Virus record (IMG/VR): IMGVR_UViG_3300043426_000117
Location: 1 to 27,322 of that record
Length of the DNA stretch: 27,322 nt
Source of the DNA: a virus
Reading direction: 5' to 3' (one strand)
The notes under the pieces are model-generated. The model saw only the letters and a program-made list of their open reading frames with translations, had not been told where the DNA came from and did no database searches. How positions within the stretch are numbered: the stretch's first letter is position 1; each line of letters begins with the position of its first letter. Of the stretch, positions 1 through 27,322 are shown in pieces. The position numbers were made by a program, and so were the translations under genes.

Positions 1-660
1 ATAAAATTACTGCGTGACTTTGTCATCCATGAGGGGTTTGATTATGTACCAGTTGATCCTGATAAGTCTGGCCTTGGCTGGTCTGTGGATGGTAGGAAAT
101 TGCTTGGTGGACTGATGAACATCAAGGGCATTGGTGAAGCAAAGGCAAAGCAAATAATTAATGCTCGCAATGGGAAAGGTACACTTACACCGAGCTTGTT
201 CAAAGCTCTGATGAATCCAAAGACTGATCTTGATGTGTTGTTCCCTGCCAAGCACTATTTTGGGTTCCTGTATAGTGACCCGATTTCCGCTGGTTTGGAT
301 ACAGTGCCAACACTGATCAAGGATGTTGATGGAAAAGGGACATATGTTATTATCGGGAAGCTGGTTGACAGAAACCTGCGTGACCTCAATGAGCAAGTGT
401 TCCTAGAGAAGCGTGGAGGTGAGAAGGTTACTGAGAACCAGTTCTATCTCAACTTCAAGCTGGAGGATGACACTGATATGATTAGCTGTAAGATTGACCG
501 CTACAAGTATCAGCGTCTTGGAAAAGAGATAGCGGAAACTGGTCGTGTTGGAAAGGACTGGTATCTGCTTCGTGGAACCATCAAGGGTGACTGGCGCACT
601 CTGGATGTTATTGAAATCATGAACCTTAATAAATATTACAAGGTGGAACCCAATGCTTAA
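1..660 (+). CDS. DNA polymerase III alpha-like (family C) polymerase, C-terminal part, 5' truncated
   Basis: The frame is open from base 1, so this is the 3' end of a longer gene. A GTG at 85 is not needed as a start. The first 65 or so visible residues match the DnaE-type tail: a YVPVD stretch, then LLGGLMNIKGIGEAKAKQII, the helix-hairpin-helix that grips DNA in bacterial replicative polymerases. A beta-rich segment of about 120 residues with an OB-fold look follows (TYVIIGKLVDRNLRDLNEQV, then a stretch starting NFKLEDDTDMISCKID). The catalytic PHP and palm domains would lie off the left edge and cannot be checked. The stop overlaps the MazG-like gene by 8 bases, so the two are probably co-transcribed. 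Family C polymerases are the bacterial chromosomal type and are less usual in podoviruses, which mostly carry family A or B enzymes. An HhH/OB accessory protein is the alternative reading. Confidence 0.75.
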   Translation: MKLLRDFVIHEGFDYVPVDPDKSGLGWSVDGRKLLGGLMNIKGIGEAKAKQIINARNGKGTLTPSLFKALMNPKTDLDVLFPAKHYFGFLYSDPISAGLDTVPTLIKDVDGKGTYVIIGKLVDRNLRDLNEQVFLEKRGGEKVTENQFYLNFKLEDDTDMISCKIDRYKYQRLGKEIAETGRVGKDWYLLRGTIKGDWRTLDVIEIMNLNKYYKVEPNA

Positions 661-1021
661 ATTTGATATCAATGAATACAAAGAAAAAGCCCGAGAGACT
701 GCTGTGTACATGTACCCTGATTATCCTTTGGCAGCACTCGTAGAAGAGGTTGGTGAAGTGATGGGTAAGCTGGCAAAGTTCGGTCGAAAAAATGACCTTC
801 CGCTTGAGATGGTCATGTATTGTGTATCAACTCCTACGTCTTCTTTGCAACAGGAACTTCGTGAGCAGGTGTCTAAGGAAATGGGTGATGTAATCTGGCA
901 ATGGGTTAACCTTTGCCACGAGCTCAACCTCAACCCTGCTCAGGTAATGGCCGATAACATTGAAAAACTCCAAGGTCGCAAAGAGCGTGGCACACTGGAA
1001 GGTTCAGGGGATGAAAGATGA
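653..1021 (+). CDS. MazG-like nucleotide pyrophosphohydrolase
   Basis: This 122-residue protein probably hydrolyses NTP or dNTP to the monophosphate plus pyrophosphate, as all-alpha NTP pyrophosphatases do. Phage MazG proteins have been linked to housecleaning of nucleotides and to tuning of host alarmone levels. Visible motifs are EEVGEV near residues 30-36 and KEMGD near 84-88, matching the EExxE and ExxD metal-binding pairs. A helix with WQWVNLC follows, then an N-x-x-KL-x-x-R tail element. The spacing between the two acidic pairs, about 50 residues, is longer than in classic MazG and fits the insert-bearing phage versions. The gene starts inside the polymerase stop (preceded by AGGTGG) and ends in an ATGA overlap with the ligase, so the three are likely translationally coupled. 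Substrate is unknown. Confidence 0.8.
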   Translation: MLKFDINEYKEKARETAVYMYPDYPLAALVEEVGEVMGKLAKFGRKNDLPLEMVMYCVSTPTSSLQQELREQVSKEMGDVIWQWVNLCHELNLNPAQVMADNIEKLQGRKERGTLEGSGDER

Positions 1022-2142
1022 GTGACACTCTCTATATCAAAGACAACGCAGGGCACCTCCGCTACTGGAAGTGCTATGAGGTTCTCAATGGTCTAGAGAT
1101 TGAATACGGGGTGTGCGGTGGCACGCCCCTTTATCAATCTGAAGACATTGAGGAAGGCAAGGGTGGTCGTGATCAGGATGAACAGATTGCTTCCCGTATT
1201 CAGTCTCGCATTAATAAGCAGCTGGATAAAGGCTATGTATTTGATAAAGAGCAAGCTGCCAGTATGCGACCAGTCAATGCCCTAGGGTTTGTCAAGCCAA
1301 TGCTTGCCAAGAAGTCAGAGGATGTTGACCTCAAGAAGCTGCTGACTCGTGATGTGTATTATCAACATAAGTTAGATGGCAACCGTTGCCTAATTCATAA
1401 TGATGGTACAGGGTTGGTCGCATACACTCGCAATGGTAAGGAGTTCACAACACTCAAGCACATCACTGATAAGCTCAAGAGCATCATTCCAGCGGATGCT
1501 ACACTGGATGGTGAATTGTACTGTCATGGTGTGCCACTTCAGACTATTGTGAGCTGGGGAAAGCGTTTGCAACTTGATACTTTGAAGTTGCAATATCACT
1601 GCTATGACCTTGTTAGCAATGAGGCATTTTCCAATCGCTCTGCCGAGCTAGGAGCGATTCTAACAAATCGAGTTTCTACCCTAGGGGGTAGTATAGCCAT
1701 AGTCGATACTATTCGGATTAGCCCCGATTACGGCGCTACTTTAGGGGGTATCCCAGCTTTAGTAGGTCGTTCTCGGGCTGAAGGGTTTGAGGGTGGCATG
1801 GTTCGCTCTGACTGGACTCTTGAGCGTGGACTATTTGTTCCAGTTGGGTATGAAGATGGCAAGCGTTCTGGCAGCCTGATCAAATGTAAGCTGTGGGACA
1901 ATGCAGAGTTTGAAATTATAGGGGTTGACACTTCCGCTGATGGATGGGCAATCCTGAATTTGAGCAACCCACGTGGGCCTAACTTCTCAGTTAGCTGCCC
2001 AGGGGATGTGCCTTTCAAACACTATGTTCGTGTACACAAGGAGAAGTATATCGGCAAAAAGGTAACTGTTAAGTTTGCATACTGGACCACTGATAATGTT
2101 CCGTTTCATCCAACAGCAGAGGCAATAAGAGACTATGAGTGA
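1018..2142 (+). CDS. ATP-dependent DNA ligase
   Basis: This 374-residue protein seals nicks, for example between Okazaki fragments, using ATP. Nucleotidyltransferase motifs are in order: motif I KLDGNR with the adenylated lysine at about residue 118, RNGKEF at 138-143, motif III LDGELY at 163-168, motif IV EGFEGGMVR at 255-263 and motif V LIKCK at 287-291. An OB-like C-terminal domain follows (FEIIGVD to VTVKFAYW). Residues 1-75 form an extra N-terminal domain with YWKCYEV...IEYGVCGG, then GKGGRD...EQIASRIQSRINKQLDKGYV, like the WGR-type domain seen in some phage ligases. ATG 1018 overlaps the MazG stop (ATGA). Codons for residues 206-250 differ sharply from the rest of the gene (see the island at 1633-1765), although the protein there still looks like a normal ligase. 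Confidence 0.9.
   Translation: MSDTLYIKDNAGHLRYWKCYEVLNGLEIEYGVCGGTPLYQSEDIEEGKGGRDQDEQIASRIQSRINKQLDKGYVFDKEQAASMRPVNALGFVKPMLAKKSEDVDLKKLLTRDVYYQHKLDGNRCLIHNDGTGLVAYTRNGKEFTTLKHITDKLKSIIPADATLDGELYCHGVPLQTIVSWGKRLQLDTLKLQYHCYDLVSNEAFSNRSAELGAILTNRVSTLGGSIAIVDTIRISPDYGATLGGIPALVGRSRAEGFEGGMVRSDWTLERGLFVPVGYEDGKRSGSLIKCKLWDNAEFEIIGVDTSADGWAILNLSNPRGPNFSVSCPGDVPFKHYVRVHKEKYIGKKVTVKFAYWTTDNVPFHPTAEAIRDYE
1633..1765 (+). other. Hairpin-rich, rare-codon island inside the ligase gene
   Basis: Within about 130 bases the codon choice switches to CTA, ATA, GGG, CGA, CGG and TTA, which are scarce in the rest of the ligase. Inverted repeats follow one another. AATCGCTC (1633-1640) pairs with GAGCGATT (1652-1659). 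CTACCC (1676-1681) pairs with GGGTAG (1686-1691) across a TAGG loop. TAGTAT (1689-1694) matches ATACTA (1706-1711), and CTACT (1736-1740) matches AGTAG (1761-1765). The encoded protein is not visibly interrupted. What the element does is unknown. Confidence 0.6.
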
Positions 2143-2356
2143 TAAACCAGCATACATAGTTCGCATGATTGATGAGTTGAATCAACTCAATGCAAAAATC
2201 AAATCACTGTGTGACTTCTTGCATACTGAAAAGTATGAGCAACTTAGCTTTACACAGAAAAGCCTGTTGTGTGATCAGCTATCTGCAATGCGCAAGTATT
2301 CTGAAGTACTTGATGCAAGGATAGTTCTGGAAGAAAGGTTGCATGAACAAAGCTAA
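2135..2356 (+). CDS. Small helical phage protein, possibly crAss001_48-related family
   Basis: This 73-residue protein is predicted to be almost entirely alpha-helical. The pattern is RMIDELNQLNAKIKSLCDFL, then EKYEQLS, QKSLLCDQL, and SAMRKYSEVLDARI. This order (R-V/M-I-x-E-L helix, KLxxFL, EKY/F-xx-L, LLxxQL, M-x-x-YSEVL-x-x-RI) matches a small family common in phage genomes that I recall as crAss001_48-related. Its role is not known and the match is from memory. The ATG overlaps the ligase stop (2140-2142). It is the last gene of the rightward unit, and its stop is followed within 10 bases by a terminator. Confidence 0.7.
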   Translation: MSDKPAYIVRMIDELNQLNAKIKSLCDFLHTEKYEQLSFTQKSLLCDQLSAMRKYSEVLDARIVLEERLHEQS

Positions 2357-2360
2357 ATAA

Positions 2361-2387
2361 AAAGGCTCCCAAGCGGGAGCCTTTTTT
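2361..2387. terminator. Bidirectional intrinsic terminator between convergent units
   Basis: GGCTCCC (2364-2370) and GGGAGCC (2375-2381) form a perfect 7-bp stem with an AAGC loop. An A-run lies on the left and TTTTTT on the right, so it works as a Rho-independent terminator in both directions. It lies between the stop of the last rightward gene (2356) and the end of the leftward virion operon (2386), and can serve both. Confidence 0.9.
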
Positions 2388-4485
2388 ATTCGCTTTTCAG
2401 CACATCAAGCAACTCTTGATACTTGTCACGAACATAATCTTGAGGTGTCTCAGTTTGAGCCGCAGCACGCTGTATATGGATGCTGGCGTTCGGGTCAAGA
2501 CCATGAGCTGGACTAAGTCTGCGTCCAATGAATGGCATCCTGTTTGTATTCAAGCGGTAGCTCAAACCAAACAAATCCACAGGTCGCATAGCATAGTCAC
2601 GAGCACGCTTCATCAACCCCCTTTTAATAGTATGAGGCTCTGCTTTACCGAGTCCTGTCAAAGCCCCGCCCGCAACATCTTCACCGTGCAAAACATCATT
2701 GTAACGAGCGATGTTCTGGAACTGCTTGATTCTGCCTCCCTTGCCAGTCAAGGTTCGCATCGCTTCGTCGCCACCCATTACTGCTGATGTAATAGCAGTT
2801 GGGTCAACCTTACCCGCTGGTGTCATGCCCTTGTCAAGTAGCAGACGAGTCATCGAGTATCTTTCATTCAGGTCTTTCCATTGCTTGGCAGTTGCAGCAT
2901 TCATGCCACTGAGGAGAGAGTCATCAAGCACAGTCTGCACCTTACGGAGGTTGTCACCAAGGCGCTTATCTCCGCCTTGATATGCTTGGCTGATTTCATC
3001 CTGCAGCCGTGAGCGCAAGCCTTGGTACTGGGTGCCGTTGAATTGGTAGCCCATGAACCTGCCATCACTGCCACGCTGTGGCGAACCCATTTCTGTTTTG
3101 AGTTGCTTTGCAAAACCATTGACAATTGCATAGCGTTGCTTATCAACTGGTGATGTATTGCGATTCCTAGTTGGCTTCAAATCTGCTAGGACTTTGCCAA
3201 CTTCCCGAATCTGACGCAAGCCATATTTGCCAGTTGTGTTGGCCTCAAGAGCAGTGTAGCTGCCTTTGAGGTTTTTCATATGATCAGACAGTTCTCCCTG
3301 AGAAAGCAAATCACGGTCTTTGGTGTTCAGGCCAATTGCCTCACCTGCCATAGCAGTCATACGGCGCTGGTTGGGTCTGTCAACTTGGTTGGCAAACTCT
3401 TGGCCATAAACATCACTATTGCGGATTGCAGCTTCTTCAGTCTGGAGTGCTCTGTTGCCAGTGCGAATCCCAGGTGTGATGTGCAACCCTTGGCGATACA
3501 TTTCCTCAACAATCTTCTTGCCAGCAGCATCCCGCTCGTTGCGTGTTTTGTTCAGCACAGTGATAGGGCCGAACATCCCACTGAGTCCACCAATGAATGA
3601 AGTAACAGCACCCTCTCCAGCAGTGGTATCATATTGACCTGCCCCCTCAGCAGCACCAGTAGCAGTACCCTTGAGGATTGTGTTAAGTTTTTGCTCATAC
3701 TCAGAAGGAAGTCTGGCAGGCTGGTTAAGCATACGCTCAACTTCAGCTGTGTTTCCAAGCTTCCGGTTCATTGCAATGCTACCACTTTTCAGCGGGCCTT
3801 CCAAAGTCTTTCCAACAAGGTTCAGAGCCCTTTCACCTGCAATGCCAGTTGCGAAGTAAGGGAGCATCTCACCAATCATTGTGGAACCAAGGTTCTCACG
3901 CCGAGTGATTTCATAGCGCTCTTTCTCTTTTGCCATGTAATCATCAACTTGCTTATTACGCTCATCAGCTGGAAGATTTTCACCAATTGGCTGATGGTTA
4001 AGAATGTCCTGAACTGCTTGTGGGAAGAACTCAGGTGCAAGAGCAGTCTTTGCTTGGAACTGCTTGCCTATGTGCTTAGCACCCTCGATCACACTGCTGA
4101 TGAATGGGCGTTCTTGCTCAAGCTTCTTGAGTGCTTGGCGCTCCTCATCACCAATGAATGATTTTTCATATTCATTATTGGCATTGATTCGCTTATTTGC
4201 CTCATTGATAGCAATCTTTGGCATACCAAAAGGCAACTGATCTGGCATTGGGATATTAGGCTTAAGGTTCGGCTCGAACCCCGTAGGATTCGCGGCGCTA
4301 GGCCGAACCTCCGGCCCGCTAGGCGCTTCGATAGGGCTACCCTTTAGGGTAGTACCGCCCCCGTTTACGACTTCGCTACGGGCCGGAGATTTAGCCATAG
4401 CTTCTGCTACAGTGGCATCAATCTCTTGTGGAGTTGCCCCATTGGGCACCTCCAACTTACGACCATCTTCAAGTTGAATGATCAT
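2386..4485 (-). CDS. Putative DNA ejection / internal virion protein, 699 residues
   Basis: This is the last and one of the largest genes of the leftward virion operon. It opens with MIIQLEDGRKLEVPNGATPQ, an N-terminal module common at the start of podovirus ejection proteins. A Gly/Ser/Pro-rich linker (residues 30-75) follows, then long helical, Gln/Lys-rich stretches (about 100-560). No transglycosylase or peptidase catalytic motif was recognised. By position and composition it is a candidate for a protein packed in the head and injected with the DNA. ATG 4485 is preceded by GGAG with 6-base spacing. The linker is encoded by a strongly structured DNA island (4265-4388) whose codon use is unlike the rest of the gene. 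A minor tail or head component is the alternative. Confidence 0.6.
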   Translation of the reverse strand: MIIQLEDGRKLEVPNGATPQEIDATVAEAMAKSPARSEVVNGGGTTLKGSPIEAPSGPEVRPSAANPTGFEPNLKPNIPMPDQLPFGMPKIAINEANKRINANNEYEKSFIGDEERQALKKLEQERPFISSVIEGAKHIGKQFQAKTALAPEFFPQAVQDILNHQPIGENLPADERNKQVDDYMAKEKERYEITRRENLGSTMIGEMLPYFATGIAGERALNLVGKTLEGPLKSGSIAMNRKLGNTAEVERMLNQPARLPSEYEQKLNTILKGTATGAAEGAGQYDTTAGEGAVTSFIGGLSGMFGPITVLNKTRNERDAAGKKIVEEMYRQGLHITPGIRTGNRALQTEEAAIRNSDVYGQEFANQVDRPNQRRMTAMAGEAIGLNTKDRDLLSQGELSDHMKNLKGSYTALEANTTGKYGLRQIREVGKVLADLKPTRNRNTSPVDKQRYAIVNGFAKQLKTEMGSPQRGSDGRFMGYQFNGTQYQGLRSRLQDEISQAYQGGDKRLGDNLRKVQTVLDDSLLSGMNAATAKQWKDLNERYSMTRLLLDKGMTPAGKVDPTAITSAVMGGDEAMRTLTGKGGRIKQFQNIARYNDVLHGEDVAGGALTGLGKAEPHTIKRGLMKRARDYAMRPVDLFGLSYRLNTNRMPFIGRRLSPAHGLDPNASIHIQRAAAQTETPQDYVRDKYQELLDVLKSE
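4265..4388 (-). repeat. In-frame palindromic island with two adjacent perfect stems
   Basis: On the coding strand, CTCCGGCCCG (4388-4379) pairs perfectly with CGGGCCGGAG (4318-4309). Adjoining it, AGGTTCGGC (4310-4302) pairs with GCCGAACCT (4273-4265), so the two stems share two bases and could stack. Inside the first stem, CTACCC (4337-4342 on the plus strand) and GGGTAG (4347-4352) form a third hairpin with a 4-base loop. The island encodes residues 33-74 of the ejection protein, a low-complexity Gly/Pro/Ser linker. G+C content and codons (CTA, CCT AGC, GGG) differ from the flanks. It may be an in-frame palindromic insertion or a structured RNA element. Confidence 0.65.
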
Positions 4486-4488
4486 ACA

Positions 4489-5505
4489 TTACTCCACAAT
4501 GCGGTATTTATGCCCGCTCTTTGTAGTGCTCCAATCAGCAGGCTTGCTCTCGCTTGGTTTGACGCCTGCAGCAGCGTTGCGATTAACAACGCTGTTTGCA
4601 AACTCTTGTGCCTGCTGGAACTTAATCCGCTTTGTTTCTGGGTCATCAGTGAACTTGGGCATCATACCACGGTATGTTGCCATTTCACCTTCAGTGGCAG
4701 ATGCACCTGACATGATCTTGACTGTCTGCTGGGTAACACTGGTCTTGTAGTTATTGAACTTAACAGCAGACACAGTCATTGGAATCCCAGATGCACTAAG
4801 CAAGCTATCAGCAACGCTACCAAGAGTTCCTGGGGCTGTTCGCAGCTCATTCAAAATGTTAGTAGCAGGTGTTCCGCCTGTGTCGAGGTTCTGACCTAGG
4901 CCAGCAGTGGATGATTTCAACACATCACCTGCAGTACCAGCTTGACGCTGAGTGTCATTCAGCATTGGTCGATAGCCCATTGTTGGCAAGTCACCAAGCG
5001 GGATACCAACAGGAGGGTGCTCGCCTTGTTCATTGACAAGCCCCATGGAGTCTTTCAACCCAAGCAGTTGCTGGGTTGGGTTTACAGTCACTTTGAAGCT
5101 TGACTTATTAGCTGCTGCTTTATCAAGCACCCATTGTTGGTAAGAGCCTTGGTAGCCTTGTCCTTGTGCATACTGATACTCCTTCACAGATGAAGGAGCC
5201 TCAGTAGTAGTTGCAGCAGTAGCACGCTGCTGATACATGCTCAGTTGGCTCAAGCCTTCTTTCTGCAGGACAGGGTTCCCGCTTTTGATCATGGCATCAA
5301 CTTGCTCTTGCCATCTTGTCAATGGGTCAGGCATCTTATATTGCTGCCCTGCATTAGCAGGGTCAGCTGCAAAGATTTGCTTATCCTTATCATACTTGCT
5401 GCTCAACTCTTGCTGTAGCCTTGAGTAGGCATCAGCAGTCTGGGAAGGGTCAGGGCCAAGAACAGCATTGTTGTACCCTTTGGCAATTTGGTCAAGAATC
5501 CCCAT
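4489..5505 (-). CDS. Putative internal virion protein, 338 residues
   Basis: ATG 5505 was chosen because it follows a perfect GGAGG with 5-base spacing; upstream in-frame codons run into the preceding gene. The protein is soluble and Gln/Ala/Thr-rich. The segment SSVKEYQYAQGQGYQGSYQQW (residues about 104-124) is a short aromatic motif recurrent in phage structural and ejection proteins. There is no enzyme signature and no membrane segment. It lies between other likely ejection genes in the leftward operon, and the Shine-Dalgarno of the next gene overlaps its stop. A role as internal or tail-associated virion protein is inferred from position only. Confidence 0.55.
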   Translation of the reverse strand: MGILDQIAKGYNNAVLGPDPSQTADAYSRLQQELSSKYDKDKQIFAADPANAGQQYKMPDPLTRWQEQVDAMIKSGNPVLQKEGLSQLSMYQQRATAATTTEAPSSVKEYQYAQGQGYQGSYQQWVLDKAAANKSSFKVTVNPTQQLLGLKDSMGLVNEQGEHPPVGIPLGDLPTMGYRPMLNDTQRQAGTAGDVLKSSTAGLGQNLDTGGTPATNILNELRTAPGTLGSVADSLLSASGIPMTVSAVKFNNYKTSVTQQTVKIMSGASATEGEMATYRGMMPKFTDDPETKRIKFQQAQEFANSVVNRNAAAGVKPSESKPADWSTTKSGHKYRIVE

Positions 5506-5506
5506 G

Positions 5507-5815
5507 TTATCCTCCACGGAGCATATTGAGCAGAGCAGTAACAGGAAGCCCACGACTACCACCTTGCTGCTGCATATTGATTCCTTGAAGCATCTGCATC
5601 ATGTTGGGGACAGCAGGAGGCTGCATGCCAGCATTCATATATTGCATGCCAACATTCTTATCAGAAGCCTTGGTTCGCTGTGCACCTTGTGTGCCAACTG
5701 CTTCAAAAAATCTGCCCATTGGGTTGCCTGTATCAACAAGCCCTTGCTGTGTTTGCGGCGCAGGCTTCTTGGTGTTTCCAGCAGAACCCTTGAGTAAATC
5801 AAGAAATGACATCAT
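5507..5815 (-). CDS. Small Met/Gln/Gly-rich virion-operon protein, 102 residues
   Basis: The protein starts MMSFLDLLKGSAGN and continues into a disordered Pro/Gln/Met-rich middle (NAGMQPPAVPNMMQMLQGIN) and a short C-terminal helix ending RGG. No family was recognised. Two start codons (5815, 5812) sit at the stop of the upstream gene, and its own last codons contain the GGAGG that serves the next gene, so it is tightly built into the operon. Composition resembles its neighbours, suggesting a small internal virion or assembly protein. That is inference from context. Confidence 0.6.
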   Translation of the reverse strand: MMSFLDLLKGSAGNTKKPAPQTQQGLVDTGNPMGRFFEAVGTQGAQRTKASDKNVGMQYMNAGMQPPAVPNMMQMLQGINMQQQGGSRGLPVTALLNMLRGG

Positions 5816-6642
5816 CCAAACACACCCCCGCTTGCGCTGCTAGCCTTGGATTTGGAGCTACCGCTGCCGCTTCCGGTCATGATAGCATTACCAATGATGT
5901 TGGACAGGTTGTTCATCGGGTTCCAGCCAGCTTGCTGTGCTTGGAGCCACGGGCTCATGCCAGAGTTCAGCAGAGTGCTAAGCAGATCAGTGCTAGAGCC
6001 TTTCTCCATTGAACCTTGACCACCTTGCAACATTGCCAACAGACGGTCTTGTTCAGAGCCACGGTTGGTATCAGCTTGTTGAGCAATCCCCATCTTGAGA
6101 CCAAGATCGGTGTCATATGCACCATGGCGAAGCTCAGCCTCTTTGTTCAGCAAGTCTTTGTTTGCTTGGCTTGAGAACATTGCATCTTGCATGGCCTGAC
6201 GGCTGCTTCCGCTTTGGCCCATGGCAGCAGCATCCATTGCATTACCAGCTTGCAGTGTTGAAACATTCTGTGCGCTGTCAGCACGCATACGCTCAATCAG
6301 CGGATCAACATAGGTGTTGCCAGAGCCACCAACAATGGACTCATACATGCTACCCATGTTAGAGCGGCCACCCATAGAGTCAAGCAGCTTCTGCCTGATC
6401 TCAGCTGTATCGCCATATGCGCCTCCTGATTGCAAACCTTTGTTTGCATCAAGAATGCCATTCGCTGCATTGCTGATATTATCAGCTTGGCCGGTAATCT
6501 GCGACATATAGTCATTACCTTTACCAAACTGACCAAATGCGAGTTGATAAAGATTCTGGAGTGCATCACCCTGTGGCCCCCAGACATTGGTGCTGAAGCT
6601 GTTGTTAGAGCTTCCTTTGCTTTTACCTGATGAACCACCCAT
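5812..6642 (-). CDS. Putative virion protein (ejection group), 276 residues
   Basis: The start at 6642 follows GAGGTG and overlaps the stop of the GNAT-like gene. The longer open frame up to 6744 is inside that gene and was rejected. Both ends are Gly/Ser/Lys-rich and look disordered (GGSSGKSKGSSNN at the start, a GSGSGSSKSKASSASGG tail). The middle is helical with many Gln/Ala/Met. The early NVWGPQGDALQNLY segment is typical of podovirus virion proteins encoded near the ejection genes. No catalytic motif is visible. I infer an internal or DNA-ejection protein, with a tail-associated structural protein as alternative. Confidence 0.55.
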   Translation of the reverse strand: MGGSSGKSKGSSNNSFSTNVWGPQGDALQNLYQLAFGQFGKGNDYMSQITGQADNISNAANGILDANKGLQSGGAYGDTAEIRQKLLDSMGGRSNMGSMYESIVGGSGNTYVDPLIERMRADSAQNVSTLQAGNAMDAAAMGQSGSSRQAMQDAMFSSQANKDLLNKEAELRHGAYDTDLGLKMGIAQQADTNRGSEQDRLLAMLQGGQGSMEKGSSTDLLSTLLNSGMSPWLQAQQAGWNPMNNLSNIIGNAIMTGSGSGSSKSKASSASGGVFG

Positions 6643-7073
6643 CACACCACCTCTCTTGATATCACTGTATGAACTGGCGCATAGCCAATTGGTTTGAGTT
6701 TGCGAGCCCATCCATTGCGACCAATGACATAAATCTTTGAACAATCATGACGCTTGGCTACACAGTTTGCGATTGCATCCACTTCAGCAAACCACTCATC
6801 AACACGCTCTCCGCCTGCGCATTGGATGTTGAGCACACAGATGCCACTCTCAAATGTCACCATATCAAAAGTGGTTACTGCTATGAGTTTGGCGATTGAT
6901 ACATCATATATGGTCAGCACAATTATTTCTTTATTGGCAACCTTTTCCTTGATTGAATCTGTTGTCAACTCACCATTTGATTCATCAACTGCCTTCTGAA
7001 TAAATGGCTCAATTTCATGCCAGCAACGTATCACATCAAGATAGTTTGGCATAGCAATTTTTACATCACTCAT
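6642..7073 (-). CDS. GNAT-like (T7 gp13-type) protein
   Basis: This 143-residue protein looks like the small acyltransferase-fold proteins found beside podovirus tail genes. It has an N-terminal helix with VDESNGELTTDSI, a central beta pair (EIIVLTIYDVSIAKLIAVTTF), a further beta strand (GICVLNIQCAGGE), an amphipathic helix, and an end with IYVIGRNGWARKLKPIGY, recalling the GRPGW...Gw segment of the T7 gp13 / DUF2833 group. In T7, gp13 is needed for virion morphogenesis though not retained in mature particles. No clear acetyl-CoA loop is visible, so catalysis is uncertain. The ATG overlaps the stop of the 55-residue gene (ATGA). Confidence 0.6.
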   Translation of the reverse strand: MSDVKIAMPNYLDVIRCWHEIEPFIQKAVDESNGELTTDSIKEKVANKEIIVLTIYDVSIAKLIAVTTFDMVTFESGICVLNIQCAGGERVDEWFAEVDAIANCVAKRHDCSKIYVIGRNGWARKLKPIGYAPVHTVISREVV

Positions 7074-7237
7074 GTTAACCCCAGATGTGTCTTGATGGCT
7101 TTTACTTCTTCCTGCAAATCAGTGATGTTTTTCTCAACATCTTGAAATGCGCCAGATAATTCAACAAGAAGCTGAGCAAGCCAACGTTGCAGCTCAGGGT
7201 CTATGCTGCTAGGAGGTGGTGTTTGACCAATGTTCAT
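7070..7237 (-). CDS. 55-residue coiled-coil protein
   Basis: A short gene joined to both neighbours by ATGA overlaps: its ATG at 7237 overlaps the nozzle gene stop and its TGA overlaps the next ATG. The protein begins MNIGQTPPPSSIDPELQRWL and continues as an amphipathic helix (FQDVEKNITDLQEEVKAIKT) with coiled-coil character. Such short helical proteins are common beside tail genes. No family or function was recognised. Confidence 0.7.
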   Translation of the reverse strand: MNIGQTPPPSSIDPELQRWLAQLLVELSGAFQDVEKNITDLQEEVKAIKTHLGLT

Positions 7238-8787
7238 CGCTTACCTGCCATTTGGTATTCAAAATCAAGCCCAGTAAGTATGAAGTTTGCAGTTACATCA
7301 GTAGCCATTATGCGGTATGCGTGAAGCACGCCAGAGCTTCTGATATCAACCTTCCTGTCAACGTTTGGCTGGAAGTCAACTGCAGGCTTCCAAGTAACTG
7401 GACCACCTGGATATTGCTGAGAACCTAGTTGCATCTTGACGCTGCTACCACCAACAACATGAGGATATAAACGAGTTACTATCTTTGCAGTGTCCAGACC
7501 ACCTATTGCTAAATCCGTTCTTTCTATTATAGACGAATAAGGCTCAGAATTAAAGCCGAGTATATAATCTAATAAAGCGAACTTATAGGTTGTGCCATTG
7601 TATATGATTCCCATTAACACTGAGTCAAAAGGTGTGGTTGAGTTATCATCCCATGTCTTTACTGACCCATCCCAGCTTTCTGTAGAACCATCCCAAGTTG
7701 ATGATGGTGATGCAAGCCTCCCTATGTCAGCACCAAGGCAACCAGGCAAATCACGTGTTAACCAGCTATCATATTCATAATTGTAAATGAATGCAATATT
7801 TGAATACTTGTTACCTCCCATAGGGAAGCAGAACCATACCTCCTTTTTATTTGAGTGGTGGACAGCAAATGCCTTGCCGTAATTTTTCTTATCAATTGTG
7901 TTCATCCTTGAACGAACACGATTGTTTGCTATTGACTTAATCGTATTGCCATCGTTGCTAAAAACATCACCATCTGAGAGGAAGTAATGAGTGCCATTAA
8001 CATCAACCACTGCGTCCTTGGCAATGAGTCCGACAGTTGTTTGCATTTGCCGTATACGCCAGACATATTGGCCTCCAACATAATCCACTACATTGATACC
8101 ACTCTCTCTATAAATAACAAGAGAATCACGAAGTGAAAGCCCACCAACTATTTTGCCGCCATTTCCACCTAATGCTGAGATGCCTGCAGCACTAGTTTTG
8201 TCAAGCGGGTTCCAATTCAGAGGGACTGCGCCAACATCCGCTGGTGCTGACCATCTGATGCCATCAAACTTCTCAACACCATTGTCAAGAAGACCCAATG
8301 CAAACAAATACTGCTTATGCACAACAAGAATATTGCAACTCTGGTTAACTTGCTTCCATGTCTGTGTGTTTGTCCAAGGAAGAGATTTGAAACGGCTTGC
8401 TGCAGCATCCATATACATGGGTCCAAGGATTGGATGGCACAACAGCGGGATGCCTGATATGGCGCCTGATGACCATGCTTCTTCATCCGTGATTGTTTGC
8501 ATAAAATCAGGCGTCACATTAGAGAATGCAGAGACATATGAATAAACTTTGTTTTTTCCAGATACAAACCATACATCACCAGCACTTGACTTAACAAAGA
8601 ATAATGAATGCGGGATTGCATCAACTGGCAAGTCAGCAATATTCATGTGACCACCAAATGGTGTTAGCCCACCATTCTGCATCCTCAAATTCACTGAACG
8701 AGTTATGAAATCTTTCGCCAGATCAGTTGGATTTATATCAGTGTTAAGTCCAGCAACTGAAAAGTTGCCAATGCTGTATGATGGCAT
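7234..8787 (-). CDS. Tail nozzle-like protein
   Basis: This 517-residue protein is rich in beta strands with repeated blade-like motifs: NVRGG-like NLRMQNGGLTPFGG near residues 33-46, LRDSLVIYRESGINVVDYVG, VWRIRQMQTTVGLIAKDAVV, HYFLSDGDVFSNDG, KEVWFCFP, and IAFIYNYEYDSWLTRDLPG. This pattern is familiar in short-tailed phages, where the nozzle or P22 gp10-like protein forms a beta-propeller ring below the adaptor and closes the DNA channel. Position agrees: adaptor and fibres are upstream in the same operon. A region of altered codon use lies at about 7498-7592. Assignment to nozzle rather than another tail protein is by resemblance. Confidence 0.7.
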   Translation of the reverse strand: MPSYSIGNFSVAGLNTDINPTDLAKDFITRSVNLRMQNGGLTPFGGHMNIADLPVDAIPHSLFFVKSSAGDVWFVSGKNKVYSYVSAFSNVTPDFMQTITDEEAWSSGAISGIPLLCHPILGPMYMDAAASRFKSLPWTNTQTWKQVNQSCNILVVHKQYLFALGLLDNGVEKFDGIRWSAPADVGAVPLNWNPLDKTSAAGISALGGNGGKIVGGLSLRDSLVIYRESGINVVDYVGGQYVWRIRQMQTTVGLIAKDAVVDVNGTHYFLSDGDVFSNDGNTIKSIANNRVRSRMNTIDKKNYGKAFAVHHSNKKEVWFCFPMGGNKYSNIAFIYNYEYDSWLTRDLPGCLGADIGRLASPSSTWDGSTESWDGSVKTWDDNSTTPFDSVLMGIIYNGTTYKFALLDYILGFNSEPYSSIIERTDLAIGGLDTAKIVTRLYPHVVGGSSVKMQLGSQQYPGGPVTWKPAVDFQPNVDRKVDIRSSGVLHAYRIMATDVTANFILTGLDFEYQMAGKR

Positions 8788-8788
8788 A

Positions 8789-9457
8789 TCAAGCTGTCCT
8801 TTTCCAAACGTTTACAAAGATTCGTGCTCCACGAACATCAAGCCTTGCTTGATCATTACCAACGTGTGAAACAAAAACAGTTCCACTTGGTGTGCCAGCT
8901 GATTCGCTTGTGGTTGGGATATTGTATGCATAACCATCCCATCTTGCAGCATTAGTGCTTGGGCCTGAGTTCCCTCCAAATATATTACTGCCATGGCTGT
9001 GTGGAGGCAATGGATTGCCAAAAAATGTTGCATTGTGATTGTGAAGTGGCAATGGCACCAATGGTGTGTTTTCACCAGTTGTGCTTCCGCCGTTATTGCC
9101 ATTGCCAACATGTAGGCTGTAGTCGCCATCAATTCTTGTCCAAACAGTTCCTGGAAAAAGAGTTGATGGGTCAACATTATCAAGACGCAATTCAATTGAC
9201 CCAATTGGTCTTGCGTTCTTGATTGCATTTTCCATGTTTGTAAGTCTTGTTGCAAGACCATTCAAAAGAACTGGATCAACAGTAAGTGGTACTGAGAAAC
9301 CTTGACCTGGCTGGTTATTAACACGAGGGCCAGGGAATGTTGATTTCAAGACATGCTTGAGTAAACGTATGTGATCATCACCACGGTCTACGCCATCGCC
9401 TCCATGAGGCCATTGCTCATCAAGCTGTTCAATAGTTGTTGCGTTCTCAAGAGGCAT
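8789..9457 (-). CDS. Short tail fibre / collar-type receptor-binding protein
   Basis: This 222-residue protein has an N-terminal attachment segment (TTIEQLDEQWPHGGDGVDRGDDHIRLL) typical of phage tail fibres, a short helical linker, and a C-terminal collar domain starting PIGSIELR...LFPGTVW. Two HxH clusters, HNH and HSH (about residues 137-155), lie in a Gly/Pro/His-rich tip. In T4 gp37 such HxH motifs bind iron in the needle-like tip, so a metal-stabilised trimer is likely here, by analogy. ATG 9457 follows GGAG located in the last codons of the 56-residue gene. It probably binds the host surface. Confidence 0.75.
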   Translation of the reverse strand: MPLENATTIEQLDEQWPHGGDGVDRGDDHIRLLKHVLKSTFPGPRVNNQPGQGFSVPLTVDPVLLNGLATRLTNMENAIKNARPIGSIELRLDNVDPSTLFPGTVWTRIDGDYSLHVGNGNNGGSTTGENTPLVPLPLHNHNATFFGNPLPPHSHGSNIFGGNSGPSTNAARWDGYAYNIPTTSESAGTPSGTVFVSHVGNDQARLDVRGARIFVNVWKRTA

Positions 9458-9462
9458 ATTTG

Positions 9463-9633
9463 TTACTCCTTGAATTGTGTGTAAACTGGTTGAGGAGGAT
9501 ATTCAGCCCATACATCATCTGCAAGGCCATTATCATATTCTATCCATGTTCCAGATGATGTTTTAGGGGGCATGCCTATTACAGCATACCCCACTATTGC
9601 AAGCCCTGGAATCATGATCATGAGATCACTCAT
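9463..9633 (-). CDS. 56-residue protein with hydrophobic N-terminus
   Basis: ATG 9633 overlaps the stop of the TM/coiled-coil gene (ATGA) and follows AAAGGAG with 5-base spacing. The stop lies 5 bases before the fibre start. The protein begins MSDLMIMIPGLAIVGYAVIG, one likely membrane segment, followed by a polar, acidic, aromatic tail (TWIEYDNGLADDVWAEYPPQ). It directly follows a TM/coiled-coil gene, so it could belong to a lysis or membrane-associated set, but no family was recognised. Its coding sequence contains an 8-of-9-bp hairpin at 9567-9592. Confidence 0.7.
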   Translation of the reverse strand: MSDLMIMIPGLAIVGYAVIGMPPKTSSGTWIEYDNGLADDVWAEYPPQPVYTQFKE

Positions 9634-9938
9634 CGCCGCTCCTTTTCACCAGCCAAGTATGACAACTCCTTGGCAGTCTGCTTAGCATCTATCTCAAGAC
9701 CTGTTATGCGCTGTTCGTGATAATCAGACCGAAGTGATTCAGCCTTGACTTTCGAATTAAGTGCATTCAGCTCAAGAGAAAGATTCTTCACAGATGTGTT
9801 AAGTTCGTTACTTACTTCAACTAACTGTTTGCTTATCTGGTTGTCCTGCCCCTGCATGTAAATATAACTTGAGGTTGGCACCAGCACAGCAACTACGGCA
9901 GAGGCTAAGAACACAATATTATTGGTCTGCTCTGCCAT
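9630..9938 (-). CDS. TM plus coiled-coil protein (i-spanin- or holin-like)
   Basis: ATG 9938 (MAEQTNN) was preferred to the longer frame starting at 10016 because it has GGAG upstream and because the 57-residue gene occupies the longer stretch. The 102-residue product has a short cytoplasmic N-terminus, one membrane segment (IVFLASAVVAVLVPTSSYIY) and a long coiled coil (KQLVEVSNELNTSVKNLSLE and onward) ending KERR. This topology matches inner-membrane spanins (Rz-like) and some class II holin-like phage proteins. No Rz1-like lipoprotein overlaps it, so spanin function is unproven. The amidase itself is 15 kb away in the early region. Confidence 0.65.
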   Translation of the reverse strand: MAEQTNNIVFLASAVVAVLVPTSSYIYMQGQDNQISKQLVEVSNELNTSVKNLSLELNALNSKVKAESLRSDYHEQRITGLEIDAKQTAKELSYLAGEKERR

Positions 9939-10092
9939 TGATTTTGACTCCGCCAAGTGCGTCCTTGATAATGTTTGCAGAATTGAAATCATTGTCTTTC
10001 CGCTTTTCCAGCTCATCAGCGCCAGCGCGCATCATATTGATCAGGAGGTTGCTGCCGACTTTGATGAGGATGCCAATGAGTAAGCTTTTCAT
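9919..10092 (-). CDS. 57-residue protein, hydrophobic N-terminus
   Basis: A short gene with ATG at 10092, preceded by AAGGG with 8-base spacing, and stopping 20 bases inside the next gene. The product starts MKSLLIGILIKVGSNLLINM, hydrophobic enough to associate with membrane, and continues in a polar helix (RAGADELEKRKDNDFNSANI). It lies between the main tail fibre and the TM/coiled-coil protein. No family was recognised; a membrane or lysis-accessory role is possible from context only. Confidence 0.65.
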   Translation of the reverse strand: MKSLLIGILIKVGSNLLINMMRAGADELEKRKDNDFNSANIIKDALGGVKINGRADQ

Positions 10093-10126
10093 ATTATTAA
10101 CCCTTATGTAAATTGATCATCCCGTG

Positions 10127-10153
10127 TTAAACAAAGAGCGTTCCTCTATCCAT
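10127..10153 (-). CDS. Candidate 8-codon mini-ORF with strong Shine-Dalgarno
   Basis: AAGGAG with a 5-base spacer precedes ATG 10153. The frame reads MDRGTLFV and stops. It lies in the gap between the fibre gene stop and the 57-residue gene. It may be a translated leader peptide, a remnant of a lost gene, or chance. The sequence ACATAAGG(A/G) is repeated ahead of this ATG and the next one. Confidence 0.35.
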   Translation of the reverse strand: MDRGTLFV

Positions 10154-10162
10154 TGATTCTCC

Positions 10163-11626
10163 TTATGTCAACTCTGCATTAAATCCGCGGAAGTCAGTTG
10201 TTTGTGATGATGCAAGATAAGATGCCTGTCCTGCTGCCCCAGTAATATTCTGGTTAATCATTATATTTGTGCCGCGTAGCGTTACTGTTAGTGCCCCTGT
10301 ACCATCCACACCACTGCCTGAAATTAATAACCATGTTCCGCCTTCAATTGTTGGTGTTGCTCTCATTTGCACAGGGACACCAATTGATACAATGCCTACA
10401 GATGATGTGCACATTCCACCAGCAGCTAGTGTGCCACTTACACCATCTTGCCATCCTATGCCAAGGAGATACCGCTGGCATAAAGAAAGCTCAACTTGAT
10501 ATGGCCGATGTTCAAAATCTGTCTTGGTAGTTCCAGTTTCCAATTGTACTTCAGTTAACTGGAATGTATCACTAACACTAGTGCCCCATGATACCTGATT
10601 TGTTCCTGCTAAGAATACGCCATCGAGCATTGTGCCAAGTGTAGCAGTACGCAAATCAGCACCTGCTGCAAGAGTCCAGCACAACTCCATTCCTAGGCCA
10701 TTTTCCCATTCACTAACAAATCCAATTGGCAGGGCTGGCATAGCAATTTCTACAGACTTCCATATATTAGCAGGAAGTGTAAATCCAACAACTATAGTTT
10801 TAGAACGGTTGCCATTCCGCATAGCAAAGCTGTATGTTCCAGCTTTAGATGTTTTAGCAGTAAAGCTTATGATGAATGGTTTTGCTGTTAACTCACGTAC
10901 ATCATACCCCTCCATTAAATAACCAATGCGCATGTGCTTAGAAGCTATATTTGCTTCCACAGGCGTTGTAAGCGCAACACTCAGGCATTTTCTTATGCCT
11001 TTGTTAGGATAGTTAATATCTAAAACTGCCTGATTAATTGTACCACGGGCTGCTGTGCTATTGCCACATGCAAATCTATCTATTTTACCCTCAGTTGATG
11101 CTATAGGTATAGGCATGCTTGATCCGCGTTGTGATACCTCCATCTTACCATTGTGTATCTTATTCTTAAAACTTGATATTGATGTCAAACCAATTTCTGC
11201 TGGAGACCATGACACAGGAGCAGACCCATCAAACTGTTTACTAACTCCTGCAATTGTAATTGCAACAGGGGTTTTGAGCTTAGTGGCAGATGCAGCATTT
11301 TCAGTTTTAAGAAGAATTGATTTAAAGAATTCGCTGTTGATTGTGCCAAACACTTGTGCTGAGCCAGTGAGTGATAGAGGTGCAGAATTCTCTGTATAAA
11401 TGCCATCGACAAGAGTTGCAATGACAGTGGTCCGCTCCATTACTCGGCCGGTGATTGTGCCAATCCCACATTCTTTCTTATTGCCATCAACAATGGTATA
11501 GTAAACTTCACAATCACCAAGATAGATGAATGTGGAGAACCCAGGGACTGCACCACCAAGATTGATTGGGCCTTGGCCTACAGTCGAGGTATTTTCACCA
11601 AGCCAGTTTCCATATTTAAAAGTCAT
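10163..11626 (-). CDS. Putative tail fibre protein, 487 residues
   Basis: The N-terminus (FKYGNWLGENTSTVGQGPIN, then GGAVPGFSTF) is the attachment type found in phage fibres. A middle stretch of about residues 90-140 resembles the AT-rich shaft (LKTPVAITIAGVSKQFDGSA). The C-terminal two thirds contain the signatures common to tail fibre receptor domains: NKIHNGKMEVSQRGSS near 155-170, a jelly-roll-like domain, then QLETGTTKTDFEHRPYQVEL and LCQRY. The end (TDFRGFNAELT) is the usual tip-like closing strand. It probably recognises surface glycan; no depolymerase motif was seen. ATG 11626 overlaps the adaptor stop (ATGA), with GAGG upstream. Confidence 0.8.
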   Translation of the reverse strand: MTFKYGNWLGENTSTVGQGPINLGGAVPGFSTFIYLGDCEVYYTIVDGNKKECGIGTITGRVMERTTVIATLVDGIYTENSAPLSLTGSAQVFGTINSEFFKSILLKTENAASATKLKTPVAITIAGVSKQFDGSAPVSWSPAEIGLTSISSFKNKIHNGKMEVSQRGSSMPIPIASTEGKIDRFACGNSTAARGTINQAVLDINYPNKGIRKCLSVALTTPVEANIASKHMRIGYLMEGYDVRELTAKPFIISFTAKTSKAGTYSFAMRNGNRSKTIVVGFTLPANIWKSVEIAMPALPIGFVSEWENGLGMELCWTLAAGADLRTATLGTMLDGVFLAGTNQVSWGTSVSDTFQLTEVQLETGTTKTDFEHRPYQVELSLCQRYLLGIGWQDGVSGTLAAGGMCTSSVGIVSIGVPVQMRATPTIEGGTWLLISGSGVDGTGALTVTLRGTNIMINQNITGAAGQASYLASSQTTDFRGFNAELT

Positions 11627-12255
11627 TCTCCAATCCTCATGATCATGGTGTTGCCAGCCCAGCGTTTGTCAGCGTCATTCAATTTGAGTTCTTCAATTGA
11701 ACGAGTCATGCGAGTATCCCAAAGTTGGGATGCTTCATAGTTTTTGACAAACAGTTCTATCTCAGCACAAATACCAGACAAGTATATATCAGGGTAATCA
11801 ATTGACATCCAGTTATATTGATTGCTAGCACTAAGTGAAGGTACTTTTCTGTAAAACACCATTTCAATAGTACCATCTGGGCTAGCAGTTGGGTGCAATT
11901 GAATCTGGTTGTTCAGGATTGTATAAAACTGTCCGCTGGAGACTCCGCTTGCCTGCATGTCAGAAAGCTGCTCTGGCGTGACATAATCAACTGGGATGAC
12001 GCCTGATGATGGCTCATCAACCTCACCAGTATTGAGGTGGATAAAGCGCATGCCATTGTATTCAGGAGGCAGAGTATAGAACTCTTTACCAGCAACAGTC
12101 TTTGTATAAACACGATTAGTCTGCTCTGATATCTTGAGTACTCTGTTGATTCTTGACTCTGCCATCACAATGAAAGTGCCCATGTTTACAGAGACTTCAT
12201 TGTCAAGACGATCACTGTATGCTTTTGCAGCAGCGACAATTTCATTGTAATCCAT
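11623..12255 (-). CDS. Head-tail adaptor protein (SU10-type)
   Basis: This 210-residue protein opens MDYNEIVAAAKAYSDRLDNE and has FIVMAESRINRVLK, YTLPPEYNGMRFIHLN, FYTILNNQIQLHP, MVFYRKVPSLSASNQYNWM and YPDIYLSGICAEIELFVKNY. This order is that of the phage adaptor family that links the portal to the tail nozzle in short-tailed phages such as SU10. The preceding genes (125-residue unknown, SU10-type capsid) agree. ATG 12255 follows AAGGTGAG. It acts in the virion neck. Confidence 0.75.
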   Translation of the reverse strand: MDYNEIVAAAKAYSDRLDNEVSVNMGTFIVMAESRINRVLKISEQTNRVYTKTVAGKEFYTLPPEYNGMRFIHLNTGEVDEPSSGVIPVDYVTPEQLSDMQASGVSSGQFYTILNNQIQLHPTASPDGTIEMVFYRKVPSLSASNQYNWMSIDYPDIYLSGICAEIELFVKNYEASQLWDTRMTRSIEELKLNDADKRWAGNTMIMRIGE

Positions 12256-12256
12256 A

Positions 12257-12628
12257 TTAGCTCACCTTTGTTTGAAGCGGCTTCTTCATAACTCCACCAA
12301 GCTTTCCAGGGCGAACCTTCAAGCATTGGTTCTCTGGCTTATCAAGCCAGACACGGCGTTCATTGTCTGTGCTGTTGAACCAATCAAAGCCAAGCTTCTT
12401 CCAATGCTCAATCATGACAAGCGGAATGCGAGCCACCAGATGCAAACCATCACTATCAGAATACTTTGGCTTATTGTGTTCATTGTACATGAACTTGTTG
12501 ACATCAATGTTCTTTTCAACATCCTGAAGACGACGGATAGTCAGTTCATCAGTCAGATGATTGTACCAGTACTCTTCAGTGATGCCGGAAAACTCATCAT
12601 AGTGGGATGCCATAAATTGCATAGACAT
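12257..12628 (-). CDS. Conserved-type head-region protein of unknown function
   Basis: The gene lies between capsid and adaptor. Two starts are possible. ATG 12634 sits only 3 bases from AAGGA, while ATG 12628 has 9-base spacing, so 12628 is preferred. The 123-residue product contains YDEFSGITEEYWYNHLTDELTIRRLQDVE, then VARIPLVMIEHWKKLGFDWF and a basic end with LKVRPGKLGG. A similar small protein often sits beside the capsid gene in podoviruses with this head type, from memory, but its role is not known. It could be a minor head protein. The capsid gene terminator-like hairpin lies just upstream of it. Confidence 0.7.
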   Translation of the reverse strand: MSMQFMASHYDEFSGITEEYWYNHLTDELTIRRLQDVEKNIDVNKFMYNEHNKPKYSDSDGLHLVARIPLVMIEHWKKLGFDWFNSTDNERRVWLDKPENQCLKVRPGKLGGVMKKPLQTKVS

Positions 12629-12646
12629 GGTCATAATTCCTTACAC

Positions 12647-12668
12647 AAAAGGGGCCATTGCTGGCCCC
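12647..12668 (-). terminator. Hairpin terminator or attenuator after the capsid gene
   Basis: On the minus strand, GGGGCC (12668-12663) and GGCCCC (12656-12651) form a 6-bp G+C stem with a 6-base loop, followed by TTTT (12650-12647). It lies between the major capsid stop and the next start. As the operon continues, it is probably a partial terminator that raises capsid mRNA relative to tail mRNA, or a 3'-end protecting hairpin. Confidence 0.75.
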
Positions 12669-12687
12669 TGCTATTAGTTAGTTGTTA

Positions 12688-13656
12688 TTACGGAGTCAGC
12701 GCAGTGATCACATAGTGAGCCTGCGGGCTACCAACCTTGAGGGTGGTCTCCATGATGATCTGCTTGGATGCGCCATCACCAGTCTTCGCCAGGTCTTCAG
12801 AGAAGACAGGACGGAAGTCATCGATGGACACATAATCCTTGTCGATCAACAGCACTTCACCAGCAGTAGCGTAGCGGTCAGGAACCGCAGTTACTGTGTG
12901 GAAGTCACCGTCATACACATCAATGGAAGCAGTCAGCTTCTTGTCATCAATGGAAGCATAACGGGTATTGGAACCAGAGAAGGTGGAGAAGATACCACGC
13001 TGCTTGGCACCCATCAGGGCTGAGATGTTCTCAGAGCCACCGGACTGGTTCCACATGGCAGACAGAGCAGCTTTGAAGATGGTTTCATCAAAATCTCGGT
13101 TGGTGCCAGGGGTGTACACATTGGTACCATTGCCAGCACCAGCAGTACCAGTTGCGCCCAGGCTGGTGGTGCCTGCTCTCATGTAGGCTTGCAGAGAAGC
13201 CATTTCACGGGCCACAGTTTCAGAGCCAGCCTTGGAAACTTGCAGACCAGAGCCAACACATGCAAACTCCAGATCACGCTTCATTTCCTTCATGCGGCGA
13301 GCAACCTGATAAGCCATTTCAGACTTGATGCCGCCACCCTTGTCTGCCTTCTCCTGAGAGCCAGACACAACAGCAAACTTGCTGAAGATTTGGCAGTAGT
13401 TGCCCAGACGAACGCGATCACCAGGCTTGGTAGCAACTGCTACGTTGCCTTCAATCTGTGCATTCTTGGCCGGAGCACCCAGAGAGTCAGTCAGCCATTC
13501 ATGCTTGACTGCACTAGCTTTCCCCTTCTTTGCCATAGATACAAACGGGGTTTCAGTTGGAGAAATGTCGTACAGAACATCAGACAGATCTTCACGGTTA
13601 CCACCAGTGCCAATCGGTTCAGAGTAGGTGGATTTTGAGCCAGCAATAATTGCCAT
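12688..13656 (-). CDS. Major capsid protein (SU10 / DUF5309-like, HK97 fold)
   Basis: This 322-residue protein begins SEPIGTGGNREDLSDVLYDISPTETPFVSM and continues KASAVKHEWLTDSLGAPAKN. This is the signature N-terminal arm of the SU10-type major capsid family (DUF5309-like), which has an HK97 fold. Further matches are QEKADKGGGIKSEMAYQVARRMKEMKRDLEF, TNRDFDETIFKAALSAMW, and DVYDGDFHTVTAVPDRY with VLLIDKDYVSIDDFRPV near the end. Codon use is more biased than in the neighbours (more CCT/GCC/ATC-type codons), as expected for a highly expressed gene. AAGGA precedes the ATG, and the scaffold gene ends 12 bases upstream. Confidence 0.9.
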   Translation of the reverse strand: MAIIAGSKSTYSEPIGTGGNREDLSDVLYDISPTETPFVSMAKKGKASAVKHEWLTDSLGAPAKNAQIEGNVAVATKPGDRVRLGNYCQIFSKFAVVSGSQEKADKGGGIKSEMAYQVARRMKEMKRDLEFACVGSGLQVSKAGSETVAREMASLQAYMRAGTTSLGATGTAGAGNGTNVYTPGTNRDFDETIFKAALSAMWNQSGGSENISALMGAKQRGIFSTFSGSNTRYASIDDKKLTASIDVYDGDFHTVTAVPDRYATAGEVLLIDKDYVSIDDFRPVFSEDLAKTGDGASKQIIMETTLKVGSPQAHYVITALTP

Positions 13657-13668
13657 AGTATGTTTTCC

Positions 13669-14769
13669 TTACATGCGGTCAATGAGAGCGGCTGCGACAG
13701 CATCTACCGAGCCACCTGATTTTCTGATCTGTTCCTTCTGTTGCTTAACAGCACGTGCTTTCTGCAGAGAAGGACGATCACCAACAACGCCTGGTTTAAC
13801 AAATTTGGGGATAGGCTTTTCAGCCTTCTTGGTTTGCACCTTGCTAGTTGCACTGTGGAATTGCTTTGCATCACGGATCAAACGCATCAATCGTGCATCC
13901 AAGTTGTTAGCAACTTCCTGATCAGCAAAACCATACTTCTCGCGCAAGAATGCACCAATTTCACCAAACTCTTTTGCCATTACTGATTGGTCAGACCAAG
14001 CAGGATTATCTTGCACCATCTTGGCCAATTCTTGGCCAACACGTGTTTGATTTTGCGCTTGCTGTTCAGCTTGCTGTTCAGCTTTAATGCGCTCACCTTC
14101 TTGGCCACCAAGGGCCTTGATTTGGTTGATATAATTGAGCCTGCTTTGGAACTGCTGCTGGAGAGCAGCCCATTCACCTGGCTCAGTCATACGGAGACCA
14201 TTCCAGTCAACCCCTTCAAAATCAGCCATAAGTTGCTTTTCAGCAACATCAGTGAGCTTGTTGAGTGACTCCAACCGCGTCAGAAGCTCTTGAGACGCCT
14301 GCTGCTTGGTAGCAGCAAAAGTCTTACGCTCCTCTTCCAGTGCAATAGACTTGTTGTTAACATGCCCCTGCAGCTGGTAGGATTTAACAAGCTCACCCAT
14401 CGGAACCTTTTGGACTTGCCCGTCAATGATGGCATTGAAGACAACTTTGCCTTCTGCGTCATATTCGAGTTTGTCCTCATCAATCCCAAGCAGGCTTGCT
14501 ACGGTGATTTCGCCATCATCAGCATCATCACCATCCAGCTCAGCGTCTTCACCAGCATCAGCGTCGTCAGCTTCAGGTGGACGTTTACCGTCGCCATTCA
14601 CTACTGCGTCATCTTGGTCGTCCGCATTGCCATCATCCGGCTGTCGCTCAGGGAACAGTGCAGCTTGGATGCGGGATTCAATATCTTGCGCTCCGCTTGC
14701 TGCACCATCGTCACCAGCCGGTGCCATGTAGCGCATCATGAGAGTAGCAGCCTTACTGAATCTAAACAT
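13669..14769 (-). CDS. Scaffold / head assembly protein
   Basis: This 366-residue protein has an acidic, disordered N-terminal third (many D, E, G, A at residues 18-90), a small beta-like module (ITVASLLGIDEDKLEYDAEG), and long Gln/Ala/Lys-rich helices (KTFAATKQQASQELLTRLES and onward) with a basic C-terminal end (QKARAVKQQKEQIRKSGGS). This layout, sitting between portal and major capsid, is that of a scaffolding protein that guides procapsid assembly. GGAG lies 8 bases before ATG 14769, within the end of the 90-residue gene. No protease motif is seen. Confidence 0.8.
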   Translation of the reverse strand: MFRFSKAATLMMRYMAPAGDDGAASGAQDIESRIQAALFPERQPDDGNADDQDDAVVNGDGKRPPEADDADAGEDAELDGDDADDGEITVASLLGIDEDKLEYDAEGKVVFNAIIDGQVQKVPMGELVKSYQLQGHVNNKSIALEEERKTFAATKQQASQELLTRLESLNKLTDVAEKQLMADFEGVDWNGLRMTEPGEWAALQQQFQSRLNYINQIKALGGQEGERIKAEQQAEQQAQNQTRVGQELAKMVQDNPAWSDQSVMAKEFGEIGAFLREKYGFADQEVANNLDARLMRLIRDAKQFHSATSKVQTKKAEKPIPKFVKPGVVGDRPSLQKARAVKQQKEQIRKSGGSVDAVAAALIDRM

Positions 14770-14772
14770 ATC

Positions 14773-15045
14773 TTATTCTCCAGATTGGTTGAGCTCACTT
14801 TGTGCAACTTTGAGTTCATCTCGAAAGTGCAAAAACGAGTTCTTCAGACTTCTCAGTGCAGTTTGTTGCATCTTGATAATCCTGAGTTGCTCAGTATCCT
14901 GAGCAGGCACACCACAAAATGCTTCAAACAATTTCTGCTCCTGTTGCAAGATGAAAGGTTCAATGTGTGCTTCATACACATCAACCTGTCGTCTTGCAAC
15001 TGCGATTCTGTTTTCTAATGAATTAATCCTTTCTGGCGTTAGCAT
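14773..15045 (-). CDS. 90-residue helical protein between portal and scaffold
   Basis: The protein is helical throughout (NSLENRIAVARRQVDVYEAH, and KMQQTALRSLKNSFLHFRDE), with coiled-coil character and no membrane segment. It starts 23 bases before the portal stop and ends 3 bases before the scaffold start, so it is translated between the two. Its last codons contain the Shine-Dalgarno of the scaffold gene. No family was recognised; a portal- or scaffold-associated assembly role is an inference from position. Confidence 0.7.
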   Translation of the reverse strand: MLTPERINSLENRIAVARRQVDVYEAHIEPFILQQEQKLFEAFCGVPAQDTEQLRIIKMQQTALRSLKNSFLHFRDELKVAQSELNQSGE

Positions 15046-17149
15046 CTTTCTCTCCAGATGTTAGCTGTACCATTGCAATTTCATACTGCTGTTGCAACTG
15101 GTCATACTTGAATTGCAAATCTTCAGTATGATGTACATCCTTGAGCTGAAGTTGAGCTTCAGAAAGCTGTTGCTCCAACTCTGCAATCTTATTCTCACTC
15201 TGCCCTTTGATTGTTTCAAGAGCAGTTTTAAGTCGTTCAATCTTGCCTTTAAGCAGAACAGACTCTTGTGCAGCTTGAGCTTTGGTTTGCTCAGCCTGAG
15301 CAATTGTTGTCTGAGCTTCAAGAAGTGCCTGCTGTTCTTTGATCTCTTTCTCTTGCGCTTGCTGGCTTGAAGCAGCCACTTGCTGCTTATTCTCTTGGCC
15401 CTCTGGAGAGTCAGGATCAAGGAAGTACGGCACAGCACCTGGCATACCAGAAGCCTTGATAAAGTCATTGAGTGCAGCAAACACATTCTTTTCAGTAACA
15501 ATTGCTTGACCAGGCTGAGCAAGAATTTGGCTTTGGAATGTAAGCACTTGCATAAGAGCAGCTGCTTGTTCCTTGCGGTTGCCTGAGCCAGTGCCAACAC
15601 GAACAGTTGTTGAGTTGCGAGCAACCCAGCGTGATGGGTTGACCTTGGCCCAACCACCTCTAAATTCATAGTCCTCAACAACATCCTTGTTGGAGATCAA
15701 CAGATCACGAATGCGGATGCAAAGAGGCTTAATGCCAGTCTCTGCAAACACACGTACCATGAGCCCAACAAGCTCTTCCTTTTGGGTAAGCAGCTTGCCA
15801 AGACCTTCTGAGCCAACACGGTCACCCATTGCACTATCGCTGATGCTGCCATCAGGTGATACCCCAACACGACCTGCACGGACTTGGTCCATATAGCTCA
15901 TCATGTTGTAACTGTCACTGCTAAGCGGGTTGGTAGGGAATGGTCTTACTGCATCCATATTGTTTACACGAACCACTCCGCCTGCGCGGGCATCAAGCAA
16001 GTCATCCAGATTGACTTGGCCTTCAAGTGCCAGAGTACGCTGGTTGTTCTGCAGGTACATGTTATCAAGCATGTTGCGCCACAGAGCAGTCTTGATGTCC
16101 TGAATCTCTTTCAGTCTGTCATAGATGGACAGGCCGAAGAATTTGTGAGACATGATGATAGCAGTCACAGAGATATATGGGCACTCATCAATCTCTTCAA
16201 CAGACAGAATATGGACAGGCTCATCATCACCAATGTAGGTGATCTTGACGCGCTCTGCAATGCCATCATCATTCAAGTCCAGGAACATGTAGGCTTCAGT
16301 AACATCCAGCAGCTCATTCTCAGGAGAAACTGACCTTCCGCTGGATTGGGCGTATGTAGACTCGCCTTGGACTTCAAAGCGATATGTTCTGCGATTATCA
16401 GCCTCAATGTCATCGCTGACACTGACAGCATAGACTTCATCCCTGTCATATCCACTCTCAACTAGGTCAGAGCGGGTGAGTGATTGAGTTTCACTAATGA
16501 AGCGGCACTCAGACAGGTCGATGCTGTTGTGGCGTCCATAGACACGCATATTCTCTGGTGCAACAGGCTTGACCACAACGCTGCCTGATAACTCAACGCG
16601 TCTGATGTTGACGTCATGGATTTCGATGCCGGACTCATCAATTGATGTGGTCTGTCCAACAAGCTCAACATTATCCTCAGCCAGAATCATCTGCAGCTCA
16701 GGAGTGGTGATGCCAATATATGACTCTACTGCCACACGGTTGGTCTTGTTGTAGTAGACCTTGATGAAGCCATTCTTTTGCAGCAAAGCATCTTTGACAA
16801 GAGTGTGAATTGCCAAGAAGCCATTGTTGTGCTTCATCAACACATCATAAACAAAGCGTGATTCCAGTTGAGCCTGAGTGCTATCATTTGGGCCTACAGG
16901 GTCAAAAGTCACAACTTCATTGTTCTGAGTGAATGCCTTGACAATCTCAGGGAGAATCCACTCAATGGAGTCTGCAACATCAGTTGACACCACAGCAGAG
17001 CGACCAGCCTTGGTATTTCCCTTGTCACCAAGGTAATACTTCAGTGCCTTCTGACGCTCTGCATCAATAGCATCATTAGACGAACCAGAAGACTGGTCAA
17101 TCTCTTCAGCTATGATTTTCTTGATGTCGTCATCAGTGTACTTATCCAT
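15023..17149 (-). CDS. Portal protein
   Basis: At 708 residues this is close to P22-type portals (about 725). The N-terminus (KIIAEEIDQSSGSSNDAIDAERQKALKYYL) and the following AVVSTDVADSIEWILPEIVKAF match podovirus portals, as do HEYYNKT-like FIKVYYNKTNRVA, VAPENMRVYGRHN, and SDSAMGDRVGSEGLGKLLTQKEEL near residues 425-450. The last 120 residues are a long Gln/Lys/Glu-rich coiled coil (QEKEIKEQQALLEAQTTIAQ), as in the P22 portal barrel. The gene follows TerL within one base. The portal forms the 12-fold DNA channel and docks the terminase and the adaptor. Confidence 0.9.
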   Translation of the reverse strand: MDKYTDDDIKKIIAEEIDQSSGSSNDAIDAERQKALKYYLGDKGNTKAGRSAVVSTDVADSIEWILPEIVKAFTQNNEVVTFDPVGPNDSTQAQLESRFVYDVLMKHNNGFLAIHTLVKDALLQKNGFIKVYYNKTNRVAVESYIGITTPELQMILAEDNVELVGQTTSIDESGIEIHDVNIRRVELSGSVVVKPVAPENMRVYGRHNSIDLSECRFISETQSLTRSDLVESGYDRDEVYAVSVSDDIEADNRRTYRFEVQGESTYAQSSGRSVSPENELLDVTEAYMFLDLNDDGIAERVKITYIGDDEPVHILSVEEIDECPYISVTAIIMSHKFFGLSIYDRLKEIQDIKTALWRNMLDNMYLQNNQRTLALEGQVNLDDLLDARAGGVVRVNNMDAVRPFPTNPLSSDSYNMMSYMDQVRAGRVGVSPDGSISDSAMGDRVGSEGLGKLLTQKEELVGLMVRVFAETGIKPLCIRIRDLLISNKDVVEDYEFRGGWAKVNPSRWVARNSTTVRVGTGSGNRKEQAAALMQVLTFQSQILAQPGQAIVTEKNVFAALNDFIKASGMPGAVPYFLDPDSPEGQENKQQVAASSQQAQEKEIKEQQALLEAQTTIAQAEQTKAQAAQESVLLKGKIERLKTALETIKGQSENKIAELEQQLSEAQLQLKDVHHTEDLQFKYDQLQQQYEIAMVQLTSGEKDANARKD

Positions 17150-17150
17150 C

Positions 17151-18551
17151 TTAGATTATCCCATCATTGTTGTAGTTGATCTTGGTTGGTGAAGAGTTGC
17201 TTGAGATCAAGCTAGTGCCTTCACCAAGACTAAGCATCAAGTACTGGAAGCCATCTGCTGGGTGAGAGTATCTGTTCTTATCAGGAACATCATGATAACG
17301 CTCATCACCTGCAACTTTAATTCGTCGGTATTTGTATCCGCCTGAAAGTGCCTTTCTCAGAACCTTGCACTTAGGGCCTACCAAGAAGCCAGGGTTGCCA
17401 GCTGAGTCCAAACGCTTCATGGGAGCAGCTGCTGCGCCTATACGAATAACAGGGTCGTTTGTCCAAGCAGGGGCAGCTGGAATCTTCTCAGCAGCCAGCA
17501 TCATAAACGGAGTTGATGAATCAGACTGAGCACGGAAGTCACCAGCTGGGTCACCAGTAAATCTAAAGTTGTAGCCTTGATACTCACTATTGATCTTCTG
17601 TTTGAGCAGCCGACCAAAAGTGCGAGCATCCATGTCTTCCGCTACCAACTCATCAAAGGCTATGATCTGGTCACTTGCTGTACGAACACCAAAGATAGCA
17701 GCTGGAGTTAAACCAAAGTCAATGCCAACATGAATGGTAATAGACTTTGGAACAACAATGTCTTTGTCAGTGTGATGGAAGTCATCTTTGTACTCAGGCC
17801 AGACAGGCTTGCCATCTTGTACAAACCCATATTGACCATGAACATACACGTTGATCCACTCCTGATCTTTACCCGCTTGCATCTTCTGATAATAGCCATC
17901 TGGCAAGTTCTTGATGTTCTCCGCTTCAGGAGACAGACCAGAGGGCTGATAGAAAATCTCATAACCTTCAGGCTTCTGTTCTTCAAACAACTTGTAGTAC
18001 CAGTGATCAGAATCAGGCGGGTTGGTGTCCATCAAAAGGCAGTAGCGAGTTGCTCCGCCCTTGCCATCAACCTTTCTTGGATAGCGACCAAGACGACCAA
18101 TGAGCATATCCATAATTGCTTTTGGAATCTCACGGGCCTCATTGAGCCATCCGCCTGTGACTTCGAGTGACAGCAGCTTCTTGATATCATCAGGCTTATC
18201 AAGAGCACGAAACAGAAACTCTGCTTTGACTATGGTTCCATCTGGAAGAGCTTGTTTGAATGTGAACTTCAAGTCTTGCTTGAGGAACACTCCAGTGTGC
18301 TCAGGAACCCAGTCAAAGAAGGTTTGTATTGTTGTATCCATGAGTTCACGGTAAGTGTTGCGTACAACTACCCAACGTGACTCACGGACATTAGTGCCAG
18401 GAGTAGGCTGCTGGACAAAGCAACTGATGCGCATCATCTCAGCAACACATGCCACAGACTTGCCTGATCCAATTGGGCCAAAGAGTGAGCGGACAAATGC
18501 ATCACTCTTGTGGAACTTGGCCATGGTTGGGGAGGCAATGTAGGTGGTCAT
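17151..18551 (-). CDS. terL: Terminase large subunit
   Basis: The 466-residue protein carries the ATPase and nuclease of the packaging motor. Walker A is GPIGSGKS (residues 25-32). The Walker B and catalytic acid lie at GGWLNEARE (133-141). The coupling motif is MDTNPP (174-179). RNase H-like nuclease acids are D278 (HVGIDFGLTP), D334 (FTGDPAGDF) and D433 (YSHPADGF). ATG 18551 lacks a strong Shine-Dalgarno; a second ATG at 18524 would still keep Walker A. It follows the 37-residue gene and directly precedes the portal gene. Confidence 0.95.
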   Translation of the reverse strand: MTTYIASPTMAKFHKSDAFVRSLFGPIGSGKSVACVAEMMRISCFVQQPTPGTNVRESRWVVVRNTYRELMDTTIQTFFDWVPEHTGVFLKQDLKFTFKQALPDGTIVKAEFLFRALDKPDDIKKLLSLEVTGGWLNEAREIPKAIMDMLIGRLGRYPRKVDGKGGATRYCLLMDTNPPDSDHWYYKLFEEQKPEGYEIFYQPSGLSPEAENIKNLPDGYYQKMQAGKDQEWINVYVHGQYGFVQDGKPVWPEYKDDFHHTDKDIVVPKSITIHVGIDFGLTPAAIFGVRTASDQIIAFDELVAEDMDARTFGRLLKQKINSEYQGYNFRFTGDPAGDFRAQSDSSTPFMMLAAEKIPAAPAWTNDPVIRIGAAAAPMKRLDSAGNPGFLVGPKCKVLRKALSGGYKYRRIKVAGDERYHDVPDKNRYSHPADGFQYLMLSLGEGTSLISSNSSPTKINYNNDGII

Positions 18552-18560
18552 GATGATATG

Positions 18561-18674
18561 TTATTCCATAGTGGTTGTAACCTTGGCAGGTTTAGACTTG
18601 TTATCACCAATCAGAGAGTTGCACAACATAGCAACCAGCCCAAATGCGAGCACAGCAATCACGAGTCCTTTCAT
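18561..18674 (-). CDS. 37-residue membrane protein
   Basis: A short gene between the two terminase genes. ATG 18674 follows GAAGGTG. The product is one hydrophobic segment (MKGLVIAVLAFGLVAMLC) followed by a short Lys/Thr-rich tail. A cysteine ends the hydrophobic stretch, but the residues before it (AML) are not a standard lipobox. Small membrane proteins are sometimes lysis-related, but no function can be assigned. Confidence 0.65.
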   Translation of the reverse strand: MKGLVIAVLAFGLVAMLCNSLIGDNKSKPAKVTTTME

Positions 18675-18687
18675 GATGGCACCTTCT

Positions 18688-19062
18688 TTATGACTTCTGT
18701 TCTTCCGCTGGGTAAACAATCTGGAACTGGAATCCGCCTGCTGATGTCTTCTGTGCAGTCATCGCAAACTCAGAAGAGACTTTGTTCAGGTACTCAATAG
18801 CAGACTGGCCGCCCATTTTTGTCTTCATATGCATGAACAAGTTATCACATGCATCCTTGACACCATTGGCACGACCACGCTTGTGTAGACGCTTGGCAAA
18901 GTCCATTTCCGCTTCTGTGAGCTCGGGTGCTTCAAGCAGGCAACGGTCCAGGCACTCATCAAGCGAAAGAGCAGGTGCACAGATGACAATCTCCACGGCC
19001 AACTCTGGAGTCAGCGTGTCAAATGTATTGCACTTCTCTTTGATAATTCGCTCTAGGTCCAT
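18688..19062 (-). CDS. terS: Putative terminase small subunit
   Basis: This 124-residue protein is the first gene of the virion operon, two genes before TerL. It is helical (ELAVEIVICAPALSLDECLDR, APELTEAEMDFAKRLHKRGR) with a conserved-looking C-terminal half (CDNLFMHMKTKMGGQSAIEY). Small terminase subunits form rings that recognise viral DNA for packaging and normally occupy this place. No explicit DNA-binding motif stands out, so the call is based on position, size and helical make-up. A hairpin leader lies 23 bases upstream. Confidence 0.75.
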   Translation of the reverse strand: MDLERIIKEKCNTFDTLTPELAVEIVICAPALSLDECLDRCLLEAPELTEAEMDFAKRLHKRGRANGVKDACDNLFMHMKTKMGGQSAIEYLNKVSSEFAMTAQKTSAGGFQFQIVYPAEEQKS

Positions 19063-19084
19063 GGTGTTTGTCTCATCTGCTAAA

Positions 19085-19112
19085 AGGCTACCTCTAATAG
19101 AGAGCCTAGCCT
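19085..19112 (-). promoter_or_regulatory. Hairpin in the virion operon leader
   Basis: AGGCTA (19085-19090) pairs with TAGCCT (19107-19112), enclosing CTCT (19092-19095) and AGAG (19099-19102). It lies 23 bases before the small terminase start and would be in the 5' leader of the virion mRNA. It may affect translation or mRNA stability. Confidence 0.45.
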
Positions 19113-19222
19113 AAAAGAGGCCTAAAGTAAAGAGGATAGTTAAAATATTTTGTGTAATGACCTAGCAGATGGAAGATTGAATATAAAATTATAGGATAGA
19201 GGCAACTGGACTGTGTTTTCTG

Positions 19223-19237
19223 AAAAAAAATTTTTTT
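19223..19237. other. A8T7 tract (bent DNA candidate)
   Basis: Eight A followed by seven T form a perfect A-tract/T-tract junction. Such tracts bend DNA and are common at promoters and origins. It sits between the candidate minus-strand TATAAT and a polypurine stretch. Confidence 0.5.
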
Positions 19238-19428
19238 AGGAGGAGGGGTACTGGGTGTGTGAAAAGTGTGATGGAATTGCGTGAGCAGGACACCTCGGCC
19301 TTGGACTGCTGCATCACCCCCTCCCCCACCCATCCACCGCTTGCCCTGACATGCTGGCCATAGCCCTCCACACCTCTACACTTCCAGACGTCTATCCCTC
19401 TGGCCGTCTAGCCTTCCACCTGCGCGCG

Positions 19429-19438
19429 TATATAAAGG
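19429..19438 (+). promoter_or_regulatory. TATATAAAGG motif, candidate phage promoter element
   Basis: TATATAAAGG lies in the control region upstream of the early genes. The same 10-mer recurs at 24323-24332 and a variant, TATATAAATA, at 25651-25660, all in intergenic DNA with rightward genes downstream. Repetition at gene-start regions is the only evidence. Confidence 0.35.
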
Positions 19439-19685
19439 AAGGAAAGCGGATATAACTATCAGATATAAGTATCCCACTGCTTATTCCTAACTAATCTTTA
19501 CTTCTATCCTAACTGGACTATAGTTATCTCACAGGTCGGGAATAGACCCAGATAGGGGGGAACCTCTATAAGTAGCTCTCTCCTAGCGTAAGAAGTAGGG
19601 GCGACCTTAGAAAAGAAGTAGCTTTACTAATATCGGAAAACGTACTACCTTTATAATCGAATACTTTGAACAACTGGAGAATACT

Positions 19686-19964
19686 ATGGACCATATCGGG
19701 TTTCTTTCTATAGAGCTAGAAAACCTTAGCACCTCTTTGATAATAGCTAACAAAGAGGCAGGTGCCACTCTTAATACTAAGGGGCTAGTATTCCTATCTA
19801 TAAGGGATACAGAAGATGTTAATTTAAATAACCCAATAGGTGACGGGATTTATATGGAAGACTTTAGGGGACAGCCTTATGATACCCCAATAGCAGTCTA
19901 TATAGAGGTATATAATGACCCATCTAAATATATGGTCTTTATACCAGTGGAACATAAAGAATAG
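19686..19964 (+). CDS. First early gene, 92 residues, unknown; atypical codon use
   Basis: ATG 19686 follows CTGGAGAATACT, a leader repeated exactly before the next gene. The acidic product (MDHIGFLSIELENLSTSLII ... MVFIPVEHKE) shows alternating beta strands and an FRGQPYDTPIAVYIEVYND segment. No family was recognised. Position as the first rightward gene after the control region suggests an immediate-early host-takeover protein. Codons are unlike those of most neighbours, with many CTA, ATA, TTA and GGG, matching the intergenic islands more than the other genes. This suggests a separate origin or distinct selection. Confidence 0.75.
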   Translation: MDHIGFLSIELENLSTSLIIANKEAGATLNTKGLVFLSIRDTEDVNLNNPIGDGIYMEDFRGQPYDTPIAVYIEVYNDPSKYMVFIPVEHKE

Positions 19965-19974
19965 TCTTTACTTT

Positions 19975-20020
19975 AGGGTAGCATGGGGCTATCCTTTAGT
20001 AAGGGTTAATCCTAGCCCTT
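19975..20020 (+). promoter_or_regulatory. Two hairpins between early genes 1 and 2
   Basis: AGGGTAGC (19975-19982) pairs with GCTATCCT (19988-19995), 8 bp with one G-T. AAGGG (20001-20005) can pair with CCCTT (20016-20020). No T-run follows, so this looks more like an mRNA-processing or stability element than a terminator. CTTTAGGGTAG (19971-19981) is shared exactly with 4342-4352. Confidence 0.45.
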
Positions 20021-20049
20021 AATGACACCATTGAATGCTGGAGAATACT

Positions 20050-20700
20050 ATGAAAACCATCATCGAGCTTATGACTGCCCTTTCCGCTCAATCTAACATT
20101 GGCGAAGGTGCGCGCATCGCTATGGCCTCTGGTCTGGCTGGGGCTAAAGACATCTATCTGGCTTGGGGCAAGGAAAAGGGTGAGTCTCTCAAGACGCTCA
20201 ATGAGCAGTGGAAGGTCATTGAGGATGAGGTCAAGCCAGCCAAGCGGGCAGGTGCCAGTGGGTTCGCAGCCATGTACTATGACTGGCTGGCAGAAGCAAG
20301 TCGCACTGAGCAAGAGGCGCGTGACCTTATCATGGGCAACGAGTCACAGAACGTTCGCAACCACCTCACTCACTATCTCAACATCTGGGCACTTTGCGAG
20401 ACTGTGCGCCAAGGTCAGAAGGTGGCCCGCTCTCTTTCCGCTGAGAAAGTTGAGGGTGAGCCAGCTGAGAAGGCACCCAAGATCAAACAGGCAAAAGAGC
20501 CAGAGTTTGTCTATGACGCTGCGCACCCCTTTGCCTGTGAGAAGTCAGCAGCGGAAACCTTGCTGCGCCAAAAGAATCTTGTGGCCAAAAAGCGTGACCT
20601 TGCCACCCTGTTGGTGGGTGCTGAGATGGAAGGCCCAAGCCAAGAAGGGTTCAAGGTTATCCTTCGCAACACCAAGAAAAGCCTCAAGATTGAGGAATAA
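20050..20700 (+). CDS. Early helical protein, 216 residues, unknown
   Basis: ATG 20050 was chosen over 20035 because CTGGAG sits 7 bases before it and the same 15-base CTGGAGAATACTATG starts the previous gene. The product is helical and charged (IGEGARIAMASGLAGAKDIY, then YDWLAEASRTEQEARDLIMG). A Lys/Pro/Glu linker (VEGEPAEKAPKIKQAKEPEF) leads to a basic C-terminal part ending KKSLKIEE. No enzyme motif was seen. Codon use is of the common type for this genome and the G+C is high, suggesting strong expression. It may be a nucleic acid- or host-binding early protein; this is not shown by sequence. Confidence 0.8.
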   Translation: MKTIIELMTALSAQSNIGEGARIAMASGLAGAKDIYLAWGKEKGESLKTLNEQWKVIEDEVKPAKRAGASGFAAMYYDWLAEASRTEQEARDLIMGNESQNVRNHLTHYLNIWALCETVRQGQKVARSLSAEKVEGEPAEKAPKIKQAKEPEFVYDAAHPFACEKSAAETLLRQKNLVAKKRDLATLLVGAEMEGPSQEGFKVILRNTKKSLKIEE

Positions 20701-20713
20701 GGGGTGGCCAGTA

Positions 20714-20761
20714 GGGGGATAAGGGCTTGAAATAGGGGGTTTATAGAGGGATATTAGAGGG
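20714..20761 (+). other. Plus-strand G-quadruplex candidate
   Basis: Five G-tracts of 5, 3, 5, 3 and 3 bases (20714-20718, 20723-20725, 20735-20739, 20748-20750, 20759-20761) are separated by loops of 4, 9, 8 and 8 bases. Some loops exceed the usual 7, so stability is uncertain. Confidence 0.45.
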
Positions 20762-20769
20762 ATAGTAGT

Positions 20770-20817
20770 AAGGTAAGTATATAATCTATATAGAGTTTTT
20801 ATATACTTTCTTACCTT
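20770..20817. repeat. 15-bp AT-rich inverted repeat with a 4-base bulge
   Basis: AAGGTAAGTATATAA (20770-20784) is matched by TTATATA (20799-20805) and CTTACCTT (20810-20817), with CTTT as a bulge and a 14-base loop. It lies exactly between the G-rich and C-rich blocks, which would extend it into a longer imperfect hairpin. Confidence 0.7.
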
Positions 20818-20819
20818 CT

Positions 20820-20850
20820 CCCCTAACCCCCTACTTTCCCCCGTTCCCCC
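20820..20850 (-). other. Minus-strand canonical G-quadruplex motif
   Basis: On the minus strand there are G-tracts of 5, 5, 5 and 4 bases separated by loops AAC, AAAGTA and TTA. This satisfies the G3+N1-7 rule comfortably. It would form when this strand is single-stranded, for example during leftward transcription or replication. Confidence 0.7.
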
Positions 20851-21119
20851 TTGGGACTCTTTAGACACCCTCTCCCCCCCTCTCTCTCTCTCTCTAGTAG
20901 GGGGATATTTTAGGGGTCTATCCGGTTTTTTAAGGAAAAACCCCTTATAAAACCTATACTTAATAAATCCCTATTAACTTTTTTGTAGGGGTATAGCTAG
21001 TTTCGAGTAGGGGAATAGGGGGATAATAGATTTCTAGGGTAAAAAAAACCTTATAAATCAATAACATCACCCTGAAATAGAATCCCCCTACTATATTAGA
21101 CTCGATAGGATATTATATT

Positions 21120-21395
21120 ATGACCAGCAAGACATATGAGTTAAGCACAATGCCCAGCCCTGAGAACCCAACAGGAATCATCGCAAGCGGATTAAGTGAG
21201 GCACAGGTGTATGATTGCCTCCGCTCGCAGTTTGCTAATTTCAATACATTCAGCGAATCACTGCGGTATCGGCTTGGGATGCACGGATCACATGGCACAG
21301 CACGTTTTATGGTTGAGCAGTCTAGCACATTCAAAGCAGGTTATGCAGCACCACAATCTGCTCCAGCATACGCATTTGTAACACGTGAGAAATAA
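21120..21395 (+). CDS. 91-residue unknown early protein
   Basis: ATG 21120 follows AGGA with 9-base spacing; ATG 21150 is an alternative. The product (MTSKTYELSTMPSPENPTGI, then LSEAQVYDCLRSQFANFNTF and a Gly/His/Ser-rich end) has one clear helix and no recognised motif. It is the first gene after the non-coding block at 20701-21119. Confidence 0.6.
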   Translation: MTSKTYELSTMPSPENPTGIIASGLSEAQVYDCLRSQFANFNTFSESLRYRLGMHGSHGTARFMVEQSSTFKAGYAAPQSAPAYAFVTREK

Positions 21396-21402
21396 GCAAA
21401 TC

Positions 21403-21747
21403 ATGACACCAACTAATCTCACATCATATGTCAGCATTGACACTGAGCATGGAGTCATTGTGACTATGCAGATAGATGATCTTTCAGGCCAAATTGACTT
21501 CTGCTTCAATCATGGTGTTGCTGATCAGGCAACTGCTACAAAAGATCACTGTGGCATTGTCCGCTCGCACGAGTTTGTCTGCACAGGCAATTCTGGTGAG
21601 CTATCAACCCACAATGTCATGGGCTGCCTTCTGGACATCAGCGTCAGAACAGGCATTCCATATGAAATGGTCAAATCCATGCTCCTCAATAGCCATAGCA
21701 GCAAGAAGAGCATGTCGCTGACTGTCATCAATTTGTTAAAAGGATAA
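21403..21747 (+). CDS. 114-residue unknown early protein
   Basis: ATG 21403 is preferred; a GTG at 21385 would overlap the previous gene and has no Shine-Dalgarno. The product has a beta-rich start (SYVSIDTEHGVIVTMQIDDL), then Cys and His residues (CFNHG, DHCGIVRSHEFVC) that could bind metal but do not form a known finger, and a C-terminal helix (PYEMVKSMLLNSHSS). No function was recognised. Confidence 0.6.
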   Translation: MTPTNLTSYVSIDTEHGVIVTMQIDDLSGQIDFCFNHGVADQATATKDHCGIVRSHEFVCTGNSGELSTHNVMGCLLDISVRTGIPYEMVKSMLLNSHSSKKSMSLTVINLLKG

Positions 21748-21753
21748 CATATC

Positions 21754-21984
21754 ATGAAAGCAACACTGGTATCAATTCAATCAATTAACATCATTCTGCC
21801 AGTAGAAGCCCAGCTCAATATTCAGCAGTATTATGATTGCCTGATCACTATGACTGATCTGGTTATGCATCTGCATGACCTTGGCTGGTTTGTTGTGCGA
21901 GTTCACACTGATTCAATCACACTCCAGCGGGACTTTGGAACAGATGGTTCTGAAGTATTACTCAACATCACAATTGAGGTGTAA
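21754..21984 (+). CDS. 76-residue unknown early protein
   Basis: ATG 21754 follows AAAGGA. The product is beta-alpha-beta in outline: MKATLVSIQSINIILPVEAQ, a helix LNIQQYYDCLITMTDLVMHL, then GWFVVRVHTDSITLQRDF. No motif was recognised. The end of the gene carries the GAGGTG that serves the next small gene. Confidence 0.65.
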   Translation: MKATLVSIQSINIILPVEAQLNIQQYYDCLITMTDLVMHLHDLGWFVVRVHTDSITLQRDFGTDGSEVLLNITIEV

Positions 21985-21986
21985 TT

Positions 21987-22085
21987 GTGAACAAAGACAC
22001 TTTGGGCCTGGCAATCTTTCTATTTGCTGCTGGGTTTTCATTCGGCATTATATTCACAAAGGTGTTTGTATGCGCAAGCCAATAA
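21987..22085 (+). CDS. 32-residue single-pass membrane protein
   Basis: GTG start at 21987 with GAGGTG 5 bases upstream. The product is a near-pure membrane segment (LGLAIFLFAAGFSFGIIFTK) with short polar ends. It overlaps the next gene by 16 bases. Function unknown. Confidence 0.6.
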   Translation: MNKDTLGLAIFLFAAGFSFGIIFTKVFVCASQ

Positions 22086-22207
22086 GTCAGCTCACAGAAG
22101 ATCAGATAATTGACCTGATCTATTATCTGGCAGTGAATTGTTCATTGTCAGAATATAAGATAGCCATCAAGCGGATAGTCGCTTCCCAAGCAAGGAGAAA
22201 ATCATGA
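22070..22207 (+). CDS. 45-residue basic helical protein
   Basis: ATG 22070 follows AAAGGTG with 5-base spacing. The product (MRKPISQLTEDQIIDLIYYL ... IVASQARRKS) has two helices and a basic end, the outline of a small DNA-binding or adaptor protein. There is no direct evidence for either. Its stop overlaps the next start (ATGA). Confidence 0.6.
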   Translation: MRKPISQLTEDQIIDLIYYLAVNCSLSEYKIAIKRIVASQARRKS

Positions 22208-22398
22208 GTACACAATATCGCGCTGTACCATACTATATCAAGCGCACTTCTGTAAACAGTGAAATGCGCTACATTGTGTTTGTTGATGGTAGGCAACCTA
22301 CTATCATTCGTCGTGAGGGCAAATACTTTTTTGTTCACGGCAACTTCCATCGCACATTGCGTGATGCAATCATCTATGTAGTATATGGGGTGCGATAA
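22204..22398 (+). CDS. 64-residue unknown early protein
   Basis: AAGGAG precedes ATG 22204. The product is beta-rich and basic (YYIKRTSVNSEMRYIVFVDG, then REGKYFFVHGNFHRTLRDAI). No motif was recognised; a small nucleic acid- or host protein-binding role is only a guess from charge. Confidence 0.65.
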   Translation: MSTQYRAVPYYIKRTSVNSEMRYIVFVDGRQPTIIRREGKYFFVHGNFHRTLRDAIIYVVYGVR

Positions 22399-22399
22399 G

Positions 22400-22507
22400 A
22401 TGGCATATATGGGTGAGAATTGGCTTTGGCACATTGAGTACAATGACTTGCGCAGAGACCTGCTCAAGTTCCTTATAACCAGACTGGAGAGTGAATTAAA
22501 TGACTAG
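22400..22507 (+). CDS. 35-residue small protein
   Basis: ATG 22400 follows GGGGTG with 8-base spacing and the stop overlaps the next gene by 8 bases. The product (MAYMGENWLWHIEYNDLRRD, then a helix LLKFLITRLESELND) is an amphipathic helix with an aromatic head. No family recognised. Confidence 0.55.
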   Translation: MAYMGENWLWHIEYNDLRRDLLKFLITRLESELND

Positions 22508-22799
22508 TGTAGATGATGTCAAGAGCTTCCAGCTCACTATCATGGAAATGGAAAAGAAGTTGCGCAGCGTAGCTGATCAGTTAACATCCCGCAGGCACCA
22601 GCTTGATGAATTACTCATCCTGCATGTAATAGCAGGTCAGCCTGACAGAAGTGTTGTGCCAGTTACCATAAATGGCGTTGGCCTTGATGTTGATGCAGTT
22701 GTGATATGTGATGCCACAATGAATGAAATGTTTGAAATCCATGCAAAGGTCAACAAACTGATTTTCAATCTTCAGGAGGCATTTGATGATAAAAGTTGA
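22500..22799 (+). CDS. 99-residue helical early protein
   Basis: GGAG lies 10 bases before ATG 22500. The product starts with a coiled-coil-like helix (KSFQLTIMEMEKKLRSVADQ), has a short beta pair (VVPVTINGVGLDVDAVVICD) and ends in another helix. The end contains AGGAGG for the RNase H gene, with which it overlaps by 14 bases. Function unknown. Confidence 0.65.
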   Translation: MTSVDDVKSFQLTIMEMEKKLRSVADQLTSRRHQLDELLILHVIAGQPDRSVVPVTINGVGLDVDAVVICDATMNEMFEIHAKVNKLIFNLQEAFDDKS

Positions 22800-23286
22800 T
22801 CGCTATAATGAAGATGCCAAGCCACTAAAGGAGAGTGATAAGGGGTTGTTTGTGACAGTGTTCACAGACGGCTCTTATTGCCCAAGAACTTCCGCTTGGG
22901 GTGTTGGCATCTGGTATCGCTACTCAGAAGAGCAACCTGTTGAGCTCAAGTATGGTGGCCTGCATATGCCAAACCCAATGGAGGTGGAACGGCATGGAAT
23001 AGAAGTGGCGCTCAAGCACATAATGGAGCATCATGACTTAACTGGGAAGGTAATTGTTGTACAGTGTGATAACATCCACGCCTTGCAGAATGTGGTGCGT
23101 GAGATGACACCGCAATTGAAGCGTGCTGGTGCCAAGTTTGTAAAGGCAAAGCATGTCAAGGCTCACACAAGCCATGAGACAAACAGGACACGAGTAAATG
23201 CAATTGTTGATGCGCTTGCTCGTGAAGGAATGGAATACTACAGAAGGATGGTGGATGATGGAAGATTATCTGATTGTTTTCTATAA
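22786..23286 (+). CDS. RNase H (type I fold)
   Basis: ATG 22786 lies 7 bases after AGGAGG. The 166-residue product carries the RNase H active site in order: D28 (VTVFTDGSY), E68 (MEVERHGIEVAL), D94 (VIVVQCDN) and D141 (NAIVDALARE), with H126 in VKAHTSH at the position of the catalytic His loop. Such enzymes remove RNA primers or RNA-DNA hybrids, which fits a phage with its own polymerase, ligase and primase. Length is about that of E. coli RNase HI (155). Its 3' end overlaps the next gene by 32 bases. Confidence 0.9.
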   Translation: MIKVDRYNEDAKPLKESDKGLFVTVFTDGSYCPRTSAWGVGIWYRYSEEQPVELKYGGLHMPNPMEVERHGIEVALKHIMEHHDLTGKVIVVQCDNIHALQNVVREMTPQLKRAGAKFVKAKHVKAHTSHETNRTRVNAIVDALAREGMEYYRRMVDDGRLSDCFL

Positions 23287-23431
23287 GTGGGCATCACGCA
23301 GTGAACAAAAGAGAATTGCTGCGTCAATGCCAATCAAGGCATACAATGATAGCTGTGCCGACACAGTAGCATCAGCAATCTGTTACAACATGCCTTCCAA
23401 CTGGACTTATGAAGTGGAGAAAGTGAAATGA
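23255..23431 (+). CDS. 58-residue unknown early protein
   Basis: The start is at 23255 or 23258 (ATGATG), with AAGGA upstream, inside the end of the RNase H gene. The product is MMEDYLIVFYKWASRSEQKR and onward with two Cys and three Trp/Tyr clusters. The longer frame from 23198 lies within RNase H and lacks a ribosome site. Function unknown. Confidence 0.6.
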   Translation: MMEDYLIVFYKWASRSEQKRIAASMPIKAYNDSCADTVASAICYNMPSNWTYEVEKVK

Positions 23432-23679
23432 TTACCAACTACTTTACATTTGGCTGTGGGCAGACTTTTGCAGGATACCATGCCACAATAACAGCTCGCA
23501 ATACTGCCCGCTGTCGTGAGATCATGTTCAATACTTTTGGTGAGAAGTGGTCAATGCAGTATCAGGACAATCCTGGTGCTGATGCTCGTTACCCAACCAA
23601 AGAGTTGATGAACATCACTGAATCAGAGACTGGTGCTCTGTTCACCACAATTCATCCAGCGGAGATCATTGTCAAATGA
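23428..23679 (+). CDS. 83-residue unknown early protein
   Basis: The ATG overlaps the previous stop (ATGA), with GGAG upstream. The product begins MITNYFTFGCGQTFAGYHAT and contains NTARCREIMFNTFGEKWSMQ, followed by an acidic end. The early part, with aromatic residues and an ARNTARCREIM helix, resembles small phage proteins of unknown role that I have seen described beside replication genes. No function was recognised. Confidence 0.65.
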   Translation: MITNYFTFGCGQTFAGYHATITARNTARCREIMFNTFGEKWSMQYQDNPGADARYPTKELMNITESETGALFTTIHPAEIIVK

Positions 23680-23960
23680 ACTTTGAAGCATATGCATACA
23701 ACAAATATCAATTTGCTAACTCAATCTCGACAGCACTGGAAATGTACCCAACACGTGATGTTATAGTGATTGTTGAGTTGCCAAGTGTAAGCAGTTGCAT
23801 GGCAGATGTACTTGAGCGTTTTCCATCTGCAAAACGCACACAAGTTAATAGATTGAAGATTGGTAAAAGGATGGTCACATTCCTTGACAAGTTTGACTCA
23901 AGGATAATGGGTTTTGATAGACACAAAACAGTGCTGGTGAATGTATGGAAAGGATATTGA
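23676..23960 (+). CDS. 94-residue unknown early protein
   Basis: ATG 23676 overlaps the previous stop (ATGA). The product has a helix (NKYQFANSISTALEM), a beta strand (DVIVIVELPSV), a helix (CMADVLERFPSAKRTQV) and a basic end. The order suggests a compact alpha/beta fold but no known motif. It overlaps the next start by 16 bases. Confidence 0.65.
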   Translation: MNFEAYAYNKYQFANSISTALEMYPTRDVIVIVELPSVSSCMADVLERFPSAKRTQVNRLKIGKRMVTFLDKFDSRIMGFDRHKTVLVNVWKGY

Positions 23961-24097
23961 CGCTGATAGCATTTTTGATAACGCCATGGCTTTGGGCATG
24001 GGATTCAATTTCAAAAGCAGCAAAGACAAGAGAGTTGATGACTTACAAGGAATCGGCTGCAAAATTGTTTTTGTATCATTATCAGGAGAGTAGATAA
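23945..24097 (+). CDS. 50-residue membrane protein, first of a small membrane gene group
   Basis: ATG 23945 follows GGTG with 5-base spacing. The product has one membrane segment (ILTLIAFLITPWLWAW) and a basic helical tail (KAAKTRELMTYKESAAKLFL). It is the first of four tiny membrane proteins leading to the amidase, so a lysis role (holin, pinholin or anti-holin) is possible. There is no family match. Confidence 0.6.
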   Translation: MERILTLIAFLITPWLWAWDSISKAAKTRELMTYKESAAKLFLYHYQESR

Positions 24098-24128
24098 TCA
24101 ATTGTTTGTTGGCAGGAGGTGCCTGCAC

Positions 24129-24263
24129 ATGTACTATATATTTGTTGGGTTTGTAGTGTGGTTGGTTTGCCAAATCATTCCGTTTTTGGCAGGTTTTGCA
24201 GCCATGTTATTCTGGCTGTTTATAATTGGCTTCATGACTTCCATCATTCTTGGAATCGCCTAG
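24129..24263 (+). CDS. 44-residue two-TM protein, holin candidate
   Basis: AGGAGGT with 8-base spacing precedes ATG 24129, a strong ribosome site. The product is almost wholly hydrophobic, with two membrane segments (IFVGFVVWLVCQIIPFLAG and MLFWLFIIGFMTSIILGI) and almost no charge. Two-TM small proteins upstream of an endolysin are typical class II-like holins. It is shorter than usual holins (about 70 or more residues), so the assignment is tentative. Confidence 0.55.
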   Translation: MYYIFVGFVVWLVCQIIPFLAGFAAMLFWLFIIGFMTSIILGIA

Positions 24264-24419
24264 CCTAACCCCTAGCCTATAGGTCGCCGTCTATAGGGCT
24301 CTTTCTCTATATCCGGCGACTCTATATAAAGGCTATACTATCCTATAGCCTAGCGAGCCGCGCCGAATACGGGCCCCCTATCGCCTATCGCGTGGTGGGA
24401 CTCGTAAGGAGCTAACACT
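24264..24419 (+). promoter_or_regulatory. Structured intergenic island
   Basis: About 155 bases with two good hairpins: GTCGCCG (24283-24289) with CGGCGAC (24314-24320), and AGGCTATA (24330-24337) with TATAGCCT (24344-24351). TATATAAAGG (24323-24332) overlaps both. Composition (CTA, TAG, GGGCCCCC) is unlike adjacent genes. It could hold a promoter and an mRNA-processing site; AAGGAG for the next small gene lies at its end. Confidence 0.5.
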
Positions 24420-24485
24420 ATGGAAATCATCATAGCAATGTCATTAGCACTCAACATTGTGTTGTGGTTGATGATAAGGGTCTAA
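24420..24485 (+). CDS. 21-residue membrane peptide
   Basis: AAGGAG lies 8 bases before ATG 24420, a strong site for so small a frame. The product is essentially one membrane helix (MEIIIAMSLALNIVLWLMI) with RV at the end. It overlaps the next frame by 22 bases. A small pinholin-like or regulatory peptide is possible; there is no other evidence. Confidence 0.55.
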   Translation: MEIIIAMSLALNIVLWLMIRV

Positions 24486-24673
24486 AAAGACGCATTGGCC
24501 ATGATGCCAAGAATGAAGCCACACTGTTGAGAGCGCTGGATAAACTCAATGGCATAGCAAAGAATGTGTATCAAGGAAAGAATCTGTCAGGTGATGATAA
24601 AGACTTCCTTATGATACTTGATTTAGAATTGACACTTGAGAAGGAGAGACAGAAGTCTAAGATGCAAGCATGA
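24464..24673 (+). CDS. 69-residue soluble helical protein, uncertain start
   Basis: GTG 24464 is the only usual start in this frame before the body of the protein, but it has no Shine-Dalgarno. Translation may be coupled to the 21-residue frame that overlaps it. The product is charged and helical (NEATLLRALDKLNGIAKNVY, GDDKDFLMILDLELTLEKER). Another option is that the membrane peptide and this chain are made as one protein by frameshifting, which would give a TM plus helical protein. Function unknown. Confidence 0.5.
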   Translation: MVDDKGLKRRIGHDAKNEATLLRALDKLNGIAKNVYQGKNLSGDDKDFLMILDLELTLEKERQKSKMQA

Positions 24674-24680
24674 GGTTGTT

Positions 24681-24779
24681 ATGTGGAATGAATTCTGGTT
24701 ATTGCTGTGTGCCACCTTGTTGTATATGGCAGTTATAACTCCGCTGGGAGTTGGGGATTATGTTATACTTTATCCATAA
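24681..24779 (+). CDS. 32-residue membrane protein before the amidase
   Basis: ATG 24681 follows GAGG. The product (MWNEFWLLLCATLLYMAVIT, then PLGVGDYVILYP) has one membrane segment. It ends 20 bases before the amidase start. It fits a lysis-associated peptide by position only. Confidence 0.55.
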   Translation: MWNEFWLLLCATLLYMAVITPLGVGDYVILYP

Positions 24780-24799
24780 GCTGGAAAAGGAGTTGAAAG

Positions 24800-25333
24800 A
24801 TGGCAAAGTTCGTGGTGACTGCCGGTCACTCTAATTCAGACCCAGGTGCAGTGGCCAATGGTGTCACAGAATCAGAGATTGCTGAAGATATGCGCAACAT
24901 GATCGCTAGCAAGCTGAGAAGCAGAGGCCATGAAGTGATCACTGATGGAACAGGAAGTTACAACCAGCCGCTTAATGAAGCAATCAAGCTTGTTAAGCAG
25001 GGCAATCTCGCAATTGAGATTCACTGCAATGCATCTGGTTCAGCTTCCGCTACTGGTGTTGAGACAATCTCACTGCCAGCCCACAAGACACTTTCTCAGC
25101 GGATCAGCCAAGCAATTGCTGGTGTGACCAAAGATAAGGTGCGCGGTGACAGAGGTTGGATTGACCAATCACAGTCCCATCGCGGGAAACTGGGGTATGT
25201 CAACGCAGGCGGGCTGATCATTGAAATGTTCTTCCTGACCAACAAACAAGCATTGGAAAACTATCAATCTGTTAAGTGGATGGTTGCCAGTGCAATCACT
25301 GGTGAACTGATCCGCTGTGTTGGAGAAAAGTGA
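24800..25333 (+). CDS. N-acetylmuramoyl-L-alanine amidase (endolysin)
   Basis: The 177-residue product is an Amidase_3-type, zinc-dependent enzyme that cuts the amide bond between MurNAc and the stem peptide. Likely zinc ligands are H10 (TAGHSNSDPGA), E24 or E26 (VTESEIAED) and H75 (IEIHCNAS). The catalytic Glu is E142 in LIIEMFFLTN. There is no signal peptide and no cell wall-binding domain, so it probably depends on a holin for release, as in Gram-negative phages. AAGGAG lies 7 bases before the ATG. It is encoded in the early rightward unit rather than with the virion genes, which is unusual for lysis timing. Confidence 0.9.
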   Translation: MAKFVVTAGHSNSDPGAVANGVTESEIAEDMRNMIASKLRSRGHEVITDGTGSYNQPLNEAIKLVKQGNLAIEIHCNASGSASATGVETISLPAHKTLSQRISQAIAGVTKDKVRGDRGWIDQSQSHRGKLGYVNAGGLIIEMFFLTNKQALENYQSVKWMVASAITGELIRCVGEK

Positions 25334-25336
25334 AAA

Positions 25337-25363
25337 CTAGGCAGCCATTAATTTGGCTGCTAG
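25337..25363 (+). promoter_or_regulatory. Hairpin after the amidase gene
   Basis: CTA plus GCAGCC (25337-25346) pairs with GGCTGC plus TAG (25355-25363), a 9-bp stem with one bulged G. It lies 4 bases after the amidase stop and 15 before the next ATG. No T-run follows, so it is likely an mRNA-stability or processing element. Confidence 0.45.
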
Positions 25364-25377
25364 AGTGGAGGTTTGTC

Positions 25378-25626
25378 ATGTGCAACTACGTAACAAGAAT
25401 CAGACTTGTCTGTGCAGTTAATGTCATAGACACTGATTTGCCGAAAGAGAAATGGACTTACTGTGAGTACCACTATCCGCTATGTGAAGGAGCAGCTCAA
25501 TGCCTTACAGACAATATTGATCTGGTCACTGAGGATGACAACATTGATCAATTCTGGTTGGAGTATTATGTACCATTAGATGAAGCATGGCACAGAGCTT
25601 CAGACTTGCCAGCAATCTGTTTATAG
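25378..25626 (+). CDS. 82-residue Cys-rich, acidic unknown protein
   Basis: ATG 25378 was chosen because GGAGG lies 6 bases before it; the longer GTG at 25330 lies across the hairpin and has no ribosome site. The product has CNYVTRIRLVCAVNVIDTDL, then YCEYHYPLCEGAAQCL with four cysteines in the first half of the protein, and an acidic end (DNIDQFWLEYYVPLDEAWHR). The cysteines could bind metal, but no known finger pattern was recognised. Confidence 0.65.
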   Translation: MCNYVTRIRLVCAVNVIDTDLPKEKWTYCEYHYPLCEGAAQCLTDNIDLVTEDDNIDQFWLEYYVPLDEAWHRASDLPAICL

Positions 25627-25751
25627 GCGCTTTAATATAACGGGGCGGTCTATATAAATAAAAGTTATTAGCGCGCCCCTTAATATAGATATATAATTTA
25701 TGGACTATTTGCAGATTTCCTGCAGATAGATTGTTCGGTTGAGGCAGACCT
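25627..25751 (+). promoter_or_regulatory. Intergenic control region before the primase gene
   Basis: GGGGCG (25642-25647) and CGCCCC (25674-25679) form a stem enclosing TATATAAATA (25651-25660), a candidate promoter element. TTTAATATA (25631-25639) and TTAATATA (25681-25688) flank it as direct repeats. GAGG for the primase gene is at 25741-25744. Confidence 0.45.
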
Positions 25752-27322
25752 ATGTTTCACATTTCAATGCAAGCCTCAGAGAAAGCCAATAGCAAACTTG
25801 AGTTATATCAACTGACGCTTGAACAGCTTGGTCAGGCAACAAAGACAGTTGAACAAGGTGGTAAGCATGGCAAAGGCTTTATCAGAGGGAAACTAAAAGG
25901 GCCAGAGCGACGCAATGAATACTTAGAATACTCAAGGCTGTTGATCATTGATGCAGATGGTGGCATCGATGGTAAGCCGACACCAAAAGCTGAACACTGT
26001 CATCAAGCACTGAAAGACTTAGGTTACAGCCATGTACTGTATACCACTCACTCACACACTGATGAGTTCCACAAGTATCGCGTGGTCATTGAGTTGAGTG
26101 AGGATATTCAAGAGCACGAATTACATGCCAATATGAGCCAGCTTCTCAAAGAGTTGTTTGCTCAAGGCGTCCACCTCAAATATGTATCTGAGATGGATAC
26201 TTGGTCGCAGATTTGGTTCTTCCCAAGACGCGACAATCCAGATGATGGGCAGTTTATTCATTTGGAGTATTATGATGGCAGTGAGTTTGACACAATCCAT
26301 GTTGACAAGGAAGATGCTGAGAAGGTTGTACATTCCAGAGAGCGTAGCAGTGACGAGTCTGATGTTGTTAAGACATTGGATGAAATGTTTGAAAGCATAC
26401 GTACTGGGAAGGAGTTCCACACAAGCCTTCGAAATATCAGCTATCAGCTTGCCAAAGATGGTGTGTCAGAAGCAATTGTAAGAAGCACGCTGACAAGCGT
26501 CATGGAGTCATCTGTTGAAGCCGGTTCAGAGCGATGGACAGAGCGGATGAAAGACCTCCCGCGTTTGATCAAGGGTGGATTTGACCGTGTACAGAAAGAG
26601 CTTGAATCAGAAACAAATTTCAGCATCAAAGAGTTGTCGCAGAGCATGGGCAATTACACGCCGCCGCCAGTTCCGCCTGGCAGGATTGGACGGGCAATTG
26701 AACAGTGCATGGCGACAATGGCACGTCCTCAGATTGAGTTTGCGTTTCCAATGATCATTGGCTCCATAGCAGCAATATGTGGTGCCAAGTTTAATGGGTA
26801 CACAAACGAGTACACTGGTCTGAATGTCAATATGACAGTTGTAGCAGACACAGGCTTTGGTAAAGGTCAGATAAGCAAGTTTTACAACAGCTTGTTTATA
26901 GGTGGGTTGGGTGGTAAGATAATCAACCTATCAGGTGGTGAAGGCGCCATGTCTTTTATTGGCACCAATAACTACACTGCACCAAAACCATTACATCAGG
27001 ACTTGATGAAGGGCAGAAGTAAGATTGTATGTATGCAGGAAGCTGGCATCATGCTTGGTGCCAAGTCAGGTAATGCTGATGAGCTTTCCGCTTATGTCAT
27101 GGAAAACTATGTGAATAGTGCTCACAATCAATTTTCTTCATCACGTAGCTACTCAAGTGAGGAGAATAGCTTGCGCCCATTCAGAGCGCCTGCTATGTCG
27201 CTGGTTCTGGAGTCAACAGAGAAGTCTATTGCTGACGCACTCAAGAGCATGAACGCAGTAGAGTCTGGATACATACCGCGCCAGACAATGTTCAAGGTTG
27301 TTGGGAAGCCACGTGTCAAACG
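25752..27322 (+). CDS. Primase-helicase fusion (AEP-like plus DUF3987-like), 3' truncated
   Basis: ATG 25752 follows GAGG with 7-base spacing; the frame is open to the window end (523 residues visible). The N-terminal domain has DAD at 67-69 (LLIIDADGG), THSH at 99-102, YRVV around 109-112, and MDTWSQIWFFPRR, the order of the archaeo-eukaryotic primase motifs DxD, sxH and a later acid. From about residue 300 a helicase-like domain begins, with a Walker A-type ADTGFGKGQ at 365-373 (K371) and a later CMQEAGIMLGAKSG. The final part recalls DUF3987-type replication proteins. Such fusions start replication in plasmids and phages. The helicase end is missing from the window. Confidence 0.75.
   Translation, partial: MFHISMQASEKANSKLELYQLTLEQLGQATKTVEQGGKHGKGFIRGKLKGPERRNEYLEYSRLLIIDADGGIDGKPTPKAEHCHQALKDLGYSHVLYTTHSHTDEFHKYRVVIELSEDIQEHELHANMSQLLKELFAQGVHLKYVSEMDTWSQIWFFPRRDNPDDGQFIHLEYYDGSEFDTIHVDKEDAEKVVHSRERSSDESDVVKTLDEMFESIRTGKEFHTSLRNISYQLAKDGVSEAIVRSTLTSVMESSVEAGSERWTERMKDLPRLIKGGFDRVQKELESETNFSIKELSQSMGNYTPPPVPPGRIGRAIEQCMATMARPQIEFAFPMIIGSIAAICGAKFNGYTNEYTGLNVNMTVVADTGFGKGQISKFYNSLFIGGLGGKIINLSGGEGAMSFIGTNNYTAPKPLHQDLMKGRSKIVCMQEAGIMLGAKSGNADELSAYVMENYVNSAHNQFSSSRSYSSEENSLRPFRAPAMSLVLESTEKSIADALKSMNAVESGYIPRQTMFKVVGKPRVK

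Follow-up and report, generated by a model that had tools for sequence, protein, structure and literature searches.

The stretch of DNA analysed here (the window) comprises the 27,322 bases of a virus record; its late genes, encoding terminase, portal, scaffold, major head and tail proteins, lie on the minus strand and its early genes on the plus strand. Positions 85–2142 hold early, plus-strand genes: the end of a DnaE-type polymerase gene, a MazG-like gene and a ligase gene. The closest annotated relatives are Cronobacter phage vB_CsaP_Ss1 and the Vibrio phages VA-RY-3 and PVA7, and the gene names S01–S57 used below follow Ss1. Five lineages were compared: the window (G000, a partial record), Ss1, VA-RY-3, PVA7 and an uncultured 42-kb contig (G001). 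The ligase DNA is identical in the IMG/VR contigs L001 and L002, which excludes a one-off assembly error, and the ligases of related lineages are about 54–60% identical to that of the window. In the sequence, a hairpin resembling a terminator, with T residues after it, can be read at 2354–2389, between the convergent ligase and late genes. The PVA7 record (L015) has 98 CDS, many of them broken, with the polymerase, ligase and portal genes each in pieces, which looks like the product of frequent sequencing indels.

A preliminary description of this DNA had reported an abrupt change in codon use within the ligase gene, accompanied by a cluster of hairpins, at 1633–1765. The codon change is real: among 5,087 overlapping 45-codon windows from 19 ORFs, none scores higher for rare codons than the one that begins at 1630 (z 5.19), and the 45 codons originally delimited score 4.8 on the same scale. 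What had been overlooked is that 1633–1765 contains only 4 CA/TG dinucleotides, against 23.6 expected at the density of the window (0.177 CA/TG per nt). Islands of this kind were called as maximum-scoring segments for CA/TG scarcity. Eight were found in the window, with scores of 12.2–53, and the best-fitting limits of the one in the ligase are 1642–1778; the second coding island, in the gene at 2386–4485, coincides with the third-ranked rare-codon window (z 4.07). Simulating the window 100 times with an order-3 Markov model gave a top score of 8.2, compared with 53 for the best real segment, and CA/TG-free runs of 147, 142, 124, 118 and 118 nt occur in the window. Among the strand-symmetric dinucleotides, CA/TG gave the strongest islands in all four genomes scanned (the window, Ss1, VA-RY-3 and PVA7). 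Outside the islands, the window is CA/TG-rich (observed/expected about 1.4) and CG-poor (0.48); CA/TG in VA-RY-3 is much nearer 1. The features of the window are as follows:

1018–2142, plus strand: ATP-dependent DNA ligase gene, carrier of an island (PF01068, E 1.8e-14; phrog_114, E 5.9e-53)
1642–1778, unstranded: CA/TG-poor island in the ligase gene (3 CA/TG; 24.3 expected at window density, 18.9 for the protein)
4250–4395, unstranded: CA/TG-free island inside the S23-like late gene (0 CA/TG)
7508–7590, unstranded: weaker CA/TG-poor island inside the S17-like late structural gene (1 CA/TG)
19079–19150, unstranded: non-coding CA/TG-free island beside a late-gene start (0 CA/TG)
19422–19666, unstranded: non-coding CA/TG-poor island in the divergent late/early region (7 CA/TG; 43.4 expected)
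20050–20700, plus strand: S01-like gene, a paralogue of S35 by homology and a candidate DNA-binding protein gene, beside the largest island
20710–21120, unstranded: largest island, non-coding, 411 nt (8 CA/TG; 72.8 expected)
24252–24392, unstranded: intergenic CA/TG-free island (0 CA/TG)
25619–25700, unstranded: CA/TG-free island upstream of a DUF3987-like gene, the S45 homologue (0 CA/TG)

The largest island carries repeated G-rich words such as TAGGGGGATA, together with a CT-repeat, and AGGATAA repeats are found at the same station in VA-RY-3. These words and repeats are possibly origin iterons, and the G-rich repeats make it possible that 20710–21120 is a replication origin or an early promoter region.

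The scarcity of CA/TG exceeds what protein sequence and codon use would impose. Coding islands, which had been preselected as low-CA/TG extremes, were each simulated 20,000 times with the protein and its own codon use fixed, and all nine tested fall 3.7–6.6 SD below the expected CA/TG. For the codon-rounded segments of the window, observed and simulated counts were 3 versus 18.9 in the ligase, 1 versus 16.9 in S23 and 2 versus 10.0 in S17, with none of the 20,000 simulations as low as the ligase and S23 islands. The corresponding counts in Ss1 were 0 versus 20.6 (ligase), 4 versus 15.9 (S11) and 4 versus 12.2 (S17), and elsewhere 1 versus 13.7 (L026 ligase), 4 versus 13.1 (VA-RY-3 ligase) and 5 versus 24.7 (L027 DnaE). 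The codons for Met, Trp, Cys, His and Gln all need CA or TG; summed over the nine coding islands, these residues number 3 against about 43 expected. On the sense strand of seven coding islands, CA occurs 11 times against 63.9 expected and TG 4 times against 62.1. As both are scarce on that strand, the property is strand-symmetric and apparently one of double-stranded DNA.

TA and CG are raised in the islands; in the coding ones, their counts lie at or close to what the removal of CA/TG would itself produce (z 1.4 and −2.3). Residual CA/TG in the islands amounts to 0.0151 per nt; the remaining CA sites are seldom GCA/TGC (6 versus 19.7 expected), and CAT contexts total 13 versus 22.1. After CA/TG exclusion, coding islands have 60 TC against 84.4 expected and 81 GA against 89.4. 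The TC+GA count in non-coding islands is 307 against 391.4, from shuffles that ended at zero CA/TG instead of the observed number, and CG, CC/GG and AC/GT deviate there too.

The exclusion of CA/TG would account for the rare codons, the extra hairpins and the missing Met, Trp, Cys, His and Gln residues of the islands. The perfect 8-bp inverted repeat described there is present (1633–1640/1652–1659). Hairpin richness, on the other hand, is not unusual: 1633–1765 has three perfect stems of at least 6 bp, and 15 other 133-nt windows of the ligase have 0–3. The folding energy of 1633–1768 (−41.8) is likewise ordinary: 16% of synonymous shuffles within the island, and 14% of resamples by codon usage, fold at least as stably. 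Compared with a CA/TG-free synonymous null, the ligase island has a minimum free energy of −46.7 versus −44.2 ± 4.0 and 2 stems versus 1.75. A structured RNA element was rejected on the basis of this agreement and because Rfam gave no match; neither Rfam nor tRNA matches were found anywhere in the window. Compensating frameshifts in the ligase were also rejected, the other frames being full of stops. The S23 island folds more strongly than its CA/TG-free null (−63.3 versus −45.8 ± 5.1), an exception that tells against a complete by-product account of hairpins; its stem count of 3 is not significant, as 19% of simulations reach 3.

Synonymous sites in the ligase island vary as freely as elsewhere, with synonymous differences between L026 and PVA7 at 11 of the 49 codons within it and at 73 of the 323 outside. 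Freely varying synonymous sites and ordinary folding had been put forward as grounds for dismissing the region, yet a real signal exists, because the constraint lies in composition. The proposal of an overlapping DNA signal that constrains synonymous choice is therefore supported, in an unexpected form: the constraint bears on a single dinucleotide step (CA/TG) on both strands rather than on a particular sequence or an RNA structure. A recombined segment is not supported, since all five lineages are poor in CA/TG at this station, no outside source was found and other islands are non-coding; BLAST of 1600–1800 against phages and plasmids gave no meaningful match. Nor is a translation-pausing zone, given that five of the eight islands in the window are non-coding and that the loss of CA/TG itself brings about the rare codons.

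The islands recur at fixed stations of the genome, counted here at a segment threshold of 9 in the five lineages. An island is present in all five at the ligase, at the ori-like region beside S01 and upstream of S45, and in 4/4 both upstream of S35 and upstream of S40, genes that the window does not reach. The divergent late/early region has an island in four of the five lineages (absent in G001). Three of the five have one inside S23, at differing places in the gene, and three have a weak one inside S17 (the window, Ss1 and VA-RY-3, the last only at the lower threshold of 8). The ligase station, where the early operon ends, is also poor in CA/TG in Ss1, VA-RY-3, PVA7 and G001, despite different codons and residues. 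In L021, the gene after the polymerase reads in translation as a different ligase, unmatched by the Ss1 ligase, and the island covers its 3' end and the space beyond; in L027 and L136, a coding island lies in the N-terminal part of DnaE. These positions argue that the station matters rather than the gene. That the ligase island belongs to a set of CA/TG-exclusion islands at shared genomic stations is near certain.

Coding and non-coding islands alike are about 70–430 bp long, with a GC content from 0.32 to 0.61. Sigma70-like promoter elements are often found in the intergenic islands (for example, at Ss1 S35, Ss1 S01 and VA-RY-3 S40), while the coding islands have no clear promoter. The usual −35 element, TTGACA, contains both TG and CA. 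Two promoter-like elements of intergenic islands have instead TAGACG or TAGACT as the −35 element, with no CA/TG in it, followed after 17 bp by TATAAT or TATACT. The S01 promoter-like element has some CA/TG nearby.

The islands and their flanks diverge at about the same rate, while the changes in the islands tend to spare CA/TG. Between L026 and PVA7, 1 of 16 differences in the ligase island touches CA/TG, where 34% would by chance (P 0.012). Upstream of S35, 2 of 19 differences do (P 0.026), and between the window and L032 8 of 35, which is not significant (P 0.11). Over the pooled pairs, 11 of 70 differences touch CA/TG against a chance fraction of 0.337 (P 0.0006). These binomial P values, the first two of them nominally significant by themselves, are preferred to a Fisher comparison, which uses flanks that have CA/TG to lose. 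Purifying selection on the CA/TG dinucleotide is indicated.

Outside this group, strong islands are sparse. Counting islands that score 12 or more, the six Ss1-like loci have 31 in 0.175 Mb, compared with 1 in 1.70 Mb for 80 T7-like loci and 2 in 0.218 Mb for 17 LUZ24-like loci. Seven named phages (LUZ24, BroderSalsa, Carpasina, T7, M6, phiW-14 and T5), represented by whole or part records totalling 0.331 Mb, have none. A further 76 more distant DnaE relatives have 7 islands in 1.16 Mb, among which those of L178, L179, L136 and L145 resemble the Ss1-like islands and that of L166 is just AT-rich. The segments in L178 (12720–12916) and L179 (12750–12913) are CA/TG-poor, CTAG-rich and directly follow the DnaE gene, and these loci have no S35 match. 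Two uncultured contigs only distantly related by polymerase, L197 (7575–7894) and L207 (17785–18104), share the same 320-nt CA/TG-poor, non-coding stretch rich in palindromes and hairpins, with GGAGGCCTCC repeats. Low island scores are unspecific, because promoter regions of T7 and LUZ24 reach 9–11. When 89 loci were scanned for islands scoring at least 14 by dinucleotide, CA/TG gave 28 (the Ss1-like family included), AA/TT 13, AT 5, TA 5, GC 4, CG 3, AC/GT 2 and CC/GG 2. Some S35-bearing phages that lack CA/TG islands have stretches poor in AA/TT or AAA in a di- and trinucleotide scan; those read in L135 and L139 look like low-complexity repeats.

The explanation that we favour, tentatively and at somewhat less than even confidence, is that the islands are zones cleared of sites for a putative CA/TG-directed DNA activity, often at promoters. 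An activity on CA/TG steps in double-stranded DNA would spoil the stations, and the sites would consequently be removed there. Such an activity could be a DNA modification, an enzyme that nicks or cuts, or a CA/TG-preferring DNA-coating protein, of the phage or of the host. Intergenic islands would stay open for RNA polymerase, and those inside genes would leave junctions or internal control sites accessible. The promoter-like elements without CA/TG in the intergenic islands fit stations kept open, and, since almost no CA/TG is tolerated across tens to hundreds of bases, every site seems to count, as for an enzyme. Against this explanation stand the coding islands without a clear promoter, so that a single role for all islands is only assumed, and the non-significant avoidance in the window and L032 taken alone, as well as the distribution of S35, the absence of the five modification families searched for and the lack of islands in the examined parts of M6 and phiW-14, the last three considered below. 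With similar reserve, the islands may be read as a genome-wide dinucleotide code, in which the CA/TG-rich body of the genome would be marked or covered by a new phage or host activity (a modification, nickase or coat protein with CA/TG specificity), the CA/TG-free promoters, origin and operon junctions would be left open, and the proteins encoded across the stations would have been driven to dispense with Met, Trp, Cys, His and Gln.

A specific form of this explanation, which we regard as doubtful, is that a base is modified in TG/CA context and the islands are left unmodified. Thymine hypermodification in TG/TC context is published for phages M6, ViI and phiW-14 (PMC6449724). Like the islands, this chemistry of phage DNA obeys a rule set at the level of dinucleotides, mainly in TG context, but these phages are not described as clearing TG from islands. 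The low residual CA/TG density would suit an enzyme acting at every site. The shortfall of TC/GA in both coding and non-coding islands also points this way, but it is not unique in view of the other deviations in non-coding islands. M6 and phiW-14 showed no such islands in the 50 kb of each examined. The 5hmdU DNA kinase (PF18723) and the hydroxymethylase type of thymidylate synthase (PF00303), both present in M6 and phiW-14 as controls, were detected in none of the five Ss1-like records, of which G000 is partial; Ss1 carries Thy1/ThyX instead. The methyltransferase families PF01555 (N6/N4), PF00145 (C5) and PF05869 (Dam-type) were likewise not detected in these records. A Pfam and PHROGs scan of the uncharacterised genes of Ss1 and VA-RY-3 gave HNH nucleases, Thy1, DUF3310, DUF3987, DUF669, AAA_24, a Cas4-type exonuclease, an RNase H and, in VA-RY-3 only, a sulfotransferase; no CA/TG rule is known for any of them. 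This sulfotransferase-like gene (PF13469; L011, 21766–22521) lies between the homologues of S32 and S30, a place taken in Ss1 by an HNH endonuclease gene.

Binding rather than modification would be involved if the S35 and S01 proteins coated DNA with a preference for CA/TG (GCA/TGC) and the islands kept promoters open, a possibility that we consider unlikely. S35 and S01 are distant paralogues adjoining islands (29481–30110 and 100–723 in L010; 20050–20700 in the window). Among 50,697 phage records, matches to S35 were confined to Ss1-like phages, as were those to S01 among cultured records. The predicted structure of S35 is all-helical (pLDDT 84), with a weak Foldseek match to the 'D5 protein' of Vibrio phage vB_ValS_X1 (probability 0.93, E 0.16, TM 0.30) and middling matches to helix-turn-helix-type folds (Z 4–5.7); the S01 model was of low confidence and was not used. 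S35 and S01 are putative tandem helix-turn-helix, DNA-binding proteins, and only candidates. Against the PDB, their profile search gave nothing significant and Foldseek no match below E 0.001. T5 D5, annotated as a DNA-binding protein required for replication and late transcription, belongs to phrog_323 (D5-like transcriptional regulator), a family that it matches at 1.2e-71 and that matches neither S35 nor S01. S35, weakly matched in fold to a D5 protein, may have a tandem helix-turn-helix, but neither it nor S01 has a sequence-level family match, and the 50 kb of T5 that were scanned contain no islands of this kind.

The distribution of islands bears on the same proposal. Of the 17 loci with an S35/S01 match, 8 have islands scoring 12 or more, compared with 6 of the 72 without a match, an association that, together with the scarcity of residual GCA/TGC, favours a role of these proteins. 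S35 alone as the cause of the islands was nevertheless rejected, given the nine S35/S01 loci that lack an island of this score (two of them short) and the six matchless loci that have one. Among these six, L197 and L207 share one island sequence, and L021 does not cover the S35 region. Under a coat of loose specificity, moreover, isolated sites would be tolerated.

It is quite unlikely, in our view, that the islands are instead recognized positively, by a protein that binds to or polymerizes on DNA whose pyrimidine–purine steps are all TA or CG, for example at sites for DNA organization, replication or packaging. The recurrence of islands every few kilobases and the rise of TA and CG where CA/TG is removed are in line with such recognition. 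However, TA and CG stay near the level expected from exclusion, so that the coding islands select absence alone, and the GC content varies widely; we know of no precedent for a protein that reads only the absence of a dinucleotide. Translation-proofing, whereby control regions would be freed of ATG, GTG and TTG starts on either strand, appears very improbable: CA/TG removal does abolish NTG starts on both strands, and ATG/CAT is somewhat more strictly avoided, but all CA/TG contexts are avoided, including CAG/CTG, and a shield would be superfluous in the coding islands of ligase, DnaE and late genes. A local mutational process in place of selection, such as RIP-like conversion of CA to TA, would raise TA as observed and is scarcely credible, as CG is raised too, the coding islands are stop-free, their proteins remain homologous and the stations persist despite deep divergence.

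Vertebrate CpG islands are likewise local patches of inverse dinucleotide composition that mark control regions, and they are explained by the absence of methylation-driven mutation. In the phages, by contrast, CA/TG is removed almost completely, even in coding sequence, and purifying selection is indicated. In the part of the literature on dinucleotide islands and dinucleotide avoidance that was covered, nothing was found on CA/TG-free phage islands.

If this account is correct, the islands constitute a feature of phage genomes defined by the absence of one dinucleotide, under a rule that overrides both codon and amino-acid choice in essential-looking genes. They also call for caution in reading such sequences, as rare-codon islands and hairpin clusters can arise as by-products of a dinucleotide rule. 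The CA/TG-exclusion islands of Ss1-like phages would then point to an undescribed, dinucleotide-specific DNA activity in infected cells.

Follow-up and report, generated by a model that had tools for sequence, protein, structure and literature searches.

Islands almost free of TG and CA in a podovirus-like phage group

The genomes of a podovirus-like phage group contain islands that are almost free of the dinucleotides TG and CA and are found both within and between genes. As an explanation of the whole, we slightly favor the reading that these islands are promoters purged of TG/CA, owing to a mark or coat at these steps that RNA polymerase would not tolerate.

The window, i.e., the whole stretch of DNA analyzed, is a viral contig of 27,322 bases that belongs to this group. 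The cultured members considered here are Cronobacter phage Ss1 and the Vibrio phages VA-RY-3 and PVA7. The five-genome set comprised the window (W), Cronobacter phage Ss1, Vibrio phages RY-3 and PVA7, and the contig G003. Gene numbers (SS1_nn) follow the record of Cronobacter phage Ss1. The window shares stretches of 2,190 and 12,139 nt at 100% identity with two other metagenome contigs (L003 and L004, respectively).

Using a two-state HMM trained over the five genomes and a minimal island length of 60 nt, 45 islands with a total of 7,455 nt were found. In the island state the probability of A after C was 0.067 compared to 0.372 in bulk DNA, and that of G after T 0.045 compared to 0.300. Observed/expected ratios over the 45 islands were 0.19 for TG/CA, 1.63 for TA and 1.23 for CG. 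The stretches holding the hairpins described below contained 0–2 TG/CA per 100 nt versus approximately 18 in the bulk. In a separate count of zones holding no more than 3 TG/CA per 100 nt, the five genomes had 6, 8, 7, 8, and 6 of them, while a Markov shuffle of each genome had none. Among nine other phages, no such zone was found in Xp15, FoX6, MEP301, and VpV262, while T7 had two, MD2021a three, PB1 7 (shuffle 0), BcepC6B 6 (shuffle 4), and WTB 20 (shuffle 16). The low windows of WTB and BcepC6B were set aside as little over their shuffles, and those of PB1 as mostly GC-rich coding stretches. The longest TG/CA-free run measured 143–168 nt in the five genomes versus 35–122 nt in 15 other phages, with SP6 at 122 nt. 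In the accessible part of the open-licence literature on TpG/CpA islands and TG-depleted phage promoters, no description of such islands was found.

Viral-contig loci found by their terminase showed zones in 11 and none in 16 of 27 cases. Some of these loci belong to, or are close strains of, genomes of the five-genome set (L026: window; L027, L028, and L055: G003). Of 8 new loci found by their polymerase 5 had zones, one of them (L060) a short tandem repeat that was set aside. In L056, a polymerase relative without islands, the CG dinucleotide is almost missing (observed/expected 0.07 over the whole locus). GATC is strongly avoided across the whole genomes of the group (observed/expected 0.31–0.58); as this avoidance is genome-wide and not specific to islands, it was rejected as an island trait.

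The places of the islands are partly kept among the genomes while their sequence turns over (Table 1). The ligase island was found at the same place in all four other genomes, and the internal island of SS1_17 was called in four of five. Islands between the Sak4 and SSB genes and between the helicase and SS1_35 genes were present in all four genomes covering that region, and the latter recurred in L053, L054, and L058. For the ejection-type gene, the place of the island in the window differs from that in RY-3, PVA7, and G003; in Ss1 this gene has no island.

Table 1. Islands, predicted promoter elements and hairpins in the window.
Feature	Position	Strand	Observation
Intragenic TG/CA-free island, DNA ligase (1018–2142), holds the first hairpin word	1645–1777		HMM; 3 TG/CA in 133 nt
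TAGAAT, −10-like, antisense to ligase, as TTAGAATCGCTC	1657–1662	−	4/5 genomes (W, RY-3, PVA7, G003; not Ss1)
Hairpin word CTACCC-TAGG-GGGTAG	1676–1691	+	Fold z −0.96; not in relatives
TG/CA-free island in the ejection-type gene 2386–4485, close to its 5′ end	4252–4396		0 TG/CA in 145 nt; GC 61%
Hairpin word CTACCC-TTTA-GGGTAG	4337–4352	+	Fold z −2.3; not in relatives
TG/CA-free island in the late structural gene 7234–8787 (SS1_17 homologue)	7509–7589	−	HMM; read as putative intragenic promoter
TATAAT of the SS1_17 island (TTTAAT-17-TATAAT)	7526–7531	−	TATA[A/C]T there in 5/5 genomes
TG/CA-free island	19081–19148		HMM; 0 TG/CA in 68 nt
Long island, early control region, takes in the small ORF 19686–19964	19405–20021		HMM; 37 TG/CA in 617 nt
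Conserved leader with two hairpins, precedes the early gene 20050–20700	19966–20022	+	Same fold, different arms in RY-3, PVA7
Early gene, SS1_01 family	20050–20700	+	N half all-helical; TG/CA-rich itself; islands on both flanks
Long island following the SS1_01 gene	20708–21120		HMM; 9 TG/CA in 413 nt
TG/CA-free intergenic island with strong hairpins	24255–24396		HMM
TG/CA-free island preceding the primase gene (from 25752)	25621–25701	+	HMM; island there in 5/5 genomes
TATAAT, predicted −10 of the primase promoter	25692–25697	+	Invariant in 5/5 genomes

Depletion of TG/CA acts at the DNA level

Every codon phase of the islands within genes shows depletion of TG and CA, and so do the junctions between codons (TG in phase 3 falls from 0.171 to 0.018); neither the peptide nor codon choice therefore explains it. 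In the pair RY-3 and G003, island identity was only about 57–69%, with 64% for the ligase islands. In the ligase gene of this pair, the presence of TG/CA was altered by 4 of 51 island mismatches versus 118 of 280 outside, and in the replication region by 10 of 98 versus 855 of 1,908. The window and L026 gave 8 of 34 versus 158 of 352. For PVA7 and G003, values of 0 of 13 versus 54 of 143 (ligase) and 3 of 14 versus 459 of 1,062 (replication, alone not significant) were obtained. Fifty-one random substitutions are expected to give about 13 TG/CA in the ligase island; RY-3 has 3. The alignments indicate that substitutions creating TG/CA are suppressed in the islands, which are neither uniformly faster nor slower evolving than their flanks.

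A mutational process instead of selection, with TG/CA mutating away in hypermutable or often single-stranded islands, would agree with the over-representation of TA and CG, both of them transition products at TG/CA. However, the islands are more conserved than the flanks between PVA7 and G003 (0.90–0.99 versus about 0.85), though less so for W versus L026 and RY-3 versus G003, and the depletion extends to duplex DNA well upstream of the −10 hexamers, so that we consider such a process improbable. Marginally less credible still is the view that the islands are plain non-coding DNA or DNA without NTG start codons. DNA free of TG on both strands offers by itself no NTG start codon, and the intergenic promoter DNA of SP6, T7, and LUZ24 also contains a few TG/CA-poor windows. 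This view is contradicted by the non-coding DNA at 19149–19404, which lies between two islands and carries 16.1 TG+CA per 100 nt, a normal density. Several islands are, moreover, located inside genes, the depletion reaches upstream of the presumed start, i.e., into DNA that is not transcribed, and the longest TG/CA-free runs exceed those of the 15 other phages.

Four classes of islands resemble sigma70-type promoters

Four island classes aligned by their place (primase, SS1_17, SSB, and SS1_35) contain a conserved sigma70-like −10 hexamer. In addition to the hexamers of the primase and SS1_17 islands, TATANT was found upstream of SSB in all four genomes and TATATT upstream of SS1_35 in three; TAGAAT, TATAAT, and TACTAT were taken in L053, L054, and L058, respectively. 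The island upstream of SS1_35 in Ss1 has no clear −10 and was excluded. The resulting profile comprised 20 conserved −10 sites from only four homologous classes, leaving out the ligase, SS1_23, SS1_11, polymerase, and early-region islands.

Toward these sites the content of TG+CA per 100 nt fell from 15.4 (−150 to −110) via 13.0 and 7.5 (−80 to −50) to 1.8 (−50 to −30). It was 4.2 between −30 and −6, 0 in the hexamer and 3.4 from +6 to +25, and rose again via 9.0 and 12.0 to 15.9 (+65 to +100). The dip between −50 and +25 covers about one RNA polymerase footprint, with approximately 16 far out. Since the sites were chosen in known islands, the dip results partly from selection of the sites, while its asymmetry is not so affected. 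All TAnnnT words of the same islands gave a more symmetric profile than the conserved −10 hexamers. Relative to the conserved −10, the median island extent was 67 nt on the upstream and 31 nt on the downstream side (16 of the 20 sites, measured against HMM islands; L053, L054, and L058 are outside the HMM set). At the SS1_17 site no island was called in G003, and the −10 of PVA7 lies outside the called island.

Some of the 20 sites have −35 sequences such as TTTACT, TAGACG, TTGACT, or TTGAAT, while others match TTGACA poorly. A general sigma70 scan of the islands gave a median p-value of 0.35 against simulations of their own composition, with 11 of 45 islands at p < 0.1. No −10 was found in the GC-rich islands W 4252–4396, Ss1 9455–9569, and Ss1 21728–21903. 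The first of these, which contains the second hairpin word, is not accounted for by the promoter reading. Alignment of the ligase genes shows the antisense sequence TTAGAATCGC conserved in four of the five genomes, and we would guess that an antisense promoter is located there.

The promoter reading is supported for the islands with a conserved −10. That these promoters work, and that the unaligned islands are promoters as well, seems plausible to us. We propose that the islands have a regulatory role, most of them as sigma70-type promoters for the host RNA polymerase, several of these within genes, and that TG and CA may have been purged from them over roughly one polymerase footprint. Like the sigma70-type promoters of lytic phages that rely on the host RNA polymerase, for example those of LUZ24 and the early ones of T7, they have a TATAAT-like −10, in some cases at 17-nt spacing to a weak −35-like sequence, and are found upstream of early, replication, and late genes. 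Unlike in these phages, TG/CA is shut out over about one footprint: no dip was present around seven annotated LUZ24 promoters or six E. coli promoters of T7. A further difference is that the −35 regions mostly avoid TTGACA and that several of the predicted promoters are intragenic.

Hairpin words and shared 11-mers

An earlier note on this DNA had described a hairpin word, CTACCC-N4-GGGTAG, as a link between islands in distant genes. Both copies were confirmed with no other copy in the window, and the word was present in 0 of 100 dinucleotide shuffles of the window. The 11-mer CTTTAGGGTAG occurs, as reported, at 4342–4352 and 19971–19981 and only there, and the related ACTTTAGGGGG at 1738–1748. 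Also correct was the confinement of these words to atypical islands (HMM islands 1645–1777, 4252–4396, and 19405–20021). A link between the distant islands does exist, carried by the near-absence of TG/CA in all five genomes, which is far stronger than one word, and not by the hairpin word. The word was missing from all four full-length relatives and from nine other phages. Positions are thus not kept in relatives, which the note had named as evidence against its proposal, as far as the word is concerned; for the islands this is false.

The note had further suggested that the three sites form a family of dispersed palindromic elements or are copies of one protein-binding or RNA-processing site. 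Compared to whole-window shuffles the hairpin words are indeed rare, they are restricted to islands, and hairpin stems of at least 6 are enriched in islands (61 versus 25). However, the excess is weak once the composition of the islands serves as reference: some 6-4-6 stem occurred twice in 1.7% of such simulations, a modest excess. Similarly modest was the number of 11-mers common to the eight islands of the window (9 observed versus 3.0 expected, P 0.03). In the whole window 449 different 11-mers are present at least twice, and a repeated 11-mer is therefore not rare as such. The sequence of the islands turns over while their composition stays, and the copies share no sequence beyond composition. 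The copy at 19971–19981 belongs to a different structure, being one arm of the first stem of a covarying leader hairpin and unrelated to the hairpin word. No consistent motif was shared within a genome: an EM search per genome stayed at or below the best of the simulated islands in 8 of 10 runs, the exceptions being Ss1 at width 12 and, marginally, G003 at width 12, with different motifs. RNA structure was likewise rejected as a common property, as the in-gene islands gave inconsistent z values from about −2.9 to +1.4; strong folding was found for the early-region islands and 24255–24396. Palindromic elements of the Rickettsia type are inserted in genes. The palindromic words within coding regions are reminiscent of them, but the islands of the window are without a common element sequence, and the ligase island is not an insertion because the alignment of the ligases continues across it with no more than small gaps. 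A common element or site is thereby largely refuted and in our view very improbable. The hairpin words and shared 11-mers would largely be by-products of the narrow vocabulary that is left once TG and CA are forbidden.

What TG and CA might carry

In the mechanism proposed here, the TG/CA steps in the DNA of this group would bear or recruit an agent incompatible with polymerase, and selection would for this reason strip them from promoters. This agent would most likely be a TG/CA-specific modification of bases or a protein of the phage that coats its DNA. According to PMC6449724, TG/TC dinucleotides are where the hypermodified thymines of the phages M6, ViI, and phiW-14 are located, and TG is the target of the M6 kinase, which provides a precedent for a TG-directed mark. 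The resemblance lies in a dinucleotide-level mark including TG, here proposed from the sequence. As in phiW-14 and ViI, palindromic hexamers with TG/CA were less avoided than others. With islands masked and the five genomes pooled, observed/expected ratios were 0.96 with TG/CA (not avoided) and 0.73 without (avoided). The corresponding values were 0.79/0.35 for M6, 0.95/0.67 for phiW-14, and 1.02/0.71 for ViI, and 0.72/0.62 for lambda, 0.53/0.69 for SP6, 0.61/0.70 for LUZ24, 0.60/0.58 for T7, and 0.54/0.38 for VpV262. Pooled relatives without islands gave 0.81–0.86 with and 0.80–0.94 without TG/CA. The contrast is not specific to the group, since PB1 shows it as well (1.01/0.76), and that of VpV262 is also similar. 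In contrast to the hypermodified phages, no modification genes were recognized among the proteins scanned, which included part of the small ORFs; only ThyX was found. The thymidylate synthase was rejected as a modification gene, as it is this ThyX; moreover, L054 has islands but neither ThyX nor SS1_34. A further difference is that phiW-14 and ViI have no TG/CA-free islands and M6 only four weak TG/CA-poor zones, while all five genomes of this group have islands.

In an alternative without base modification, a coating or silencing protein of the phage would make TG/CA DNA unusable by binding the flexible TG/CA steps, with the islands as gaps left for polymerase. Candidates are the tandem-HTH-like proteins SS1_35 and SS1_01. 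All genomes in which SS1_35 was found have islands (all three phage records, L053, L054, L055, and L058), and the protein was not found in L056, L057, and L060. Its gene lies directly downstream of an island in the former, and SS1_01 sits between two islands. The family is modelled as tandem three-helix units; the SS1_35 model is all-helical, and parts of it weakly resemble HTH/homeodomain folds. However, a structure search of the PDB gave no match at E ≤ 0.001, structural Z scores of about 5 are within the range of unrelated helical folds, and short SS1_01-like proteins are present in relatives without islands (L040, L051, and L052). We therefore regard this coat as rather unlikely. In a viral structure library SS1_35 had one close match of nearly equal length, which is nameless there.

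Returning to the proposal of a mark or coat at TG/CA, we tentatively consider it possible that it is an undescribed genome-wide one, either a modified base or a coat, and that promoters are kept free of it in windows of about one polymerase footprint and can thus be read from the sequence, intragenic and antisense ones included. If so, a simple sequence test would tell which phages have a hidden dinucleotide-specific mark, and promoter positions could be read off directly, including intragenic ones that escape ordinary promoter prediction. A further question would then be how phages with marked DNA keep the host polymerase working, on which there is little sequence evidence so far.

Early region and further observations

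The SS1_01 gene is preceded by two consecutive hairpins with covarying arms, with counterparts at L012 6031–6090 and L010 39142–39201. This leader, possibly a regulatory RNA, has a conserved CTTTACTT at its start and a loop region with GTTAATCC. The control region 20708–21120 contains many short G/C-run words, e.g., AGGGGGATA, and the word TTATAAATCAATAAC with similar versions in relatives, and is a candidate origin region. C-rich runs and a poly-A/T tract were observed in the non-coding DNA at 19149–19404, a possible site of packaging or end of the genome. Comparison with Rfam yielded 3 matches at E ≤ 0.5, all under their own gathering scores, two of which fall on a terminator-like hairpin near 2352–2393. 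Between the DUF3310 and exonuclease genes, RY-3 carries a sulfotransferase-like gene (L012 21766–22521), where Ss1 has an HNH endonuclease.

Follow-up and report, generated by a model that had tools for sequence, protein, structure and literature searches.

The palindromic patch inside a minus-strand gene of a 27,322-nucleotide viral DNA (IMG/VR record IMGVR_UViG_3300043426_000117, hereafter the window) is one of several sharply bounded, nearly CA/TG-free, hairpin-filled stretches of about 80–630 bases that occur in a group of podoviruses. Positions 4250–4396 belong to a set of discrete zones of double-stranded DNA, located at partly conserved map positions, from which the steps 5′-CA-3′ and 5′-TG-3′ are kept out on both strands and in which inverted repeats are enriched. 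The three stems by which the patch had been recognised in a sequence-only reading are all exact and lie where that reading placed them (Table 1), the 9-bp and 10-bp stems having positions 4309–4310 in common, and the patch is indeed in frame, within about residues 33–77 of the open reading frame that runs from 4485 to 2386.

The segment has a G+C content of 62%, against a background of 45.6%, and its codon use is unusual, as had been noticed (z −4.6), though not uniquely so: a tail-gene segment equals it, and a segment of the ligase gene, itself another CA/TG-free island, is more extreme. On its coding (minus) strand the segment folds more stably than any other 130-nt stretch of the window (−64.8 kcal/mol), with z −3.2 against dinucleotide shuffles, −5.7 against synonymous recodings that follow the codon usage of the phage and −4.2 against permutations restricted to the segment's own synonymous codons; given the last two values, the fold is not explainable by amino acids or codons. 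Third in stability among the 130-nt folds is one at 5151–5280, on the plus strand opposite the gene at 4489–5562. A tRNA was rejected for the segment, as was a known structured RNA family: Rfam models gave no match to positions 4000–4700 up to an E-value of 1 and none at gathering score in the window, Cronobacter phage Ss1 or Vibrio phage VA-RY-3; no overlapping gene crosses 4250–4396 on either strand. The strongest feature of the segment, missed by the sequence-only reading, is the complete absence of CA and TG: zero over 147 bases versus about 26 expected. The same 147 nt contain 17 CpG, where the CpG odds of the genome are 0.47.

Table 1. Positions of the islands, stems and neighbouring genes in the window.
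Feature	Positions	Strand	Remarks
ATP-dependent DNA ligase gene	1018–2142	+	
Coding island in the DNA ligase gene	1642–1779		syntenic in five phages; weaker run
Host ORF P0001, 699 aa	2386–4485	−	homologue of SS1_23 of Cronobacter phage Ss1
CA/TG-free island holding the palindromic patch	4250–4396		147 nt, 0 CA/TG, 17 CpG, 14 TA
9-bp perfect stem	4265–4310		AGGTTCGGC 4265–4273 / GCCGAACCT 4302–4310; 28 nt between
10-bp perfect stem	4309–4388		CTCCGGCCCG 4309–4318 / CGGGCCGGAG 4379–4388; 60 nt between
Inner hairpin	4337–4352		CTACCC 4337–4342 / GGGTAG 4347–4352; TTTA between
Island upstream of the SS1_01 homologue	19422–19667		
SS1_01 homologue	20035–20700	+	between two islands; paralogue of SS1_35
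Main intergenic island, 350 nt	20710–21059		origin-like, large inverted repeats; syntenic in five phages
Intergenic island, 142 nt	24252–24393		0 CA/TG, nested inverted repeats
Island immediately upstream of the DUF3987 gene	25619–25701		
DUF3987 primase-helicase gene, SS1_45 homologue	25752–27320	+	truncated where the window ends; followed by the RusA gene in relatives

CA or TG occurs in the bulk of the window at 0.177 per base, i.e. once per 5.6 bases, so that the longest CA/TG-free run expected by chance is about 44. Islands were called by a two-state hidden Markov model (HMM) that separates runs of near-zero CA/TG from bulk of normal density; six were called in the window, coding as well as intergenic. 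Further long CA/TG-free runs lie at 24252–24393 (142 nt), 20729–20852, 20867–20984, 19550–19667 and 25619–25701. The main intergenic island overlaps a stretch of 271 nt (20726–20996) without any GC dinucleotide (expected maximum about 109), which is rich in GGGG/CCCC, TAGGG and CT repeats, contains a large inverted repeat and is origin-like in appearance. By map position the ligase island is about half a genome away from the main intergenic island, and the two may mark the terminus and the origin of replication, respectively.

The nearest named phages are Ss1, VA-RY-3 and Vibrio phage PVA7, each of which carries 5–6 islands, with longest single CA/TG-free runs of 187, 144 and 148 nt, respectively; a 42-kb contig (G001) carries four. 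In the window, Ss1, VA-RY-3 and PVA7 alike, long empty runs recur in excess for CA/TG and for no other of the ten complementary dinucleotide classes, and the HMM found no island in 45 control loci from more distant, ligase-bearing phages (865 kb). Since the genomes came from different groups and samples, an assembly artefact is excluded. Searches with portal and polymerase sequences uncovered islands in a wider group of phages, one of them inside a PolIII gene; PolIII relatives in bacterial genomes had none. In five phages that are 60–88% identical, the ligase island occupies one common position, where it coincides exactly with the one part of the protein that is poorly conserved, the rest being well conserved, replacing a variable segment and adding none; in-gene islands in general sit within poorly conserved protein segments. 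Islands also recur on either side of SS1_01 (except in G001, for which only the downstream one was called), ahead of SS1_35 and of the DUF3987 gene, and after the Sak4-like gene. A 16-mer conserved in the ligase islands, CTAGGAGCGATTCTAA, was rejected: outside the clade it occurs at chance level, with normal CA/TG around it.

The SS1_01 and SS1_35 families (20035–20700 in the window; L024, 18785–19366) are paralogues that share a domain, and both genes adjoin islands. The SS1_35 model is all-helical (pLDDT 82), and no solved structure matched it beyond a very weak resemblance to a phage D5 protein; the SS1_01 model is too uncertain. A conserved 65-residue gene lies almost wholly inside a CA/TG-poor island in VA-RY-3 (L024, 5832–6029) and PVA7 (L025, 38943–39140), and four loci of wider relatives (L094, L096, L098 and L137) encode short early genes within CA/TG-poor regions of 330–630 nt, those of L094 and L096 being SS1_01-like. 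SS1_34 (L024, 19487–20395; phrog_4828, of unknown function) lies near a PolIII alpha gene, and its one PDB hint is a very weak match to a sliding clamp (E 0.49). In the PVA7 record (L025, PQ582223) many short ORFs stand where relatives have intact genes, and this fragmentation suggests frequent frameshift errors in the sequence.

The islands are under constraint. Their edges are abrupt, with bulk CA/TG density regained within 10 nt. Long CA-free runs are also TG-free, and vice versa; the rule therefore acts on duplex DNA and not on one RNA strand. In each of six coding islands the number of CA/TG was below that of all 4000 synonymous recodings (observed versus recoded: segment 4250–4396, 0 versus 16.9; ligase island of the window, 3 versus 18.9; of Ss1, 0 versus 20.7; of VA-RY-3, 3 versus 12.0; the 65-residue gene of VA-RY-3, 4 versus 17.5; the PolIII island, 1 versus 18.7). 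Between close relatives the islands diverge at about the bulk rate (5–15% in three comparisons and 1% in the one other), and the changed sites involve CA/TG in 2 of 47 and 5 of 47 cases within islands versus about 30% in bulk, which shows that the absence of CA/TG is maintained while the sequence drifts. Perfect inverted repeats with arms of at least 10 number 20 in islands versus 1.55 in dinucleotide shuffles (13-fold), and 36 versus 15.8 in bulk; inverted repeats that do contain CA/TG exist outside the islands of the same genomes. A definition of the islands by their hairpins was rejected, as several lack unusual pairing; pairing is common but secondary, because not every island is structured. 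Noncoding DNA makes up 54–64% of the islands and about 5% of the genomes. This does not reduce to noncoding DNA being CA/TG-poor, since noncoding sequence outside islands still has 0.11–0.13 CA/TG versus 0.14–0.17 in coding sequence. Nor can an absence of start codons explain the coding islands, or why CTG and CA are missing from both strands. The words CCTAGCG, CGATTCTA and CTATCCTA occur in islands more often than dinucleotide composition predicts, an excess due in part to common descent. We regard the pattern of CA/TG-free islands as secure.

Gene content points to two candidate enzymes. Complete or long records with islands have both a DUF3987 primase-helicase and a RusA-family resolvase wherever the region is covered; the window itself ends inside its DUF3987 gene, before the place where a RusA gene would be expected. 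The complete relatives that have neither gene (G005, G008, G009, G012 and G016) have no islands, one repeat in G005 aside, and G005 is island-free though it shares PolIII, Sak4, DUF669, the Cas4-like exonuclease and RadD. The sole HMM call in G005 (L087, 2606–2805) was rejected as an island, being a six-base repeat array (GGGTCC/GGGTTC/GGGGAC) that is CA/TG-poor by simple repetition. RusA is of interest because the E. coli enzyme cuts junctions almost only at one dinucleotide, its cleavage falling almost exclusively 5′ to CC (PMC3485210). The RusA of this clade aligns to the solved E. coli structure (1q8r), and the catalytic residues R69, D70, D72, K76 and D91 are invariant in an alignment from which one segment containing a stop was left out.

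When viral contigs were scanned by RusA alone, 22 of the 78 newly scanned loci carried 45 CA/TG islands, with RusA proteins 38–84% identical to the query. By comparison, CC/GG, AC/GT, AG/CT and GA/TC gave no island at all, and the other five classes gave 11 between them. The islands flank the RusA gene (median distance 200 nt versus 2134 nt for random placement) and also precede the primase gene. Five loci (L217, L219, L235, L237 and L239) encode a RusA 40–43% identical together with DUF3987, yet have no CA/TG island. The recruited loci are not independent, because the searches recruit related phages, and presence or absence cannot separate RusA from DUF3987, because the two genes adjoin. Long TA-free stretches were seen in a few of the recruited loci, among them L230 (15706–16300) and L209 (12309–12619).

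We tentatively propose that the zones are exempt from a phage enzyme acting at CA/TG, and that the likeliest candidate is the RusA-family Holliday-junction resolvase; the reading is possible, with the balance at present against it. Nearly all adequately covered island-bearing phages encode RusA beside the primase-helicase. Should the RusA of this clade cut at CA or TG, it could not act on a zone in which neither strand has that step, and zones that extrude cruciforms or hold reversed forks or D-loops would be protected from the resolvase. Candidates for such protection would be the origin-like intergenic regions, the hairpins before operons and the ligase midpoint opposite the origin-like region. 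Alternatively, junctions might be pushed to the zone edges and resolved only there. Several observations count against the resolvase: r1t RusA and SPP1 G44P are relaxed in specificity (PMC3485210), five loci with RusA and DUF3987 lack islands, RusA and the primase are adjacent and the phages share ancestry, inverted repeats containing CA/TG occur outside islands, and some islands lack unusual pairing.

Presence of the DUF3987 gene follows the islands just as closely as that of RusA, and the gene is immediately preceded by an island in the window, in VA-RY-3 and in about ten of the RusA-recruited loci. Both facts would suit a primase, formed by the N-terminal part of DUF3987, that starts at a TG-containing trinucleotide, so that the islands stay free of primers on both strands and shape initiation and the meeting of forks at the origin-like site and the site opposite. 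A trinucleotide preference would also fit the residual CA/TG of the islands, which avoid GCA/TGC and CAT/ATG most, although the residual context differs in the wider set. We nevertheless hold this explanation to be doubtful: dense priming is unnecessary, so gaps of 150 nt should rarely matter, and G017 has a DUF3987 match but its locus (L031, 16.6 of 20.7 kb) has no island.

The islands' bias towards intergenic DNA (54–64% versus 5% of the genome) is what would be seen if a base in TG/CA steps were modified genome-wide while promoters and origin-like regions were kept unmodified for polymerases and initiators. TG-directed modification has a precedent: in phage M6 the 5hmdU DNA kinase targets TG, and TG/TC is common to the resistant sites of M6, ViI and phi W-14 (PMC6449724). 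However, TC/GA is not avoided, the VA-RY-3 early genes searched include no modification gene recognisable by Pfam, PHROGs or NCBIfam, only an ordinary ThyX, and the coding islands (ligase, PolIII and P0001) have no obvious promoter role. We consider such modification-free zones rather unlikely.

We judge it about equally improbable that the islands are regulatory platforms, i.e. zones of binding or non-binding for a DNA-coating or regulatory phage protein such as the SS1_01/SS1_35 paralogues, where the lack of CA/TG would exclude the coating protein or host promoter elements (TTGACA being impossible). SS1_01 does lie between two islands, SS1_35 has an island upstream in several phages, there is the very weak structural match to the D5 protein, and islands are enriched in shared words such as the three above. 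Yet a binding site is a motif that is present, not a dinucleotide that is missing over 100–400 nt; the islands in ligase, PolIII and P0001 regulate no obvious gene; and common descent and composition inflate the excess of motifs. Distinctly less probable still is a functionless outcome of local mutation, in which CA/TG would be turned into TA or CG within limited tracts by a mutator resembling RIP or a deaminase. TA and CpG do rise where CA/TG vanish, and all of these are pyrimidine-purine steps within reach of transitions, but the ligase island keeps the same position in five phages 60–88% identical, edges are sharp, words are conserved, G+C is raised, not lowered, in several islands, and coding islands keep their frames open.

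The gene that hosts the segment had been called an ejection-protein gene, a label that gained no confirmation: P0001 has no PHROG or Pfam family match. The part of P0001 encoded by the island is a linker after the N-terminal domain, and the linkers of Ss1 and VA-RY-3 at the corresponding position are ordinary, differ in sequence and are only 10–14 residues shorter. The homologues thus do not all carry the segment: Ss1 and VA-RY-3 have no island there, and PVA7 has its island about 150 codons further on in the homologous gene, with no structure beyond chance. The segment's own island is therefore not at a matching position in relatives and is only loosely shared; a near-identical 16.9-kb contig from another record carries it. 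The interpretation first offered for the patch survives in part. A cis-acting DNA or RNA signal hosted in a tolerant linker fits, as the segment is one of a conserved, strand-symmetric set of islands. A small palindromic element that inserted in frame in the manner of Rickettsia elements does not, and is highly improbable: its in-frame place in a tolerant linker, size near 150 bp and palindromic stems are as such an element would have, but the window yielded only the single match and no second copy, blastn against phages and plasmids found no relative, the islands have no common sequence or peptide, and the Ss1 and VA-RY-3 linkers showed no clean empty site or insertion footprint. Exact stem patterns gave ten matches in viral contigs, namely the near-identical contig and unrelated loci; the island at 24252 did not align with the segment beyond chance; and the residues encoded by different islands are unrelated, other islands being noncoding.

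We think it quite possible, though somewhat short of probable, that the islands are a new class of cis-acting element defined by one dinucleotide being absent on both strands: CA/TG-free, cruciform-rich zones immune to a phage-encoded, dinucleotide-specific junction-cutting (or priming) enzyme, which would control where replication or recombination intermediates form or survive. The DNA signals that we know of are motifs that are present. Here a signal seems to consist in leaving out a two-base step for 100–400 bases at a stretch, with a force that prevails over codon choice, and even over the encoded protein, in genes as important as that of DNA ligase. In the open-licence PubMed Central literature we came across no earlier account of this signal, whose defining trait is an absence, and searching for dinucleotide-free regions in phages brought up nothing comparable. 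Such islands are easily detected in any genome by a simple scan, and they point to few candidate enzymes (the RusA resolvase and the DUF3987 primase) whose specificity is directly measurable. Were the resolvase idea true, it would show how a phage keeps the junction-cutting nuclease that it encodes away from its cruciforms, forks or origins, and the dinucleotide cut by the resolvase could be read from the genome sequence.

Among known systems, the RusA family (PF05866) is alike in that the island-bearing phages encode a RusA with conserved catalytic residues and that E. coli RusA has single-dinucleotide cleavage specificity (PMC3485210); the RusA of the island phages would differ in cutting CA or TG, not CC. 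In the literature we found no description of a genome-scale exclusion of a resolvase-cut dinucleotide from discrete zones. Thymidine hypermodification in M6, ViI and phi W-14 is likewise a phage DNA transaction at TG dinucleotides (PMC6449724), but those phages are also affected at TC, a step that the island phages, with no modification genes recognised, do not avoid. Rickettsia palindromic elements resemble the segment in being about 150 bp long, palindromic and in frame in a coding gene (PMC10969869). They form multi-copy families with conserved peptides, unlike the islands, which have no copies and no common peptide and are about half intergenic. Vertebrate CpG islands and fungal RIP tracts are also local blocks whose dinucleotide composition is unlike the bulk; to our knowledge, no methylation or RIP machinery is known for the island-bearing phages. 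The phage islands differ from both in the dinucleotide concerned, in their sharp edges and in their synteny.

Follow-up and report, generated by a model that had tools for sequence, protein, structure and literature searches.

A non-coding block of 419 bases at positions 20701-21119 of a podovirus-like phage genome fragment is probably an iteron-type replication origin, as judged from its sequence. The fragment is a 27,322-base record from IMG/VR and is referred to as the window. The block lies between orf01 (20050-20700) and an ORF at 21120-21395. Its G-runs are copies of a TAGGGGGATA-type word, arranged in helically phased 11-bp arrays that are opposed across an AT-rich stretch. The place and design of the block are conserved in related genomes, the repeat words vary among the phages, and a 21-bp motif is present. 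In the proposed mechanism, a phage initiator would bind the phased 11-bp repeats that flank the AT-rich core, while a host protein of the IHF/HU type would bind the 21-bp motif or motifs, bend the DNA and bring the arrays together. The strain would open the core, where the primase-helicase would be loaded and replication would start.

The original prediction described the block as a candidate origin or control block with opposed G-quadruplex motifs. The conserved place and design and, in L025, L036, L015 and L020, the position of such elements beside the primase-helicase gene support the origin or control-block reading; however, its G-quadruplex part did not hold, a canonical G-quadruplex being found in two of the five blocks compared. 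If the origin assignment is right, the Ss1/VA-RY-3 group gains an origin that can be tested, and origins in other phages could be sought with the same tag. Since the word varies among relatives while the place and design stay constant, swapping the words could identify the initiator.

Genes beside the block

The gene directions of the window diverge. Structural genes (portal, scaffold, major head protein, terminase) occupy the minus strand at 2386-19062, and early and replication genes (RNase H, endolysin and the start of the primase-helicase) run along the plus strand from 19686. The 5' part of the primase-helicase gene, a homolog of SS1_45 (25752-27320, plus strand), is truncated by the contig end. 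Its product gave PHROG DNA primase/helicase matches, and full-length homologs match DUF3987. By its neighbourhood, the primase-helicase is a candidate to use, or to be loaded at, the putative origin.

The product of orf01 (plus strand), a homolog of SS1_01, has 216 residues, is mostly helical, and its gene adjoins the element in all five genomes of the clade. The start is probably at 20050 (GGAGAATACTATG) rather than at the longest-ORF start at 20035. By neighbourhood alone, orf01 is an initiator candidate, as is the primase-helicase. The AlphaFold model, built with 10 sequences, had a mean pLDDT of 74 and a pTM of 0.33. Foldseek gave no match at E <= 0.001, the best VIA-align hit (Z 5.9) was to a designed helical repeat, and neither Pfam nor a PDB sequence search returned a match, although families outside those sets may still fit. 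With no function, fold or family from these five approaches, orf01 was not retained as the initiator, and no other cognate initiator was found.

Repeat arrays and AT-rich core

As the original prediction held, no gene fits in the block: no ORF of at least 80 aa lies wholly inside 20701-21119, and a 107-aa minus-strand ORF (20545-20868) extends into it from the upstream gene. The left iteron array (20710-20775, plus strand) is made of direct repeats, with TAGGGGGATA at 20712, TAGGGGGTTTA at 20733, TAGAGGGATAT at 20744 and TAGAGGGATAG at 20755, at unit spacings of 21, 11 and 11. Left of the core the words are in tandem at 11 bp, right of the core they are reversed, and more copies lie downstream. 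The AT-rich core itself (20764-20819), defined by AT content and arms, is a candidate unwinding element; only a fraction of 0.0001 of contig windows are as rich in AT as the richest 50 bp of the block. The AT-rich inverted repeat of the original prediction is present, but not as the 15-bp repeat described: the arms are 21 nt long (20764-20784/20799-20819) and imperfect, at 76% complementarity. The longest perfect inverted-repeat arm within 60 bp is 10 bp, which 22% of 200 shuffles also reach.

The mirror array (20820-20850, minus strand) consists of CCCC/CCCCC runs. Together with the left array it forms an imperfect hairpin of 144 nt with an RNA z of -2.6. Further along, a polypyrimidine tract, C7(TC)7, was seen at 20874-20894 (plus strand) as reported; a long (TC)n run occupies this position in Cronobacter phage Ss1, and a shorter one in the related genome IMG405. 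The repeat search located further units, AGTAGGGGGATA with TTAGGGG at 20896-20916 and AGTAGGGGAATAGGGGGATAATAG at 21006-21029 (both plus strand), with an additional TAGGGG at 20986. An inverted unit, ATCCCCCTACTA (21082-21093, minus strand), is the exact complement of 20895-20906. The short GGTTTTT/AAAAACC stem noted earlier is visible at 20924-20942, and the repeated AGTAGGGG word is present at five positions (20710, 20896 and 21006 on the plus strand; 20828 and 21085 on the minus strand).

The repeats were compared with shuffled sequence. The block contains 18 words of the TAGGGG/GGGATA type as against 5.8 +/- 2.3 in shuffles, a number reached by none of 2000. No other 6-mer of the contig is as clustered as TAGGGG, which has 10 of its 19 copies within 420 bp (log10 p -12.0), while the best 6-mer cluster in 25 contig shuffles scored -6.6. 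By comparison, the block holds one G-quadruplex where shuffles average 0.15 (p 0.14), a count that is ordinary for its composition. Because the repeats exceed chance and the G-quadruplex count does not, it is the repeats that stand out. Phasing was evaluated by autocorrelation. In the left array of the window, the value peaked among lags 5-25 at lag 11, where it was 0.52; the p for any lag was 0.02. Lag 11 was the best of these lags in six of the seven arrays analysed (the window, Ss1, PVA7, IMG405, L025 and L036), with p for any lag of 0.12-0.13 in L025 and L036; the periodicity of the VA-RY-3 array (lag 10, p 0.32) was not significant.

Conservation in the Ss1/VA-RY-3 clade

The clade set comprised five genomes: the window, Cronobacter phage Ss1, Vibrio phages VA-RY-3 and PVA7, and IMG405, an IMG/VR genome that is the contig of locus L003. 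Between the window and Ss1, VA-RY-3 and IMG405, TerL is 76% and the portal protein 54-56% identical. The PVA7 record (PQ582223.1) carries 98 short CDS with many broken frames, a pattern that resembles sequencing error.

Absence of the region from relatives had been named as part of the grounds for giving up the prediction, and the place and design of the gap proved to be kept in all five genomes. Directly downstream of the SS1_01 homolog, a gap of 375-461 bp is found in Ss1, VA-RY-3, PVA7 and IMG405, as in the window. In all five the most clustered 6-mer of the genome falls in the gap behind orf01; beside the TAGGGG of the window, these words are GGGGAT in Ss1 (7 of 11 copies in the gap) and PVA7 (6 of 8), AGGATA in VA-RY-3 (9 of 26) and TAGGAT in IMG405 (11 of 21). 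The top cluster scores range from -9.5 to -15.2, and the best of 25 shuffles per genome from -6.6 to -7.7. However, a CAG-type repeat in PaMx42 scored -12.6, which shows that strong clustering by itself is no proof. Windows that equal or exceed the block core in AT content make up 0.0000-0.0002 of the genome in four genomes and 0.0029 in IMG405. Position 1 of the Ss1 record (KM058087.1) falls inside the AT core of the element, and this may be an arbitrary cut, an assembly break or a real end.

The search for further relatives covered 27 TerL loci, of which 15 were screened for right-hand ORFs and 8 inspected beyond orf01. The inspected parts of L014, L017, L018 and L022 contained no element; these contigs end early and the result is neutral. 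None of 59 TerL-based candidates among bacterial genomes was confirmed as a relative, and a primase-helicase scan of viral contigs gave seven loci and no further lineage.

In the sister lineages L025 and L036, and likewise in L015 and L020, the gene order is primase-helicase, a gap holding such an element, and RusA; L027 and L037 are near-identical to L025/L036. The gaps of L025 and L036 contain phased GGGTA-type arrays, and copies of the 21-bp motif occur in those of L025, L036 and L020. The L015 gap has an alternating TA core with weak repeats and no motif copy. Repeat clustering is weak in the gaps of both L015 and L020, and the strongest clusters of L020 lie elsewhere. Ss1 and VA-RY-3 have no gap there, since their primase-helicase gene overlaps that of RusA, and the element stands behind orf01. 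An element that has shifted in the genome with its design kept would fit a site serving the whole genome better than the operator of a single gene.

The 21-bp motif

Downstream of the dyad, a 21-bp motif with the consensus CCCTTATAAATCAATGACTTA occurs once or twice in each of the five clade blocks. In eight of nine genomes or loci, the best match falls in the block, a count that is partly circular, these blocks being the source from which the motif was derived. The best matches were 17 of 21 positions in the window, 19 in Ss1, 17 in VA-RY-3, 18 in PVA7, 19 in IMG405, 17 in L025, 18 in L036 and 20 in L020, with none in L015. The best copy of CCCTTATAAATCAATGACTTA in the window lies at 21048-21068 (plus strand), where WATCAA is intact and TTR is not. 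The second-best match of the contig (16/21; 20942-20962, plus strand) is weak and fits the IHF core poorly. As an independent check, viral contigs were searched with a pattern of the motif, which matched exactly at 120 places or more, whereas the reversed pattern of equal composition matched at none. No occurrence in print was found for six exact words of the motif.

The motif contains WATCAANNNNTTR, the IHF consensus (PMC7581858), and it was read as an IHF/HU-type site on that ground. The exact conservation of the CCCTTATA portion exceeds what this consensus requires. The window copies, at 17/21 and 16/21, are imperfect and break the consensus. The IHF-like core is intact in Ss1 and PVA7, one position off in IMG405, and degraded in the window and VA-RY-3. 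In bacterial genomes the motif was found at 52 loci, 13 of them 4-18 bp from a tRNA gene (L164, L171, L176, L179, L192, L193, L197, L199, L203, L205, L209, L213 and L215). An integration site at the 3' end of a tRNA gene would presumably depend on bent DNA. The CCCTTATAAATCAATGACTTACAAGGG of the bacterial copies forms a near-palindrome.

The idea that the motif is the site of a phage-specific initiator was rejected: its copies occur at tRNA ends and near an integrase, which makes an IHF/HU site likelier. Moreover, its presence at bacterial tRNA 3' ends means that the motif alone does not signify an origin. It is conceivable, though somewhat doubtful, that CCCTTATAAATCAATGACTTA is an optimised host IHF/HU site common to the origins of unrelated phages, in which the surrounding repeats are swapped along with the initiator. 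If that were true, the motif would be a sequence tag for finding the origins of many uncultured phages, including that of the window.

Comparison with known origins

In known iteron origins the repeats follow the helical phase, and nucleoid proteins help to open an AT-rich region (PMC5043065). Three features by which such origins are recognised, namely a clustered short word, helical phasing of its copies and AT-rich DNA beside them, are all present in the block. The iteron plasmids P1, RK2, R6K, pSC101 and F likewise combine helix-phased direct repeats, an AT-rich region and help from IHF or HU. Unlike these plasmids, the clade blocks have shorter units placed on both sides of the AT core, and no DnaA box or Rep protein was found with them; across nine blocks, the best resemblance to a DnaA box has two mismatches. 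The lambda origin also has an array of initiator repeats beside an AT-rich region, and bending of the DNA. However, ori-lambda is located within gene O, and dimers of the O protein bind to its repeats, whereas the block is intergenic, its units are about 11 bp and in opposed arrays, and no O homolog was seen. Bruynoghevirus LUZ24, which served as a control genome, shares a related portal protein and a divergent gene layout, but its motif matches do not exceed 15/21 and its repeats form no cluster of this kind (top score -6.7).

The cumulative GC-skew minimum lies 0.6-1.3 kb to the left of the block in three of the four larger genomes. In the plain skew it was at 21072 in Ss1 (block 22107-22481), at 5529 in VA-RY-3 (block 6782-7242) and at 24299 in IMG405 (block 24919-25361); the detrended minimum of VA-RY-3 was at 9039. 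In PVA7 (block 19878-20287), the plain minimum was at 23597 and the detrended one at 18651. In the three genomes where it lies left of the block, the minimum coincides with the point of divergent transcription, so the skew is confounded with gene direction and cannot separate an origin from transcription; the refutation by skew named with the original prediction is therefore not applicable. A literature search, with most subscription papers and the Ss1 genome paper outside its reach, returned no published description of the element or of an origin in the Ss1/VA-RY-3 group.

Alternative explanations

Regulated promoters, too, often have opposed repeats and IHF, and the block precedes the long plus-strand run of early genes throughout the five-genome clade. 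The repeats might then be operators for a phage regulator of the early operon from 21120, with IHF as the architectural partner. This seems unlikely. Seven promoter-like sites were found in 18900-21300 against 3.3 +/- 2.0 in shuffled sequence, none of them conspicuous, and just one, scoring 9 of 12, is in the block. The downstream gene seems to differ between relatives, as ORF 21120-21395 found no homolog in the records of four of them at E<=10 in a search that had no positive control, and in L025 the element precedes RusA instead. A role in packaging or at the genome end would have TerS bind repeats that flank an IHF bend, with the DNA cut nearby, and lambda cosB, with TerS repeats around an IHF site, is a model for it. 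The Ss1 record begins inside the AT core, and in a separate group of phages with DnaA boxes the arrays and motif lie about 126 bp upstream of TerS, where iterons plus IHF could mark packaging. Nevertheless, such a role is improbable for the block. It stands 1.6 kb from the TerS candidate of the window (18688-19062, minus strand) and beyond RusA and orf01 in L025, and a 42-kb IMG contig passes through it unbroken. Unlike cosB, it is not upstream of TerS, a position held by a different conserved non-coding element. That element (19255-19346 in the window; GCGTGAG..GACACC followed by a C-rich tract) is conserved in the five genomes and recognisable in L025, L036, L018, L022 and L015, with GCGTGAG..GACC as the common form. 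It is the better candidate for a genome end or packaging site, and on the minus strand it is G-quadruplex-like at 19317-19346 with loops up to 12.

Because the words on the two sides of the core run in opposite directions, the region can fold into a hairpin of 110-140 nt, which might act as RNA (a terminator or processing site) or as single-stranded DNA. The RNA z was -2.6 to -5.1 in all five clade blocks, and in four of the five, the window excepted, the hairpin is the strongest GC-adjusted fold of the genome. However, any word repeated in opposed arrays is bound to fold, which deprives the hairpin of independent weight, and the further arrays and the 21-bp motif fall outside it. The searches for an intrinsic terminator or a known RNA showed no excess over chance, with four terminator-like sites in 2.4 kb against 2.9 +/- 1.9 by chance and no Rfam family at the gathering score. 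A functional hairpin is very unlikely. Least credible of all is the G-quadruplex switch of the original prediction. The canonical minus-strand G-quadruplex of the window does exist (20820-20850; tracts of 5, 5, 5 and 4, loops of 3, 6 and 3), and PVA7 has one as well. The predicted plus-strand counterpart (20701-20739) is not canonical and fits only with loops up to 12. No canonical G-quadruplex occurs in the Ss1, VA-RY-3 or IMG405 blocks at loops up to 7, nor any in those of VA-RY-3 and IMG405 even when loops may reach 12, since the word repeated there mostly carries two G's; the count in the window's block stays within composition. On sequence grounds, the G-quadruplex follows from the word: four or five G's can give one and mostly two cannot. 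The G-quadruplexes are a side effect of the repeats, and the G-quadruplex as functional unit was dropped. G-quadruplex calls in phage DNA should therefore be read with caution, as they can be by-products of G-rich binding-site arrays.

The motif outside the clade

In viral contigs, opposed arrays of one 6-mer, with at least two copies on each side, surround the motif at 24 of 101 distinct sites among the matches listed, as compared with 55 of 2400 random positions. Sixteen of the 24 belong to one group of phages that are related to each other but not to the clade, and eight lie outside it. In this group (L044, L046, L057, L060, L068, L073, L076, L090, L102, L113, L120, L129 and L149 among its loci), the motif lies between opposed arrays whose word varies by phage (GGGTCA, GGTGCA, TAGGGG/GGGGCA, GGTATG and TAGGTA), as is the case for the block; the likeness was noted for L044, L046, L057, L068, L120 and others. 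Unlike the block, the group has a second motif copy at about +82, a small terminase gene adjoining downstream, and a Prim-Pol/AAA_25 gene nearby. In 13 of its 16 loci a DnaA box without mismatch follows the motif at +107 to +109, a proportion that describes and does not test, the loci having been picked by eye. At the 87 other motif sites among the matches listed, no perfect DnaA box was found within 250 bp. This DnaA-box group is a second, clearer candidate family of origins.

Among named phages, the motif of Redjac lies in a long unannotated gap whose next annotated gene is a DNA primase, and that of FtMidnight in a similar gap with the primase three genes on. VCPH has the motif in an unannotated gap, and 230 bp around it include three DnaA boxes when TTATACACA is accepted as one, and Dobby, FV3, Vibrio phage 1.251.O, pEa_SNUABM_11 and Soft also have it in unannotated gaps. 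These eight of eight were pre-selected mostly for unannotated hits and serve as illustration, not as a count. A match that was excluded from the evidence (E 0.1, 16/21) places a motif copy with TAGGT-type repeats after the RNA polymerase gene of Pantoea phage Nifs112 (L011 6859-6879), and the gap after the RNA polymerase gene is the place of the T7 primary origin.
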